64,000 nt of DNA. It comes from Streptomyces kaniharaensis. Lineage in GTDB: Bacteria; Actinomycetota; Actinomycetes; Streptomycetales; Streptomycetaceae. Numbering within the stretch: position 1 is the stretch's first letter; every line of letters begins with the position of its first letter. Shown here in pieces: positions 1-64,000 of the stretch. A program made the position numbers and the translations under genes. The stretch is taken from positions 620,001 through 684,000 of the forward strand of contig NZ_WBOF01000001.1 of NCBI RefSeq assembly GCF_009569385.1, read 5' to 3'. The notes below the pieces were generated by a model. That model did not search any database. It was given only the letters and a program-made list of their open reading frames with translations, and was not told where the DNA came from.

Positions 1-1994
1 TAGCGGCACCAGGTCTCGCCGACGCAGGACTTCACGGTGCGCAGCGCCTTGCCGTAGGCGTGGCCGGACTCGAAGCCGGCGTCGACCAGCTTGCGCCAGA
101 TGACCGGGAGCTGGTCGACGGTGGCGCCGAAGAGGTCGATCCGCTGGCCGCCGGTGATCTTGGTGTAGAGGCCGTGGTCGCGGGCGATCTCGCCGATGAC
201 GATGAGGCCTTCGGGGGTGATCTCGCCGCCGGGCACGCGGGGGACGACCGAGTAGGAGCCGTTGCGCTGGATGTTGGCGAGGAAGTGGTCGTTGGAGTCC
301 TGGAGGGCGCCCTGCTCGCCGTCGAGGATGTGGCCGTTGCCGAGGCTGGCCAGGATGGAGGCGACGGTGGGCTTGCAGATCTCGCAGCCCTCGCCGTTGC
401 CGTGCCGGTCGAGCAGGTCGGTGAAGGTGGTGATGCCGGTGACCCGGACGATCTCGTACAGCTCGGCGCGGGTGTGGGTGAAGTGCTCGCACAGGCCCTT
501 GTCCGTGCTGACGCCGGCGGCCTCCAGCTCCTCGGTGACGACGGTGCCGAGCTGCTTGAGGCAGCTGCCGCAGCCGGTGCCGGCCCGGGTGCACTTCTTG
601 ACGGCGGCGACGCTGTCGCAGCCCTGCTCGTGGACGGCGGCGCGGACGGCGCCCTGGGTGACGTTGTGGCAGGAGCAGAGCACCGCGTCGTCGGGCAGGG
701 CGACCGGTCCGGCATTGGCGAACCCGGCGGGCAGCACGAGCTGTTCGGGGGCGACGGTGAGCGGCTTGCCGGCCACCGCGAGCGGGCGCAGGGTGCCGTA
801 GGCGTCGGTGTCGCCGACCAGGACGCCGCCGAGCAGCGCGCCGTCCTGGCCGATGACGAGCTTGCGGTAGACGCCGCTGCGGCTGTCGCTGTAGAGCACG
901 TCGAGCGCGCCCTCGGCGGTGCCGTGCGGGTCGCCGAAGCTGGCGACGTCGACGCCGAGGAGCTTGAGCTTGGTGGAGGTGTCGGCGCCGGTGAAGCCCT
1001 CGCCGGTGGGACCAGCGCCCTCGCCGGCCAGGCCCGCGACGGTGCGGGCGGCCGTCTCGGCCATCTGGTAGCCGGGCGCGACGAGGCCGTAGACCCGGCC
1101 GTCGGCGGCCTGGGCGCACTCGCCGATGGCGAGGATCGCGGGGTCGGCGGTGCGGCAGTGCTCGTCGACGACGATGCCGCCGCGCTGGCCGACCGGCAGG
1201 TCGCAGTCGCGGGCGAGCTGGTCGCGGGCGCGCACGCCCGCCGAGAACACCACGAGGTCGGCGGGCAGTTCGCGGCCGTCGGAGAGGGCGAGTGCGGTGA
1301 CCCGGCCGTCCGGGCCGGTGACGACGCCGCTCGCGCCGGCGCTGGTGTGCACCGTCACGCCGAGGTCCTCGATCTTGCGGCGCAGCACCGCGCCGCCGCC
1401 GTCGTCCACCTGGACGGCCATCAGGCGGGGCGCGAACTCGACCACGTGGGTGGAGAGTCCACCGGCCCGCAGCGCCCCGGCGGCCTCCAGGCCGAGCAGG
1501 CCGCCGCCGACCACGACACCGGTGCCGGCCGCCTCGGCGTCGGCGCGGATGGCGTCCAGGTCCTCGATGGTGCGGTATACGTGGCAGCCGGCGGCGTCCT
1601 TGCCGGGCACCGGGGGCACGAAGGGGACCGAGCCGGTGGCCAGCACCAGGACGTCGTAGCGGACTTCGGTACCGGACCGGGTGGTGACGGTCCGCCCGGC
1701 CCGGTCGATCGCGGTGACCGGGTCGCCGAGGCGCAGGTCGATGCCGTGCTCGGCGAGGAAGCCGGGCGGGCAGAGCGACAGGTCCTCGGCGGTGCGGCCG
1801 TCGAACAGCGAGCTGAGGTGGACCCGGTCGTACGCGGGCCGGGGCTCCTCGGCGAGCACGGTGACCCGCCAGCCGCGGGCCGCGGGCTGCTCGGTCCAGG
1901 CCTCCAGGAAGCGCTGGCCGACCATGCCGTGGCCGACCAGGACGAGGTCCCGGACCGTGCGGTCGTCAATGGTCATCCCAGTACTTCCAGTCAT
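1..1994 (-). CDS. nirB: NADH-dependent assimilatory nitrite reductase large subunit NirB (3' part outside window)
   Basis: Reduces nitrite to ammonium in the cytoplasm. The visible 664 residues hold an N-terminal FAD/NAD(P) oxidoreductase module (VGHGMVGQRF nucleotide-binding start) and a BFD-like [2Fe-2S] region from about C440 (CSCHN, then CTRAGTGCGSC). A second Cys pair follows (GCEICKP), leading into the siroheme/4Fe-4S half-domain, whose C-terminal part lies beyond the left edge. The start at 1994 is chosen because its ATG overlaps the upstream stop as ATGA; an in-frame ATG at 1976 is the alternative. It is the third gene of a coupled nas-nir operon. Identification is firm from domain order; siroheme ligands cannot be checked. 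Confidence 0.93.
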   Translation of the reverse strand, partial: MTGSTGMTIDDRTVRDLVLVGHGMVGQRFLEAWTEQPAARGWRVTVLAEEPRPAYDRVHLSSLFDGRTAEDLSLCPPGFLAEHGIDLRLGDPVTAIDRAGRTVTTRSGTEVRYDVLVLATGSVPFVPPVPGKDAAGCHVYRTIEDLDAIRADAEAAGTGVVVGGGLLGLEAAGALRAGGLSTHVVEFAPRLMAVQVDDGGGAVLRRKIEDLGVTVHTSAGASGVVTGPDGRVTALALSDGRELPADLVVFSAGVRARDQLARDCDLPVGQRGGIVVDEHCRTADPAILAIGECAQAADGRVYGLVAPGYQMAETAARTVAGLAGEGAGPTGEGFTGADTSTKLKLLGVDVASFGDPHGTAEGALDVLYSDSRSGVYRKLVIGQDGALLGGVLVGDTDAYGTLRPLAVAGKPLTVAPEQLVLPAGFANAGPVALPDDAVLCSCHNVTQGAVRAAVHEQGCDSVAAVKKCTRAGTGCGSCLKQLGTVVTEELEAAGVSTDKGLCEHFTHTRAELYEIVRVTGITTFTDLLDRHGNGEGCEICKPTVASILASLGNGHILDGEQGALQDSNDHFLANIQRNGSYSVVPRVPGGEITPEGLIVIGEIARDHGLYTKITGGQRIDLFGATVDQLPVIWRKLVDAGFESGHAYGKALRTVKSCVGETWCR

Positions 1995-3208
1995 CGCAGT
2001 TCTCCTCGGGTGAGCAGGTGCAGGGGGTGGCCGGCGAGGGCGCCGCCTTCGGCGAAGGCGCCGGCCAGCGCGTCCACGGTGGCCAGGTCGCCGAGCAGGA
2101 TCGCGCCGACCAGACGGTCGCCGCGCAGGACGAGCTTCTTGTAGCTGCCGCGGGTGGCGTCGGTGATCCGCAGGACGTCGAGGCCGGGGTCGAGGGTCTC
2201 GTCCACGGCGCCGAAGGCCGCGTACTCGAGGTCACCGGTGCTGAGCCGGGCGCGCGGGCGGGTGCCGGAGTAGGTGGCGTCCGGGTCGGCGCCGGAGAGC
2301 CGCCGGGCCAGCACGTCGGCCTGGTCCCAGGCGGGGCCGGCCAGGCCGTGGACGGTGCCGCGGTGCTCGGCGCAGTCGCCGATCGCGTACACGTGGGGTG
2401 CGGCGGTGGCGAGCCCGTCGTCGACCAGGACGCCCGTGCCGACCGGCAGTCCGGCGACGTGGGCGAGGGCGGTGCGGGGGCGGGTGCCGCAGGCGAGCAC
2501 GACCAGGTCGCAGTCGAGCCGGTAGCCGTTGGCCAGCTCCACGGCGCCGACCCTCTCGCCGCCGTGCACGGCACGGGCCCGGTTGCCGGGGTAGCACTCG
2601 ACGCCGAGCGCGAGCAGCCGCTCCCGCAGCACCGCGGCGGCCTCACGGTCGAGCTGACGCTCTATCAGGTGCGGTCCCTGGTGGACGATCTCGGTGCGCA
2701 CGCCGAGCGCGGCGAGCGCCCGCGCGGCGCTCACCCCGAGCACGCCGCCGCCGATCACCACGGCCCGCTTCGCGCCGACCGCCTCCTCGGCGAGCCGGCC
2801 GCAGTCGTCCAGGGTGCGCAGGGTGTGCACGCCCTCGGCGAGGCCCTGCCCGTCGGGGCGGCGCAGCCCGCGGACGGGCGGCAGCACCGGGTTGGAGCCG
2901 GTGGCGAGGACGAGTTCGTCCCACGGCTCGACGGTGCCGTCCGCCAGCCCGAGCGTGCGGGCGACCGGGTCGAACGTCACCACCTCGCAGCCGGGCCGCG
3001 GTTCGGCCCCGCCGAGCGGCAGCGCGATCGACTCGGCGTCGTAGCGCCCGGTCAGCACGTCCGCGAGCAGCACCCGGTTGTAGGGGGCGCGCGGCTCGGC
3101 GCCGTAGACGGTGACGGTGCCGCGCCCGCCGAGCGCCCCGTACCGCTCGGCGAACCTGGCCGCCGCCATGCCACCGCCGACGACGGCGATCCTCGGGTTC
3201 TGCGTCAT
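1991..3208 (-). CDS. Stand-alone FAD/NAD(P)-dependent oxidoreductase of the nitrate assimilation operon
   Basis: A 405-residue pyridine-nucleotide disulfide oxidoreductase resembling the N-terminal half of NirB. It has an FAD-binding GGGMAAARFAE motif at the start and an NAD-binding VVIGGGVLGVSAA motif near residue 150. It lacks the BFD, ferredoxin-like and siroheme parts of NirB. It overlaps the nitrate reductase stop and the nirB start by 4 bp each (ATGA), so the three proteins are probably made in fixed ratio. I infer that it passes NAD(P)H electrons to the nitrate reductase, like the NasB-type subunit of other bacteria; rubredoxin-reductase-like activity is the alternative. Confidence 0.82.
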   Translation of the reverse strand: MTQNPRIAVVGGGMAAARFAERYGALGGRGTVTVYGAEPRAPYNRVLLADVLTGRYDAESIALPLGGAEPRPGCEVVTFDPVARTLGLADGTVEPWDELVLATGSNPVLPPVRGLRRPDGQGLAEGVHTLRTLDDCGRLAEEAVGAKRAVVIGGGVLGVSAARALAALGVRTEIVHQGPHLIERQLDREAAAVLRERLLALGVECYPGNRARAVHGGERVGAVELANGYRLDCDLVVLACGTRPRTALAHVAGLPVGTGVLVDDGLATAAPHVYAIGDCAEHRGTVHGLAGPAWDQADVLARRLSGADPDATYSGTRPRARLSTGDLEYAAFGAVDETLDPGLDVLRITDATRGSYKKLVLRGDRLVGAILLGDLATVDALAGAFAEGGALAGHPLHLLTRGELR

Positions 3209-5334
3209 GACGCCACCTCGTCTCGGTCGGTGACCACCCGCTCGACCCGCACCGCGCAGAGCTTGAACTCCGGCATCCGGGACACCGGGTCGAGCGCCGG
3301 GTTGGTCAGGCTGTTGGCCCGGCCCGCGCCCGGCCAGTGGAACGGCATGAACACGGTGTCCGCGCGGATGGCGTCGGTGATCCGCGCCGCCGCTACCGCC
3401 CGCCCGCGCCGGCTGGTCACCGCGACCGGCTCCCCGTCCGCGATCCCGAGCCGCTCCGCGAGCCGCGGGTGCAGTTCGACGAACGGGCCGGGCGCCGCCG
3501 CGTTGAGCTCCGCGACCCGGCGGGTCTGCGCGCCGCTCTGGTACTGGGCGAGCACCCGGCCGGTGGTCAGGTACAGCGGGTACGCGTCGTCCGGCTCCTC
3601 GCCGGCCGGGCGGTGGGTGACGGCCGCGAACCGGGCTCGCCCGTCCGGCGTGGCGAACCGGTCGAGGAACAGCCGCCGGGTGCCCGGGTGGTCCTCCGCC
3701 GGGCAGGGCCAGAACACCCCGTCCTCGGCCGCGATCCGCCGGTAGCTGATGCCCGCGTAGTCGGCGTCGCCGCCCGCCGAGGCGCGCCGCAGCTCGTCGA
3801 ACGCCTCCTCGGCGTCGGTCGGGAAGCCGCCCGTCACCCCGAGCCGGGCGGCCAGCTCGTGCAACAGCCACAGCTCGCTGCGCACACCCTCGGGCGGGTC
3901 GAAGGCGCGGCGGCGCAGGATGACCCGGCCCTCCAGGTTGGTGGTGGTGCCGTCCTCCTCCGCCCACTGGGTCACGGGCAGGACGACGTCCGCGAGCCGC
4001 GCCGTCTCCGACAGCACCATGTCCGCGACGACCAGCAGGTCCAGCGCGCGCAGCCGTTCGGTGACGTGCCCGGCGTTCGGCGCGGACACCGCCGGGTTGG
4101 AGCCGGCCAGCAGCAGCGCCCGCACGCCGTCGGGCCGTCCTAGGCCGTCCAGCAGCTCGTACGCCGACTTGCCCGCGCCCGGGAGGCTGTCGGCCGGCAC
4201 TCCCCACACGGAGGCGACGTGCGCGCGGGCGGCCGGGTCCTCGATCGAGCGGTAGCCCGGCAGCTGGTCGGCCTTCTGGCCGTGCTCGCGCCCGCCCTGC
4301 CCGTTGCCCTGCCCGGTCAGGCAGCCGTACCCGCTGTACGGGCGGCCGGCCTTGCCGGTGGCGAGGCACAGGTTGATCCAGGCACCGACGGTGTCCGTCC
4401 CTTTGCTCTGCTGCTCCGGCCCGCGCGCGGTGAGCACCATGCCGGTCCCGGCCCCGCCGAACAGCCGGGCAGCCTCGCGCAGTTGGTGGGCCGGCACGCC
4501 GGTGATCCGCTCGACGCGGTCCGGCCAGTGCGCCATCGCGGCCTCCCGGGCCGCCTCGAAGCCGGTGGTCCGCTCGGCGACGAAGTCCTTGTCCACCAGG
4601 CCCTCGGCGATCACCAGGTGCAGCAGGCCGAGCGCGAGCGCCAGATCCCCGCCGGGCCGGGGCTGGAGGTGCAGGTCGGCGAGCTCGGCGGTGCGGGTGC
4701 GGCGCGGGTCGACGACGATCAACGTGCCGCCGTTCTCCCGCAGTTCGCGGAAGTAGCGGACGGCCGGCGGCATCGTCTCGGCCGGGTTGCCGCCGACCAG
4801 GATCAGGCAGCCGGTGTGCGGGATGTCCGCGAGCGGGAACGGCAGCCCGCGGTCCAGGCCGAACGCCCTGCGGTGCGCGGCGGCCGCCGAGGACATGCAG
4901 AACCGGCCGTTGTAGTCGATGTTGGCGGTGCCCAGCACCACCCGGGCGAACTTGCCCAGCAGGTACGCCTTCTCGTTGGTCAGCCCGCCGCCGCCGAACA
5001 CTCCCACCGCGTCCGCGCCGTGCTCGGCCCGCGTCCGGGCCAGCCCGGCGGCCACCCGGTCCAGCGCCTCCGCCCAGCCGGCCGACCGCAGCGGCCCGCC
5101 GGGCCGGTCGCGCAGCAGCGGGCCGGTCAGCCGCACGTCACGGGCGAGCAGCGCGGGCGCCGTACGGCCCTTCCCGCAGAGCGCGCCGCGGTTCACCGGG
5201 AAGTCCGGCCGCTCCAACACCTCGGCCCCGCTCGCGCCCGTCCCACGGCCCAGCCGCATGCCGCACTGCAACGAGCAGTACGGGCAGTGGGTGTCGGTGG
5301 CCGGCGCCGGGGCCGGCGGGCTGGTGAGGTTCAT
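3205..5334 (-). CDS. nasA: Assimilatory nitrate reductase catalytic subunit (molybdopterin oxidoreductase)
   Basis: Reduces nitrate to nitrite with a bis-MGD molybdenum cofactor. The 709-residue protein has the N-terminal [4Fe-4S] motif C17-x2-C20-x3-C24-x28-C53, the large molybdopterin domain with a candidate Mo-ligand Cys in GRFCMSSAAA, and a C-terminal molydopterin dinucleotide-binding domain ending in WPGAGRANSLTNPALDP. No signal peptide or Tat motif is present, which fits a cytoplasmic assimilatory enzyme. The start MNLTSPPAP at 5334 places the Fe-S motif where the family has it; an upstream extension to 5439 lacks coding character. It is the first gene of the coupled operon with the FAD oxidoreductase and nirB. 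Confidence 0.93.
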   Translation of the reverse strand: MNLTSPPAPAPATDTHCPYCSLQCGMRLGRGTGASGAEVLERPDFPVNRGALCGKGRTAPALLARDVRLTGPLLRDRPGGPLRSAGWAEALDRVAAGLARTRAEHGADAVGVFGGGGLTNEKAYLLGKFARVVLGTANIDYNGRFCMSSAAAAHRRAFGLDRGLPFPLADIPHTGCLILVGGNPAETMPPAVRYFRELRENGGTLIVVDPRRTRTAELADLHLQPRPGGDLALALGLLHLVIAEGLVDKDFVAERTTGFEAAREAAMAHWPDRVERITGVPAHQLREAARLFGGAGTGMVLTARGPEQQSKGTDTVGAWINLCLATGKAGRPYSGYGCLTGQGNGQGGREHGQKADQLPGYRSIEDPAARAHVASVWGVPADSLPGAGKSAYELLDGLGRPDGVRALLLAGSNPAVSAPNAGHVTERLRALDLLVVADMVLSETARLADVVLPVTQWAEEDGTTTNLEGRVILRRRAFDPPEGVRSELWLLHELAARLGVTGGFPTDAEEAFDELRRASAGGDADYAGISYRRIAAEDGVFWPCPAEDHPGTRRLFLDRFATPDGRARFAAVTHRPAGEEPDDAYPLYLTTGRVLAQYQSGAQTRRVAELNAAAPGPFVELHPRLAERLGIADGEPVAVTSRRGRAVAAARITDAIRADTVFMPFHWPGAGRANSLTNPALDPVSRMPEFKLCAVRVERVVTDRDEVAS

Positions 5335-5526
5335 GCCGAGGAATCTCGCGCTCCGCTGTTTCACGTCCGGGTCACGCGTGTTGCGTGCGCGGTACACCTC
5401 CCTCACGCCACCTGGGCCGCAGGGTGCGCGGACGGACATCAGCCGTAACCGGAGCGCAGGTTTCGCTTACTTCCAGGTGACGGCCGGGCAATGCCCCCGT
5501 AACGTGCGCGCCGCACCCTACCTGGC

Positions 5527-6648
5527 ATGGCAACCCCCACCCAGCCAGGACCGCTCACCGGATTCACCGTCGGGGTCACCGCGGCACGCCGCCGCGAGGA
5601 ACTCGTCGCCCTCCTCACCAGGCGCGGCGCCCAGGTGGTCGAAGCCCCGGTGCTCCGCATCATGCCGCTCGCGGACGACCTCGCGCTGCGCGAGGCCACC
5701 GAACGCTGCCTCACCGCCCCGCTCGACTACGTGGTCGCCACCACGGGCGTCGGCTGGCGCGGCTGGATGAGCGCCGCCGAGGGATGGGGGCGCGGCGCCG
5801 CGCTCGCCGAGGCCTGCCGGGGCGCGGTCGTGCTCAGCCGCGGGCCCAAGGCCACCGGCGCGGTCCGGGCCAGCGGGCTCGGCGAGGGCTTCTCCCCCGG
5901 CTCGGAGGCCACCGACGAACTGCTCACCTGGCTGCTCGCCCGCCCGCTCGCCGGGCGCCGGATCGCCGTCCAGGAACACGGCGTACGGCTGGACGCCTTC
6001 GCGGCGGCGCTGCGCGAGCGCGGCGCCGAGGTGATCTCCGTCCCCGTCTACCGCTGGGCGCCGCCGGACGACATGGCGCCGGTGCGGCGGCTGGTCGAGC
6101 AGACCGTGCGGCGGCAGGTGCACGCGCTCACCTTCACCAGCGCACCCGCCGTCGCCGCCTTCATCGCGACCGCCGAGGCCGAGGGCCTGCGCGAACCCCT
6201 GCTGGACGCGCTGCGCGGGGACGTCCTGCCGGTGTGCGTCGGCGCGCTGTGCGCCCGGCCCTTCGCCGAACTCGGCCTGCCGGCCGTCTTCCCGGAACGC
6301 GGCCGGCTGGGCTCCCTCGTCCGCCTGCTCGCGGACACCCTGCCCTCGCTCGGACGGCGCGAACTCACCCTCTCCGGCATGGTGTTGACCCTCCAGGGCA
6401 ACGCCGCCCTGGTCGACGGCGAGAGCCACTGGCTCAGCCCGCGCGGCGCCGCCGTCCTCCGCGCCCTCGCCGAACGGCCCGGCCGGGTGCTCAGCCGCGC
6501 CGAACTCCTGCGCGTCGCCTGGACAGACGCCGCGGCCGACGAGCACGCCGTCGAGGCGGCGGTCGGACGGCTACGCGCCTCCCTCGGCCCGCACGCTGGC
6601 CTGATCCGTACCGTCCCCAAGCGCGGCTACCGGCTGGCGGCCGGCTGA
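5527..6648 (+). CDS. nnaR: NnaR-type nitrate assimilation regulator (HemD-like domain fused to winged helix)
   Basis: A 373-residue protein. Residues 1-260 resemble uroporphyrinogen-III synthase (start FTVGVTAARRREELVALL). Residues about 270-372 form an OmpR/PhoB-type winged-helix DNA-binding domain ending IRTVPKRGYRLAAG. This architecture is that of NnaR, which acts with GlnR to activate nitrate/nitrite genes in Streptomyces and Mycobacterium. Its divergent position next to nasA supports that role. No clear Shine-Dalgarno precedes ATG 5527, so a near-leaderless transcript is possible. It overlaps the following chelatase gene as TGATG. The HemD half may be a sensor domain rather than an enzyme; this is inference. 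Confidence 0.87.
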   Translation: MATPTQPGPLTGFTVGVTAARRREELVALLTRRGAQVVEAPVLRIMPLADDLALREATERCLTAPLDYVVATTGVGWRGWMSAAEGWGRGAALAEACRGAVVLSRGPKATGAVRASGLGEGFSPGSEATDELLTWLLARPLAGRRIAVQEHGVRLDAFAAALRERGAEVISVPVYRWAPPDDMAPVRRLVEQTVRRQVHALTFTSAPAVAAFIATAEAEGLREPLLDALRGDVLPVCVGALCARPFAELGLPAVFPERGRLGSLVRLLADTLPSLGRRELTLSGMVLTLQGNAALVDGESHWLSPRGAAVLRALAERPGRVLSRAELLRVAWTDAAADEHAVEAAVGRLRASLGPHAGLIRTVPKRGYRLAAG

Positions 6649-7352
6649 TGCCGCCCGTCCTCCTCGCCGTCGCGCACGGCAGCCGGGACGCCACCGCCTC
6701 CGCCGCAATCCGGGTCCTGCTACGGCGGGTTCGCGCCCTTCGACCCGAACTGACAGTCCGCTGCTGCTTCCTGGACCTCGCCAGCCCCTCGCTCACCGAT
6801 GCGCTCGCCCAACTCGCCGGCGCGCGGCCGATCCTGGTACCGCTGCTCCTCGGCACCGGCTACCACGTCCGGGTCGACCTCCCGGCCGCGCTCGCCGCCG
6901 CCGACCTCCCCCTCTCCCACCTCGCCCCCGCCCTCGGGCCCCACCCACTGCTCTCCGAGGCCCTCGCCGACCGCCTCACCGAGGCCGGCGCCCCGGCGGA
7001 CGCACCCGTGGTCCTGGCCGGCGCCGGCTCCTCGGACCCCACCGCCCTCGCCGACACCGCCCGCATGGCCGGCTTCCTCGCCACGCGCCTCGCCCGCCCC
7101 GTCACCCCGGCACATCTCTCGGCCGCCGCCCCCACCCCTCACCAGGCCGTCGAGGCCCTCCACGCCGCCGGCCACCCCGAGGTCGCCGTCGCCACCTACC
7201 TCCTCGCTTCGGGCTTCTTCGCCCGCCGCGCCGCCACGACCGCCGCCACCTGGACCAGCCCCCCGCTGGCAGCCCACGACGCCGTCGCCCGCCTGGTCCT
7301 CCACCGCTACGACGAGGCCCGGGCGGCGACATCACTGCCCTGGGCCGCCTGA
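6648..7352 (+). CDS. Sirohydrochlorin chelatase-like protein (CbiX/SirB family)
   Basis: A 234-residue protein with the AHGSRD start typical of CbiX/SirB chelatases and two tandem CbiX-like halves (second half from about residue 115, VVLAGAGSSD). These enzymes insert Fe(II) or Co(II) into sirohydrochlorin. Next to nirB, the likely product is siroheme, the prosthetic group of nitrite reductase. The ATG overlaps the nnaR stop by one base (TGATG), so the two are co-translated. The N-terminal metal-binding His is present (H9 in LAVAHGSRD). Cobalamin or other tetrapyrrole use cannot be excluded from sequence. Confidence 0.85.
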   Translation: MPPVLLAVAHGSRDATASAAIRVLLRRVRALRPELTVRCCFLDLASPSLTDALAQLAGARPILVPLLLGTGYHVRVDLPAALAAADLPLSHLAPALGPHPLLSEALADRLTEAGAPADAPVVLAGAGSSDPTALADTARMAGFLATRLARPVTPAHLSAAAPTPHQAVEALHAAGHPEVAVATYLLASGFFARRAATTAATWTSPPLAAHDAVARLVLHRYDEARAATSLPWAA

Positions 7353-7393
7353 GCGGGCAGAGTCAGGGCGATTGACCCGCAGCCTTTCGTCTT

Positions 7394-7430
7394 CTGCACA
7401 GGAAGTCGGTCTGGCCGACTTCCTGTGCAG
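7394..7430. terminator. Perfect 16-bp hairpin terminator
   Basis: CTGCACAGGAAGTCGG pairs perfectly with its complement across a 5-nt loop. It lies just after the nnaR-chelatase pair and before the convergent phosphatase gene, so it can serve both strands. Confidence 0.85.
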
Positions 7431-7445
7431 AGGGGCCGGACAATG

Positions 7446-7480
7446 CCGTCGCCGCTTCGGCCCTGCCGAAGCGGCGACGG
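7446..7480. terminator. Second perfect 16-bp hairpin, back to back with the first
   Basis: CCGTCGCCGCTTCGGC pairs perfectly with its complement across a 3-nt loop. It follows the first hairpin by 15 bases, giving a double bidirectional terminator between convergent genes. Confidence 0.8.
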
Positions 7481-7535
7481 GGGCGACCGGCTTTGAGTTG
7501 GGGTGGGTTTTCGACGATCCGTCAGAAGCTGTGCA

Positions 7536-9152
7536 CTACCGTCGGCCGGTGGCCGCCCGCTCGCGCGCGTCGGTGTTCTCGTCCTCGCCCTGGTCGTCGC
7601 CCCAGCCGTCGCTGCGGTCGCGGTAGAGGGTGAAGCGGTCGAACAGGACCGGCGCCGGCAGCGGGTTGACAGCGGTGGCGGGCGCCGAGTGGTAGTAGCT
7701 GACCGTGATCGCGGTCCGCCCGCCCGGCACCAGGCCCGGGTCGACGTCGAACACCGCGACGCCGTACGGGTAGTTGGTGTCGGGGTCGGTCACCGCCGAC
7801 CAGTGCGCCTTCTCCTTGGCGTCCGGGTCGGCCTTGAAGGTGAGGCGCTGGGTGCGGACGAAGGCCTCGCGGACGCCGTCCGCGTCGGCGGGCAGGTACT
7901 GGTCGTCGTGCCCGGCGGTGCCGCCACCGCCGAGGATCAGGTGGACGGTGCCCTGCGAGGTGTCGATCCGGCGCAGGTCGTCGTCGGCGACGGCCGGGGT
8001 GAGCAGCCCGCCGGGCTCGGTGCCGCGGACGGGGTGGGTGCGCTCGTAGTCGTGGTCGTGGCCGGCCAGCACGAGGTCGACGGAGTAGCGGTCGAGCAGC
8101 GGCAACAGCTTCTCCCGGATGCCCATGTCGCCGCCGTGGCTGGCGGAGGACGACGACATCGCGAACTGGTGCATGCTGACGACGATCCAGTCGACCGCGC
8201 TGCCGCCCCGGGCGCGCGACAGCACCCGCTCCAGCCACCGGAGTTGGGCGCCCTCGCTGTAGTCGCTGATGTAGATGGACCGGCCGGTGGCCGGGTCGAG
8301 GCTGGCGTCGTCCTCGACGGCGATCTCGTTGCCGTCGAGGCTCAGGAACAGCACGGAACCGACCTGGAAGGCGTACCAGTTGCCGCAGTGGTCGCGGGTG
8401 CCGTTGTCGGGCAGCTCGAAGCGGGTCAGGTAGGAGGCGTACCCGAGGTCCCCGCCGCCGGCCTCGACCTCGTGGTTGCCGGGCGAGGGCATCCACGGGC
8501 GGCTCGCGGCCGACCTGGACAGGTTGTTCATGAACGCGTTCCAGCACTGCGGCTGGAGCTGCGGGTTGTTGTTGGCGTACGCGAGGTCGCCGTTGAGCAG
8601 GTGGAACAGCGGAGCGAACTGCTCCACCTGACGGACGGCCGCCGCGCCGTGGATCGACGACTTCTTGAACACGTTGTCGCCGGTGCCCAGGTCCCCGAAG
8701 CTGGTGAACCGGAACGCGGCCCGGCCACGCGCGGGGGCGGTGCGGAAGGTGCCGCGCACCGGTTCGGCGCCGTCGTGCAGCACGTCGTAGACGTACGTGG
8801 TGTCGGGCTTCAGGCCGCGCAGCCGGGCGTGGTGGGTGAAGGTCTCGACCTTGTTGAGACCGTCGACGTAGCTGCGCGTCTGCGCGTCGACGCTGTGCCC
8901 GGCGCCGCCGCGCGGCGTGCCGATCCGCACCCGGGGGCGGCTCACCGAGGCCGCCGTCGCCCAGGAGACGGTCATCTCGGTGGACGGCTCGTTGCCCCAC
9001 TGGAGGTGGATCTGCTCCGGGCCGGGGGTGCCGGCCAGCGCCGGCTGCGTCCACAGCAGGGTGGACGCCGGGATCGCGGCGAGGGCGCCGACCGCCGTAC
9101 CCGTCCGAAGGACCGTTCTGCGCGAGGGATGTGACCGCGAGGGATGTGACAC
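7536..9152 (-). CDS. Tat-exported purple acid phosphatase-like metallophosphoesterase
   Basis: A 538-residue secreted phosphatase or phosphodiesterase. A twin-arginine signal (SRRTVLRTG, then a hydrophobic stretch to about residue 45) precedes a fibronectin-like purple acid phosphatase N-terminal domain. The calcineurin-like metallophosphatase fold follows, with metal-site motifs FGDLGTGDN, NGDLAYAN, PGNHEVE, MHQF and AGHDHDYERTHP. GTG 9152 is chosen for its AGGAGG ribosome-binding site and because it sets the Tat motif at the N-terminus. A 15-bp direct repeat right after the start encodes SHPSR twice. Likely role is phosphate scavenging from organic phosphates; substrate unknown. Confidence 0.88.
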   Translation of the reverse strand: MSHPSRSHPSRRTVLRTGTAVGALAAIPASTLLWTQPALAGTPGPEQIHLQWGNEPSTEMTVSWATAASVSRPRVRIGTPRGGAGHSVDAQTRSYVDGLNKVETFTHHARLRGLKPDTTYVYDVLHDGAEPVRGTFRTAPARGRAAFRFTSFGDLGTGDNVFKKSSIHGAAAVRQVEQFAPLFHLLNGDLAYANNNPQLQPQCWNAFMNNLSRSAASRPWMPSPGNHEVEAGGGDLGYASYLTRFELPDNGTRDHCGNWYAFQVGSVLFLSLDGNEIAVEDDASLDPATGRSIYISDYSEGAQLRWLERVLSRARGGSAVDWIVVSMHQFAMSSSSASHGGDMGIREKLLPLLDRYSVDLVLAGHDHDYERTHPVRGTEPGGLLTPAVADDDLRRIDTSQGTVHLILGGGGTAGHDDQYLPADADGVREAFVRTQRLTFKADPDAKEKAHWSAVTDPDTNYPYGVAVFDVDPGLVPGGRTAITVSYYHSAPATAVNPLPAPVLFDRFTLYRDRSDGWGDDQGEDENTDARERAATGRR

Positions 9153-9361
9153 TGCCGCCTCCTGGGCTCCGGGAAACGCCCAGGAGAATCCCAGCCGGAC
9201 CGGTCCGGCAGACCACTTCGGACAGTGCTCACGGGGAACGGCAGTTGAACGCCTGCCTGTACCGACCCCCCGGGGCCCGCGCTGACACGGGCGGATTACC
9301 GAACCCTGACGCCGACTCCACACACGTCCTCAACCCGGCCCCGCGCCGATAGCTTCGGCGT

Positions 9362-10420
9362 ATGGAGATTCTGGTCACCGGCGGCGCCGGGTTCATCGGA
9401 TCGGCCGTCGTCCGCGCGCTGGCCGCGGCGGGGCACGGGGTGCGGGTGCTCGACGCGCTGCTGCCCGCCGTCCATCCCTCGGGGCGGGCGCCGGACCTGC
9501 CCTCCGACGTCACCTTCTGCCACGGCGACGTCCGCGACGCCGCCGCCGTCGAGGAGACGCTGGCCGGGGTGGACGCGGTCTGCCACCAGGCCGCGATGGT
9601 CGGCCTCGGGCTGGACCTCGACGACGCGCCCGCCTACGCCGGCTGCAACGACCTGGGCACCGCCGTCCTGCTCGCCGCGATGGCCCGCACCGGCGTCCGC
9701 CACCTCGTCCTGGCCGGCTCCATGGTCGTCTACGGGGAGGGCCGCTACCGCTGCGCCGAGCACGGCGACGTCGCCCCCGGCCCGCGCCGCCCGGCCGACC
9801 TGGACGCGGGCCGCTTCGAGCCGCCCTGCCCGGTCTGCGGCACCACCCTCGCGCCGGGACTCGTCACCGAGGACGCCCCGCCCGATCCCCGCAACGTCTA
9901 CGCCGCCACCAAGCTCGCCCAGGAGCACCTCGCCTCGGCGTGGGCGCGCGCGTGCCAGGGCACGGTCCTGACGCTCCGCTACCACAACGTCTACGGCCCG
10001 GGCATGCCGCGCGACACCCCGTACGCCGGGGTCGCCTCGCTGTTCCGCTCCGCCCTGGCCCGCGGCGAGGCGCCCCGGGTGTTCGAGGACGGCGGCCAGC
10101 GGCGGGACTTCGTCCACGTCGAGGACGTGGCGGCGGCCAACCTGGCGGCCCTGGCGGCTCTGCCGTCCCGCCCGGTCGGCAGCGCCCGCGCGTACAACGT
10201 GGGCAGCGGCGAGGTCCGGACGGTCGGCGAGATGGCCGAGGCGCTGGCGGAGGCGCACGGCGGTCCAGCGCCGGTGGTGACGGGCCAGTACCGGCTGGGC
10301 GACGTCCGGCACATCACCGCCGACTCCGCCCGGCTGCGCACCGAACTCGGCTGGCGCCCGCAGGTACCGTTCCGCACCGGGACGGCCGAGTTCGCCGCCG
10401 TGGTCCTGCGGCCTGACTAG
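9362..10420 (+). CDS. NAD-dependent sugar epimerase/dehydratase (SDR) with a cysteine zinc-ribbon insert
   Basis: A 352-residue extended SDR acting on an NDP-sugar. It has the Rossmann motif TGGAGFIG at residues 6-13 and an active-site YAATK motif near residue 180. An insertion carries C131, H134, C156 and C159, a probable zinc-binding ribbon. That insert is a feature I associate with dTDP-L-rhamnose 4-epimerase-like and related actinobacterial enzymes; the exact substrate is an inference. Its stop overlaps the convergent histidine-kinase stop by 3 bp. No operon partner on its strand. Confidence 0.8.
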   Translation: MEILVTGGAGFIGSAVVRALAAAGHGVRVLDALLPAVHPSGRAPDLPSDVTFCHGDVRDAAAVEETLAGVDAVCHQAAMVGLGLDLDDAPAYAGCNDLGTAVLLAAMARTGVRHLVLAGSMVVYGEGRYRCAEHGDVAPGPRRPADLDAGRFEPPCPVCGTTLAPGLVTEDAPPDPRNVYAATKLAQEHLASAWARACQGTVLTLRYHNVYGPGMPRDTPYAGVASLFRSALARGEAPRVFEDGGQRRDFVHVEDVAAANLAALAALPSRPVGSARAYNVGSGEVRTVGEMAEALAEAHGGPAPVVTGQYRLGDVRHITADSARLRTELGWRPQVPFRTGTAEFAAVVLRPD

Positions 10421-11553
10421 CCTCGCGCCGCCGGGAGCGCGATCTCGAAGCAACATCCCCCGGCGACGTTGTGCACCCGGGCGCGCCCGGCGTGCGCCTC
10501 GACGATTCCACGGACGATGGCCAGCCCGAGCCCTGCACCGCTGTCCCCGCCTTCACCGGGCTCGCGCCGGGGCGTGCGGGCGGAGCCGCCGCGCCAGCCG
10601 GTCTCGAAAACGCGCGGCAGGTCCTGCTCCGGGATGCCGCCGCAGCCGTCGGTCACGGACAGCACCACCTCGTCCACCTCCCGCCGCGCGGCCACCGCCA
10701 CCACGCCGTCCTCGGGAGTCGAACGGATCGCGTTGACCAGCAGGTTGCCGAGCACCCGGGTGATCTCCCGGCTGTCCACCTCGACCGGCTCGGCCGCCAC
10801 CTGCCGACCCTCCAGCCGGACACCCCGGCGCCGGGCCAGCGGGTACGCCCCCGCGAGCGCGTCGTCGACCAGGTCGTACACCGACACCCGGGTGAGCGAG
10901 AGGGAGAGCGCCCCGGCCTGGATCCGGGAGAGCTCGAACAGGTCGTCCACCATCCCGGTGAGCCGCTCGACCTCGGTGCGGATCCGTACCAGGTAGCGGT
11001 CCGGCTCCTCGGCGACGCCGTCCTCCAGGGCCTCGGCCATCGCCCGCAGTCCGGCCAGCGGGGTGCGCAGGTCGTGCGAGATCCAGGCGATCAGCTCCCG
11101 ACGGGACCTCTCCAGCGCCTGCTCGCGTGCCCGGGACTCCGCCAGCCGGGCACTGGTGGCCGCCAACTCCTCGGCCAGCGCTGCCAATTCGGTGCCCAGC
11201 GGGTGGGCCGGCGCGGTGAACCCGGCATCGCTGCCGACCGTCCGGGCGGCGACGGCCAGCGCCCGGCTGCCGGCCACCACCTGGCGACCCAGCAGCGCGG
11301 CGGTGAGCAGCGACACGACTGCGGCCATGCCGAGCACGGTGATGACGACGCCGAGGTCGTGGGTGGAGAGGAACATCGCCTGTGCCACCGCGAAGGTTCC
11401 GGAGGTCACCGCGAGGACCGTCACCACGGCCACGCAGAACAGCGAGAGCGCGACGGAGCGGCGGCGCAGCAGCCGGATCGCCGGCCAGCCCAGCAGGCCC
11501 GCGCCGCCCGCCCCGAGGGCGGCGAACAGGGCGATCAGCAGCAGGTCCTTCAC
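10417..11553 (-). CDS. Membrane sensor histidine kinase
   Basis: A 378-residue sensor kinase. Two to three N-terminal membrane segments (about 4-24, 36-58, 68-90) flank a very short extracytoplasmic part. A HAMP-like linker follows, then HisKA with phosphoacceptor H160 in ISHDLRTPL and a HATPase domain with N-box LGNLLVNAIRST and G-boxes DGCGGIPEQ and GAGLGLAIVRG. The start overlaps the response-regulator stop by 4 bp, so the pair is translationally coupled. The signal is unknown. Neighbouring envelope and redox genes carry a shared upstream motif (see 12316, 16032, 18601), suggesting an envelope-linked regulon. Confidence 0.92.
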   Translation of the reverse strand: MKDLLLIALFAALGAGGAGLLGWPAIRLLRRRSVALSLFCVAVVTVLAVTSGTFAVAQAMFLSTHDLGVVITVLGMAAVVSLLTAALLGRQVVAGSRALAVAARTVGSDAGFTAPAHPLGTELAALAEELAATSARLAESRAREQALERSRRELIAWISHDLRTPLAGLRAMAEALEDGVAEEPDRYLVRIRTEVERLTGMVDDLFELSRIQAGALSLSLTRVSVYDLVDDALAGAYPLARRRGVRLEGRQVAAEPVEVDSREITRVLGNLLVNAIRSTPEDGVVAVAARREVDEVVLSVTDGCGGIPEQDLPRVFETGWRGGSARTPRREPGEGGDSGAGLGLAIVRGIVEAHAGRARVHNVAGGCCFEIALPAARG

Positions 11554-12266
11554 GCCGCACCCCCCGTGGGGTCGAAGCGGTAGCCGACGCCCCAGACGGT
11601 GCTGATCAGGGCGGGCGCGGCCGGATCGTCCTCGATCTTCTCGCGCAGCCGCCGGACGTGGACGGTGACGGTGGAGAGGTCGCCGAAGTCCCAGCCCCAG
11701 ACCCGCTGCATCAGGTCCTGCCGGGAGAAGACCGCGCCGGGGTGCCGGAGCAGGAACGCGAGCAGATCGAACTCCCTGAGCGTGAGGGAGAGTTCACGCC
11801 CACCGCGGTGGGCACGGCGAGCCTTCGGGTCGAGCGTGATGTCCCCGGAGAGCAGCGGCCCGCCGTCCGGCGCCGGGGCCGTGCCGGGCCGGGAGCGGCG
11901 CAGCACCGACTGCACCCGCAGCACGAGCTCGCGCGGACTGAACGGCTTGGTGACGTAGTCGTCCGCGCCGAGCTCCAGGCCGAGGATCCGGTCGGCCTCG
12001 TCCCCCTTGGCGGTGAGCAGCACCACGGGCAGCCCTGCGCCCTCCGCGGAGGCGCGCACCCGGCGCAGCACCTCCAGGCCGTCGAGGCCGGGCAGCATGA
12101 GGTCGAGCACCAGCAGGTCCGGTCGCGCGGTCCGGGCCAGGGCGAGCCCCTGGGCCCCGTCGGCGGCCCGGTCCACCTGGTGGCCGGCGCGGGTGAGGTA
12201 GCCGGCGACGACCTCGGCCACGGTCGGGTCGTCGTCGATCACCAGGATGCGGGAGGTGTCGTTCAC
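11550..12266 (-). CDS. OmpR-family response regulator
   Basis: A 238-residue regulator with a receiver domain (acidic pair D11/D12, phosphoacceptor D55 in LLVLDLMLPG, conserved Lys in DYVTKPF) and a C-terminal winged-helix DNA-binding domain ending STVWGVGYRFDP. It is the first gene of the two-component operon and is divergent from the GT2 gene. The shared 149-bp promoter region carries two copies of a CGT-N8-CGT direct-repeat motif, consistent with autoregulation; this link is inference. Confidence 0.94.
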   Translation of the reverse strand: MNDTSRILVIDDDPTVAEVVAGYLTRAGHQVDRAADGAQGLALARTARPDLLVLDLMLPGLDGLEVLRRVRASAEGAGLPVVLLTAKGDEADRILGLELGADDYVTKPFSPRELVLRVQSVLRRSRPGTAPAPDGGPLLSGDITLDPKARRAHRGGRELSLTLREFDLLAFLLRHPGAVFSRQDLMQRVWGWDFGDLSTVTVHVRRLREKIEDDPAAPALISTVWGVGYRFDPTGGAA

Positions 12267-12315
12267 CCCGCCGAGGATAGGAGCCCGCGGCGCCGGGTGC
12301 GGACGGGCCGGGCTC

Positions 12316-12333
12316 CCGTTCGGTTTTCGTAAG
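12316..12333 (+). promoter_or_regulatory. Candidate response-regulator site 1
   Basis: CCGTTCGGTTTTCGTAAG lies between the response regulator and the GT2 gene. It matches sites at 16032 and 18601 (CCGTTCGG-N4-CGTAAG). CGT triplets sit 11 bp apart, the usual period for OmpR-family direct repeats. Confidence 0.5.
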
Positions 12334-12360
12334 GTCCGCCGGACGGGTCACCGGCCACGA

Positions 12361-12377
12361 CGTCCGACTTCCGTAAG
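12361..12377 (+). promoter_or_regulatory. Candidate response-regulator site 2 (degenerate)
   Basis: CGTCCGACTTCCGTAAG keeps the CGT-N8-CGTAAG spacing but has a weaker left half. It lies 45 bp after site 1 and 39 bp before the GTG at 12416. Confidence 0.4.
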
Positions 12378-12415
12378 ACGCCCGCGCCGCCGCGTGCCGG
12401 CCTTCCGCAATTAGC

Positions 12416-13777
12416 GTGGCCCGCGTGATCTCACCCACCTCGCCTTTCCCGGACCGCCTTCCGCCCGTCGACGTCGTGCTGCCGTGCCTCGACGAGGCCG
12501 CCGCGCTGCCCTGGGTGCTCGGGCGGATCCCGGCCGGCTGGCGGGCGATCGTCGTCGACAACGGCTCGCGGGACGGCTCCGCCGAGCTGGCCCGCTCGCT
12601 CGGCGCGACGGTGGTGGCGGAGCCCCGGCGCGGGTTCGGCGCCGCCTGCCACGCCGGGCTGCTCGCGGCCACCGCCGAGCTGGTCTGCTTCCTGGACTGC
12701 GACGGCTCGCTCGATCCGGCCCAGCTCCCCCGGGTCGCCGGCCCGGTGCTGGCCGGGGCGGCGGACCTGGTGCTGGGCCGGCGCCGCCCGGTGACGGCCG
12801 GGGCCTGGCCGGTGCACGCCCGGCTCGCCAACGCCGCGCTGGCCCGGCGGCTTCGCGCCCGTACGGGGGCGCCACTGCACGACCTCGGCCCGATGCGGGC
12901 GGCCCGCAGGGAACGGCTGCTGGCCCTCGGCCTGGGCGACCGCCGCTCCGGCTACCCGCTGGAGATGGTGCTCTCGGCCACGGCGGCCGGGATGCGGATC
13001 GCCGAGACGCCCGTCGACTACCTGCCGCGTGCGGGCCGTTCCAAGGTCACCGGCACGCTGCGCGGCACCCGCCAGGCCGTCCGCGACATGCGCGCGGTAC
13101 TGGCCGCGCCGCCGCCCACGCTGCTGGTGATCGCCAAGGCGCCGGTCCCGGGCCGGGTGAAGACCCGGCTCACCCCGCCGTGCACGCCCGAGGAGGCCGC
13201 CGCCCTGGCCGAGGCCGCGCTCACCGACACGCTGCACACCCTGGCGACCGTCCCCGCCGGGCGCCGCCTGCTGGTGCTGGACGGCGAACCGGGCGGCTGG
13301 CTGCTGCCGGGCTGGGAGGTCGTGCCGCAGTCCGGCGGCGGTCTGGACGAGCGGCTGGCGGCGGCCTTCGCCCACGCCGCCCGCCTCGCCCCGGACGCGC
13401 CCGCCCTGCTGGTCGGCATGGACACCCCGCAGCTGAGCGCCGCCGCCCTGGCCGAGCCGCTGTCCGCCGCCCGGCGCGCGGGCGCGGACGCGTGGTACGG
13501 CCCGGCGGCCGACGGCGGCTTCTGGGCGCTCGGCCTGGCCCGGCCGACCGCGGAGCTTGCCGCCCAACTCCTGCACGGCGTACCGATGTCCACCCCACAC
13601 ACCGGCTCAGATCTCCTCGACCGGCTTGCCGCAGCAGCGTTGACGGTTCATCACCTTCCGTCGCTCACCGATGTGGACACCGTCCACGACGCCCGCACGG
13701 TCGCCGCCGAGGCGCCGCACAGCCGCTTCGCCGCACGGTTGCATAGCTTCAACCTCACTCCGGAGGTGGCGGGTTGA
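12416..13777 (+). CDS. Glycosyltransferase family 2 fused to a DUF2064 (TIGR04282-type) domain
   Basis: A 453-residue two-domain protein. Residues about 18-235 form a GT-A glycosyltransferase with VVLPCLDEAAALP, DNGS and a DxD-like LDCDGSLDP motif. Residues about 236-440 form a DUF2064 nucleotidyltransferase-like domain starting LLVIAKAPVPGRVKTRLTPP. In many actinobacteria these are adjacent genes; here they are fused. The product is probably cytoplasmic and makes a polyprenyl- or nucleotide-linked sugar; substrate unknown. GTG 12416 has no Shine-Dalgarno (GTG 12425 is an alternative). It is coupled to the methyltransferase gene by a 4-bp overlap. Confidence 0.82.
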   Translation: MARVISPTSPFPDRLPPVDVVLPCLDEAAALPWVLGRIPAGWRAIVVDNGSRDGSAELARSLGATVVAEPRRGFGAACHAGLLAATAELVCFLDCDGSLDPAQLPRVAGPVLAGAADLVLGRRRPVTAGAWPVHARLANAALARRLRARTGAPLHDLGPMRAARRERLLALGLGDRRSGYPLEMVLSATAAGMRIAETPVDYLPRAGRSKVTGTLRGTRQAVRDMRAVLAAPPPTLLVIAKAPVPGRVKTRLTPPCTPEEAAALAEAALTDTLHTLATVPAGRRLLVLDGEPGGWLLPGWEVVPQSGGGLDERLAAAFAHAARLAPDAPALLVGMDTPQLSAAALAEPLSAARRAGADAWYGPAADGGFWALGLARPTAELAAQLLHGVPMSTPHTGSDLLDRLAAAALTVHHLPSLTDVDTVHDARTVAAEAPHSRFAARLHSFNLTPEVAG

Positions 13778-14460
13778 CGCCCACCGCGGCCACCCCCGGG
13801 GTCGACATCCCTTCCCCGACATCCGGCTGGGGAGACCCCTATGCCGAGGCCGTCCGCACCGGCCGGGGACCGCTCTGGCTGCGCCGCGAGGACGGCCGCC
13901 GGCTTCGGCTCGACCTCGAACGCTGGTGCGCGCCCGCGGCCGGCGCCGACCACAGCCTGCTGCTGCGCTGCGCCCACCTCGCCGCACCGGTCCTGGACCT
14001 CGGCTGCGGCCCCGGTCGCCTGGTCGCCGCCCTGCTCGCCCTCGGCGTCCCGGCGCTCGGCGTGGACGTGACCGGCGCGGCCGTGGCCCGAACCCTGGGC
14101 CTGGGCGGCCCCGCACTGTGCCGTTCGGTCTTCGACCGGCTGCCCGCCGAGGGCCGCTGGGGCGCCGCGCTGCTCGCCGACGGCAATCTCGGCATCGGCG
14201 GCGACCCGGACGCGCTGCTCCGTCGGGGCGCCGAACTCATCGCGCCGGACGGGCTGCTGCTGGTCGAGGTGGATCCGGAGGAGGTGGACGAGCGCACCAC
14301 CGTCCGGGTCGAGGGGCCGGACGGCCGCCTCGGCCCGCCCTTCCCCTGGGCCCGTCTCGGCACTCGCGCCGCCTTGCGCCGAGCCGGGAGTGCCGGCCTC
14401 GCCGAGGCCGAGCGCTGGGCCTCCCACGGCCGCCGCTTCGTGGCGCTGCACAAGGGGTGA
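13774..14460 (+). CDS. Class I SAM-dependent methyltransferase
   Basis: A 228-residue methyltransferase with motif I VLDLGCGPGRLVAALL near residue 70 and a downstream acidic motif (LLADGNLGIGGDP). The start is TTG 13774, overlapping the previous stop as TTGA; a strong GGAGGT lies 7 bases upstream. Substrate unknown. Operon context suggests action on a glycolipid, quinone or sugar intermediate made by the preceding GT2 enzyme; that is inference. Confidence 0.75.
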   Translation: MTPTAATPGVDIPSPTSGWGDPYAEAVRTGRGPLWLRREDGRRLRLDLERWCAPAAGADHSLLLRCAHLAAPVLDLGCGPGRLVAALLALGVPALGVDVTGAAVARTLGLGGPALCRSVFDRLPAEGRWGAALLADGNLGIGGDPDALLRRGAELIAPDGLLLVEVDPEEVDERTTVRVEGPDGRLGPPFPWARLGTRAALRRAGSAGLAEAERWASHGRRFVALHKG

Positions 14461-14635
14461 AGCTGGCGCCGGGGTCCAGGGAGCCTTGCAGGGTGCCGGT
14501 CGTGCACCACGCGTGCGGCTGTCGCCCAACCGCCTCTCGGCCCCTCGGTCAGGAGTGCCCCGGCGGCACCCTTCGCGGCGTCGGGGCCGAGCCTGCCAGA
14601 TGCCCCGCGCTGCGACAAGACGTTCGTCCCGCCCC

Positions 14636-15982
14636 CTACTCCACGTCCGCCGCCCGCCACTGCGGGTGCTCGCGGCGCGCATCTGCCGTCCCTGCTGCGC
14701 GGAGTGCCCGCCGAGTGACGCTTCGGGCGACGACACAGAGCAGCGCCACGCCGTAGCCCTCGATCCCACCGCCCAGGTACAGGTACTGCCCGGCCGCCGG
14801 GACGGCCAGCCACTCCCAGCGGCCGTCCAGCGCGACCAGCGCCACGACCAGCAGTCCGTACCACGGGTAGGACGGCGCCACGACCAGCAGTGCCGTCCCG
14901 GTGACCAGCAGCGCTCCCGACCACGGCCGGGCCGGGTCGCCGCGCCGCAGCACACACAGCACCACGCCCGCCACCACGGCCCCAGCCGCCCACGGCAGCA
15001 GCACGTCCGGCAGGACCAGCGCCAGCAGCCCGAACCGCTCGAGGTGCCCCTGCTCGTACCCCTCCTCCTTGAGGTAGCCCGGCAGGTACCCGAGAACCCC
15101 GGCACCCGACGCTGCCACGTACGGCAGGTAGGCGGCAGCGAAGGCCGCCAACGCCGCGCCCAGTACCGGCAGTGCCCGCCGGGGACCACCGGACAGCGCG
15201 CCCGGCAGTGCCAGCCCCGGCAGCAGCTTGACTGCCGCCGCCGCACCCAACAGCGCTCCCCCTCCCACCCCCCGCCGCAGCGCCACACACCCGAGCCCCG
15301 CCACCAGCAGCAACGCGCCAAGCGTGTCCACGTGCGCGTCGTTCACCGACCACACCGTCGCACCCGGGCACCACCCCCACAGCGCCGCCCGCCGGCTCCC
15401 CGGCCCGACCACCAGCAGCGCCCCCGTCGTCGCCACCGCCAGCAGCGCACCGGCCGCCTGCACCCCGCGCACGCCGCCTCCGAACGGGTGCACGGCGAGG
15501 AACCACGCCTCCGCGACCGGCGGGTAAACGGTGTGCACGGCAGGCCGGTTGATCCGGGTGCAGTCCCCGGCCGCCGTCCGCCGCTCGTCCCACCCGTCGC
15601 ACGGCCCGCCCGCCGGCCAGAGCCCCGGGTCGCGCAGGCGGGCGAGCGCCGGGTCGTCCGGGGTGTGCGCGTACGGGGAGATCCCGGCGGCCTGCACCCG
15701 GCCGTCCCAGACGTACCGGTAGGCATCGTCGCTGGTGCGCGGCGGCGCGAGCAGGCCGACGGCGGCCACCGCGACGCTGCCCGCCAGCACCAGCGGCACG
15801 ACCTGACGCTCCGGCACCCGCCTCAGCAGCAGCACCGCGAGCGCGAACAGCCCGGCGTCGACGGCGTACCAGGCGTACAGCGGCGCGCGATGGCCGAGCG
15901 TGCCGCCGCCGGTGACGGTCAGCGAGAGCGCGCCGACCAGGGCGGCCAGCGCGAGCAGGCAGGGGAGGAATCGGGTGAGCAC
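14636..15982 (-). CDS. GT87/DUF2029-like polytopic glycosyltransferase
   Basis: A 448-residue membrane protein with about ten hydrophobic segments and an acidic periplasmic-loop motif after the second pair (SDDAYRYVWDGRVQAAG), as in polyprenol-phosphate-mannose-dependent GT-C enzymes. A further conserved-looking loop reads NRPAVHTVYPPVAE. GTG 15982 is preferred because GGAGGG lies 8 bases upstream; ATG 16027 is possible but sits close to a putative operator at 16032-16049. It is convergent with the methyltransferase and divergent from the molybdenum oxidoreductase. Likely role is adding a sugar to an envelope glycan or lipid; not proven. Confidence 0.72.
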   Translation of the reverse strand: MLTRFLPCLLALAALVGALSLTVTGGGTLGHRAPLYAWYAVDAGLFALAVLLLRRVPERQVVPLVLAGSVAVAAVGLLAPPRTSDDAYRYVWDGRVQAAGISPYAHTPDDPALARLRDPGLWPAGGPCDGWDERRTAAGDCTRINRPAVHTVYPPVAEAWFLAVHPFGGGVRGVQAAGALLAVATTGALLVVGPGSRRAALWGWCPGATVWSVNDAHVDTLGALLLVAGLGCVALRRGVGGGALLGAAAAVKLLPGLALPGALSGGPRRALPVLGAALAAFAAAYLPYVAASGAGVLGYLPGYLKEEGYEQGHLERFGLLALVLPDVLLPWAAGAVVAGVVLCVLRRGDPARPWSGALLVTGTALLVVAPSYPWYGLLVVALVALDGRWEWLAVPAAGQYLYLGGGIEGYGVALLCVVARSVTRRALRAAGTADARREHPQWRAADVE

Positions 15983-16031
15983 GCGACCACCCTCCCACCG
16001 GCTGTCGGCCACCGGCCGCAGCGGCATGGCG

Positions 16032-16049
16032 CCGTTCGGATTCCGTAAG
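16032..16049 (+). promoter_or_regulatory. Candidate response-regulator site 3
   Basis: CCGTTCGGATTCCGTAAG is identical at 16 of 18 positions to the site at 12316. It lies 46 bp before the molybdopterin oxidoreductase start and upstream of the divergent GT87-like gene. Confidence 0.55.
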
Positions 16050-16095
16050 CACGTCGGAGCACCACAACACGGCCGACGGGCGGTTCCATGAAACG

Positions 16096-17271
16096 GTGAC
16101 CCCGAATCCCCCCGGCGCGCGCCGTCGTTACGATCTCCCGTTGCCCCCGCCGCCCGTGCTTCTCCGCCGCGGTCCGTTCCGCGAAGGGGCATTCCGGTCG
16201 CCGCTGCACGAGCCGCGCACCACCGTGGTGCTCGGCCGCTGGCTGGGCGCGGCGCTGCTGGTCTGCTTCCTGACCGGCCTGGTCAGCCACGCTCTCCAGG
16301 ATCCGCCGGGCTGGCTCCTCCCGTACCTCCAGAGCCGGCCGGTGAACGGCTACCGGGTCACCCAAGGGCTGCACGTCATCAGCGGCATCGCCGCCATCCC
16401 GCTGCTCGGGGCGAAGCTGTGGACGGTCTACCCGCGGCTGTTCGAGTGGCCGCCGGCACGCAGTGTGCTGCACGCGCTGGAGCGGCTGGGCATCTTCGCG
16501 CTCGTCTCGGCAATGCTGCTGGAGCTGTTCACCGGGCTGTTCAACACCCTGCAGTGGTACCCATGGCCGTTCCCGTTCCGGCAGACGCACTTCTGGCTGG
16601 GCTGGCTGGCCACCGGTGGCCTGCTGGTCCACATCGCCGCCAAGGGCACGCTGATCGCGCGGAACTGGCACCGACCGGCAGTCGGGCTGCCGCAGCGACG
16701 GGCGTTCCTCACCGCGGTGACCGCCGCCGTCGGCGCCGTGACCCTCACCACGGCCGGGCAGACCGTGCCGTTCCTCGGCGGTCTGGACCTGCTCGCCCCG
16801 CGCCGTCCGGACGTCGGCCCGCAGGGGCTGCCGGTGAACCGCACGGCCGCCCAGGCCGGCACGGTCACCGTCCCGGCCGACTGGCGGCTGCGCGTGGACG
16901 GGCCCCGCCCGTATCAGCTGACGCTCGCCGAACTGGCACAACTCCCTCAGTACGAGGTCGAGTTGCCGATCTCCTGCGTGGAGGGCTGGAGCGCCTCGGC
17001 CCGGTGGACCGGGGTCCGGATCGCCGATCTGATGGAACGGGCGGGCGCCCCGGCCGGGGCCTCACTGCGGGTCACCTCGCTGGAGGCCGCCGGGCCGTAC
17101 CGGGTGACGGAGATGCCGCCCGACTACTGCGTCGACCCGCTCTCGCTGCTCGCCCTGCGGGTCAACGGCGAGGTGCTGGCGGCCGACCACGGCTACCCGG
17201 CCCGGATCATCGCGCCGAACCGGCCCGGGGTCCTGCAGACCAAGTGGGTCGAACGGATCGAGGTGCTCTGA
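16096..17271 (+). CDS. Membrane-anchored molybdopterin-dependent oxidoreductase (cytochrome b561-like N-terminus)
   Basis: A 391-residue protein. Residues about 45-195 form four hydrophobic segments with several His residues (GLHVISG, QTHFWLG, GLLVHIAAKG), resembling a haem b-binding membrane domain. Residues about 245-390 form a sulfite-oxidase/YedY-type molybdopterin domain with the expected Mo-ligand C294 in ISCVEGWSA. It is therefore probably an extracytoplasmic reductase or oxidase fed by membrane electrons. Start is GTG 16096; a Shine-Dalgarno is not evident. TGATG overlap links it to the next small membrane gene. Substrate unknown. Confidence 0.83.
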   Translation: MTPNPPGARRRYDLPLPPPPVLLRRGPFREGAFRSPLHEPRTTVVLGRWLGAALLVCFLTGLVSHALQDPPGWLLPYLQSRPVNGYRVTQGLHVISGIAAIPLLGAKLWTVYPRLFEWPPARSVLHALERLGIFALVSAMLLELFTGLFNTLQWYPWPFPFRQTHFWLGWLATGGLLVHIAAKGTLIARNWHRPAVGLPQRRAFLTAVTAAVGAVTLTTAGQTVPFLGGLDLLAPRRPDVGPQGLPVNRTAAQAGTVTVPADWRLRVDGPRPYQLTLAELAQLPQYEVELPISCVEGWSASARWTGVRIADLMERAGAPAGASLRVTSLEAAGPYRVTEMPPDYCVDPLSLLALRVNGEVLAADHGYPARIIAPNRPGVLQTKWVERIEVL

Positions 17272-17708
17272 TGCCCCGGTGGCTGCGCGCGGCACTGCTG
17301 CTCGGCGGGCTCGCCCTGATCGCCTACGGCCTCTCCGGCCTGCTCGCCGACTCCTACATCACCGACCCGTTCGACGTCCTGGTCTGGGCGGTCGGCGCGG
17401 TGCTCCTGCACGACGGACTGTGGGTGCCGCTGCTCTGCCTGGTCGGCGCGTCCTTCGCGCGCGGGCCGGTGCTGCGCGGCTGGCTGGTCGTCGCGGCGGC
17501 GGTGACGGCCGTCGGGCTGCCGGCCGTGCTGCGCGACGGCACGAACCACGGCAACTCCTCGGTGCTGCCGCTGCCGTACCTGCGCAACTGGCTGCTGGTG
17601 CTGGCCGCCACCGCCGGGCTCGCGCTGCTGATCGCGGCGGCCCGGCGGTGGCGCTCCCAGGGTTTCTCGTTCAGGCGCCGGAGACGACGCCCGGCAGACC
17701 CGTCGTGA
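17271..17708 (+). CDS. Small polytopic membrane protein, unknown function
   Basis: A 145-residue protein with about four hydrophobic segments (7-24, 34-62, 68-86, 104-124) and a basic C-terminal tail (FRRRRRRPADPS). I do not recognise a named family. The ATG overlaps the molybdopterin oxidoreductase stop by one base, so it is probably a partner or accessory of that enzyme. Its 3' end overlaps the convergent MTA phosphorylase gene by 38 bp. Confidence 0.75.
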   Translation: MPRWLRAALLLGGLALIAYGLSGLLADSYITDPFDVLVWAVGAVLLHDGLWVPLLCLVGASFARGPVLRGWLVVAAAVTAVGLPAVLRDGTNHGNSSVLPLPYLRNWLLVLAATAGLALLIAAARRWRSQGFSFRRRRRRPADPS

Positions 17709-18528
17709 GCCCGTCCAGGGCGTGCGAGCAGACGCAGTCGCGGTCGGCCGGCAGACTCTCCAGAGCCTTGAACAGCACCGAGCGCAGCCGGTCGACGTTC
17801 CCCGCGAAGACCTTCAGCACCTCCGCGTGGGTGACGCCCTCGCCGCTCTCCACGCCCGCGTCGAGGTCCGTCACCAGCGCCAACGACGTGTAGCAGAGCC
17901 CGAGTTCGCGGGCCAGCACGGCCTCGGGGTGGCCGGTCATGCCGACCACAGACCAGCCGTTCGCGGTGAACCAGCGGGACTCGGCGCGGGTGGAGAAGCG
18001 CGGGCCCTCGATCACCACGAGGGTCCCGCCGTCCACCGGCTCCCAGGCGGCGTCGCGCGCCGCGTCCAGGGCCGCCCGCCGTCCGCCCGGGCAGTACGGG
18101 TCGGCCATCGACACGTGCACCACCTCGGGGAGCGTGCCGTCCGGCAGCGGCAGCCCGTCGTAGTAGGTCTGCACCCGGCCGGAGGTGCGGTCGACGAACT
18201 GGTCCGGCACCAGCAGCGTGCCCGGCCCGTACTCCGGCCGCAGCCCGCCCACCGCGCACGGCCCGAGCACCTGGCGCACGCCCAGCGAGTGCAGCGCCCA
18301 CAGGTTGGCCCGGTAGTTGATCCGGTGCGGCGGCAGGCCGTGGCCCCGCCCGTGCCGGGGCAGGAAGGCGACCCTGCGGCCCGCGACCTCGCCGAGGAAC
18401 AGCGCGTCGCTCGGCGGCCCGTACGGCGTGTCGACCCGCACCTCGGTCACGTCGTCCAGCAGCGCGTACAGCCCGGAGCCGCCGATCACGCCCAGTTCGG
18501 CGTGCGGCGTTTCCTGATCGATCGTCAT
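17671..18528 (-). CDS. S-methyl-5'-thioadenosine phosphorylase
   Basis: Cleaves methylthioadenosine to adenine and methylthioribose-1-phosphate in methionine salvage. The 285-residue protein has the phosphate/purine phosphorylase motifs GVIGGSGLY, PRHGRGH, the HRINYRANLWAL segment typical of MTAP, and MTGHPEAVLARELGLCY near the nucleoside site. Length fits the family. A related 6-oxopurine specificity cannot be ruled out. It is single and convergent with the preceding membrane gene. A putative response-regulator site lies 73 bp upstream of its start. Confidence 0.9.
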   Translation of the reverse strand: MTIDQETPHAELGVIGGSGLYALLDDVTEVRVDTPYGPPSDALFLGEVAGRRVAFLPRHGRGHGLPPHRINYRANLWALHSLGVRQVLGPCAVGGLRPEYGPGTLLVPDQFVDRTSGRVQTYYDGLPLPDGTLPEVVHVSMADPYCPGGRRAALDAARDAAWEPVDGGTLVVIEGPRFSTRAESRWFTANGWSVVGMTGHPEAVLARELGLCYTSLALVTDLDAGVESGEGVTHAEVLKVFAGNVDRLRSVLFKALESLPADRDCVCSHALDGLTTGLPGVVSGA

Positions 18529-18600
18529 CGTTCGTGCCCTTCCTCGGGAGGCGTCCCGGCCACTCTAGGAGGCCGCGGGCGCGGCGTGGCCGGGGGCCGT

Positions 18601-18618
18601 CTTACGGTTGCCGAACGG
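18601..18618 (-). promoter_or_regulatory. Candidate response-regulator site 4
   Basis: Read on the minus strand, CCGTTCGGCAACCGTAAG matches the 12316 and 16032 sites in both halves. It points towards the MTA phosphorylase gene. Confidence 0.5.
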
Positions 18619-18658
18619 CTGGTGCGGCCGAACGGCTGGTACGGCCGAACGGCCGCGA
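18610..18658 (+). repeat. 17-bp tandem repeat, about 2.8 copies
   Basis: GCCGAACGGCTGGTGCG, then the same unit with one change (A for G at position 15), then a partial third unit GCCGAACGGCCGCGA. Each unit carries the complement of the CCGTTCGG half-site seen in the candidate response-regulator motif. Confidence 0.8.
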
Positions 18659-18789
18659 GCCGGCCGAGTGCCAACGGGCGGCCGACCGGGTGACTTGCCG
18701 GACGTGTCGGCGGCGGTTCGCCCCACCCGGCGTGCGTCGGTTGGGACAGCGCCGCCTCCGAACGGTGCACGCCCTGTCCCCGGACCTGA

Positions 18790-19452
<663 letters not shown>

Positions 19453-19459
19453 CCCGCCC

Positions 19460-19501
19460 GCCGTGCCGCCCACGCCCTCCCGGGGGCGTGGGCGGCACGG
19501 C
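19460..19501. terminator. Terminator after the Rpf-like gene
   Basis: An 18-bp perfect stem (GCCGTGCCGCCCACGCCC with its complement) and 6-nt loop start 8 bases after the stop codon. Confidence 0.88.
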
Positions 19502-19526
19502 TGCTTCGAGCAGCCCCCGGAACGCC

Positions 19527-19563
19527 GTCGGCCCGCCCGGTCACCAGGACCGGACGGGCCGAC
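19527..19563. terminator. Terminator of the APC permease gene
   Basis: A 16-bp stem with one mismatch and a 5-nt loop (GTCGGCCCG start) lies 16 bases beyond the stop of the minus-strand permease. Confidence 0.75.
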
Positions 19564-19578
19564 GTGGCGCTCGGACCG

Positions 19579-21594
<2,016 letters not shown>

Positions 21595-22021
21595 TGTGCA
21601 CCTCTTGTTTAAAGACCCCGTAAAAGCGCCGTCGGGCGACGGCAGTGCGCCAGGCTATGCGACTGGCGTCAAGGACGCGTCATTGGCCCGCGTTAAGAAA
21701 ACGTCATGGTGGGGGCGCCTTGGCGCACGTGGCGCAGGTGTGGCCGCGCGGGTGAACCGGGTGCCACAGCCGCGTCGCGTTCCGTGACTTCAGCCGCATC
21801 CGCACGGCGGTCGGCGCACGGACACCGAGGGCCGTCCGGTACGCCGTGTCGCCGCCGGGTGTGTTCACCCTCTTGTCTGGTGCAATTTCACATTGCTATG
21901 TTACGGCTCGCGTCGAGGACGGCCGCGACCCCACCACCCGTCCCCGGCCCCGCAGTTCCGACCGGAACCCACGGTCCTGCACCACCGCACCGCCCTGCCA
22001 CTTCCCCCTCCAGGAGATTCG
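21595..22021. other. Divergent intergenic region, permease/collagenase
   Basis: This 427-bp region holds the leaders of two divergent genes. The permease side has a short GCCGTCG/CGACGGC inverted repeat near 21630. The collagenase side has a promoter candidate at 21873-21902. No convincing ORF, tRNA or riboswitch. Confidence 0.6.
21873..21902 (+). promoter_or_regulatory. Candidate sigma-70-type promoter of the collagenase gene
   Basis: TTGTCT (-35) and TATGTT (-10) are separated by 18 bp in an unusually A/T-rich patch, giving a leader of about 110 nt. Confidence 0.4.
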
Positions 22022-24406
22022 GTGTCAACTTCCCGTGCCACCAAGCGCGTTCTGTTCGCAGCCGCCATGGCCGCCACCCTCACCCTGCCCGCCCTGCAGA
22101 GCGCCCAGGCACTCACCCCCGCACCCGCCGTGACCGCAACGCCCAAGGCCACTCCCACTCCTGACGTACCGTCGAGCACCGCCTACGACGACGTCGACCA
22201 CCTCGGCACCGACGCGGCCAAGCCCGGTGCCCCCGCACCGGCCCCCGGCGGCGGCTCCCTCGGCACCTCGCTGATCCCCGGCCTGCTGCCCGACCACGTC
22301 GGCGCCCCCGCCCCGACCGCCCCCCAGGCCGCCGGCACCGGCAACGCCACCCCCGCGCCCACCACCGCCGCGGGCGTGCCGTGCACCGTCGACGGCATGA
22401 CCGGTCTCGGCGCCGACCAACTCGTCGCCTTCCTCAGCGACCCCGCCGTGACCGCCGACGGCTGCCTGCGCGGCGTCATCTGGACCTGGGACGCCCGCTT
22501 CACCACCGCCATGGACAACGCCCACGTCCAGGCCGTCGCCCGCCGGATCACCCAGCTCTCCGCCACCGATGACGGCACCGGCGCCTCACACCTCTACGAG
22601 CTGTGGACGTACCTGCACGCCACCGTCTACCACGCCTTCAGCCACCACGAGCTGAACGTCACCGAGCCCACCACCCTGGCCGCCGTCCAGCAGGCGATCG
22701 ACGCGTACGCGGGCAGCGCGCACGCCTTCGACCGCACCGACCTCGCCGCCGACATCCTCCGCGAGGCCGCCATCACCGCCGGCAGCGACGGCCTGCGCCA
22801 GCGCAACCTCCCGCTCGCCCAGCGCATCCTCGGCGTCCTCGCCCCCGGCACCACCCTCGCCGGCAGCCGCCCGTGGGGCAACGCCGTCCTCCAGGCGCTC
22901 AACCTCAACTACCTCGGCATCTACAACCAGGACCCGGCCTTCCTCGCCGCCGTCGCCGCGAACGCCGACTACCGCGCCGCGTTCCGCGCCTACGCCTCCT
23001 GGACCCACCTCAAGGGCACGGCCAACGCCTGGGCCGCCCGTGACGCCGTCGCCGAGTACGGCCGCTTCGGCCAGGTCCCGGCCCTGCACGACAGCACCGT
23101 CGCCGACCTCGGCCGGCTCATCGACGCCACCAAGGCCGCGTTCGGCGAGTGGTCCGACCCGTGGGCCAAGGCCATCGGCTGGGCCAACACCTACGGCGTC
23201 TGCAAGCAGTACGGCATCTGCATCGCCGACCTCGAGAACAAGCTCTTCCCCCACACGTACACCTACGACAACGGCGCCATCGAGGTCCGCACCGCCCTCG
23301 ACAAGGCCACCGTCGACCAGATGTACTACGCCAGCAAGCAGGTCAAGAGCCAGTACTTCCGCGTCCTCGGCACCGACCAGCCGCTGGCCGGCGACGTCAA
23401 CACCACCCTGCACATCCACCTGTACGCCTCGCGCGCCGACTACGAGGTCTACCACCCGATCCTCACCGGCTACAGCACCAACAACGGCGGCATCTACATC
23501 GAACGCGGCGCCACCTTCTACACCTACCAGCGGCGCGTCCCGCAGGACTCCATGCTCACCCTCGAAGAGCTCTTCCGCCACGAGTACGTCCACTACCTCA
23601 ACGGCCGCTGGGCGGTGCCCGGCTACTTCGGCGACCCGCGCTGGTACGCCGACGACAAGACCACCGCCATGGACGAGGGCACCGCCGAGTTCTTCGACGG
23701 CTCCACCCGCGACCAGGGCATCCTGGTCCGCAAGTCCCTCGTCCAGAAGCTCGCCTCCGACGAGGCCAAGGGCATCCCGCGCATGACGGTCGCCCAGCTC
23801 CTGCACGCCCGGTACACGGACACCCCGGCCTTCCACTTCTACAACTACGCCGGCACCTTCTTCGAGTTCCTCTGGCTCAAGCACCCCTCGCTCCTACGCG
23901 AGATGTACGGCTACCAGCGCGCCGACAACCCCGCCGGCTTCGACGCCTGGCGCGACCGCCTCGGCGCCGACACCGCCCTGCAGGCCGAGTACTTCGCCTT
24001 CCTCGACGAGCAGATCAGGAAGGTCGACACCCTCTACGTCCCCTCCACCTCCTACATCCCGAACGACCAACTCGACCTCGCCGGGGCCTCCGACGTCCAG
24101 GCCGCCATCACCGACGCCACCGGGTCCACCCCCACCTGCAAGAACAACGGGGACTGGGCCAACAAGCCGATGCGCTTCATCTGCACGGGCCGCATCACCG
24201 CCAACCTCACCGACACCACCAACCCGGACAAGGTCTTCAAGGACATGTCCGACACCGTCGACTACTTCATCCTCGCCCGCACCAAGGACGTCGACGACGC
24301 CAACAACCTCAACGACATGAACTGCACCTTCGGCAAGGTCGACCTCTGGTCCACCGGCCGGGCCGGCACCGCCGACTACACCTGCGAAGGCCCTCTCCGC
24401 CGCTGA
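22022..24406 (+). CDS. Secreted M9-type collagenase (gluzincin metallopeptidase)
   Basis: A 794-residue exoenzyme. GTG 22022 follows AGGAG and gives a signal peptide (positive start, hydrophobic core, cleavage near LQSAQA). A Pro/Ala-rich linker precedes an M9 N-terminal activator-like helical region (about 125-420) and a catalytic domain with H520-E521-x2-H524 in FRHEYVHYLNG and third zinc ligand E552 in DEGTAEF. The 28-residue H-to-E spacing is that of clostridial and Vibrio collagenases. Cysteine pairs sit in the C-terminal part. No collagen-binding domain is apparent. Monocistronic, with its own terminator. Confidence 0.88.
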   Translation: MSTSRATKRVLFAAAMAATLTLPALQSAQALTPAPAVTATPKATPTPDVPSSTAYDDVDHLGTDAAKPGAPAPAPGGGSLGTSLIPGLLPDHVGAPAPTAPQAAGTGNATPAPTTAAGVPCTVDGMTGLGADQLVAFLSDPAVTADGCLRGVIWTWDARFTTAMDNAHVQAVARRITQLSATDDGTGASHLYELWTYLHATVYHAFSHHELNVTEPTTLAAVQQAIDAYAGSAHAFDRTDLAADILREAAITAGSDGLRQRNLPLAQRILGVLAPGTTLAGSRPWGNAVLQALNLNYLGIYNQDPAFLAAVAANADYRAAFRAYASWTHLKGTANAWAARDAVAEYGRFGQVPALHDSTVADLGRLIDATKAAFGEWSDPWAKAIGWANTYGVCKQYGICIADLENKLFPHTYTYDNGAIEVRTALDKATVDQMYYASKQVKSQYFRVLGTDQPLAGDVNTTLHIHLYASRADYEVYHPILTGYSTNNGGIYIERGATFYTYQRRVPQDSMLTLEELFRHEYVHYLNGRWAVPGYFGDPRWYADDKTTAMDEGTAEFFDGSTRDQGILVRKSLVQKLASDEAKGIPRMTVAQLLHARYTDTPAFHFYNYAGTFFEFLWLKHPSLLREMYGYQRADNPAGFDAWRDRLGADTALQAEYFAFLDEQIRKVDTLYVPSTSYIPNDQLDLAGASDVQAAITDATGSTPTCKNNGDWANKPMRFICTGRITANLTDTTNPDKVFKDMSDTVDYFILARTKDVDDANNLNDMNCTFGKVDLWSTGRAGTADYTCEGPLRR

Positions 24407-24417
24407 CCCCACGAATC

Positions 24418-24459
24418 CCCGGGCGCGGTACGGACGGTGGGATCCGTACCGCGCCCGGG
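24418..24459. terminator. Terminator after the collagenase gene
   Basis: A 17-bp perfect stem (CCCGGGCGCGGTACGGA with its complement) and 8-nt loop start 11 bases after the stop. Confidence 0.85.
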
Positions 24460-24606
24460 TCTTCCCCTACCCCGGGGCACGGTGCTCCCCCGAGGCCGCA
24501 ACCCGGACCGGACCCTGAGGAGCGGCCCCTAAGGGCGTAGACACGCCGGTCGCAGGGCATGGCCACGTCGTAGGAGCCGGCCGCGAGTCATGAGAAGGTG
24601 CCACCC

Positions 24607-25008
24607 ATGAAGGTGATCGATCTCGTTCTCAATGTCCTCTGGTTGATCTTCTGCGGCATCTGGATGGCCATCGGCTACGTGATCGCCGGAATCATCTGCT
24701 TCATCCTCATCATTACAATTCCATTCGGCATTGCCGCGTTCCGCATCGCCGGCTACGTGCTGTGGCCCTTCGGGCGGACCACGGTCGAGCGACGCGACGC
24801 CGGGGCGGCGTCCTGCGTCGGCAACACGCTCTGGCTGATCTTCGCCGGGTGGTGGCTGGCCCTCGCGCACCTGGTCACCAGCATCCCGCTGTTCCTGTCG
24901 ATCATCGGCATCCCCTTCGGCTGGGCCAACCTCAAGATGATCCCGATCTCCCTCACCCCGCTCGGCCGCGAGATCGTCCCCACCGACCAGCGCTTCGCCG
25001 GCTGGTAG
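24607..25008 (+). CDS. YccF-domain small membrane protein
   Basis: A 133-residue inner-membrane protein with two YccF modules. Each is a hydrophobic hairpin followed by IPFG (TIPFGIAAFRIAGYVLWPFG and IGIPFGWANLKMIPISLTPLG). ATG 24607 is preferred over GTG 24598 because GAGAAGG lies at a good distance. Function of the family is not known. It is single, and convergent with the acyl-CoA synthetase gene 42 bp away. Confidence 0.85.
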   Translation: MKVIDLVLNVLWLIFCGIWMAIGYVIAGIICFILIITIPFGIAAFRIAGYVLWPFGRTTVERRDAGAASCVGNTLWLIFAGWWLALAHLVTSIPLFLSIIGIPFGWANLKMIPISLTPLGREIVPTDQRFAGW

Positions 25009-25050
25009 GCCGAAAGCACCCGCCGGTGGTTGTGGGGGCCGGCTTTGGTG

Positions 25051-26682
25051 TCAGAGGCCGAGGATCTCGGTGGCCATGGCGCGCATCTCGACCTTGCGGA
25101 TCTTGCCGGTGACGGTCATCGGAAACTCGTCGACCACGTGGACGTAGCGCGGGATCTTGACGTGGGCGAGGCGGCCGGTGCAGTAGGCACGGACGGTCTC
25201 GGCGGTGAGGGGTCCGGCGCCGTCGCGCAGGCGGATCCAGGCCATGAGTTCCTCGCCGTACGTGGGATCGGGGACGCCGATGACCTGGACGTCGAGGATG
25301 TCGGGGTGGGTGTGGAGGAACTCCTCGATCTCACGCGGGTAGAGGTTCTCGCCGCCGCGGATGACCATGTCCTTGATGCGGCCGGTGATGCCGATGTAGC
25401 CGTCGTCGTCCATGACGGCGAGGTCGCCGGTGTGCATCCAGCGGGCGGCGTCGACGACTTCGGCGGTGCGTTCCGGTTCGCCCCAGTAGCCGAGCATGAC
25501 GGAGTAGCCGCGGGTGCAGAGTTCGCCGGGTTCGCCGCGGGGGACGGTGCGGCCGGTGGCCGGGTCGACGACCTTGACCTCCAGGTGCGGGCCGACCCGG
25601 CCGACGGTGGAGACGCGGCGCTCGACGGAGTCGTCCGCGCGGGTCTGGGTGGAGACGGGCGAGGTCTCGGTCATGCCGTAGCAGATGGAGACCTCGGCCA
25701 TGCCCATCCGGCCCATGACGTCCTTCATGACCTCGGTCGGGCAGGGGGCGCCGGCCATGATGCCGGTGCGCAGGCTGGTGAGGTCGTGGCGCTCGAAGTC
25801 GGGGTCGGCCAGTTCGGCGATGAACATGGTCGGCACGCCGTACAGCGAGGTGCAGCGTTCGGCGGCGACGGCGGCCAGGGTGGCGCCGGGTTCGAAGGAG
25901 GGGGCCGGGATGACCATGCAGGCGCCGTGCGAGGTGGCGGCGAGGTTGCCCATGACCATGCCGAAGCAGTGGTAGAAGGGGACGGGGATGCAGATCCGGT
26001 CCTGCTCGGTGTAGTTGAGCAGCTCGCCGACGAAGTAGCCGTTGTTGAGGATGTTGTGGTGCGACAGGGTCGCGCCCTTGGGGAAGCCGGTCGTGCCCGA
26101 GGTGTACTGGATGTTGATCGGGTCGTCCGGGGCCAACTCCCGCCGCCGGTCGGCGAGCGGTGACGGGTCGGCCTGCCGTCCGGCGGCGAGGAGAGCGTCC
26201 CACGCGGGGCTGCCGAGGAGGACGACCCGCTCCAACTCCTTGCAGCGGGGAAGGACTTCGTCGATCATCGCGGCGTAGTCGGAGGTCTTGAACCGTTCGG
26301 CGGCGACCAGCAGGCGGATGCCGGCCTGGTTGAGCACGTACTCCAACTCGTGCGAACGGTACGCCGGGTTGACGGTGACCAGGATCGCGCCGAGCTTGGC
26401 GGTGGCGTACTGGGTGAGCGTCCACTCGGCGCAGTTGGGGGCCCAGATGCCGACCCGGTCGCCCTTGGCGATGCCGAGGCCGAGCAGGCCGAGGGCCAGG
26501 GCGTCGACGTCGGCGGCGAGTTCGGCGTACGTCCAGCGGCGGGCGGTGGCGCGGTCGACCAGGGCGTCCTGCTCGGGGAAGGCGCGGACGGCGCGGTCGA
26601 GGTTCTCCCCGATCGTGTCGCCGAGCAGCGGGACGTCCGAGGTCCCCGACGAGTAGCTCCGTGCGGACGTCGTTGTCGACAC
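25051..26682 (-). CDS. AMP-forming acyl-CoA synthetase (FadD-like)
   Basis: Activates a fatty or carboxylic acid to its CoA thioester via an acyl-adenylate. The 543-residue ANL enzyme has the P-loop [11 protein letters not shown], the YGMTETSP adenylate motif, the hinge region [20 protein letters not shown] and the catalytic C-terminal Lys motif [13 protein letters not shown] 26682 is chosen for its AGGAGG 7 bases upstream; a longer frame to 26781 lacks support. Chain-length preference is unknown. It is monocistronic and borders the ctc cluster; it need not belong to it. Confidence 0.9.
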
Positions 26683-26773
26683 GATGGGCCTCCTGGCTGA
26701 AGCAACGAAACGATGTCGCGATACGGCAGCGCGGCCGACCCGGCAGGAACCATGATCCGCGCCACGCCGGTCC

Positions 26774-26801
26774 CTCACCACCCCCGTTTGGGGGTGGTGA
26801 G
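26774..26801. repeat. Perfect 12-bp inverted repeat
   Basis: CTCACCACCCCC pairs with its complement across the loop GTTT, 92 bp upstream of the acyl-CoA synthetase start. It could be an operator or a terminator for an unseen transcript. Confidence 0.6.
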
Positions 26802-27004
26802 CGTGATCGTCTCGGGCCGCCGGGCGGGGGCGCCTCGGGCACTCCGGCGATCATTCGTTCTCGCCTTTCCCGGTGCCCGGGTCACCAACCTCCGGTGGCT
26901 GACATGCTCCTGTCGGCCACGTCTCCGCGCCGGGCCGGCGAGATCGTCCTGTGATCTCGCCGCGCTCGCGCGGCGAAAAACCGCCCTTGGGCTGAAAGTA
27001 AGAA

Positions 27005-27023
27005 TCAGGTTAGGTTCTCCTCA
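27005..27023 (+). promoter_or_regulatory. Iron-box-like (DmdR/IdeR) sequence
   Basis: TCAGGTTAGGTTCTCCTCA matches 15 of 19 positions of the Streptomyces iron box as I recall it (TTAGGTTAGGCTCACCTAA). There is no iron-uptake gene nearby. Confidence 0.3.
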
Positions 27024-27682
27024 GCCCGCATGGTCAAATCGAGCCACCTCCGCGGCGGGCTCGATCGACCGGCTGCGGACGCGGCCGACGAGGTGTCATC
27101 CCACGTCCGGCCGTGCGCGGGGTGGTCCAGAAACCGCCCGGAAGCGCCCTTTATTCCCGAATACGAACATCCACCGACCCCCCACCCACCGGAGGACTAC
27201 GAATGGCTGCTTTCCCCGGCCGGCCACAGGTCCCGCGCCCGTCTCCGGGCACGGCCACGCCGGTCAGTGCCGCCGCCGCCCCCGCGGCCGGCGGCTTGAC
27301 AACAGTGCAGGTCGCAACGGTCACCACCACGTTCGCGAGCGTCCCGGGCCGCCCCCGCCAAGCGGCGGGGTTCGGGCGCCGCACGACCGGATATCGTCCC
27401 GCCCGGCGCCCGGAGGCCCTGCACCGGAATGCCGAAACCGGCCCGGCCACAGGAACCGTCCGAAATTCGTTCACGGTCCACCACACCGCCGGACGGCTTC
27501 GCAGCGGTCGTTCCGCCGCCCGTTGTCGGGCCGCGGTCGCTCCGAGTCGATATCCGGAGAAGGAGAATCGGTTTTCCGCCACCCGTTTCAGGGCTCGGAG
27601 CGTCCACCGCGCCGTATTGACCGGCAAACCGGGGTCGCTCCACTCGTCGGTCATTCGTGCCTGTCGCCACCGGGGGTCAATC

Positions 27683-28333
27683 GTGTCACCTGTCAACACC
27701 CGTCCGACGGTCCTGGTCGTCGAGGGAAACGTTTTGCTGCGCACGGGGCTCCGGGCGCTGCTGTCCGCCGAGAGCGACCTCGCCCTCCACGCCGCCGTGG
27801 GCGACGTGGACCAGGCGCTGGAGGTCCTCGCGGGGCAGCGGGTGGACGTCGTGGTGTACGGGGCGGGCGAGTCGGCGGCCGACACCGAGCGGGCCCTCGG
27901 GCGGCTGCTCGACCGGGGCGCCCGGGTGGTCGTGCTGAGCCGTCAGGAGCGCCCGGGCGAGATGGAGATGTACCTCAATTCCGGGGTGAGCGCCTACCTG
28001 ACCGAGGACGCCGCCGGCGAGTGCCTGTGCCCGGTGATCCGGGGCCTGACCGCCGACCGGGAGCGGGTGTACATCATGGCCTCGCGCTCCGGCCTCGGCT
28101 GGATGGCCGGCCAGCGCGGCGGGCAGCTCTCCGGCCGGGAGCGCGAGGTCATGGGGCTGGTCGCGAACGGGCTGAGCAACTCGGACATCGCCGGGCGGCT
28201 CTGCATCTCGCCCGGGACGGTCAAGCGCCATCTCCGGAACGTCTTCGTCAAGCTCAACGCGGTCTCCCGGATCGACGCCGTCAACAAGGCCCGGGCCGCC
28301 GCCATGCTGGTGCCGGCGGGCCACCGGGCCTGA
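27683..28333 (+). CDS. ctcA: LuxR/NarL-family regulator with a degenerate receiver domain
   Basis: A 216-residue regulator. Residues 1-125 have a receiver-like fold (PTVLVVEGNVLLRTGLRALL), but the acidic pair is E/G and the phosphoacceptor position reads VVVYGAGE, with no Asp, so phosphorylation is unlikely. Residues about 145-210 form a LuxR-type HTH (LSGREREVMGLVANGLSNSDIAGRL). GTG 27683 is chosen; an in-frame ATG at 27203 with GGAGGA would add 160 residues of poor codon bias. It is the leftmost cluster regulator, convergent with the SARP gene. The ctcA name is inferred from alphabetical order. Confidence 0.75.
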   Translation: MSPVNTRPTVLVVEGNVLLRTGLRALLSAESDLALHAAVGDVDQALEVLAGQRVDVVVYGAGESAADTERALGRLLDRGARVVVLSRQERPGEMEMYLNSGVSAYLTEDAAGECLCPVIRGLTADRERVYIMASRSGLGWMAGQRGGQLSGREREVMGLVANGLSNSDIAGRLCISPGTVKRHLRNVFVKLNAVSRIDAVNKARAAAMLVPAGHRA

Positions 28334-28373
28334 CCGGGCCCGCCCGACCAGCAGGTTCGGCCGGCGGGCCCGG
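28334..28373. terminator. Possible terminator between the two cluster regulators
   Basis: CCGGGCCCGCC pairs with its complement 18 nt later, immediately after the LuxR-type stop. The loop is long, so strength is uncertain. Confidence 0.45.
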
Positions 28374-28424
28374 GCAGTGGGCCCGACGGCAGGAAGACCG
28401 GCCCGGTCGCACCGAGGTCCTGCC

Positions 28425-29234
28425 CTAGGCCGACCGGGCCCGCAGGCCCTGCTCCACCGCCCGCGCGGCAGCTGCCCGGAACTGCTGCCGCGCGGGCACG
28501 GTGCCGCTCAGCAGCTCGTTGTGCAGGTCCCGCACCGGCCGCGACGGGGTGATCCCGAGGTCCTCGTCGAGCCTGCGGTAGAGCGTGCGGTAGACGTGCA
28601 GCGCCTCGCTGCGCCGCCCGGCGGCGTCCAGGGCGAGCATGAGCTGCTCGTGATACCACTCGTTGAGCGGCTGGTTGAGCGTCAACAGCCGTAGCTCCGG
28701 GATGAGTTCGCGATGGCGACCGAGTTGCTGGTCGGCCAGGATGCGGTGCTCCAGGGCTCGCATGCGCATCTCCTCCAGGACCGCGACGTGGCCGGCGAGC
28801 ACGCCGCCCACCGGGATGTCGGCCAGCGCGGTGCCCCGCCACAGGCCCAGCGCCTGCCGCAGCCGTTCCGCGGCGGCCTCGGGGTTGCCGGCGGCCAGCA
28901 GGCGGTCCCCTTCGGTGTGCAGGCGCTCGAACTCCTGGGCGTCGAGCTCCTCCTCCCCCAGCAGCAGCACGTAGCCGGGGGCCTTGGTGAGGATGACGTC
29001 ACGCCCCTGGGGGCGACAGAGCTTGCGCAGTTGGTAGATGTAGGTCTGTGCGGTGGTGACCACCGTCCGCGGCGGGCTGCCGCCCCAGATCTCCTCGATG
29101 ATGAGGCCGAGGTCGACGATCCGGTTGGCGTTCATCAGCAGGATCGCCAGCGTCCAGCGGACCTTCAGCGCGCTCGGGGTGCACGGAATTCCCCGGTCGA
29201 GGACTTCCAGCGGGCCCAGAATGTTGAACTTCAT
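28425..29234 (-). CDS. ctcB: SARP-family pathway activator CtcB
   Basis: A 269-residue Streptomyces antibiotic regulatory protein. An OmpR-like winged-helix DNA-binding domain (1-95; MKFNILGPLEVLDRG to LTKAPGYVLLL) is followed by a bacterial transcriptional activator (BTAD) helical domain (about 100-245). ATG 29234 gives the standard SARP start and lies after GGAGG; ATG 29237 is directly adjacent. I recall CtcB being reported to activate ctcG-D, ctcH-K, ctcN-P, ctcW-T and ctcQ. Matching 7-mer repeats are present at all five here, plus two further promoters. Divergent from the resistance gene. Confidence 0.9.
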   Translation of the reverse strand: MKFNILGPLEVLDRGIPCTPSALKVRWTLAILLMNANRIVDLGLIIEEIWGGSPPRTVVTTAQTYIYQLRKLCRPQGRDVILTKAPGYVLLLGEEELDAQEFERLHTEGDRLLAAGNPEAAAERLRQALGLWRGTALADIPVGGVLAGHVAVLEEMRMRALEHRILADQQLGRHRELIPELRLLTLNQPLNEWYHEQLMLALDAAGRRSEALHVYRTLYRRLDEDLGITPSRPVRDLHNELLSGTVPARQQFRAAAARAVEQGLRARSA

Positions 29235-29504
29235 CATGCCTCCGATGTCGGCCGGACATTTCCTCGAACCCAGGTATATCCGGGCTTCCCGCGGGGGCTC
29301 AAGAGGAATCCGTACAAGGTGGCAGCGCCGCATTTCCCAGGTGGCACCGGCGCATTTCCAGATCGGCCAGCCGGACTGTCCCGAGGGAAACACCCCCCGC
29401 CGACCGACCCCCGCCGATCGGCTGTCCATCCGTCAAGTTCTGTTAGACTCCGGCAGGTTGGACTATCAGGTCCCGCCACCCGCCAGACACGCGAGGAGAA
29501 GGAC
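29235..29504. other. Divergent ctcB/ctcC promoter region
   Basis: This region separates the activator and resistance genes. A TAnnnT -10 candidate (TAGACT, 29444-29449) would start the ctcC transcript near 29456, leaving a leader of about 115 nt that contains a small ORF. No SARP-type 7-mer pair with the cluster geometry was found. Confidence 0.4.
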
Positions 29505-29618
29505 GTGCCCCGAAAGATCCGTGTTGCTCCGGTTATCCGTACGAAGACCGAAGAACTAGGGGAACTCCGTCTTGTCAAGCGTGAACATCGGAATCCTGGC
29601 GCATGTCGACGCCGGTAA
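29505..29618 (+). CDS. Putative 37-residue leader peptide of the resistance gene
   Basis: GTG 29505 follows AGGAGAAGG at a suitable distance and opens a 37-codon frame that overlaps the ctcC start by 47 nt in another frame. The peptide is basic and unlike a chance product (PRKIRVAPVIRTKTEELGEL). Its codons are A/T-ending (GTT, GCT, GAA, CTA, CTT), unlike neighbouring genes. Tetracycline ribosomal-protection genes such as tet(M) use leader-peptide attenuation, so ribosome stalling here could control ctcC. This regulatory role is inference. Confidence 0.45.
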   Translation: MPRKIRVAPVIRTKTEELGELRLVKREHRNPGACRRR

Positions 29619-31554
29619 GACCAGCCTGACCGAGCGGCTGCTGCACACCGCCGGCGTCATCGACCGCGTCGGCAGCGTCGACCGCGGTGACACCCAGACC
29701 GACTCGCACGAACTCGAACGCCAGCGCGGCATCACCATCCGGTCCGCGGTGGTGTCCTTCACCGTCGGCGACGTGAAGGTCAATCTCATCGACACTCCCG
29801 GCCACCCGGACTTCATCTCCGAGGTGGAGCGGGCCCTCGGCGCGCTCGACGGCGTGGTGCTCGTCATCTCGGCCGTGGAGGGGGTGCAGGCGCAGACCCG
29901 GCTGCTGATGCGCACGCTGGTCAAGATGCGCATGCCGGTGATCCTCTTCGTCAACAAGATCGACCGCATGGGCGCCCGGTACGCCGACCTGCTGGACGAG
30001 ATCCGCTCCGAGCTCTCGCCCGCCGTCGTGCCGCTGACCAGGGTCGAAGGGCTCGGCACGCCCGGGGCGCGCGCGATCGCCCGGACCGTCGGGCCGGACG
30101 ATCCGGAGTTCGCCGCCGAACTGGCCGACATCCTGGCCGAGCACGGCGACGACTTCCTGGTCCGCTACCTCGACGACGAGGCCTCCCTGACCGCACGGGA
30201 CTACACCAAGGAACTGGCCCGGCAGGCCGGCCAGGCGCAGGTCTACCCGGTGTTCTTCGGCTCGGCCGTGGCCGACGCCGGCATCGGCGCACTCGTCGAC
30301 GGGATCACCAGGCTGTTTCCGGTCAATCACGGTGGCTCCGACGGCACGCTCCACGGCACCGTGTTCAAGATCGAACGCGGTTGGGCGGGCGAGAAGGTCG
30401 CCTACGTGCGGCTGCGGACGGGCACGCTCGGGCCGCGGTCGAAGGTGTCGGTCTTCCGGCGCGACCAGCACGGCGCGGTCGTCGAACTGCCCGGCCGGAC
30501 CACCGTGGTCGAGGTGTTCGACCGGGGCTCCGCGGTGGTGGAGGAGCAGGCCAGGGCGGGTGACATCGCCAAGGTCTGGGGGCTCAAGGGCATCCGGATC
30601 GGCGACCGGCTCGGCTCCGACGAGGGGCTGGACGGCGAGCACCTGTTCGCGCCGCCGAGCCTGGAGACCGTGATCCGGCCGGCCCGGCCCGGTGCGATGC
30701 CCGAACTCTACGACGCGCTGTTGCAGTTGGCCGACCAGGATCCGTTCATCAACGTCCGCAAGGACGACGAGGAGCAGGAGATCTCGGTCTCGCTCTACGG
30801 CGAGGTGCAGAAGGAGGTCATCGCGGCGACCCTCGCCGACGACTACAAGCTGGACGTGGTGTTCGAGGGCACCCGGATCATCTGCGTCGAGCGCCCGATC
30901 GGGGTCGGCGAGTCGGTGGAGGAGATCGACTACCGGAGCAAGACCTTCTTCTGGGCCACGGTCGGCCTGCGGGTCGAACCCGGGGAGCCGGGCTCGGGGA
31001 TCGTCTTCCGCCGGTCGGTGGAGCTCGGCTCGCTGCCGCACGCCTTCCACAAGGCCGTCGAGGAGGCCGTCCGGGCGACCCTGCAGCAGGGGCTGAACGG
31101 CTGGGAGGTGCTGGACATCCTGGTGACGCTGACCCACTCCGGGTTCGCCAGCCCGGTCAGCGCGGCGGGTGACTTCCGCAAGCTCACCCCGCTGGTGCTG
31201 ATGAACGCGCTCAAGCAGGCGGGCACGCAGGTCTTCGAGCCGGTCAACCGGTTCGAGCTGGAGGTGCCGGCCGAGAGTGCCAGCACGGTCCTGCTGAACC
31301 TGGTGGAGTGCGGTGCGACCCCGGAGACGACCCGGGGGCAGGGCAGCAGCTGCCTGGTGGAGGGGACCATTCCGGCCCGCACCGTGCAGGAGTTCGAGCA
31401 GCGGCTGCCAGGGCTGAGCCAGGGCGAGGGTGTGCTGGTGACGCGGTTCCACAGCTTCCAGCCGGCCGTCGGTCCGGTGCCGAGCCGGCGCCGCACCGAC
31501 CTCAACCCGGTGGACCGCAAGGAGTACATGCTGCGGGCGTTCGGCCGCATCTGA
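29572..31554 (+). CDS. ctcC: Tetracycline ribosomal protection protein (OtrA/TetM-type translational GTPase)
   Basis: Self-resistance protein that displaces tetracyclines from the 30S subunit. The 660-residue EF-G paralogue has G1 AHVDAGKTS, the switch-II/G3 motif DTPGHPD, G4 NKID, and EF-G domains II-V; the C-terminal region matches OtrA/TetM rather than EF-G. TTG 29572 is preferred because AGGGGA lies 7-8 bases upstream; GTG 29581 is the alternative. A leader ORF overlaps its start. It is followed by a bidirectional terminator shared with ctcD. Orthologous to otrA of the oxytetracycline cluster. Confidence 0.94.
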   Translation: MSSVNIGILAHVDAGKTSLTERLLHTAGVIDRVGSVDRGDTQTDSHELERQRGITIRSAVVSFTVGDVKVNLIDTPGHPDFISEVERALGALDGVVLVISAVEGVQAQTRLLMRTLVKMRMPVILFVNKIDRMGARYADLLDEIRSELSPAVVPLTRVEGLGTPGARAIARTVGPDDPEFAAELADILAEHGDDFLVRYLDDEASLTARDYTKELARQAGQAQVYPVFFGSAVADAGIGALVDGITRLFPVNHGGSDGTLHGTVFKIERGWAGEKVAYVRLRTGTLGPRSKVSVFRRDQHGAVVELPGRTTVVEVFDRGSAVVEEQARAGDIAKVWGLKGIRIGDRLGSDEGLDGEHLFAPPSLETVIRPARPGAMPELYDALLQLADQDPFINVRKDDEEQEISVSLYGEVQKEVIAATLADDYKLDVVFEGTRIICVERPIGVGESVEEIDYRSKTFFWATVGLRVEPGEPGSGIVFRRSVELGSLPHAFHKAVEEAVRATLQQGLNGWEVLDILVTLTHSGFASPVSAAGDFRKLTPLVLMNALKQAGTQVFEPVNRFELEVPAESASTVLLNLVECGATPETTRGQGSSCLVEGTIPARTVQEFEQRLPGLSQGEGVLVTRFHSFQPAVGPVPSRRRTDLNPVDRKEYMLRAFGRI

Positions 31555-31564
31555 CGTGACGTCA

Positions 31565-31601
31565 CGAGGGCCCGACCACTGCTCCAGTGGTCGGGCCCTC
31601 G
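31565..31601. terminator. Bidirectional terminator between ctcC and ctcD
   Basis: A 17-bp perfect stem (CGAGGGCCCGACCACTG with its complement) and 3-nt loop, placed between two convergent stop codons. Confidence 0.88.
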
Positions 31602-31623
31602 GCCGTCACGGCAATTCCGCGGT

Positions 31624-32394
31624 TCAGTCGAGCAGTGCCACCGCTCGCGTCCAACCCGCCCCCGCCCCCGCGATTTTGACGGGAAAGGCCTGCACGGTGA
31701 ATCCGGTCGGCGCGGGCAGCGCGCCCAGATTGGCCAATCGCTCGATCTGGCAGTATTCCCGCTGACGTCCCGCGAAATGCGCGGGCCACAGCACGGAATG
31801 GTCCCGGGTGCGCCGGAACTCGGAGAGCATGTGCGTGAACGGAGCGTCCAGTCCGAAGGCGTCCGTCCCGATGAGCCGCACCCCGAGGTCGAGCAGGAGG
31901 TTCGTCGCCTCCCCGTCCAGGCCCGCGAATTGGGTGAAGTACTCGGGCGTCCCCACGCGTTGGTCGGCTCCCGTGTGCAGCAGCACGATCTCCCCGGCCT
32001 GCGGGCGGTGGCCGATCTCGTCGAAGGCCCGCCGCAGCCGGTCCGCGCCGATCGTCCCGACCCCCGAGTCGGTGAGGTCGAGGACGACGCCCGGGCCGAT
32101 GAACCACTCCAGCGGCAACTCGTCGATGTGGCGCGGCACTCCGTAGGCGGCCTTGCTGCCGTAGTGCGACGGCGCGTCGACGTGCGTGCCGGTGTGGGTG
32201 GTCAGGGTCAGGGTGTCCAGCGAGAGCAGTTCACCGTCGGGCAGGTCCGCGATGTCGAACTCGATGCCGTGGTTGCGGAGCATGCCCTCGGCCATGTGGC
32301 GCGCGCCGTCGGCCGGCGTCATCACCTCGTGGCGGATGCCGTCCACCTCCCAGGCGCTGCCGTCGATCGTCGAGGAGAGGTCAATGATGCGCAT
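31624..32394 (-). CDS. ctcD: Polyketide cyclase CtcD (OxyN-type, kynurenine-formamidase fold)
   Basis: A 256-residue cyclase-family protein with the metal-binding signature HTGTHVDAP and a downstream LLLDLGVRLIGTDAFGLD segment. Its oxytetracycline counterpart OxyN closes the second (C) ring on the way to the tetracyclic pretetramid skeleton. It is the last gene of the ctcG-D operon and overlaps the ctcE stop by 14 bp. Assignment rests on family and synteny with the oxy cluster. Confidence 0.88.
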   Translation of the reverse strand: MRIIDLSSTIDGSAWEVDGIRHEVMTPADGARHMAEGMLRNHGIEFDIADLPDGELLSLDTLTLTTHTGTHVDAPSHYGSKAAYGVPRHIDELPLEWFIGPGVVLDLTDSGVGTIGADRLRRAFDEIGHRPQAGEIVLLHTGADQRVGTPEYFTQFAGLDGEATNLLLDLGVRLIGTDAFGLDAPFTHMLSEFRRTRDHSVLWPAHFAGRQREYCQIERLANLGALPAPTGFTVQAFPVKIAGAGAGWTRAVALLD

Positions 32395-34006
32395 GCGCGG
32401 CTCCTTCCGGCAGCAGGTCGCAGGCCCGGAGGACGTCGAGGTAGCGGTCCGGACCGCGGTCCCGCGCGGCGAGATGGCCGTCCGGCCTGATCAGCAGGAA
32501 CTCGCCTGGTGCCAGGCCGAGTTCGCGGCGCAGCGTGCCGTCGTGGTCGGGCAGGTCGCCCGGGCCGCCCGCGTCGGCGACCGTGTGGACGGAGACGGCC
32601 GTGCCGAGCAGCCGTTCCACCCGGGCGAGTGCCTCCCGGTGCCCGGTCTGCCCGGCGGCTGCCGGGGTGGCGAGCAACGTCCAGCGGGGGTCGGCGAGTT
32701 CGGTGCAGAGCGCGGACCAGCCGGGGTGCCCGGCCGCCGTCGTCGCGTCGCAGCCCACCCGGTCGCCGGGGGCGAGGCGGCTGGCCGACGCCGGGTCCGG
32801 CCGGGTGAGCGGGCTGTCGGGGTAGGCCAGGGCGAGCCCGCAGAAGCCGCGGATCATCCGGCCCTCGACCTTGCGCCGCAGCGGCGGTATCCGGCGCAGC
32901 ACGGCGGTGCCGACGGTGATCAGGGCCGGGGCCAGGGCGGTGCGCAGCGAGACCAGGGCGGTGGCCGTCCGGGTGGAGCGGAGCAGGACGGCTCCGGTCG
33001 GGACCCGCTCGGCGTCGTAGCTGTCGAGGAGTCCCGGTCCGGCGTGGCCGCGGATCACGTCGGCGAGCTTCCAGGCGAGGTTGTAGGCGTCCTGGATGCC
33101 GCTGTTCATGCCCTGCCCGGAGGCCGGGCTGTGCACGTGGGCGGCGTCTCCGGCCAGGAAGCAGCGGCCCTCGCGCATCCTGGTGATCTGGCGCTGCTGG
33201 ACGGTGAAGACGGAGAGCCAGGTGGGGGTGCCGACCTCGACCGGGCGGCGGAGCGCCCGGCCGATCTTGTCGGCCAGGCGCCGCCGGACCAGCTCGGGGT
33301 CGTCGGCGCCGTCGGTGTCGACGGTGTCGACCACGCGCCACTTGCCGGGCTCGGGGAACGGGACGAGCAGCAGGGTGCCGGGGTCGGTGTGCAGCAGGTG
33401 GTTGCTGTCCGACGGCAGGTCGGCGTCGAGGGTGACGTCGGCGTTGAGCCAGACCTCGGTGGAGTCTCCGATCAGGCGCATGCCGAGCTGCTTGCGCACG
33501 GTACTGCGGCCGCCGTCGGCGCCGATCAGCCAGGGCACCCGGGCTTCCTCGGTGCGCCCGTCGGCATGGCGGAGGGTGACGAGCGCGGCGTCGGTCTCGG
33601 GGTGCAGGGCGGTCAGTTCGACGCCCCATTCGACGGTGACGCCGAGTTCGGCGACGCGCTCGCGCAGCACCTGCTCGGTGACCACCTGGTCGACCATCAG
33701 GCTGAACGGGTAACGGGTGGGCAGGGAACGGTAGTTGGTGTCGAAGCGGACGAGGGTCCGGCCGCGTCGGTGCATGGTGAAGTGGGTGACCCGCCGGCCC
33801 AGGGGCAGCAGCCGGTCGACGGCCCCCATCTGGTCGAGCACCTCCATGGTCCGGGCGTGCACCGCCAGGGCGCGGCTGCTGGTCGCCGGGCCGGAGGCGG
33901 CGTCGATCAGCCGGACCGGCACGCCGCGCCGGGCGAGTTCGTGCGCCGCGGTGAGGCCGACCGGGCCGGCGCCGGCGATCAGGATGGCCGGGGCCGGGTC
34001 AGCCAC
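32381..34006 (-). CDS. ctcE: FAD-dependent oxygenase CtcE (OxyL-type, C4/C12a hydroxylation)
   Basis: A 541-residue aromatic-polyketide hydroxylase with the FAD motif ILIAGAGPVGLTAAHELA, the DG motif LIGADGGRSTVRK and the second FAD/ribityl motif FLAGDAAHVHSPASGQGMN. A thioredoxin-like C-terminal domain follows. Its orthologue OxyL adds oxygen at C4 and C12a of 6-methylpretetramid to give the 4-keto intermediate. GTG 34006 is chosen (GAGGAAC upstream); it overlaps the ctcF stop by 8 bp. Confidence 0.9.
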   Translation of the reverse strand: MADPAPAILIAGAGPVGLTAAHELARRGVPVRLIDAASGPATSSRALAVHARTMEVLDQMGAVDRLLPLGRRVTHFTMHRRGRTLVRFDTNYRSLPTRYPFSLMVDQVVTEQVLRERVAELGVTVEWGVELTALHPETDAALVTLRHADGRTEEARVPWLIGADGGRSTVRKQLGMRLIGDSTEVWLNADVTLDADLPSDSNHLLHTDPGTLLLVPFPEPGKWRVVDTVDTDGADDPELVRRRLADKIGRALRRPVEVGTPTWLSVFTVQQRQITRMREGRCFLAGDAAHVHSPASGQGMNSGIQDAYNLAWKLADVIRGHAGPGLLDSYDAERVPTGAVLLRSTRTATALVSLRTALAPALITVGTAVLRRIPPLRRKVEGRMIRGFCGLALAYPDSPLTRPDPASASRLAPGDRVGCDATTAAGHPGWSALCTELADPRWTLLATPAAAGQTGHREALARVERLLGTAVSVHTVADAGGPGDLPDHDGTLRRELGLAPGEFLLIRPDGHLAARDRGPDRYLDVLRACDLLPEGAAHAHH

Positions 34007-34937
34007 GGCGTTCCTCGGCGAACCGCTTGGCGAGCCCGAGGGTCGCGCGGCTGTTGCCGCCGGCGGCATCCCGGATGAAGCGGCGGGCGGTGGCGGTGGT
34101 GGCGTCCGGGCCGAGGACGGCGGGGATCGCCTCCGGGTTGAGGACGACGGCGTGCCAGGAGGTGACCCGTACGCCGTGCTCGGTCGGCTCGACGGTCCAG
34201 CGGCCGGTGTGCGCGGCCATCATGGAGGGGGTGCGCAGCTGCTTGTAGGTGATGTCGGTGTCCGGGAAGCAGATCCGGACGGACTCGGTGGTGTGCTCGG
34301 AGCCGTCGGCGGTGCGGGTGTCCATCGCCATGTGCTGGATGCCGCCGGCTTCCTCGCGCAGGTCGAGCCGGGCGACGTGGGGCAGCCGGGTGGGCCAGGC
34401 GGCGGCGTCGTGGAGGAAGTCGTAGACCGTGTCCGGGGCGGCGTCGACCAGCACCGAGTCCTCGAACTCGAATTCCAGGTCGGCGAGTTGGGTCCAGCGC
34501 TCGGCGAGGGACTTGATGTTGCCGAGTTCGCTGCGGCTGTTGCGGTCGGTCGCCTCGGTGATCCAGCGCAGGCCCTGCGGGTCGTCGTCGAGCGCGCTGA
34601 ACTCGTGGGTGAGGGTGAGGGTGGCGCCGCCGGGGCGTTCGGTGACGTGCCACTCCCCCGCCATCGAGGCGACCGGGGGCGAGGAGACCTCCTGGCGGAA
34701 GCCGATCCGGCGGCGGTCGGCGTCGAGGTCGCGGCGGGAGGTCCACTGCTTGACCTCGCCGTTGGCCCGGGCCCAGATCCGCAGGCGTTCGGCGCCGGGT
34801 GCGAGCTCCGTGCGCTCGACGTGGAGGGTGGGCGTGAAGCGCCGCGGCCAGGCCTCGGCGTCGGCGATGACGGTGTAGACGACGTCGGCGGGGGCGTCGA
34901 TGTCGATCTCGTGCGTGGTGTGCTGGGTGGTGGTCAT
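33999..34937 (-). CDS. ctcF: Didomain aromatase/cyclase CtcF (OxyK-type)
   Basis: A 312-residue protein with two StAR/Bet v1-like polyketide cyclase domains (about 1-150 and 155-305), each starting with the same pattern (EIDIDAPADVVYTVIADAEAWP; VLVDAAPDTVYDFLHDAAAWP). Didomain ARO/CYCs act on C9-reduced chains and aromatise the first ring; OxyK does this for tetracyclines. Second gene of the ctcG-D operon, 43 bp after the ketoreductase. Confidence 0.9.
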   Translation of the reverse strand: MTTTQHTTHEIDIDAPADVVYTVIADAEAWPRRFTPTLHVERTELAPGAERLRIWARANGEVKQWTSRRDLDADRRRIGFRQEVSSPPVASMAGEWHVTERPGGATLTLTHEFSALDDDPQGLRWITEATDRNSRSELGNIKSLAERWTQLADLEFEFEDSVLVDAAPDTVYDFLHDAAAWPTRLPHVARLDLREEAGGIQHMAMDTRTADGSEHTTESVRICFPDTDITYKQLRTPSMMAAHTGRWTVEPTEHGVRVTSWHAVVLNPEAIPAVLGPDATTATARRFIRDAAGGNSRATLGLAKRFAEERRG

Positions 34938-34980
34938 GTGTCGGACCGGCCTTCCGTCTGCGGGGTGGGTGGGATGCGGC

Positions 34981-35769
34981 TCAGTAGATGCCGAGGCCGC
35001 CGCAGACGTTGATCGCCTGCGCGGTGATGGAGGCGGCGGCGGGCGTGGTCAGGTAGTCGACCATGCCGGCCACCTCCTCGGCGGTGGAGTAGCGGCCGAG
35101 CGGGATCTTCTGCTCGAACCGCGCGAGCACGTCCTCCTCGGTGGTCTCCCAGGTGTTGGCGTACGCCTGGCGGACCCGCACGGCCATCGGGGTCTCGACG
35201 TAGCCCGGGCAGACCGCGTTGACGGTGGTGCCGGTGGCGGCGAGCTCCTTGGCGAGCGCCTTGGTGAAGCCGATGACGCCGGCCTTCGAGGCCGAGTACG
35301 GGGCCCCGAGCGGGACGCCCTGCTTGCCGCCGGTGGAGGCGACGGTGATGATCCGCCCGTGGCCGGCCGCCTCCATGCCGCCGGTGGTGAGCACCTCGCG
35401 GGTGACCCTGAAGACGCTGGTGAGGTTGGTCTCGATCACGTCCTGCCAGAGCTCGTCGGTGATGGTGGACGTGACGCCGCCGCCGTTGCGTCCGGCGTTG
35501 TTGACGAGCACGCCGATCGGGCCGTAGCGCTCCACCGCGGCCCGGACCGCCTTCGTGACGTCCTCCTGGTAGCGGACGTCGGCCGCCAGGCCGTCCACCT
35601 CCAGGCCCTCGCCGCGCAGCCGGGTGACCGTCTCGGCGACGGCCTGCGGGGTGCGGGCGCAGATGAAGACGCGCAGCCCGCGCCGGGCCAGCCGGACGGT
35701 GCTGGCCAGTCCGATACCGCTGGTCGCCCCCGTCACCAGGGCGACTTCACCGGTTGTCACCGTGCTCAT
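34981..35769 (-). CDS. ctcG: Polyketide C9-type ketoreductase CtcG (OxyJ-type)
   Basis: Reduces one keto group of the nascent polyketide with NADPH. The 262-residue SDR has the cofactor motif TGATSGIG, NNAG, catalytic Ser in TVASTGG and the YSASK active-site motif. The C-terminal NVCGGLGIY is typical of type II PKS ketoreductases. ATG 35769 has AGGAG 8-9 bases upstream. It is the first gene of operon ctcG-D and has its own SARP-type promoter box. Confidence 0.92.
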   Translation of the reverse strand: MSTVTTGEVALVTGATSGIGLASTVRLARRGLRVFICARTPQAVAETVTRLRGEGLEVDGLAADVRYQEDVTKAVRAAVERYGPIGVLVNNAGRNGGGVTSTITDELWQDVIETNLTSVFRVTREVLTTGGMEAAGHGRIITVASTGGKQGVPLGAPYSASKAGVIGFTKALAKELAATGTTVNAVCPGYVETPMAVRVRQAYANTWETTEEDVLARFEQKIPLGRYSTAEEVAGMVDYLTTPAAASITAQAINVCGGLGIY

Positions 35770-35827
35770 CGCATCGATCTCCTGTCTCGCTCGCGAATCC
35801 CGGGCCCGTCCTCCGAGCCCTGGCCCG

Positions 35828-35859
35828 ACCCTGCCCGGCCGGCTTCGACTGCGCTTCGA
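35828..35859 (-). promoter_or_regulatory. CtcB (SARP) box and -10 of ctcG-D
   Basis: On the minus strand TCGAAGC-N4-TCGAAGC (perfect 7-mers, 11-bp period) is followed by 8 bp and a -10 CAGGGT. This is the best repeat pair of the cluster. Confidence 0.7.
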
Positions 35860-35881
35860 GCGGGCCCGGCACGCCGCCGGC

Positions 35882-35913
35882 TCCAACGGGATTCGAAACG
35901 GGGGTGGGAGCGT
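35882..35913 (+). promoter_or_regulatory. CtcB (SARP) box and -10 of ctcH-K
   Basis: TCCAACG-N4-TCGAAAC, 8 bp, then -10 GAGCGT; the ctcH start is 43 bp further on. Confidence 0.65.
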
Positions 35914-35955
35914 CGGCGCTGCCCAACCACCCAACTATCCGAGGAGGCCCGGAGC

Positions 35956-36372
35956 ATGACCGGATCGCTCTACGAGGAGGTCCAGCACTTCTACGGGCGG
36001 CAGATGCGCCACCTGGACGAGGGCGAGGTCACCGAGTGGGCCGCGACCTTCACCGAGGACGGCGTGTTCGCCGCCAACGCCCGCCCGCACCCGCAGGAGG
36101 GGCGCGGCGCGATCGAGCAGGGCGCGCGTGAGGCCGCGGAGCGCCTGGCAGCCGCCGGGGTCCAGCACCGGCACTGGCTCGGGATGCTGGAGGTCGACGA
36201 GCAGCCGGACGGCACCGTGCTGGCCAGGACGTACGCCCTGATCGTCGCGACGCCCAAGGGCGGCTCGGCCGCGGTGCATCTGAGCTGCAGCTGCGAGGAC
36301 CGGCTGGTGCGGGTGGCCGGAGAGCTGAAGGTCCGCCACCGCCAGGTGTACCGGGACGACCTGCCCGCCTGA
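35956..36372 (+). CDS. ctcH: SnoaL/NTF2-like protein CtcH (OxyI-type)
   Basis: A 138-residue NTF2-fold protein (SLYEEVQHFYGRQMRHLDEG start) resembling ring-hydroxylating dioxygenase beta subunits and SnoaL-like cyclases. AGGAGG lies close to ATG 35956. Position matches OxyI of the oxytetracycline cluster, whose exact step is not settled; a role in late ring closure or as an oxygenase helper is possible. First gene of ctcH-K. Confidence 0.75.
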   Translation: MTGSLYEEVQHFYGRQMRHLDEGEVTEWAATFTEDGVFAANARPHPQEGRGAIEQGAREAAERLAAAGVQHRHWLGMLEVDEQPDGTVLARTYALIVATPKGGSAAVHLSCSCEDRLVRVAGELKVRHRQVYRDDLPA

Positions 36373-36384
36373 GAGGAGGCCGCC

Positions 36385-37938
36385 GTGGACCTCCCACGGG
36401 ACAGTACGACCTTCGGTCCGCCCCTGGACGGCGTGGCCGAGCTGATCGGCGGGCCCCGGATCGACGACCTGCTCCGGCGCGCCGCCGGGCGGACGCCGCG
36501 TCACCCGGCCCTGGTCGCCGACTGCCTGGTGCTCGACCACGCGGGCCTGGACCAGCGGGTGACCGACTGCGCCGAGGCGCTGCGCGGCGCCTTCGGCGGC
36601 CCCGGCACGGTGATCGCGATCGCCGCCGAGCTGACCGTCGAGTTCGCGGTCACGTTCCTGGGCATCTCGCGCTCCGGGAACACCAGTGCCATGTTCAACC
36701 CGCTCGTCCCGGACGACACCCTGGTGCACGTCCTCAACTCCTGCGGTGCGCGGGCGGCCGTGCTGTCGCCCCGGATGCACCGGCGTATCGCGGCGCTGCG
36801 CCCCCGGCTGCCGCTGCTGCGGCAGCTCGTGGTGACCGCCGACGCCGGTGACGGCACGCCCGTCCTCGGCGAGCTGGAGCGGGCCGCCGTCCCGGCCGGC
36901 GAGGTGGTGGAGACCGCCTGCCTGCAGTTCACCAGCGGCACCACGGGCGCGCCGAAGACGGTGCGGCTGAGCCACCGCAACCTGCTGGTGAACGCGGCGC
37001 AGTCGGCGCACGCCCACCGGCTGGCGGCGGACTCCGTCTCGCTCAACAACCTGCCCTCGTTCCACCTCATGCACCTGAACACCGCGCTCGCCGTCGGTGC
37101 GACGCACGTGCTCTGCCCTGAGGAGGACCGGGAGGCGCTGGTGGGGCTGGCCCGCACCTGGCGGGCCTCGCACCTGTACAGCCTGCCGGTGCGGCTGTCC
37201 CGCCTCGCCGGGGACGAGCGTCTGCCCGGCTTCCGGATCCCGTCGCTGCGCGCGGTGCTGTCCGGGGGCTCGGCGCTGCCGCCCCGGACGACGGTGGCCC
37301 TGTCGGAGCACTTCGGTGTTCCGGTGGTCCAGGGCTACGGCCTCGCCGAGACCTCCCCGTCGACCCACTTCGACCTGCCGGAGGGGCCGACCGTCGGCTC
37401 CAGCGGGCCGCCGGTCGCCGGGACGGCCTGCCGGATCGTCGACGTGCGCACCGGCGCGGTGCTGCCGATCGGCGAGCGCGGCGAGATCCAGGTCCGGGGT
37501 CCGCAGCTGATGCTGGGCTACCTGGGCGACTCGCCCGCCGACGCCGTCGACGCGGACGGCTGGTTCCGCACCGGCGACGTCGGCCGGATCGACGAGGCGG
37601 GCCGGCTGTTCGTCGTCGACCGGATCAAGGACGTCTTCAAGTGCGACAACTGGCTGGTGTCGCCGACCGAGATCGAGCGGGTGCTGATGCGCCATCCGGC
37701 CGTCGCCGACTGCGTGGTCTTCGACCACCCCGACGAGCTGAGCGGTGCCGTCGCCGTCGGGCTCGTCGTGCCGCGCGGCGAGGGCGTCGACCCGGCCGCC
37801 CTGGCCGAGTTCGCCAACGCGCGACTCCCCTACTACGAGCACCTGCGGCAGCTGCGGCTGGTGGAGAGCATTCCGCGCTCCGCCACCGGCAAGGTCCAGC
37901 GGCGCGAGCTGCGCGACCGGCTGTTCGGCTCCCTCTGA
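36385..37938 (+). CDS. ctcI: AMP-dependent acyl-CoA ligase CtcI (OxyH-type)
   Basis: A 517-residue ANL ligase with P-loop FTSGTTGAPKTVRLSH, adenylate motif YGLAETSPSTHF, hinge FRTGDVGRIDEAGRLFVVDR and C-terminal catalytic Lys in PRSATGKVQRRE. The oxytetracycline homologue OxyH was proposed to help supply the malonamate starter, though it is reported as not strictly needed. GTG 36385 follows GAGAGGAGG. Second gene of ctcH-K, 12 bp after ctcH. Confidence 0.86.
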   Translation: MDLPRDSTTFGPPLDGVAELIGGPRIDDLLRRAAGRTPRHPALVADCLVLDHAGLDQRVTDCAEALRGAFGGPGTVIAIAAELTVEFAVTFLGISRSGNTSAMFNPLVPDDTLVHVLNSCGARAAVLSPRMHRRIAALRPRLPLLRQLVVTADAGDGTPVLGELERAAVPAGEVVETACLQFTSGTTGAPKTVRLSHRNLLVNAAQSAHAHRLAADSVSLNNLPSFHLMHLNTALAVGATHVLCPEEDREALVGLARTWRASHLYSLPVRLSRLAGDERLPGFRIPSLRAVLSGGSALPPRTTVALSEHFGVPVVQGYGLAETSPSTHFDLPEGPTVGSSGPPVAGTACRIVDVRTGAVLPIGERGEIQVRGPQLMLGYLGDSPADAVDADGWFRTGDVGRIDEAGRLFVVDRIKDVFKCDNWLVSPTEIERVLMRHPAVADCVVFDHPDELSGAVAVGLVVPRGEGVDPAALAEFANARLPYYEHLRQLRLVESIPRSATGKVQRRELRDRLFGSL

Positions 37939-37974
37939 CCCCGCACCACCCACACCATTTATTGGAGGACAACC

Positions 37975-38265
37975 GTGTTCACCTTCATCAACCGCTTCAC
38001 CGTCACCGGGGACGTCGCCCAGTTCGAGACGCTCGTCGGTGAGATCAGCGACTTCATGAGCACCCAGCCCGGGTTCCGCTCGCACCGGCTGTACCGGTCG
38101 GCCGCGGACGCCTCGGTGTACGTCGAGACCGCCGAGTGGGACGACGCGGCCTCGCACAAGGCGGCGACCGGCTCGCCGGAGTTCCGCTCGCGGGTCGGCA
38201 AGGTGATGGGCCTCGCCCAAGCCGAGCCGGCCCCGTTCGACCTGATCGCGCAGCACGGCGCCTGA
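37975..38265 (+). CDS. ctcJ: Antibiotic biosynthesis monooxygenase-fold protein CtcJ (OxyG-type)
   Basis: A 96-residue ferredoxin-like ABM-domain protein (FTFINRFTVTGDVAQFETLVGE; RSHRLYRS; FDLIAQHGA). Small cofactor-free quinone-forming monooxygenases share this fold. Its position matches OxyG. GTG 37975 has TTGGAGGA upstream. The exact step in tetracycline assembly is not established. Confidence 0.78.
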   Translation: MFTFINRFTVTGDVAQFETLVGEISDFMSTQPGFRSHRLYRSAADASVYVETAEWDDAASHKAATGSPEFRSRVGKVMGLAQAEPAPFDLIAQHGA

Positions 38266-38277
38266 GAGGAGCAGACC

Positions 38278-39315
38278 ATGACGACGAGCGGCGACATCAT
38301 CCCGCAGCCGGTGATCCGGCTGCGCGAGCTCGCACTGAGCGCGGCCGGCGCGGCCGCCGTCCGGGCGGCGGCCCGGCTGGGCCTGGCCGACGCGCTCGGC
38401 GACGAGCCTGCCGGCGCGGCCGAACTGGCCCGGGCCGTGAACGCGGACCCGGACACCCTGCAGCGCCTGCTGCGTGCGCTCACCTGCTACGGCGTGTTCG
38501 CCGAGCAGCCCGACGGCCGGTACGTGCACACCGACGACTCCCGGCTGCTGCGCGAGGACACCCCGCGCAGCCTCAAGGACATGGTGCTCTGGGGCACCGA
38601 GCCGTGGACCTGGGAGCTGTGGGGGCACCTCGACGAGGCGGTGCGCACCGGCAAGGCGGTCTTCCCCGAGCTGCACGGGATGGACTTCTTCGACCACCTG
38701 CACGAGCACTCGCCGGAGTCGGCGGCGGTCTTCGACCGGGCGATGACCCAGTCCAGCCGGCTCTCCGCCCTCGCGCTGGCCGACCGGCTGGACCTGAGCG
38801 GGGTCGGCACGGTGGTGGACATCGCCGGCGGCCAGGGGCACGTCCTGGCCACGCTGCTGGAGCGCAACCCCGGGCTGCGCGGCACCCTGCTGGACCTGCC
38901 GGACGTGGTGGCCGGGGCCGACGCGCGGCTGCAGCCGGGCGGTGCGCTCGCCGACCGCGCGACGCTGCTGGCCGGCGACTGCCGCCGGGAGATCCCGGTC
39001 GCGGCCGATGTCTACCTGCTGAAGAACATCCTGGAGTGGGACGACGAGAGCACCGTCCTGACCCTGCGCAACGTCGTACGGGCGGCCGCGCCCGGCAGCC
39101 GGGTCATCGTGGTCGAGAACCTGGTGGACGGCAGCCCGGAGCTGAAGTTCACCACCGCGATGGACCTGCTGCTGCTGCTCAACGTCGGTGGCCGCAAGCA
39201 CACGCAGGCCGGCCTGGTCTCGCTGGTCGAGGAGGCGGGCCTGACCCGGGCCGAGGTCCGCCCGGTCAACTCCTACCTGCACCTGGTCGAGAGCGTGGTG
39301 CCGGAGCGGAGCTGA
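38278..39315 (+). CDS. ctcK: C6 O/C-methyltransferase-family enzyme CtcK (OxyF-type C-methyltransferase)
   Basis: A 345-residue SAM-dependent methyltransferase of the plant-type O-methyltransferase fold. An N-terminal dimerisation winged helix (about 15-90) precedes a SAM domain with VVDIAGGQGHVLATLL near residue 180. Its orthologue OxyF C-methylates C6 of pretetramid, giving 6-methylpretetramid. Last gene of ctcH-K, 12 bp after ctcJ, followed by two strong hairpins. Confidence 0.88.
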   Translation: MTTSGDIIPQPVIRLRELALSAAGAAAVRAAARLGLADALGDEPAGAAELARAVNADPDTLQRLLRALTCYGVFAEQPDGRYVHTDDSRLLREDTPRSLKDMVLWGTEPWTWELWGHLDEAVRTGKAVFPELHGMDFFDHLHEHSPESAAVFDRAMTQSSRLSALALADRLDLSGVGTVVDIAGGQGHVLATLLERNPGLRGTLLDLPDVVAGADARLQPGGALADRATLLAGDCRREIPVAADVYLLKNILEWDDESTVLTLRNVVRAAAPGSRVIVVENLVDGSPELKFTTAMDLLLLLNVGGRKHTQAGLVSLVEEAGLTRAEVRPVNSYLHLVESVVPERS

Positions 39316-39329
39316 CCGGCCCACGCCCA

Positions 39330-39373
39330 CAACGGCCGCTGCCCCCGGACGAGTCCGGGGGCAGCGGCCGTTG
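39330..39373. terminator. Very strong 21-bp hairpin after ctcK
   Basis: CAACGGCCGCTGCCCCCGGAC pairs in full with its complement across two bases (a 4-6-nt effective loop), 14 bp after the ctcK stop. Confidence 0.88.
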
Positions 39374-39442
39374 GGCGTTCCCGCCCGTTCACCAGAACAC
39401 CGAGCCGGCACAGGCCCCGGGCAGCACAGCACCCGAACAGCA

Positions 39443-39479
39443 CGATGCCCCCGCCGGCACACGGCCGGCGGGGGCATCG
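39443..39479. terminator. Terminator of ctcM-L
   Basis: A 16-bp perfect stem (CGATGCCCCCGCCGGC) and 5-nt loop, 11 bp beyond the ctcL stop on the minus strand. Confidence 0.85.
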
Positions 39480-39490
39480 GGGACAGCGCG

Positions 39491-40582
39491 TCAGTAGCCC
39501 TCGGCGAGCCGCTTCACCGCCTGCTCGACCCGCTCGTCGGTCTCGGTGACGGCCACCCGGACGTGCCGCGCGCCCGCCGCACCGTAGAACTCCCCGGGCG
39601 CCACCAGGATGCCGAGGTCGGCCAGCGCGCCCACGGTCGTCCAGCACGGCTCGTCCCTGGTGGCCCAGAGGAACAGCGCACCCGCCGAGTGCTCGATCCG
39701 GAACCCGGCGTCCACCAGCGCCCTGCGCAGCAGCTCACGCCGCCGCGCGTAGTGCTCGCGCTGCTGCGCCAGGTGGGAGTCGTCGCCGAGCGCGGCCGCC
39801 ATCGCGGCCTGGATCGGGGCGGGCACCATGTGGCCGGCGTGCTTGCGCACCTCCAGCAGCGTCGCGATGACGTCCGGGTCACCGGCGGCGAAGCCCGCCC
39901 GGTAGCCGGCCAGGTTGGAGCGCTTGGACAGCGAGTGCACGGCCAGCACGCCCCGGTGGCTGCCGCCGCTGACCTCGGGGTGCAGCACCGAGCGGGTCTC
40001 GCCCTCCCAGACGTGGTCCAGGTAACACTCGTCGTTCACCACCAGGCTGCCCCGCTCGCGCGCCCACTCGACGATCGCGCGCAGTTCGGCGGTGCCCAGC
40101 ACCCGGCCCTCGGGGTTCGACGGCGAGTTCAGCCAGAGCACCCGGGGGGCGGGGCCGTCGTAGCTCAGCGGCGAGTCCGTCCGGACCAGCGTCGCGCCGG
40201 CCAGGCGGGCGCTCACCTCGTAGGTGGGGAAGGCGAGTTCGGGGACGAGGACGACGTCGCCGGGGCCCAGGCCCAGCATGGTGGGCAGCCAGGCGATCAG
40301 CTCCTTGGTGCCGACGGCCGGGATCACGGCGTCCGGCTCGACGGTCACCCCCTCGCGGCGCAGCAGCCACTGCGCGGCGGCCGCCCGGAGCACGGGCGTG
40401 CCCTCGGTGGACGGGTAGCCGGGCGCGTCGGCGGCGGCGGCGAGGGCCGCGCGGACGGCGGGCGGGGTCGGGTCGACCGGGTCGCCGAGCGCCAGGTTGA
40501 CCAGCCCGTCGGGGTGGGCGGCCGCGCGCTTGCGGTAGGGGAACAGGACGTCCCAGGGGAACTTCGGCAGCCGCTCGATCAT
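39491..40582 (-). CDS. ctcL: PLP-dependent aminotransferase CtcL (OxyQ-type)
   Basis: A 363-residue fold-type I class I/II aminotransferase with the PLP Lys K220 in VHSLSKRSNLAGYR and the cofactor-binding NSPSNPEGRVLG segment. The orthologue OxyQ transaminates 4-keto-anhydrotetracycline at C4. It is related to DapC-like succinyldiaminopimelate aminotransferases. Start overlaps the ctcM stop as ATGA, so the two are coupled. Confidence 0.9.
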   Translation of the reverse strand: MIERLPKFPWDVLFPYRKRAAAHPDGLVNLALGDPVDPTPPAVRAALAAAADAPGYPSTEGTPVLRAAAAQWLLRREGVTVEPDAVIPAVGTKELIAWLPTMLGLGPGDVVLVPELAFPTYEVSARLAGATLVRTDSPLSYDGPAPRVLWLNSPSNPEGRVLGTAELRAIVEWARERGSLVVNDECYLDHVWEGETRSVLHPEVSGGSHRGVLAVHSLSKRSNLAGYRAGFAAGDPDVIATLLEVRKHAGHMVPAPIQAAMAAALGDDSHLAQQREHYARRRELLRRALVDAGFRIEHSAGALFLWATRDEPCWTTVGALADLGILVAPGEFYGAAGARHVRVAVTETDERVEQAVKRLAEGY

Positions 40583-41004
40583 GCCCGCACCCCGTTCCCG
40601 ACGACGTTGCGGGCCAGCGGCGGCGCCTGGCAGTCGGAGTCGATGCCCCAGGAGACGATCCGCTCCGGGGTGATCCGGATCAGCTCGTCGTCGACGTGCG
40701 GCAGGATCTCCTTGCCACCGCTCCGCAGCGCCACCGCGGTGCCCCGGATCTCGATCCCGCGGACGACCCAGCGCTGCGCGTCCACCACGTCGTCCACCAC
40801 CAGCGAGACCCGCGGATGCGTCTGGACGTGGCGGTACTTGAGGCTGCGGGCCATGCCGCGTCCGGTCACGTCGACGGTGCCGAGCTCGGCGTTGTAGTGG
40901 AAGCCCAGGGGCACGACGTGCGGCTGCCCGCGGCCGTCCACGGTGGCCAGACGGGCGAGCGACTGCGAGGCCAGGTAGGCGGCCTCGTTCGCGGTGAATG
41001 GCAT
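40579..41004 (-). CDS. ctcM: F420-dependent dehydrotetracycline reductase CtcM (OxyR-type)
   Basis: A 141-residue PPOX-class split-barrel protein (MPFTANEAAYLASQSLARLA; RVSLVVDDV). OxyR/CtcM enzymes reduce the C5a-C11a bond of dehydrotetracyclines with coenzyme F420 in the last skeleton-forming step. ATG 41004 has GAGGAC upstream and matches the family length; a longer frame to 41580 is not supported. First gene of ctcM-L, with its own SARP-type promoter box. F420 biosynthesis genes are not in the window. Confidence 0.9.
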   Translation of the reverse strand: MPFTANEAAYLASQSLARLATVDGRGQPHVVPLGFHYNAELGTVDVTGRGMARSLKYRHVQTHPRVSLVVDDVVDAQRWVVRGIEIRGTAVALRSGGKEILPHVDDELIRITPERIVSWGIDSDCQAPPLARNVVGNGVRA

Positions 41005-41038
41005 GACTGTCCTCTGTCGGTGGGTCGGGTCCCCGCCG

Positions 41039-41070
41039 ACGCTAGGCACCCCGCTTCGAGCCGCCTTGGT
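41039..41070 (-). promoter_or_regulatory. Predicted CtcB (SARP) box and -10 of ctcM-L
   Basis: On the minus strand ACCAAGG-N4-TCGAAGC, 8 bp, then -10 TAGCGT. I do not recall this operon among the reported CtcB targets. Confidence 0.6.
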
Positions 41071-41097
41071 GCCGGCCGCCCGGGCGGCGACCGCCGC

Positions 41098-41129
41098 TGG
41101 ACTCCGGCTCGAAGTCCGGCTGACAGCGT
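41098..41129 (+). promoter_or_regulatory. CtcB (SARP) box and -10 of ctcN-P
   Basis: TGGACTC-N4-TCGAAGT, 8 bp, then -10 CAGCGT; the leader would be about 25 nt. Confidence 0.6.
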
Positions 41130-41161
41130 GAGCCCGTCGTACCGGACCGAGAGCGGAGGCC

Positions 41162-42637
41162 GTGTTGGACTGCGATGTGGTGGTGGCGGGGGCGGGGCCG
41201 ACCGGCCTGATGCTCGCCTGTGAACTGGCGCTGGGCGGAGCCCGGACGGTGGTGGTCGAGCGCCGCACGGAACCGGAGAAGCACTCCAAGGCCATGGGCA
41301 TGCAGGGCCGCACCGTGGAGCTGCTCGAACTGCGCGGGCTGCTCGACCGCTTCAAGGAGGGCGCGGGCGTGCTCCAGGGCGGCAACTTCGCCAGCCTGGG
41401 CGTGCCGATGCGGTTCGAGGAGTTCGACACCCGCCACCCGTACGTGCTGCTGGTGCCCCAGCTGCGCACCGAGGAGCTGCTCGCCGAGCGGGCCCGCGAG
41501 CTCGGCGTACGGATCGTGCGCGGCGCGGCCGTCACCGGCTTCGCCCAGGACGACGACGGGGTGACCGTCGAGACCGGCACCGGCCCGCTGCGGGCCCGCT
41601 ACCTGGTCGGCTGCGACGGCGGCGGCAGCACCGTCCGCAAGCACGCCGGGATCGGGTTCACCGGCCAGGACCCGCACATGTACGCGCTCATCGGCGACAT
41701 GCGCTTCAGCGGTGAGCTGCCGCGCGGCGAGGGCCTCGGGCCGATGCGCCCGGTGGGCCTGCTCAACCCCGAACGGCGGTCCTGGTTCGGGGCGTTCCAG
41801 CACCAGCCGGGCGTCTACCGGGCGACGGTCGCGTGGTTCGACGAGCCCTTCCCCGACCGCAACGCGCCGGTCACCGAGGAGGAGATGCGCGCCGCGCTGA
41901 TCGAGCACACCGGCGGCGACCACGGGATGCACGACGTCACCTGGCTGTCCCGGCTCACCGACGTCTCCCGGCTGGCCGACTCCTACCGGAACGGCCGGGT
42001 CCTGCTGGCCGGCGACGCGGCGCACATCCACCTGCCGGCCGGCGGCCAGGGCCTCAACCTCGGCTTCCAGGACGCCGTCAACCTCGGCTGGAAGCTCGCC
42101 GCGATGGTCCGCGGCCAGGGCACCGAGGAACTGCTGGACAGCTACGAGAGCGAGCGCCGCCCGGTCGCCGACGGCGTGGTGCGCAACACCCGCACCCAGG
42201 CCGTCCTGATCGACCCGGACCCCCGGTACGACGCGCTGCGCCAGACCTTCCGCGAGCTGATGGCCCTGCCCGACACCAACCGGTACATCGCCGGCATGCT
42301 CTCCGGCTTCGACGTCACCTACGGCACCGGCGACCACCCGCTGGTCGGCCGGCGGATGCCCGACGCCGAACTGCTCACCGCCGACGGCCCGCGGCGGATC
42401 AGCGACTGCTTCGCCGGGGCCCGCGGCCTGCTGCTGCTCCCCGAACCGGCCCCGGCCGCCCCGCCACTGGCCGCCTGGGCGGACCGGGTGGACACCCTGA
42501 CCGCCAAGGGGGCCGGGCCGGAGCCGGCCACCGCCTACCTGATCCGCCCGGACGGCTACGTGGCCTGGGCCGGCGACCCGGCCCGCCACGACGAGCTCCA
42601 CCACGCCGCGGCCACCTGGTTCGGCCCGGCGGCCTGA
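41162..42637 (+). CDS. ctcN: FAD-dependent anhydrotetracycline C6-monooxygenase CtcN (OxyS-type)
   Basis: A 491-residue aromatic hydroxylase with FAD motif VVVAGAGPTGLMLACELAL, DG motif VGCDGGGSTVRK and LLAGDAAHIHLPAGGQGLNLG. It hydroxylates anhydrotetracycline at C6. In oxytetracycline producers OxyS also acts at C5; chlortetracycline lacks a C5 hydroxyl, so CtcN is expected to act at C6 only. GTG 41162 lies very close to GGAGG; TTG 41165 is an equally good start. First gene of ctcN-P. Confidence 0.9.
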   Translation: MLDCDVVVAGAGPTGLMLACELALGGARTVVVERRTEPEKHSKAMGMQGRTVELLELRGLLDRFKEGAGVLQGGNFASLGVPMRFEEFDTRHPYVLLVPQLRTEELLAERARELGVRIVRGAAVTGFAQDDDGVTVETGTGPLRARYLVGCDGGGSTVRKHAGIGFTGQDPHMYALIGDMRFSGELPRGEGLGPMRPVGLLNPERRSWFGAFQHQPGVYRATVAWFDEPFPDRNAPVTEEEMRAALIEHTGGDHGMHDVTWLSRLTDVSRLADSYRNGRVLLAGDAAHIHLPAGGQGLNLGFQDAVNLGWKLAAMVRGQGTEELLDSYESERRPVADGVVRNTRTQAVLIDPDPRYDALRQTFRELMALPDTNRYIAGMLSGFDVTYGTGDHPLVGRRMPDAELLTADGPRRISDCFAGARGLLLLPEPAPAAPPLAAWADRVDTLTAKGAGPEPATAYLIRPDGYVAWAGDPARHDELHHAAATWFGPAA

Positions 42638-42665
42638 CCACCAACTCACTTAGAAGGGACGCACG

Positions 42666-43700
42666 ATGACATCGACCACCGAGAGCGCCGCCGCCCGAGC
42701 GCGCAGGATCGTCGCACTCAACACCGCCTACTTCCAAGCCAAGGCGCTGCAGAGCGCGGTCGAGCTCGGCATCTTCGAGCTGCTCTCCGACCGCTCCGCC
42801 GACGTCGAGCAGATCCGCGCCGAACTGGACGTGCAGCACCGGCTGTTCAAGGACTTCCTGGACGCCCTGGTCGGCCTCGGACTGCTCGACGAGCAGGGCG
42901 GGCACTACCGGACCTCGGAGCTCGCCCGCGAGTTCCTGCTCCCCGGCGGCACCTACCTGGGCGGCACCGCCCGCCAGCACGCCCGGCTGCACTACCACGC
43001 CTGGGCGCAGCTGACCGACGCGCTGCGCGACGGCAAGGCCAAGTCGGCGGTGGCCGCGCAGGGCCAGCTGGCCTACCCCAAGCAGTACGAGGACCTCGAC
43101 CGCGCCAAGCAGATCATGCTGCACATGGACGCCCACAACGGCTTCACCGCCGACGAGCTGGCGCGCGAGATCGACTGGAGCGGGTACACGTCCTTCGTGG
43201 ACGTCGGCGGCGGGCGCGGCAACGTCGCCTCCCGGATCGCCGCCGCCCACCCGCACCTGCGCGGCGCGGTCTTCGACCTGCCGGCGCTGCGCCCGCTCTT
43301 CGACGAGCTGGTGGCCGAGGCCGGCACCGCCGAGCGGGTCGACTTCCACGGCGGCGACTTCTTCGCCACCGACCTGCCGGAGGCGGACGTGGTGATCTTC
43401 GGTCACGTCCTGCCGGACTGGCCGGTGGCCGACCGCAAGGAGCTGCTGCGCCGCGCCCACAAGGCGGTGCGCCCGGGCGGGCTGGTGGTCCTGTACGACG
43501 CCATGATCGACCCGGAGGAGCGGGACCCGCAGGTCCTGCTGCAGCGGATCAACCACACCATGATCCGGGACGAGGCCGGGGCCTACTCGCTCCAGGACGC
43601 CCGCGAGTACCTGGTGGAGGCCGGCTTCACCGTCGACCGGATCACCGCCTCCGACACCATCACCCGCGACCACTTCGCCATCGGCGTCAAGTCGGCCTGA
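42666..43700 (+). CDS. ctcO: N,N-dimethyltransferase CtcO (OxyT-type)
   Basis: A 344-residue SAM-dependent methyltransferase with an N-terminal winged helix (LNTAYFQAKALQSAVELGIFELL) and SAM motif FVDVGGGRGNVASRIA near residue 178. OxyT/CtcO methylates the C4 amine twice to give anhydrotetracycline. AGAAGGGA precedes ATG 42666. Second gene of ctcN-P. Confidence 0.9.
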   Translation: MTSTTESAAARARRIVALNTAYFQAKALQSAVELGIFELLSDRSADVEQIRAELDVQHRLFKDFLDALVGLGLLDEQGGHYRTSELAREFLLPGGTYLGGTARQHARLHYHAWAQLTDALRDGKAKSAVAAQGQLAYPKQYEDLDRAKQIMLHMDAHNGFTADELAREIDWSGYTSFVDVGGGRGNVASRIAAAHPHLRGAVFDLPALRPLFDELVAEAGTAERVDFHGGDFFATDLPEADVVIFGHVLPDWPVADRKELLRRAHKAVRPGGLVVLYDAMIDPEERDPQVLLQRINHTMIRDEAGAYSLQDAREYLVEAGFTVDRITASDTITRDHFAIGVKSA

Positions 43701-43717
43701 ACGGAAGGGAGTTCGAC

Positions 43718-45373
43718 GTGACCACAGACCAGGGACAGCAGGCAGGGCAGCCGTACGACGTCGCCATCATCGGCAGCGGCCTGTCGGGCACCATGCTCGG
43801 CTCGATCCTCGCCAAGCACGGCTTCCGCGTGATGCTGCTCGACGGCGCCCACCACCCCCGCTTCGCCGTCGGCGAGTCGACCATCGGGCAGACGCTGGTG
43901 GTCCTGCGGCTGATCTCGGACCGGTACGGCGTGCCGGAGATCGCCAACCTGGCGAGCTTCCAGGACGTCCTGGCCAACGTCAGCAGCGCGCACGGGCAGA
44001 AGAGCAACTTCGGCTTCATGTTCCACCAGGACGGCCAGGAACCGGACCCGCACGAGACCAGCCAGTTCCGCATCCCCTCGATCGTCGGCAACGCGGCCCA
44101 CTTCTTCCGGCAGGACACCGACGCGTACATGTTCCACGCCGCCGTGCGCTACGGCTGCGACGCGCGGCAGTACTTCCGGGTGGAGAACATCGAGTTCGAC
44201 GACGCCGGGGTCACCGTGGCCGGCGCGGACGGCAGCACGATCCGGGCCCGCTACCTGGTCGACGCCAGCGGCTTCCGCTCGCCGCTGGCCGGGCAGTTGG
44301 GGCTGCGCGAGGAGCCCAGCCGGCTCAAGCACCACGCCCGCTCGATCTTCACCCACATGGTCAGGGTGGACGCGATCGACGACCACGTGGACACGCCCGC
44401 CGAGCTGCGCCCGCCGGTGCCGTGGAACGACGGGACGATGCACCACATCTTCGAGCGCGGCTGGATGTGGATCATCCCGTTCAACAACCACCCGGGTGCC
44501 ACCAACCCGCTGTGCAGCGTGGGCATCCAGCTCGACGAGCGGAAGTACCCCGCCCGGCCGGACCTGACGGCCGAGGAGGAGTTCTGGTCGCACGTGGAGC
44601 GCTTCCCGGCGGTGCAGCGGCAATTGAAGGGCGCCCGCAGCGTGCGCGAGTGGGTCCGGACGGACCGGATGCAGTACTCCTCGACCAAGACCGTCGGCGA
44701 GCGCTGGTGCCTGATGTCGCACGCGGCCGGCTTCATCGACCCGCTGTTCTCCCGCGGGCTGTCCAACACCTGCGAGATCATCAACGCGCTGTCCTGGCGA
44801 CTGATGGCGGCGCTGCGCGAGGACGACTTCGCGGTCGAGCGCTTCGCTTACGTGGAGCAGCTGGAGCAGGGCCTGCTGGACTGGAACGACAAGCTGGTCA
44901 ACAACTCCTTCATCTCCTTCTCGCACTACCCGCTGTGGAACTCGGTGTTCCGGATCTGGGCGTCGGCCAGCGTGATCGGCGGCAAGCGCATCCTCAACGC
45001 GCTGACGAAGACCAAGGAGACCGGCGACGACGCCCACTGCCGGGCGCTGGACGACAACCCGTACCCCGGCCTGTGGTGTCCGCTCGACTTCTACAAGGAG
45101 GCCTTCGACGAGCTCACCGAGCTGTGCGAGGCGGTGGACGCGGGACGGACGACGGCCGAGGAGGCCGCGGCCGTGCTGGAGCAGCGGGTGCGCGAGTCGG
45201 ACTGGATGCTGCCCGCGCTGGGCTTCAACGACCCCGACACCCACCACATCAACCCGACGGCGGACAAGATGATCCAGATCGCGGAGTGGGCGACCGGCCA
45301 CCACCGCCCGGAGATCCGTGAACTGCTGGCCGCCAGCGCCGAGGAGGTCAGGGCGGCGATGAAACGCAAGTAA
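43718..45373 (+). CDS. ctcP: FADH2-dependent tetracycline C7 halogenase CtcP
   Basis: A 551-residue flavin-dependent halogenase. It has GxGxxG in IIGSGLSGTMLG near residue 16 and the halogenase signature WxWxIP at 249-254 (WMWIIP). Such signatures exclude ordinary monooxygenases. Reported to chlorinate tetracycline at C7 as the last step of chlortetracycline synthesis. GTG 43718 follows GAAGGGAG. Reduced flavin presumably comes from CtcQ, encoded just downstream on the other strand. Its presence separates this cluster from the oxytetracycline type. Confidence 0.94.
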   Translation: MTTDQGQQAGQPYDVAIIGSGLSGTMLGSILAKHGFRVMLLDGAHHPRFAVGESTIGQTLVVLRLISDRYGVPEIANLASFQDVLANVSSAHGQKSNFGFMFHQDGQEPDPHETSQFRIPSIVGNAAHFFRQDTDAYMFHAAVRYGCDARQYFRVENIEFDDAGVTVAGADGSTIRARYLVDASGFRSPLAGQLGLREEPSRLKHHARSIFTHMVRVDAIDDHVDTPAELRPPVPWNDGTMHHIFERGWMWIIPFNNHPGATNPLCSVGIQLDERKYPARPDLTAEEEFWSHVERFPAVQRQLKGARSVREWVRTDRMQYSSTKTVGERWCLMSHAAGFIDPLFSRGLSNTCEIINALSWRLMAALREDDFAVERFAYVEQLEQGLLDWNDKLVNNSFISFSHYPLWNSVFRIWASASVIGGKRILNALTKTKETGDDAHCRALDDNPYPGLWCPLDFYKEAFDELTELCEAVDAGRTTAEEAAAVLEQRVRESDWMLPALGFNDPDTHHINPTADKMIQIAEWATGHHRPEIRELLAASAEEVRAAMKRK

Positions 45374-45384
45374 CGACGGACACG

Positions 45385-45433
45385 CGGCGAGGGCCGCGTC
45401 CGGGGAGCTGTTCCCCGGACGCGGCCCTCGCCG
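45385..45433. terminator. 22-bp hairpin between ctcP and ctcQ
   Basis: A 22-bp perfect stem starting CGGCGAGGGCCGCG and a 5-nt loop, between convergent stops; it can serve both strands. Confidence 0.9.
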
Positions 45434-45447
45434 TTTCCCGTGCCCGC

Positions 45448-46023
45448 TCAGCCCTCGGCCGCCAGGGTCAGGGCGGCGGTCCTCGGGTCCTCCTCGACGG
45501 GCCAGCGGGTGTAGGAGCGGCGCCAGTACATCAGCGGGCTGGGCACCTCGGGCCGGAGGCCGCCGGCCAGCACGGCGCCGATCACGATGGTGTGGTCGCC
45601 CGCCTCCACGGCCGCGGCGACCCGGCACTCGGCGTGCGCGACCACGTCGGCCGGCATCACCGGCAGCCCACCGGCGCTGCCGGGCTCCCACCGGACGTCC
45701 CGGAATCGGTCGTCCTGCTGCGAGGCGAACCGGGCGGAGGTGGACTCGCCGCCGCCGCGCAGCACGTTGACGGCGAACTCGCCGCGCTCCAGCAGGGCCT
45801 TCAGCACCCGGCTCTCCCGGTTGATGCACACCAGCAGCAGCGGCGGGGTCTTGGAGACGCTGCACGCGGCGGAGCAGGTCATGCCATACGGCTCGCCGTC
45901 CGGTCCCAGGGTGGTCACCACGGTGACCCCGGTGGGCAGTGCGCCCATGATGGACAGGAAGGTCGGGCCGTCCACCAGGCCTGGGGCCAGGTCCAGCGGC
46001 AGGGTCAGGGGTACGGGGGGCAT
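45448..46023 (-). CDS. ctcQ: Flavin reductase CtcQ
   Basis: A 191-residue flavin reductase-like FMN-binding split-barrel protein (FLSIMGALPTGVTVVTTLGPDGEPYGMTCSAACSVSKTPPLLLVCINRES is the diagnostic region, residues about 21-72). It supplies FADH2 to the halogenase CtcP and perhaps to the FAD hydroxylases. Start ATG 46023. Monocistronic, with a SARP-type box upstream; it faces ctcP across a strong bidirectional terminator. Confidence 0.91.
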   Translation of the reverse strand: MPPVPLTLPLDLAPGLVDGPTFLSIMGALPTGVTVVTTLGPDGEPYGMTCSAACSVSKTPPLLLVCINRESRVLKALLERGEFAVNVLRGGGESTSARFASQQDDRFRDVRWEPGSAGGLPVMPADVVAHAECRVAAAVEAGDHTIVIGAVLAGGLRPEVPSPLMYWRRSYTRWPVEEDPRTAALTLAAEG

Positions 46024-46055
46024 CGGTCCTCCACTCTCGGCGGGTCGGTGTCCCC

Positions 46056-46087
46056 ATGCTCGCCGGGCCCCTTCGAGCCGCCGCCGG
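46056..46087 (-). promoter_or_regulatory. CtcB (SARP) box and -10 of ctcQ
   Basis: On the minus strand CCGGCGG-N4-TCGAAGG, 8 bp, then -10 GAGCAT. The 3' heptamer is good and the 5' heptamer weak. Confidence 0.55.
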
Positions 46088-46130
46088 GTCGCCGTCGGGC
46101 GGGGCCGCCGGGCCGAACTGCCATGGAAAT

Positions 46131-46163
46131 CCGCCGAATCGCCGCCGAATCGCCGCCGGAAAA
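46131..46163 (+). repeat. 11-bp tandem repeat, three units, upstream of ctcQ
   Basis: CCGCCGAATCG occurs twice in tandem followed by CCGCCGGAAAA. The 11-bp period equals one helical turn, as in SARP-bound repeats. It lies between ctcQ and the ctcR terminator. Confidence 0.7.
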
Positions 46164-46164
46164 G

Positions 46165-46201
46165 CGCGTACCCCCGGCACGGGGGCGACCGGGGGTACGC
46201 G
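46165..46201. terminator. Terminator of ctcR
   Basis: A 13-bp perfect stem (CGCGTACCCCCGG with its complement) and 11-nt loop, 25 bp beyond the ctcR stop on the minus strand. Confidence 0.75.
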
Positions 46202-46226
46202 GATCAGGGGGTGCGGGTGCGCGCGA

Positions 46227-47762
46227 TCACTCCTCGTCGTGCAGCTCCCGCAGCGGGAAGGTGAGCACGAAGCCCACCGCCAGGATCAGGCCGCCGACCA
46301 GGAACATCGTGCTGAAGCCCGAGGCGAAGGCGTCGACCGCCGAGGCGGTCAGCCGGCCGGTGGAGTCCGGGTCGGAGAGCGCCTGCCGGACGGCCTCGTC
46401 GCCGTCCGCCGCGCCGTCGATCCGGCCGGCGGCGACGCCGAACAGCACCGACATGAACACCGCGGCACCGGTCGTGCCGCCCAGCTGCCGGAACAGGCCG
46501 GAGGCGGCGTTGGCCACGCCCAGCTCGGACTTGGGCGCCGAGCTCTGGATAGCCAGGGTGATGACGGTCTGCGAGAGCCCGATGCCGAGGCCCAGCCACG
46601 CGGCGATCAGCACGATCACCGCCAGCGGGGTGTCCGCGCCGGTGGCGGACAGCGCCAGCAGCGCGCCGGCCATCGAGCCGAGGCCGACGATCGCGGGCTT
46701 CTTGTACCGGTTCCGCTTCTTGATGATCTTCGCACAGACGGTCTGCGAGACGATCGCCCCGGTCATCACCGGGATGATCACCAGCCCGGCGACGGTGGCG
46801 CTGCGGTCCTGCACCAGCTGCAGGAAGAGCGGCAGTGTGGAGACCGTGCCGAAGATGCCCACGCCGATGGTGAAGTTGACGCCGGTGGCCAGGGTGATCC
46901 CGCCGCGCCGGAACAGCCTCAGCGGGACCATCGCCTCCAGCCCGCGGGCCCGCTCGGCCAGCACGAACAGCACCAGGCCGACCAGCGAGACCGCGAACAG
47001 GGCCAGCGAACGCGCCGACCCCCAGCCCCAGTCGAGGCCCTCCTCGGCGACGATCAGCAGCGGCACCAGGCAGACCGCCAGGGTGAGCGCACCCCGGTAG
47101 TCGATCGGGTGGTCCACCCGCTGGTGCGGCAGGTTGAGCGCCTTGCGCACACTGAGCAGGGCCACCAGGCCGAGCGGCACGTTGATCAGGAACGCCCAGC
47201 GCCAGCCGGTCACGCCGAGGATCTCGCCGGCGCCCGCGAACAGGCCGCCGACCAGCGGGCCGAGCACACTGGCCGCGACCCAGGCCATCATCAGGTACGA
47301 GAAGTAGCGGCCGCGTTCGCGCACCGGGGCGAGGTCGGCGATGACGGCCGTGGGCAGTGACATCAGCCCGGCGCCGCCGAAGCCCTGGACGACCCGGGCG
47401 ACGGCCAGCGTCTCCATCGAGTTCGCCAGCGCGCAGGCCGCCGAGCCGACGATGAACACCACGATCGCCGCGAGGTACAGCGGCTTGCGGCCGTAGATGT
47501 CGGACAGCTTGCCGTAAAACGGCATCGCGATCGTGGAGCTGACCAGGTAACCGGTGATCACCCAGGCCTGGACGGTCTGCCCGTGCAGCTGGTCGCCGAT
47601 CGTGCGCAGCGCGGTAGAGACGATGGTCTGGTCGAGCGCGGCGAGCAGCACGGCCAGCAGCAGGCCGGACAGCGCCGTGATGATCTGGCGGTGCGTGAAG
47701 CCGGCGGGGCCGCCGGCCTGGTCGGGGGCGGCCTCGTCGGTCTGCGAGGCGGCGTTTGCCAT
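46227..47762 (-). CDS. ctcR: MFS tetracycline exporter CtcR (DHA2, 14-TMS type)
   Basis: A 511-residue drug:H+ antiporter with about fourteen membrane segments. It has the family motif LDQTIVSTALRTIGDQL in the first helix and motif A-like GKLSDIYGRKP. It matches OtrB/Tcr-type exporters that remove tetracyclines from the producer. ATG 47762 is chosen over a longer frame; GGGAG lies upstream. Divergent from the MarR gene ctcS, whose operators lie in the shared 170-bp gap. Confidence 0.92.
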   Translation of the reverse strand: MANAASQTDEAAPDQAGGPAGFTHRQIITALSGLLLAVLLAALDQTIVSTALRTIGDQLHGQTVQAWVITGYLVSSTIAMPFYGKLSDIYGRKPLYLAAIVVFIVGSAACALANSMETLAVARVVQGFGGAGLMSLPTAVIADLAPVRERGRYFSYLMMAWVAASVLGPLVGGLFAGAGEILGVTGWRWAFLINVPLGLVALLSVRKALNLPHQRVDHPIDYRGALTLAVCLVPLLIVAEEGLDWGWGSARSLALFAVSLVGLVLFVLAERARGLEAMVPLRLFRRGGITLATGVNFTIGVGIFGTVSTLPLFLQLVQDRSATVAGLVIIPVMTGAIVSQTVCAKIIKKRNRYKKPAIVGLGSMAGALLALSATGADTPLAVIVLIAAWLGLGIGLSQTVITLAIQSSAPKSELGVANAASGLFRQLGGTTGAAVFMSVLFGVAAGRIDGAADGDEAVRQALSDPDSTGRLTASAVDAFASGFSTMFLVGGLILAVGFVLTFPLRELHDEE

Positions 47763-47837
47763 TCCTGTTTCTCCCAGAGGTTCCGATCGTCCGGCCGGGG
47801 TCCGGCCGGCGGCGCGCATCCGGCGCGACTCGCCGAA

Positions 47838-47855
47838 TCGACAAGATCTTGTCGA
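47838..47855. promoter_or_regulatory. CtcS operator 1: perfect 18-bp palindrome
   Basis: TCGACAAGATCTTGTCGA, a perfect palindrome with core GACAAG-AT-CTTGTC, lies in the divergent ctcR/ctcS region. The CTTGTC half-site agrees with what I recall of the reported CtcS target. Confidence 0.8.
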
Positions 47856-47884
47856 ATTGAGAGTAGTGGGTGCCGGAGCGGAAT

Positions 47885-47898
47885 GACAAGTTCTTGCC
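47885..47898. promoter_or_regulatory. CtcS operator 2: imperfect copy
   Basis: GACAAGTTCTTGCC keeps one perfect half-site and one with a single change. It lies 35 bp before the ctcS start codon, suited to autorepression. Confidence 0.65.
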
Positions 47899-47932
47899 GA
47901 AACCCCGGACAGGCAGCGGTTAGGCTGCCCGC

Positions 47933-48430
47933 ATGACCGACCTCTCCCCCGCGGCCGAGACATTGAGTGACATCACGACTGAACTCTTCGCCGTCAACGG
48001 TGCCCTGCTGCGCGCGGGCGACGCGCTGTCCGCCCGCTTCGGGCTCACCTCCGCGCGCTGGCAGGTCCTCGGCCTGCTGCACGACGGACCGCAGAGCGCC
48101 GCCCGCCTCGCGCGCGAGCGCGGCCTGCGCCGGCAGGCCGTCCAGCAGACCGTCGTCAAGCTGGTCGAGGAGGGCCTGGTCAGCACCTCTCCCAATCCAG
48201 CCGACCGGCGGGCCCCGCTGGTCGCCCTGACCGCCGAGGGGGCCGACGCCCTCGCCCGGATCGAGCCCGCCGAGCGGCACTGGATGGAGCACCTCGCCGG
48301 CGGTCTGGACCCGGACGACCTGAAGGCCACGCTGCGGCTGCTGCGTGGCCTTCGGTCGGTGCTGGCCGAGGGGCTGCCCCCGTCGGCCACCGGCGGCGCG
48401 GACGCCGCCGGGGTCACAGATCCAGCGTGA
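47933..48430 (+). CDS. ctcS: MarR-family regulator CtcS
   Basis: A 165-residue winged-helix repressor (LSARFGLTSARWQVLGLLHDGPQSAARLARERGLRRQAVQQTVVKLVEEGLV spans the HTH, about residues 37-90). I recall CtcS being reported to repress ctcR and itself and to be released by tetracyclines. Divergent from ctcR with two GACAAG-type palindromes between them. Its 3' end overlaps the convergent ctcT gene by 17 bp. Confidence 0.92.
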   Translation: MTDLSPAAETLSDITTELFAVNGALLRAGDALSARFGLTSARWQVLGLLHDGPQSAARLARERGLRRQAVQQTVVKLVEEGLVSTSPNPADRRAPLVALTAEGADALARIEPAERHWMEHLAGGLDPDDLKATLRLLRGLRSVLAEGLPPSATGGADAAGVTDPA

Positions 48431-50243
48431 CCTCGTACTCGGTGAGCCAGGAGTTGAGCCACAGCACCAGCTCCAGGCTGCCCCGGTCGTAGGGCCGGCT
48501 GACCGCGCCGGTCGCACGGCCGGCCGCGGCCCGCGCCCGGTCGAGGTCCAGCAGCGGCAGCACCGGGGCGTCGGGATCGCCCAGCACCCGCGTGAGTTCG
48601 GCCCGCAGCACACCCTCGTAGCCCGGATCCTGGGTGGCCGGGTACGGGGTCTTCACCCGCTCGACCACCGAGCGCGGCAGCAGGTCGGCCACCGCCGCGC
48701 GCAGCAGGCTCTTCTCTCGGCCGTCGAAACTCTTCATCTCCCACGGCACGTTGAAGACGTACTCGACCAGCCGATGGTCGCAGAACGGCACCCGCACCTC
48801 CAGACCGACCGCCATGCTCATCCGGTCCTTCCGGTCGAGCAGCGTCTGCACGAACCGGGTCAGGTTGAGGTAGCCGATCTCGCGCATCCGCCGGTCGGTG
48901 TCCGACTCGCCCGGCAGCACCGGGACTTCGGCGATCGCCTCGGCGTACCGGGCGGCCCGGTAGCCGACCAGGTCGAGCTTGTCCAGCAGGCCCGGCTGGA
49001 AGAGCGAGCTGCCGCCGAAGTAGCGCGCCGAACCGGAGGTGAGCCACGGGAAGGTGGCGGCGCGCAGTGCCGCCGGGTTGCGGAACCACCGGTAGCCGCC
49101 GAACAGTTCGTCCGCGGCCTCGCCGGACAGCGCCACCGTCACCTGTTCCCGCACCGCGCGGAAGAACAGGTAGAGCGAGGGCCACATGTCGCCCCAGTAC
49201 GCGGGCGGCAGGTCGGTGGCCCGCAGTACGGCGGCGCGCACCGCGGGATCGGTCAGCCCGGGGCTGTCCAGCAGCACCTCCAGGTGGTCCGCGCCCACGT
49301 GCCGGGCGAGCTCGCGCACGTACGGCGCGTCCGCCTCCCGCCGGACGGCGTCGGAGGCGAAGCCGTCGGCCGCACCCCGGAAGTCCACCGAGAACGAGCG
49401 CACCGGACCGCTGAGGGCGGCCAGCGCGGTCACCGCGGAGGAGTCCAGGCCACCGGAGAGCAGCGTGCCGAGCGGCACGTCCGAGACCAGCTGGCGGGTG
49501 ACGGTGTCGGCGAGCAGCTCGCGGACGGTGCCAATGGTCGTCGGCAGGTCGTCGGTGTGCTCCCGGGCCTCCAGCCGCCAGTACGTCTGCCGGCGCACCC
49601 CGCCGCGCCCGACCCGGACCAGCTGGCCCGGGCGGACCTCGGACAGCCCCGTGAAGACGGCCGCCTCCGGCGTCTTCACCATGTCCAGCACCTCGCACAG
49701 GCCCTCCGCGCCGACCCTGCGGGGCAGCATGCGGTCGGCCAGGACGGCCTTCGGCTCCGAGCCGAACCGCACGCCGGCCGCGGTGGGCCAGTAGTAGAGC
49801 GGCTTGACGCCCATGCGGTCGCGGACCAGCAGCAGTTCCTCGGTCTGCTCGTCCCAGACGGCGAAGGCGAACATCCCGTTCAGCCGCTCCACCAGCGCGG
49901 CGCCCCACTGGAGGTAGCCGCGCAGGACCACCTCGGTGTCGCAGGCGGTCCGGAACTGGTGCCCGTGCGTAATGAGTTCGGCGCGCAGCTCGCGGAAGTT
50001 GTAGATCTCCCCGCTGAACGTGATGGCCGCGCCGCGGCCCTGGTGGCGGGCGGTCATCGGCTGCTGCCCGTGCTCCGGGTCGATGACCGACAGCCGCCGG
50101 TGGCCGAGGCCGACCGACGGGCCGAACCAGAGCCCATCGGCGTCCGGCCCCCGGCAGGCCATGGTTTCCGTCATCGCCTGGAGCAGCTCCCGGCGGTGCT
50201 CGGGCGGGGTGTCGTAGTCGACCACCCCCACGACTCCGCACAT
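48414..50243 (-). CDS. ctcT: Amidotransferase CtcT (asparagine synthase-like, OxyD-type)
   Basis: Makes the malonamyl starter that gives tetracyclines their C2 carboxamide. The 609-residue glutamine-dependent enzyme has nucleophile Cys2 (MCGVVGVVDYD) in an N-terminal class II glutaminase domain (to about 195) and an ATP-pyrophosphatase synthase domain with the PP-loop LLSGGLDSSAV near residue 260. Last gene of ctcW-T, 2 bp after the ACP gene. Confidence 0.93.
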   Translation of the reverse strand: MCGVVGVVDYDTPPEHRRELLQAMTETMACRGPDADGLWFGPSVGLGHRRLSVIDPEHGQQPMTARHQGRGAAITFSGEIYNFRELRAELITHGHQFRTACDTEVVLRGYLQWGAALVERLNGMFAFAVWDEQTEELLLVRDRMGVKPLYYWPTAAGVRFGSEPKAVLADRMLPRRVGAEGLCEVLDMVKTPEAAVFTGLSEVRPGQLVRVGRGGVRRQTYWRLEAREHTDDLPTTIGTVRELLADTVTRQLVSDVPLGTLLSGGLDSSAVTALAALSGPVRSFSVDFRGAADGFASDAVRREADAPYVRELARHVGADHLEVLLDSPGLTDPAVRAAVLRATDLPPAYWGDMWPSLYLFFRAVREQVTVALSGEAADELFGGYRWFRNPAALRAATFPWLTSGSARYFGGSSLFQPGLLDKLDLVGYRAARYAEAIAEVPVLPGESDTDRRMREIGYLNLTRFVQTLLDRKDRMSMAVGLEVRVPFCDHRLVEYVFNVPWEMKSFDGREKSLLRAAVADLLPRSVVERVKTPYPATQDPGYEGVLRAELTRVLGDPDAPVLPLLDLDRARAAAGRATGAVSRPYDRGSLELVLWLNSWLTEYEVTLDL

Positions 50244-50245
50244 GA

Positions 50246-50500
50246 TCAGGCGGCCTTGGCGAGACCGAGGTTGACCGCCTCCAGCAGCAGGCGCGGCGTG
50301 GTGGCCTCGACCACGGTCTCGTCCGGGAGCGCGATGCCGCGGTCCCGCTCGATGGTGTTGACGGTGTTGAACAGGGCCAGCGAGTCGTAGCCCAGGTCGG
50401 TGAAGGGCACGTCCAGGATGTCGTCGAGGTCGATGCCCTCGTCGGCGCCGGCGGCCTCCTTCAGCACGGTGATGAGCTCGTCAAGGGTGAACTCTGCCAT
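50246..50500 (-). CDS. ctcU: Acyl carrier protein CtcU (OxyC-type)
   Basis: An 84-residue type II PKS ACP with phosphopantetheine Ser40 in LGYDSLAL and acidic helices. It carries the growing decaketide for the CtcW/CtcV ketosynthase pair. Third gene of ctcW-T. No phosphopantetheinyl transferase gene is in the window. Confidence 0.93.
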   Translation of the reverse strand: MAEFTLDELITVLKEAAGADEGIDLDDILDVPFTDLGYDSLALFNTVNTIERDRGIALPDETVVEATTPRLLLEAVNLGLAKAA

Positions 50501-50544
50501 GGGAATTCCTCACAATCGATGGGGTTGGGTGTCTACAGGGTTGA

Positions 50545-51750
50545 TCAACTGGTCAGCACGAGCGCGCTGTTGAAGCCGCCGTGGCCGCGGGCGAGGACCA
50601 GCGCGGTGGTCAGCCGAGCCGGCCGCGGCCGGTCCCGCACCAGGTCGAGGTCCGGGTGGGCCGGCGTGCCGATGTGGACGGACGGCGGGATCACCGCGTC
50701 GCGCATGGCCAGCAGCGCCGCGGCGACGTCCAGCGGGGCGCCGCCGGCCAGCAGTCGGCCGGTCATCGTCTTGGGGGCCGTCACCGGCACCCCGCGAGGG
50801 CCGAACACCGCGCTCAGCACCCCGGCCTCCGCACGGTCCTGCTCGGCCACCCCGCTGGCGTCGGCGAAGACCACGTCGATGTCAGACGGGCCGAGCCCGG
50901 CGTCCGCGAGCGCCGTCTCGATCGCCCGCCGCAGGCCGGGCGGACGGCCGGAGCCCGGCCGGGGATCGAAGGTGGCCGCGTAGCCGGCGATCCGCCCGTA
51001 GTGGCGGTGCTGCCCGCGCTCGGCCGCCCGCTCCGGGTTCTCCAGGACGAGCAGCGCGCCGCCCTCGCCCGGCACCCCGCCGGAGGCGTCGGCGTCGAAC
51101 GGCAGGAAGGCCCGGTGCGGATCCCGGCGCGGGCTCACCGTGCCACTGCGGGTGAGGCAGAGCCACGACCACGGGCAGAGCGAGCCGTCCACCGCGCCGG
51201 CCAGCATCAGCGCGGTGCCCTCGCGGACGTGCCGGCGCGCCTTGGCCAGCGCGTCCAGGCCGCCCGCCTGTTCGGCCACCAGCGCCGAACCGGGGCCGCG
51301 CATGCCGTGCCGGATCGAGATCTGCCCGGTGTTGACCGGGTAGAACCAGGCGAAGGACTGGTAGGCGCTGACGTAGGCCGGGCCCTTGCTCCACAGCGCC
51401 TGGAGTTCCTTCTGGCCGAACTCGAAGCCGCCCGCCGAGGCCGCCGTGACCACTCCGGCGGAGAAGTCCGGCATCGCCGACGGATCCGCCCCGGCGTCGG
51501 CGAGCGCCTCCTCCGCCGCGACCAGGGCCAGCCGGGTCATGTGGTCGGTCTGCGGCAGCAGCCGGCCCGGCAGGTGGTCCTCCGGCGTGAAGTTCACCTC
51601 CCCGGCCACGTGCGCCCGGTACCCGGCGGAGTCGAAGCGGGTGAGCGGCCCGAGCCCGGAGCGGCCGGCCAGCGTGGCCTCCCAGTACTCCGCCACACCC
51701 CAGCCGTTCGGCGCCACCACGCCGATCCCGGTCACCACCACGTCGGTCAT
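50545..51750 (-). CDS. ctcV: Ketosynthase chain-length factor CtcV (KS-beta, OxyB-type)
   Basis: A 401-residue KS-beta subunit. The active-site Cys is replaced by Q161 in ALVAEQAGG, the classical chain-length-factor signature. With CtcW it fixes the chain at the decaketide length used for tetracyclines. ATG 51750 overlaps the ctcW stop as ATGA, as usual for KS-alpha/beta pairs. Confidence 0.94.
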   Translation of the reverse strand: MTDVVVTGIGVVAPNGWGVAEYWEATLAGRSGLGPLTRFDSAGYRAHVAGEVNFTPEDHLPGRLLPQTDHMTRLALVAAEEALADAGADPSAMPDFSAGVVTAASAGGFEFGQKELQALWSKGPAYVSAYQSFAWFYPVNTGQISIRHGMRGPGSALVAEQAGGLDALAKARRHVREGTALMLAGAVDGSLCPWSWLCLTRSGTVSPRRDPHRAFLPFDADASGGVPGEGGALLVLENPERAAERGQHRHYGRIAGYAATFDPRPGSGRPPGLRRAIETALADAGLGPSDIDVVFADASGVAEQDRAEAGVLSAVFGPRGVPVTAPKTMTGRLLAGGAPLDVAAALLAMRDAVIPPSVHIGTPAHPDLDLVRDRPRPARLTTALVLARGHGGFNSALVLTS

Positions 51751-53027
51751 GCCCTGCTCCACTCCGGCTCGGCGAGCACGATCGCGCTCTGGAAACCGCC
51801 GAAGCCGCTGGCCACGCTGAGCACCGTCGGCACCCGCTGCTCCCGCGCCGTCAACGGCACGTAGTCCAGATCGCACTCGGGATCGGGCACGTGCAGATTG
51901 GCCGTCGGCGGCACCACCGAGTGCTCGATCGCCAGCGCGCTGGCAGCGAACTCCAGCGCGCACACGGCGCCGAGCGAGTGCCCGATCATCGACTTGATCG
52001 AGCTGACCGGCACCCGGTAGGCGTGGTCACCGAGGCTCTTCTTGAACGCGGCCGTCTCGTGCCGGTCGTTCTGCTTGGTCGCCGAGCCGTGCGCGTTGAC
52101 GTAGCCGATGTCCTCGGGGTTCATCCGGCTGCGGTCGAGCGCGACCCGGATCGCCTCCGCCATCTCGTTCCCGTCCACCCGCAGCCCGGTCATGCTGTAG
52201 GAGTTGCAGCGCCCGGCGTAGCCGGTGACCTCGGCGTAGATGTGCGCACCGCGCCGGCGCGCGTGCTCCCGCTCCTCCAGGACGAACATCGCCGCGCCCT
52301 CGCCGAGGGCGAAGCCGTTGCGGGTCAGGTCGAACGGGCGCGAGGCGCTTTCCGGTTCGTCGTTGCGCGGGGTGGTCGCCTTGATCGCGTCGAAGCAGGC
52401 CACCGTGATCGGGGAGATCGCGGCGTCCGAGGCGCCGGCCAGCATCACGTCGGCCGTGTCGTCGAGGATCAGGTCGCAGGCGTGCGCGATCACGTCGATC
52501 CCGGAGGTGCACCCGGTGGAGACCACGCCCACCGGGCCCTCGGCCTCCGCCAGCCAGGCCAGTTCGGTCGCCATGGAGGACGGCACGAAGTAGTCGTAGA
52601 GGTAGGGCACGCCGTGCGCGTCGTCGACCAGGCGCTTGCGGCCCTCGTCACTGACCACGGCGAACTCGCGGTCCAGGCTGATCGTCATCCCGCAGGCCGT
52701 GCCGGCCATCACCCCGGTCCGTACCGGGTCGTTGACCCCCGACACCCCCGAGTCGGCCAGCGCCTCACGGGCCGCGACCACCGCGAACTGCGCGGTGCGG
52801 TCCCACTGCCTGATCTGACGCTGCGTCAGACCACTCGCCTCCGGGTCGAAGTCGCACTCGGCGGCGACCCGGGACCGGAACGGCGCCGGGTCGAAGGTCG
52901 AGATCGTCCGGGTCGCGGTCCGGCCCGCCGTCAGGAGGTCCCAGAACGCCTTGGTGCCCACCTCACCGGGGGCCACCACGCCGATCCCGGTCACCACCAC
53001 GCGCCGCCGTCCGTTGTCAGCTGCCAC
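51747..53027 (-). CDS. ctcW: Ketosynthase alpha CtcW (OxyA-type)
   Basis: A 426-residue KS-alpha with catalytic C173 in VSTGCTSGID and the two His motifs NAHGSATKQND and SMIGHSLGA. It condenses malonyl units onto the malonamyl starter with CtcV and CtcU. GTG 53027 is the likely start, though its ribosome-binding site is weak. First gene of ctcW-T; a SARP-type box lies about 120 bp upstream. Confidence 0.95.
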   Translation of the reverse strand: MAADNGRRRVVVTGIGVVAPGEVGTKAFWDLLTAGRTATRTISTFDPAPFRSRVAAECDFDPEASGLTQRQIRQWDRTAQFAVVAAREALADSGVSGVNDPVRTGVMAGTACGMTISLDREFAVVSDEGRKRLVDDAHGVPYLYDYFVPSSMATELAWLAEAEGPVGVVSTGCTSGIDVIAHACDLILDDTADVMLAGASDAAISPITVACFDAIKATTPRNDEPESASRPFDLTRNGFALGEGAAMFVLEEREHARRRGAHIYAEVTGYAGRCNSYSMTGLRVDGNEMAEAIRVALDRSRMNPEDIGYVNAHGSATKQNDRHETAAFKKSLGDHAYRVPVSSIKSMIGHSLGAVCALEFAASALAIEHSVVPPTANLHVPDPECDLDYVPLTAREQRVPTVLSVASGFGGFQSAIVLAEPEWSRA

Positions 53028-53145
53028 CGCCGCGCCCCCTGTTCGTCTCCCTGCTCGTCTCCGACGACATGCCCGATGCCCTCCTGTCCGGTGCGTCCCG
53101 CCCTGCCCGCACGCTGGGGCGGGTCAGGGACTTGAGCCGGATCAG

Positions 53146-53177
53146 ATCGTCCTGGCAGGCGTTCGCGGCGGCTTCGA
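53146..53177 (-). promoter_or_regulatory. CtcB (SARP) box and -10 of ctcW-T
   Basis: On the minus strand TCGAAGC-N4-GCGAACG, 8 bp, then -10 GACGAT. Confidence 0.62.
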
Positions 53178-53232
53178 GCCGCCGTCCACCCCGCACGACG
53201 GGCACCGCGACCGCCCCCCGCGGGAAGGCGAC

Positions 53233-53264
53233 GCGAACCGGGGTCGAAGCGCACTGCCTAGCGT
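53233..53264 (+). promoter_or_regulatory. Predicted CtcB (SARP) box and -10 of ctcX
   Basis: GCGAACC-N4-TCGAAGC, 8 bp, then -10 TAGCGT. The ctcX ATG is only 9 bp after the -10, implying a nearly leaderless mRNA. I do not recall ctcX among reported CtcB targets. Confidence 0.6.
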
Positions 53265-53272
53265 CTGGCCGC

Positions 53273-54517
53273 ATGGACATCGACACCGACATCTGCGTGG
53301 TCGGCGGCGGGCCGGCCGGCCTGACCCTCGCCCTGCTGCTGGTCCGCTCCGGCATCCGGGTCACCGTGCTGGAGCGCAGCCGCTCGCTGGACCGGACGTA
53401 CCGCGGGGAGATCCTCCAACCCGGCGGCCAGGCGCTGCTGGACGAACTGGGCGTCCTCGCTCCCGCGCGGGAGCGCGGCGCCGTCGAGCACGACCGGTTC
53501 CTGCTGGAGGAGCACGGGCGGGTCCTGATCGACGGCGACTACCGCCGGCTGCCGGGGCCGTACAACTGCCTGCTCAGCCTGCCGCAGCGGCACCTGCTCA
53601 CCGAACTGCTGGCCGCCTGCGAACGCTACGACGGATTCCGCCAGTTGGCGGGCGCCAAGGCGACCGCGCTGGTCGAGGAGGGCGGCGCCGTCCGGGGCGT
53701 CGTCGCGGGCGGGTCCGCGGGCGCGCCCGCGCAGGTGGTGCGGGCGCGCTGCGTGGTCGCCGCGGACGGCCGGTTCTCCAAGGTCCGCGGCCTCGCCGGG
53801 ATCGGCTACCGTCGCCAGGAGCTGTTCAGCCAGGACGTCCTCTGGTTCCGGCTTTCCGCACCGCCGCGGCCGGGCACCCGGCGCCCCTGCGACGTCCGGG
53901 TCTTCCGGGCCGGCGGCAACCCGGTGCTGAGCTACCGCTCGGTGCCGGACGCGCTCCAGCTCGGCTGGACCCTCCCGCACGGCGGCTTCCGCCCGCTGGC
54001 CGACCGCGGCATCGACCACATCGTCGAGCAACTCTGCCGCGCCGCACCGGAGTACGCCGAACGGATCCGGGCCGAGATCACCGGCTTCGCCGACCTCTCC
54101 CTGCTGGACGTCTTCTCCGGCAGCGCCGAGCAGTGGGTGCGTCACGGCCTGCTGCTGATCGGCGACGCTGCCCACACCCACAGCCCGATCGGCGCCCAGG
54201 GCATCAACCTGGCCATCCGCGACGCCGTGGCGGCCCACCCCGTCCTGGTCGAGGCGGTCCGCAGCGGCGACGCGGGCGCGGCCCGGCTGAGCCGCTACGC
54301 CGAGCTGCGCCGGCCTGAGGTGGAGCGGATCACCAGGATCCAGCAGATCCAGAGCCGCATGATGCTCTCCACCGGCCGGTTCTCCTCGACGCTGCGCCCG
54401 CGGGCGGCGGCACTGATGTCCAGGACCCCGCTCTACGGCGCCCTGCTGCGCCGGATCGCCTTCGGCACCGCCCCCGTCCGGCTGCGCACCGACCTTCTCG
54501 CCGCCGTCGAGCGGTGA
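53273..54517 (+). CDS. ctcX: FAD-dependent monooxygenase CtcX (OxyE-type ancillary oxygenase)
   Basis: A 414-residue FAD hydroxylase with ICVVGGGPAGLTLALLLVRSG at the N-terminus, CVVAADGRFSKVR as DG motif and LLIGDAAHTHSPIGAQGIN. It is shorter than CtcE and CtcN and lacks their thioredoxin-like tail. By position next to the minimal PKS it matches OxyE, reported as an ancillary C4 hydroxylase in oxytetracycline formation. The letter X is inferred from cluster order. Confidence 0.83.
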   Translation: MDIDTDICVVGGGPAGLTLALLLVRSGIRVTVLERSRSLDRTYRGEILQPGGQALLDELGVLAPARERGAVEHDRFLLEEHGRVLIDGDYRRLPGPYNCLLSLPQRHLLTELLAACERYDGFRQLAGAKATALVEEGGAVRGVVAGGSAGAPAQVVRARCVVAADGRFSKVRGLAGIGYRRQELFSQDVLWFRLSAPPRPGTRRPCDVRVFRAGGNPVLSYRSVPDALQLGWTLPHGGFRPLADRGIDHIVEQLCRAAPEYAERIRAEITGFADLSLLDVFSGSAEQWVRHGLLLIGDAAHTHSPIGAQGINLAIRDAVAAHPVLVEAVRSGDAGAARLSRYAELRRPEVERITRIQQIQSRMMLSTGRFSSTLRPRAAALMSRTPLYGALLRRIAFGTAPVRLRTDLLAAVER

Positions 54518-54584
54518 CCGACACCTCCCCGTACCCGACCAGACCCCGCGCGCGTCGGCGCGCCCCGCGAAAGGAAAGAACACT

Positions 54585-55931
54585 GTGCAACCGATAGGCG
54601 AACTCCCCCGCCACACAACGGTGTTGACCGCCGCCTCGGGCGATTCTGCGACGGCCGGAGCGGTGCTCCTCGCGCTCGCCGTCATCCTCGGCACCGCCTT
54701 CGTCTGCGGGCGGATCGCCCAACGGCTGCGCCAGCCGGTCGTCATGGGCGAGATCGTCGGCGGGGTCGCCCTCGGGCCGAGCCTGCTCGGGCTGCTGCCG
54801 GGCGAGCTGGACGCCGAGCTGTTTCCCTCCGAGGTCCAGTCCTACCTGCGGGTGCTGTCCCAACTTGGCCTGGTCCTCTTCATGTTCACCGTCGGCCTGC
54901 GGTTCGACGTCGGCCATCTGCGCGGCGTCGGGCGCCGGGTGACGGCCGTGTCGCTCAGCTCGGTGGCGCTGCCGTTCGCGCTCGGCGTCGGGCTGGCGCT
55001 GGCGCTCTACCCCTGGTTCGACACCGCCCAGTTGGCCACGGACGGCCGGCTCGGACCGGCGCTGTTCCTCGGCGCTGCGATGTCCATCACCGCCTTCCCC
55101 GTCCTCGCCCGGATCATCGCCGAGCGGCGGATGCAGAACGACCCGCTCGGCAGCCTGTCGCTGGCCAGCGCCGCCTTCCAGGACTTCCTCGCCTGGTGCG
55201 CGCTGGCCGTGGTGGTGGCCGTGGTGCAGGCCCGGGGCCTGTGGTCACTCGGACGACTGGCGCTCAGCACGGCGGTGGTGGTGCTGGTGCTCGCCGGTGT
55301 CGTCCGCCCGGCGCTCGCCCGGCTGCTCGACCCGGGGCGCCGCCGCCCCCTCGGCGAACCGTGGATCCACGCCGTGCTGGTCACCGGCACCCTGCTCACC
55401 GCCTGGGTCACCAGCCGGATCGGGCTGGACTCCGTCTTCGGGGCGTTCATGTTCGGTGCGGCGGTGCCCCGGGACCGGATCGAGGCGGTCGCGCCCGAGG
55501 TCCCGGAGCGCATCGAGCAGGCGGGCCTCCTGCTGCTGCCGGCCTTCTTCGCCGTGACCGGTCTCGCCGTCGACCTCACCGGCCTCGGGCTGCGCGGCCT
55601 GGTCATCGTGGTGGCGGTGCTGGTGACGGCCTGCGCCGGCAAGTTCGCCGGCGCCGTCGCCGCCGCCCGGGCCACCGGCTCGACCCGGCGCGAGGCGACC
55701 GTGCTGGGCATCCTGCTCAACGCCCGGGGCCTCACCGAACTGGTCATCCTGAACGTGGGCCACCGGCTCGGGGTGATCGACACCCGGATGTTCAGCGCGA
55801 TGGTGGTGATGGCCCTGGTCACCACCCTGATGACCGGGCCGCTGCTGGCCCGCACCGCCGTGCGCAACGGGCCCGCCACCGCTCTGCCGACCCCGTCGGC
55901 GCAGCCCGCGGGGGCGCGCACGCCGTCCTGA
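54585..55931 (+). CDS. CPA2-family cation:proton antiporter
   Basis: A 448-residue KefB/NapA-like antiporter with about twelve membrane segments. It has GEIVGGVALGPSLLG and LFMFTVGLRFD in the first half, and LASAAFQDFLAW where CPA2 proteins carry the ion-binding Asp. GTG 54585 follows AAAGGAAAG. It lies 67 bp after ctcX on the same strand, so it may be read through from the ctcX promoter. A link to drug export or cluster pH balance is possible but unproven. Confidence 0.85.
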   Translation: MQPIGELPRHTTVLTAASGDSATAGAVLLALAVILGTAFVCGRIAQRLRQPVVMGEIVGGVALGPSLLGLLPGELDAELFPSEVQSYLRVLSQLGLVLFMFTVGLRFDVGHLRGVGRRVTAVSLSSVALPFALGVGLALALYPWFDTAQLATDGRLGPALFLGAAMSITAFPVLARIIAERRMQNDPLGSLSLASAAFQDFLAWCALAVVVAVVQARGLWSLGRLALSTAVVVLVLAGVVRPALARLLDPGRRRPLGEPWIHAVLVTGTLLTAWVTSRIGLDSVFGAFMFGAAVPRDRIEAVAPEVPERIEQAGLLLLPAFFAVTGLAVDLTGLGLRGLVIVVAVLVTACAGKFAGAVAAARATGSTRREATVLGILLNARGLTELVILNVGHRLGVIDTRMFSAMVVMALVTTLMTGPLLARTAVRNGPATALPTPSAQPAGARTPS

Positions 55932-55958
55932 CGGGCCCGGCGTCCTGACGGGCCGGGC

Positions 55959-56186
55959 TCAGGGCGCTTCCGTCCACCCGCCGACCCCGCGCAGCTGCCG
56001 CCGCAGCTCCCGCTCGACAGGGCTGAGCGGCACGTCGGGCCGGAGCCGCTCCGGATGCCCCGGTGCCGGCCCGCGCCGGGGCGGCTCCACCACCGGCACC
56101 ACGAAACCCGCCGACTGGCCCAGCACCGCCAGCCCCCGCAGGAGCCGGCCCAGCAGGCGGCAGCACCATCCGATCGCTTCACGCAT
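55959..56186 (-). CDS. Small DUF6059-type protein
   Basis: A 75-residue protein with a hydrophobic start (about 5-32) and the tail GHPERLRPDVPLSPVERELRRQL, which I associate with the DUF6059 family of Streptomyces. Function unknown. It is the last gene of the minus-strand chaperone operon, 57 bp after the phosphoesterase, and may have its own promoter. Confidence 0.65.
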   Translation of the reverse strand: MREAIGWCCRLLGRLLRGLAVLGQSAGFVVPVVEPPRRGPAPGHPERLRPDVPLSPVERELRRQLRGVGGWTEAP

Positions 56187-56243
56187 CCGCCGAGCATGGC
56201 GGCCGGTCCTGAAGCGCCGTTCGAGCCGGCCGCCCCGGACCGG

Positions 56244-56888
56244 TCAGTCGGCGGGCGGGTCGCCCTCCCAGGTCAGTTCGCCGCTGCCCAGGGCGACGGC
56301 CGCACGTGGGACCATCGGCCCGGCGCCCCGACGGGAGAGCAGGACCACGCCGCTGACCTGCGCGGACAGTGAGCCGAGCCGGGCCGCGCACTCGGCGGCG
56401 AGCTCCTTCGGGTGCCGCGTGCGGCCGAGCGACAGGTGCGGGGTGAAGCCGGCGGCGTGGCCGCGGCAGCGCGGGAAGCGCTCCAGGAGATCCGCGTACA
56501 GGCGGACCCAGGGCGCCGCGCCGGCGGCGGCCGGGTCGAGCCAGACGGTCGCGTACGCGCGGTGACGGAAGCTGCGGACGCCGCTCAGGCGGGCCGTGAA
56601 CGGCCGGGTGCCGGCCGCGGCGGCGGACAGCAGCGGCGCCGCCCGGCCGAACTCGCTCTCCGGGACGAACCCGAAGAGCAGGTTGACGTGCGGCGGCCAC
56701 CGGCGGATCTGCGGGTCGTGTTCGAGGCGGATCGCCTGGATGGCGGGCCACAGCTCGGCCGGCGGCAGCCAGGCGACGGCCGTCCGGGGCGTCGGGGCGA
56801 GGTCGAGGACGGCGGCGGGCCCGGCTTCCCCGTACCCCGCCGCCGTCGCGTCCGTCATGCCGACACCGGGCATACCGCGGTTGGACAT
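56244..56888 (-). CDS. 2H phosphoesterase (2'-5' RNA ligase-like)
   Basis: A 214-residue protein with two HxT/S-type motifs, [10 protein letters not shown] and FTPHLSLGR, as in the 2H superfamily acting on cyclic phosphates of RNA or nucleotides. The start is uncertain: ATG 56888 or ATG 56858 (MTDATAAG). It lies 12 bp after the small zinc-ribbon gene of the chaperone operon. A role in RNA or tRNA end repair is inference. Confidence 0.75.
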
Positions 56889-56900
56889 ACCGCCATTGCA

Positions 56901-57181
56901 CTACACGCCCAGCCGCGCCTCCACCGCGGCCAGCAGCTCCCGGGCCGGGAGCAGACCCGGCTCGGCCGCCAGGGCGCGGCGCAGCAGCACCAGCGCCGAC
57001 GGGTCGTCCCCCGCGCGGACGGCGGCCAGCGCCTCGTTGTAGTCGATCCGGCCGGCGTAGCGCAGCCGGACCAGCGCGGCCAGGTCCTCCCGGCAGGACG
57101 GGCAGCGCAGGCTCTCCGGCTCCACCGGGACGGCGCACTGCGGGCACGGCACCTCGATCGGGGGCACGGCGGCTTCGGACG

Positions 57182-57185
<4 letters not shown>
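56901..57185 (-). CDS. Small zinc-ribbon/helical protein of the chaperone operon
   Basis: A 94-residue protein with one zinc ribbon (CPQC at about 14-17, CPSC at about 29-32) and a TPR-like helical tail (YNEALAAVRAGDDPSALVLLRRALAAEPG). The ATG overlaps the Hsp70 stop as ATGA, so it is made together with that chaperone. The ribbon resembles those inserted in the Hsp70. Probably a co-chaperone or adaptor; unnamed. Confidence 0.72.
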
Positions 57186-59740
<2,555 letters not shown>

Positions 59741-59767
59741 GTCGTTCCCCTCTTGCCCCTCGTGGTC

Positions 59768-60481
59768 CTACTTCTTCTTCCGCTTGCGCCGGCCGCCCGG
59801 GGCCACGCCGCCGCGCCGGACGCGGGCCCGGGCCGCCTTCGGCTGGGCGGGAATCACCGGCGCGGCGGCGTGGCCGGGCTCGTCGGGCCGAGGCTCGTCC
59901 GGCTTCGGCTCTGCGGGCTCCTCGACGCCTTCGGGCTCCTCCGGCTTCGGCTCCGGCACGAGCGCCCGCTCCACCTCGTCGGCCGGGACCTCGGCTCCGG
60001 GTACGTACGCGGCGACCACCACCTGGGCCCGGCGCAGCACGTCCTCACCCCAGAAGAACCCGGTGACCACCGTCCGCACGACCGTCTCCGGCGCCACCCC
60101 GGGCCGCGCCTCGCTGCCCACGATCTCGGTCAGCGCCGGGTCCGCCGCCAGCCCTTCCAGCCGCATCGGCCGCACCCCGGCCCTGGCGAGCCGGCCCAGC
60201 AGGCGGCGGCGGGTGGCCTCGATCCCGGCGCCCCGGCCGAGCTGGACCAGCTCGCCGTCCAGGCCGAGCGCCGCCAGCGCGTCGTCCACCTCGACCAGGA
60301 CGCCCAGCAGGTCCCGCTGCGCTGCCCGGGCGGCCTCCGCCTCCTCGGCCCGCTTGCGCTGCAACAGCGAGGCCCGGAAGAGGAGTTGGGTGAAAGCCTG
60401 GTCGAGGTCGAGCTCCAGGGCGCGCTGCGGGACGGGCAGCGGTGCGAGCGGCTCGGACGACGGCGGGCGGGTCGTGGTCAT
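59768..60481 (-). CDS. GrpE-like nucleotide exchange factor
   Basis: A 237-residue protein with a central helical part (QRKRAEEAEAARAAQRDLLGVLVEVDDAL) and a GrpE-like beta domain (ETVVRTVVTGFFWGEDVLRRAQVVVAAY), followed by a Pro/Glu-rich linker and a very basic tail (RRKRKKK). It probably recycles nucleotide on the neighbouring zinc-ribbon Hsp70, 27 bp downstream. It overlaps the J-like gene by 4 bp. The basic tail is unusual for GrpE and could bind nucleic acid or membrane. Confidence 0.78.
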   Translation of the reverse strand: MTTTRPPSSEPLAPLPVPQRALELDLDQAFTQLLFRASLLQRKRAEEAEAARAAQRDLLGVLVEVDDALAALGLDGELVQLGRGAGIEATRRRLLGRLARAGVRPMRLEGLAADPALTEIVGSEARPGVAPETVVRTVVTGFFWGEDVLRRAQVVVAAYVPGAEVPADEVERALVPEPKPEEPEGVEEPAEPKPDEPRPDEPGHAAAPVIPAQPKAARARVRRGGVAPGGRRKRKKK

Positions 60482-60903
60482 TCCGGTACCTCGATCTGCG
60501 GCAGCACGGACAGGTCGGCGGCGAAGCGGGCGGGGATGGGTGGCTCGGGGTCCGTCCCGGCCGGGGCGGGCTCGGCGAACTCGGCCGCCAGCTCGGCGCG
60601 GTGGAGCGCCAGGAAGGAGTCGGCGGGCGGCAGCCGGGGCCGGTCGACGACCAGCAGCGGTTCGGCGAGGGCCGGCGCCAGCAGCTCGGCCGCGTGGTCG
60701 ACCGGCTCGGGCGGGAGGGGCTGCTGGAGGTCCACCTCCAGCCGCCGGTCCGGGTGGCGCAGCAGGCCGGCGGCGTCCTGGATCTGCTGGCGGGTGTAGC
60801 GGCCCGCCCGTAGCGCCGGGCTCACGGCGAGGTTGATCTCGCGCGCCCCGGCGGTGATCGGAACGCCCAGGACCTCGTACGGCGACGGTTCGTGCAGTGG
60901 CAT
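60478..60903 (-). CDS. Degenerate J-domain-like co-chaperone
   Basis: A 141-residue protein starting with a J-domain-like helix I (SPYEVLGVPITAGAREINLAV) and a helix IV-like end (DAAGLLRHPDRRLEVDL). The HPD in that segment aligns with the usual DPEKR position, so the canonical HPD loop between helices II and III is absent. The rest is Pro/Leu-rich and unrecognised. It overlaps the GrpE-like gene (ATGA) and presumably docks on the operon's Hsp70. Confidence 0.65.
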   Translation of the reverse strand: MPLHEPSPYEVLGVPITAGAREINLAVSPALRAGRYTRQQIQDAAGLLRHPDRRLEVDLQQPLPPEPVDHAAELLAPALAEPLLVVDRPRLPPADSFLALHRAELAAEFAEPAPAGTDPEPPIPARFAADLSVLPQIEVPE

Positions 60904-60946
60904 GGCGGGTGGTCTCCTTACAGCGGCAACGGCCCTGGTGCGCCGG

Positions 60947-63900
60947 TCAGTGCAGCGCGTTGATCCGGCGCTGGAGGGCGCGCAGCTCGCGGTCGTCCGG
61001 GTCGTGCTCGACGGCCTGGCGGATCAGCTGCCGGGCCTCCCGGAAGGCGCGCGCGTTGGCCCGGTTGACGGCGAAGGCGCCGTAGACGACGCCGAGTTCG
61101 GTGTGCAGCTTGGCGATGTCCTCCGGGGCACGGGACAGGCCGAGCGCCTCCTCCAGCAGCCGGGCGGCGCCGGAGAAGCGTCCGGCCTCGTAGTGGCCGA
61201 TGGCCTCGCCGCGCCAGACGCTGACCATGAGCCGGCGGACGTCGGGCGAGTCGTCGTAGGACAGCGCCTTGCGGAGGATGTCGGCCCGTATCCGGAAGGG
61301 GCTGTCCTCAAGGTTGTCCAGCACGTGGTTGGCCAGCATGACGCCGATCCGGCGCGGCGCCTCCCGGGCGGGGTCGCCGTCCCACTCCGGGTCGGCGTCG
61401 AGCGCCTCGGTCATCCGGGCGACGGCAAGCGGGCGGTCCTCGGCGAGGGCGGCCGAGCGGGCCAGGCGGCGCAGCACGTAGGCGAGGCCGAGCCGGTGGT
61501 CCGGGTCGGGGTCGAGGCTCGCGAGTTCGCGCCACCGGTCGGCGGCCTCCGTCAACTCCTCGTCGGTGGAGTCGGGTTGGCTGAGCTCGCCGGCCCGGTT
61601 GCCGAGGGCGGCCAGCATGAAGTGGCGGGCGGTCGGGTCGCCGGGGGCGAGCACGAGGCTCTTGCGCAACAGGGTGAGGGCGCGGGGGTAGTCCTTGGTC
61701 TCGTTGTTGATCTTCCGGGCCCACTGGGCGTAGGTGGCGCCGAGGTCACCGCGCACCTCGGCGTGGTCGGGGGCCAGCATGAAGGCCCGTTCGAGCAGTT
61801 CGGCCGCGCCCTGCTGGTCGTCGTCGCTGCTCTTGAGCAGGGCGCGGGCGGCGCGCAGGCCGGATTCGGCGGCGATCCGCGGTACGTCGTCCGGGAGTTC
61901 GGCGCCGAGGAGGTCGAGGGCGCGGGTGAGGCAGTCCAGGGCCTCGCGCCAGTCCTGGTTGCGGTGGTGCGCCCGGGCCTGGCTGACCAGGGTCTCGCCG
62001 AGCAACGCCTCCCACTCCGGGCCGCGTTCGGCCTCTGGGATCGCGTCGAGCGCACTGACGGCTGCGGCCTGCCGGCCCTGGATCAGCAGGTAGCGCTGCG
62101 GGCCGAGCTCACCGAACAGCCCCAGAGCACGGGCGAGTTGGGATCCTCCGGACCTTGCCGGTCGGATAGCCTCGTCGAACCAGCCGCCCCAGTCGGCGAG
62201 TTCCGGCTCCCGCCGGAGCAGCCGCGCGAGGGTCGGGCCGAGCACGAGGCGCCGGGCCGGGCCCCCGGGGAGCGCGATGCGCAGGTCCTCCTGGGCGAAC
62301 GCGTCGGCGCTGTGGGCCTCCATGCCCAGCAGGACCGTCCACGCGGTGACCTCGTCGCCGCTGCGCCCGGCCGCCCGGTCCAGCGCGCGAAGGTCCTCCC
62401 GGAGGCGCTCGGTGAGCGCGGCGCGGGCGGCGGCGATGCGCGGAGGTTCGGCCGGTCGGCCGGTGACGCGGACGGACTCCGCCCACAGGTCGGGCTGGTA
62501 CAGGGCGGCGACGAGGCAGCCGATCGTCCACTCCCAGACCCGCTCGTCGATGCCGGCCCCGCCACCGGAAGCGAGCCGGTACCCGGCCAGGCCCAGCGCG
62601 TGCAGCAGCCGGGGGTGGGCGGGGTCCGTGAGCAGCAGAGCGCGGTAGGCGTGCCAGGCCTCCCGGCGGCGGCCCGCCAGCGCGTGCCCGTGGGCCTCGT
62701 GCTCGGCCAGCACGGCGAGGGTGGCGGCGGCCTGCGCGTGGTCGGGCGTCAGCCGCAGGGCCTCGCGCAGGTCGCCGGCGGCCGGGCCGGGCTCGCCCCC
62801 GTCGAGGCGGGCGGCGGCCCGGCGGACCAGGACGGCGGTGCGCTCCCGGGCGGCGGCCTCCGGCAGCTCGGCCAACGCCTCGTCCAGGCGGCCCAGTTCG
62901 GCGCGCAGAAGGGCGAGGTCGAGCCGGACGGGCGCGGCGGCGGCGCTCTCGCCGAGCGCGTCCGCCCAGGCGGCGAGAGCCGGTTCGGCCAGCTCGGGCG
63001 TGCCGGCCCGGCGGGCGCAGTCCAGGACGGCGCGCAGGGCGGGTCCGACGCAGCGGACGCAGCGCGGCGAGGCGGCGTCGGCGGGGCGGTGCAGGTGCGC
63101 GGCGCACGCCTCCCGGCCGCAGCCCCCGCAGGCGCCGGCGGCCGGACGGGCGCAGACGGCGCAGTCCGTGCCCCCAACGCCCGGAGGCAGGGCGCCGGCC
63201 GGGCCCGGCGCGGACAGGAAGTGCCGGTGCCACGCCAGCGCGACGGCCCAGTTCCCGGCCCGCTCCGCCAGCACCGCACGCAGCCGGGCGAGGGCCGGAT
63301 CGCCCGCCGGGTCGGCCTCCAGCGGCGCGAGCAGGGCGACCGTCTGCACCGGGCGGCCGGCCAGCAGCGCGGCGGCCGCCAGGTGGTAGCGGTCGCGCGG
63401 GCCGGCGGCGGGGTCGAGCAGGCCGGGCAGCGCCTGCGGCCTGCCCTCGGCCAGGGCGAGCGCGGCCCGCAGGCGCCCCTGCCGTCCGGTCACGGCGCCG
63501 GCCAGGGAGTCCGCGAGCGCCAGCGCCTCCGTGGCGTGCGCGCGCGTCTCGGGGCGATCGCGGCCGGTGACGAGCAGGTGCGCAGCCTCGCGCAGGGCCG
63601 CCTCGCGCAGCGCCTGCCGGTAGCCGGGGGCGGCCGGGTCGTCTGCGGCGGCCTGCTGCCACAGCTGCCGGGCCGTCGCCGGGTCGGCCGCCAGGCATCG
63701 CCGGGCCAGACGGTCGCGCACCAGGGCGAGCCGGTCGCCCAGGTCGTCGCCCGGCCGGCCGTGCTCGCGCAGCGGCTCCCACCGGGCCAGGGCGCCCGCC
63801 GGGTCGTCCGACCGGGCACACGCGAGGCCGTGGTGGAAGGCCGCGACCCGGCCCCACCGGGAGTCGTCCCCGGCCTCGGCGCGCAGCAGCGGCTCCGCCT

Positions 63901-64000
63901 CGGCCGTCCGTCCGGCGGCGAGCAGGGCCGCGCCGAGCCGGACCCGGGCCGGGCGCCAGTCCGGGGCCAGGTCGAGGCCGGCGCGGTAGTCGGCGGCGGC
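60947..64000 (-). CDS. Giant TPR-repeat protein with a B-box-like zinc module (5' end outside window)
   Basis: At least 1018 residues of tetratricopeptide-like helices (for example LLRKSLVLAPGDPTARHFML; CLTRALDLLGAELPDD). A Cys/His cluster lies near 63050-63170 (CAVC, CGGC, C-x3-H, CVRC), resembling a B-box zinc finger. The frame is open to the right edge, so the N-terminus is missing. It is the first visible gene of the operon that continues with J-like, GrpE-like and Hsp70 genes. TPR arrays often present clients or bind Hsp70 tails; here that is inference. Confidence 0.8.
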   Translation of the reverse strand, partial: AAADYRAGLDLAPDWRPARVRLGAALLAAGRTAEAEPLLRAEAGDDSRWGRVAAFHHGLACARSDDPAGALARWEPLREHGRPGDDLGDRLALVRDRLARRCLAADPATARQLWQQAAADDPAAPGYRQALREAALREAAHLLVTGRDRPETRAHATEALALADSLAGAVTGRQGRLRAALALAEGRPQALPGLLDPAAGPRDRYHLAAAALLAGRPVQTVALLAPLEADPAGDPALARLRAVLAERAGNWAVALAWHRHFLSAPGPAGALPPGVGGTDCAVCARPAAGACGGCGREACAAHLHRPADAASPRCVRCVGPALRAVLDCARRAGTPELAEPALAAWADALGESAAAAPVRLDLALLRAELGRLDEALAELPEAAARERTAVLVRRAAARLDGGEPGPAAGDLREALRLTPDHAQAAATLAVLAEHEAHGHALAGRRREAWHAYRALLLTDPAHPRLLHALGLAGYRLASGGGAGIDERVWEWTIGCLVAALYQPDLWAESVRVTGRPAEPPRIAAARAALTERLREDLRALDRAAGRSGDEVTAWTVLLGMEAHSADAFAQEDLRIALPGGPARRLVLGPTLARLLRREPELADWGGWFDEAIRPARSGGSQLARALGLFGELGPQRYLLIQGRQAAAVSALDAIPEAERGPEWEALLGETLVSQARAHHRNQDWREALDCLTRALDLLGAELPDDVPRIAAESGLRAARALLKSSDDDQQGAAELLERAFMLAPDHAEVRGDLGATYAQWARKINNETKDYPRALTLLRKSLVLAPGDPTARHFMLAALGNRAGELSQPDSTDEELTEAADRWRELASLDPDPDHRLGLAYVLRRLARSAALAEDRPLAVARMTEALDADPEWDGDPAREAPRRIGVMLANHVLDNLEDSPFRIRADILRKALSYDDSPDVRRLMVSVWRGEAIGHYEAGRFSGAARLLEEALGLSRAPEDIAKLHTELGVVYGAFAVNRANARAFREARQLIRQAVEHDPDDRELRALQRRINALH

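Follow-up and report, generated by a model that had tools for sequence, protein, structure and literature searches.

The genes oxyR and oxyS of the oxytetracycline (oxy) cluster are divergently transcribed. Their promoters are among the five oxy promoters that OtcR of Streptomyces rimosus activates in E. coli, and OtcR loses its action on the oxyI promoter when the second repeat there is mutated (PMC4393881). The text of this 2015 paper gives the oxyR boxes and predicts boxes at ctcW, ctcN and ctcH; ctcG, ctcM, ctcQ and ctcX are outside the ctc sites predicted in the text, figures aside. In a foreign host, according to the same paper, CtcB (Ctc11) activates the oxy cluster. A further described system is AfsR with its afs box, which combines a SARP domain with a weak -10 and a poor -35 overlapped by two direct repeats that are spaced by one helical turn (PMC10936776). 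The CtcB regulon of Liu et al. 2016 (Acta Microbiol Sin 56:1486) concerns the same protein and the same cluster as studied here, and that work is also the source of the seven structural transcription units that PMC6905112 names. We found no mention of a box at ctcM or ctcX in the published text on CtcB and the ctc promoters that we consulted.

We analyzed the chlortetracycline (ctc) genes within a stretch of 64,000 nucleotides of Streptomyces kaniharaensis (the window). An earlier note on this DNA had listed seven predicted SARP boxes, all of which were found at the claimed positions, with matching coordinates and -10 hexamers (Table 1). One geometry holds for all seven: a 7-mer, 4 bp, a second 7-mer, 8 bp and the -10 hexamer, together 32 bp. 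At each box the 3’ repeat lies 8 bp upstream of the putative -10, as in the rule for SARP promoters in the text of PMC4393881 and PMC10936776. This spacing and the 11-bp period of the direct repeats are shared with the OtcR regulon, where the second repeat of oxyI is CGGTCGAAG and where oxyR and oxyS are the counterparts of ctcM and ctcN, whereas the oxy consensus consists of 9-nt repeats (PMC4393881). As at the afs box, the ctc repeats would cover a poor -35 if the putative -10 is right. A 3’ repeat close to TCGAAGN, as had been described, is present in six of the seven boxes. The exception is ctcW: here TCGAAGC is the 5’ repeat, the 3’ repeat is GCGAACG, a third repeat (TGGACGG) lies 11 bp further upstream, and GACGAT is far from the nAGCGT that all -10 elements were said to resemble. 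The 5’ repeat of ctcQ, CCGGCGG, is unlike the repeats of the other boxes; no clear 5’ repeat is found there. For ctcN the alignment favors TTG at 41165 (ATG in relative G016) as start codon rather than GTG at 41162.

Table 1. Predicted SARP boxes (7-mers and -10 in capitals), the first genes behind them, and ctcB
Feature	Positions	Strand	Sequence or basis	Core columns invariant in four genomes
ctcG-F-E-D predicted box	35828..35859	-	TCGAAGC gcag TCGAAGC cggccggg CAGGGT	17/20
ctcH-I-J-K predicted box	35882..35913	+	TCCAACG ggat TCGAAAC gggggtgg GAGCGT	16/20
ctcM-L predicted box	41039..41070	-	ACCAAGG cggc TCGAAGC ggggtgcc TAGCGT	17/20
ctcN-O-P predicted box	41098..41129	+	TGGACTC cggc TCGAAGT ccggctga CAGCGT	15/20
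ctcQ predicted box	46056..46087	-	CCGGCGG cggc TCGAAGG ggcccggc GAGCAT	17/20
ctcW-V-U-T predicted box	53146..53177	-	TCGAAGC cgcc GCGAACG cctgccag GACGAT	17/20
ctcX-Y predicted box	53233..53264	+	GCGAACC gggg TCGAAGC gcactgcc TAGCGT	16/20
ctcG, short-chain dehydrogenase/ketoreductase type, first in ctcG-D	34981..35769	-	Pfam adh_short	
ctcH, SnoaL-like, first in ctcH-K	35956..36372	+	Pfam SnoaL_4	
ctcM, PPOX-class F420-dependent reductase (OxyR counterpart)	40579..41004	-	TIGR04023 over cut-off	
ctcN, FAD monooxygenase	41165..42637	+	Pfam FAD_binding_3 on ORF from 41162	
ctcQ, flavin reductase	45448..46023	-	Pfam Flavin_Reduct	
ctcW, presumably ketosynthase alpha, first in ctcW-T	51747..53027	-	ORF	
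ctcX, FAD monooxygenase (OxyE homologue)	53273..54517	+	Pfam FAD_binding_3	
ctcB, small SARP (OmpR-type DNA-binding domain + BTAD), proposed activator	28425..29234	-	putative start at MKFNILG	

The targets of CtcB are reportedly ctcG-D, ctcH-K, ctcN-P, ctcW-T and ctcQ, a list whose source would be Liu et al. 2016. This list speaks for an alternative in which CtcB controls just these five operons and the boxes at ctcM and ctcX are relics or chance look-alikes, transcription there starting from other promoters. We regard this as unlikely. A matrix trained on ctcG, ctcH, ctcN, ctcQ and ctcW only ranked ctcX sixth and ctcM seventh of 127,938 window positions, outranked by the five training sites alone (scores 21.5–28.2). 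The two boxes also exceed chance: in 99,999,380 first-order random positions 14 scores equaled or exceeded that of ctcX and 32 that of ctcM, a chance expectation of 0.018 and 0.041 per window, respectively. With the full matrix the ctcM box is second (27.97) and the ctcX box third (27.44) in the window, which argues against restriction of CtcB to five operons. When each box was left out of training in turn, ranks in the window were 4 for ctcG, 5 for ctcM and ctcX, 6 for ctcH, 7 for ctcN, 8 for ctcQ and 9 for ctcW, with one non-site outranking ctcQ and two outranking ctcW. A matrix built from ctcH, ctcN and ctcW alone, the sites printed in 2015, placed ctcG third, ctcX fifth, ctcM sixth and ctcQ eighth.

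The boxes mark the structural operons; none was found in front of the resistance and regulatory genes whose upstream regions were scored. Within 250 bp upstream the best score was 20.2–28.9 for all seven structural units, and no box was found in the same distance upstream of ten other starts (best score at most 1.3), namely 27113 and 26713 around the LuxR-type gene, ctcB, ctcC, ctcR, ctcS, ctcT, ctcY and two flanking genes, ctcT and ctcY being operon-internal. Re-scoring with the corrected start of ctcB and alternative starts of ctcR, ctcS and the LuxR-type gene again gave nothing above 1.3; the highest score on either strand of the three re-scored regulatory/resistance regions was 3.8. In the whole genome of 8.77 Mb the literal pattern TCGAA-N11-AGCGT occurs 12 times and its reversed control 4 times. 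Four of the 12 matches are the boxes of ctcH, ctcM, ctcN and ctcX, five belong to one repeated sequence on contig C18, and the three found elsewhere have full-matrix scores of 13.5, 7.7 and 10.7.

CtcB shows the domain order of the SARP family, an OmpR-type DNA-binding domain followed by BTAD. In the longer ORF Pfam detects BTAD with 150.4 bits, over cut-off, and Trans_reg_C with 24.0, below the cut-off of 26.2; the protein aligns to the SARP domain of AfsR (PDB 8hvr) with E 5.7e-31. Five of the six DNA-contact residues called highly conserved in the text of PMC10936776 are retained (W74, P79, T88, R94 and K95), Q48 being replaced by K. The recognition helix is conserved, and all four genomes compared below share the segment TVVTTAQTYIYQLRK unchanged. 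CtcB differs from AfsR as a small SARP lacking NOD and TPR domains and in having Q in place of R87 and R92, which fits a different half-site. The genome holds 18 BTAD-domain matches, so that another SARP could be thought to read the boxes, alone or jointly. This is very improbable: CtcB is the only one inside the cluster, the nearest of the other 17 on the same contig is about 0.78 Mb away, 16 of them lie in frames of at least 655 aa and the remaining one, in a frame of 315 aa, is the weakest match (E 9.8e-4). The rarity of the literal pattern outside the cluster also speaks against it.

We compared the boxes with those of three genomes of the same genus with a syntenic cluster, the close clusters found among 199 relatives with CtcT (asparagine-synthase type) as query. 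Six weaker genomes (G027, G056, G026, G034, G084 and G047) were set aside because their regions have at most four ctc homologues each. The geometry is kept in all 28 boxes (seven in each of four genomes), with the direct repeats 11 bp, one helical turn, apart in an ungapped alignment, the spacing being fixed in the scan. Invariant columns make up 115 of 140 in the box cores versus 245 of 567 outside the boxes (one-sided Fisher p 1.7e-17), a comparison tilted somewhat toward the boxes by counting gapped columns as variant. The copies of ctcW in the three relatives are 94–97% identical. The -10 of ctcN is CACGGT in two relatives. At ctcM, TAGCGT is present in all four genomes and the 3’ repeat is either TCGAAGC or TCGAAGG, which again opposes a relic or look-alike at this promoter. 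Still, ctcM adds less to the known targets than the earlier note claimed, since the oxyR boxes and the activation of oxyR by OtcR already stand in PMC4393881.

The ctcX box is the weakest across species. In two of the four genomes the 3’ repeat is TTGAGG, and the box scores 16.5 in G022 and 9.9 in G016, where the -10 is TAGCCT. Such degradation favors restriction of CtcB to five operons. Against this, the 5’ repeat is kept in all four genomes and TAGCGT in three, and no clear Shine-Dalgarno sequence is present in three of four (-1.5 kcal/mol; -5.2 in G016), while the other six first genes reach -5.9 to -12.1 kcal/mol. In all four genomes the -10 ends 8 nt upstream of the ATG, from which a nearly leaderless ctcX mRNA is predicted, a start that would allow the Shine-Dalgarno sequence to be missing. 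We found no mention of a near-leaderless start in the text of PMC4393881.

Deletion of ctcS, a MarR regulator gene, raises the ctcX-Y transcript while most operons stay close to wild type (PMC6905112). CtcB is therefore not the sole control of ctcX. This response, in which ctcX differs from most operons, lends something to the five-operon reading and is the basis of another, that ctcX-Y is chiefly under direct repression by CtcS with CtcB secondary. We consider the latter improbable: the ctcW-ctcX intergenic region contains no exact CTTGTC/GACAAG half-site, and the nearest of the nine between 24000 and 58000 is at 48978.

We also looked at distant tetracycline-type clusters. The CtcT query gave 80 named loci, nine of which (L001–L009) were mapped and four (L002, L003, L004 and L006) used further. 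Boxes scoring at least 10.5 lie within 400 bp of 12 out of 33 starts, these being the points where tblastn matches begin and some not first genes, versus 3.5% of 2,400 random 400-bp windows from the same loci. None of the ctcM homologues in five distant clusters has a box within 400 bp; they may lie inside operons. The single ctcX homologue tested likewise has no box of its own. Measured between matched ends, distant ctcX follows ctcT by 15 nt in G225 and ctcF by 23 nt in G008.

In summary, each of the seven structural operons carries one conserved predicted SARP box, and CtcB likely binds and activates all of them, including ctcM-L and ctcX-Y. Since the same box stands before seven operons and is kept in four genomes, we predict that CtcB as one activator turns on the entire pathway. 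The best explanation is ordinary SARP activation by CtcB; binding, activation and start sites we infer. The view of CtcB as activator of every structural operon, put forward in the earlier note, gains from the blind ranks of the ctcM and ctcX boxes, their presence in all four genomes and the coverage of all seven units of PMC6905112 by the seven boxes; it needs qualification at ctcX, which has ctcS as further input (PMC6905112). Going by the structure of AfsR, we predict that a pair of CtcB protomers binds next to one another on the two 7-mers, where a good -35 is lacking. The pair would hold region 4 of sigma HrdB and RNA polymerase, and the polymerase could then use a -10 that is weak and 8 bp downstream. 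A bolder picture, which we consider rather improbable, adds a preceding step and makes the cluster a closed two-step switch. In it, ctcB would be turned on by a tandem 22-bp element that is unique in the genome, perhaps via the adjacent LuxR/NarL-type regulator; CtcB would then fire exactly one box per structural operon, seven in all, and no box at any resistance or regulatory gene, and the ctcX mRNA would be nearly leaderless.

CtcM and OxyR catalyze the same reduction (PMC10949242), and ctcX is 65% identical to OxyE (PMC6905112). If CtcB acts as proposed, the output of the entire chlortetracycline assembly line is set by a single protein, whose control extends to the final reduction step (ctcM) and to the ancillary hydroxylation (ctcX). 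This would help explain why higher ctcB expression results in higher titre (PMC11508006, PMC8724576). The seven sites in four genomes also make up a collection of SARP boxes of one fixed geometry, which can help to read the SARP targets of other clusters.

We determined the position and geometry of the SARP boxes by scanning the window and found all seven where the earlier note had placed them, with a single common geometry. Its description of the 3' repeat as close to TCGAAGN fails for ctcW, whose good TCGAAGC is the 5' repeat, followed by GCGAACG on its 3' side and preceded by TGGACGG on its 5' side. In the ctcQ box the 5' repeat is poor. All seven structural units showed a best score between 20.2 and 28.9 within 250 bp upstream, and no box was detected in the same interval upstream of ten other starts including ctcB, ctcC, ctcR and ctcS (best score at most 1.3). 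Scores also stayed at or below 1.3 for alternative starts of ctcR, ctcS and the LuxR-type gene and for ctcB start 29234. The latter is the conserved start (MKFNILG) of this small SARP gene, as determined by comparison with relatives, its reading frame being open to 29429. On either strand of regions 26500-27700, 29200-29600 and 47750-48100 the top score was 3.8.

We also assessed how far the boxes stand out from chance by ranking 127,938 positions on both strands of the window. With a matrix trained on the ctcG, H, N, Q and W boxes, ctcX ranked 6 and ctcM 7, only training sites being placed above them. Training on ctcH, N and W alone put ctcG 3rd, ctcX 5th, ctcM 6th and ctcQ 8th. When each box was left out of training in turn, it still ranked between 4 and 9; a single non-site outranked ctcQ and two outranked ctcW. 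Among 99,999,380 positions of first-order random sequence, 32 attained the score of ctcM and 14 that of ctcX. The pattern TCGAA-N11-AGCGT has 12 matches genome-wide (reversed control 4): four at ctcH, ctcM, ctcN and ctcX, five in one sequence repeated on contig C18 and three elsewhere. Relaxing the -10 to AGCNT gave 29 matches (5 in the cluster) versus 9 in the control.

The full cluster in the same gene order is present in three of 199 relatives searched, all congeneric, with CtcT identities of 93, 92 and 87%. Promoter alignment and scan recovered the complete set of seven boxes, their spacing unaltered, in each of the four genomes. Invariant columns made up 115/140 of the core, 52/84 of the spacer and 245/567 of the other intergenic sequence, the last figure being somewhat low since gapped columns were counted as variant. 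The ctcM -10, TAGCGT, is retained in all four genomes; the ctcN -10 is CACGGT in two relatives. At ctcX, GCGAACC is found in all four and TAGCGT in three, and the 3' repeat varies from TCGAAGC in the window to TCGAAGG (G051), TTGAGGG (G022) and TTGAGGA (G016), with box scores down to 16.5 in G022 and 9.9 in G016. We regard the ctcM assignment as strong and that of ctcX as likely. In the accessible portions of the literature on CtcB and ctc promoters, a scope lying outside the 2016 CtcB study, we found no mention of either box.

Coordinates of features in the window and in other genomes
Feature	Position	Strand	Remark
Window containing the chlortetracycline cluster	G000:C1:620001-684000		
LuxR/NarL-type regulator	27113-28333	+	residues ~199-395 match response-regulator models
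Repeated motif in ctcB promoter	29318-29357	-	AAATGC-N5-TGCCACC, two copies
Candidate ctcN start codons	41162-41167		GTG 41162, TTG 41165
Syntenic chlortetracycline-type clusters	G016:C1:788000-825000, G022:C108:394000-431000, G051:C65:269000-306000		L098-L103
Amycolatopsis orientalis box	L006:7533-7564	-	TCGAAGT cctg TCGAAGG cgggttcc TAGCGT
ORF directly downstream of this box	L006:6297-7499		

The alignment also bears on gene starts. In three relatives the GTG of ctcN is replaced by GTA or GCG and the second codon is ATG or TTG; on this evidence ctcN most likely starts at the TTG and not at the GTG. The ctcX ATG lies 8 nt past the end of the -10 in all four genomes, so that transcription beginning some 7 nt downstream would give a leader of 0-2 nt, and we predict a leaderless start. 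For ctcX, the energy of pairing between the upstream region and the 16S tail is -1.5 kcal/mol in three of the genomes and -5.2 kcal/mol in that of G016; the six remaining first genes lie between -5.9 and -12.1 kcal/mol.

The proposed activator, CtcB, matches the SARP domain of AfsR. Five of the six residues that PMC10936776 singles out as highly conserved are present, with K in place of Q48; the base-contacting R92 of AfsR is Q in CtcB. The segment TVVTTAQTYIYQLRK is identical in all four genomes. By analogy with the mechanism described in that paper, CtcB would sit on the repeats as a side-by-side dimer and relocate sigma region 4, whereby the weak -10 would be used.

Upstream of ctcB itself, AAATGC-N5-TGCCACC occurs as two copies 22 bp apart; the 8.77 Mb genome contains no other exact match, and the reversed control gave none. 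The pair is retained in G022 and G051, one G051 copy carrying one mismatch; G016 has a single copy with two mismatches. In the distant clusters that we scanned, no copy accompanied a ctcB homologue when up to two mismatches were allowed. The pair is a candidate control point or activator site for ctcB, and our guess is that it is read by the neighboring LuxR/NarL-type protein, whose response-regulator matches, among those listed, are below cut-off. Pfam gave no match for the ORF that runs from 26713 and overlaps this gene in a different frame.

In distant tetracycline-type clusters a box scoring at least 10.5 within 400 bp was present at 12 of 33 starts tested; by this measure the ctcM homologue had none in all five clusters. 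CtcM and OxyR catalyze the same reduction, according to PMC10949242. In both distant clusters mapped (G008 and G225) ctcX lies behind other structural genes, and having a box of its own therefore seems linked to the separate, divergent location that ctcX has in this genus. The Amycolatopsis orientalis locus carries a strong box, with a score of 26.9, which suggests that this type of box is found outside Streptomycetaceae as well. Taken together, the seven boxes are soundly supported and conserved, and they probably mark ordinary SARP promoters that extend a known kind.
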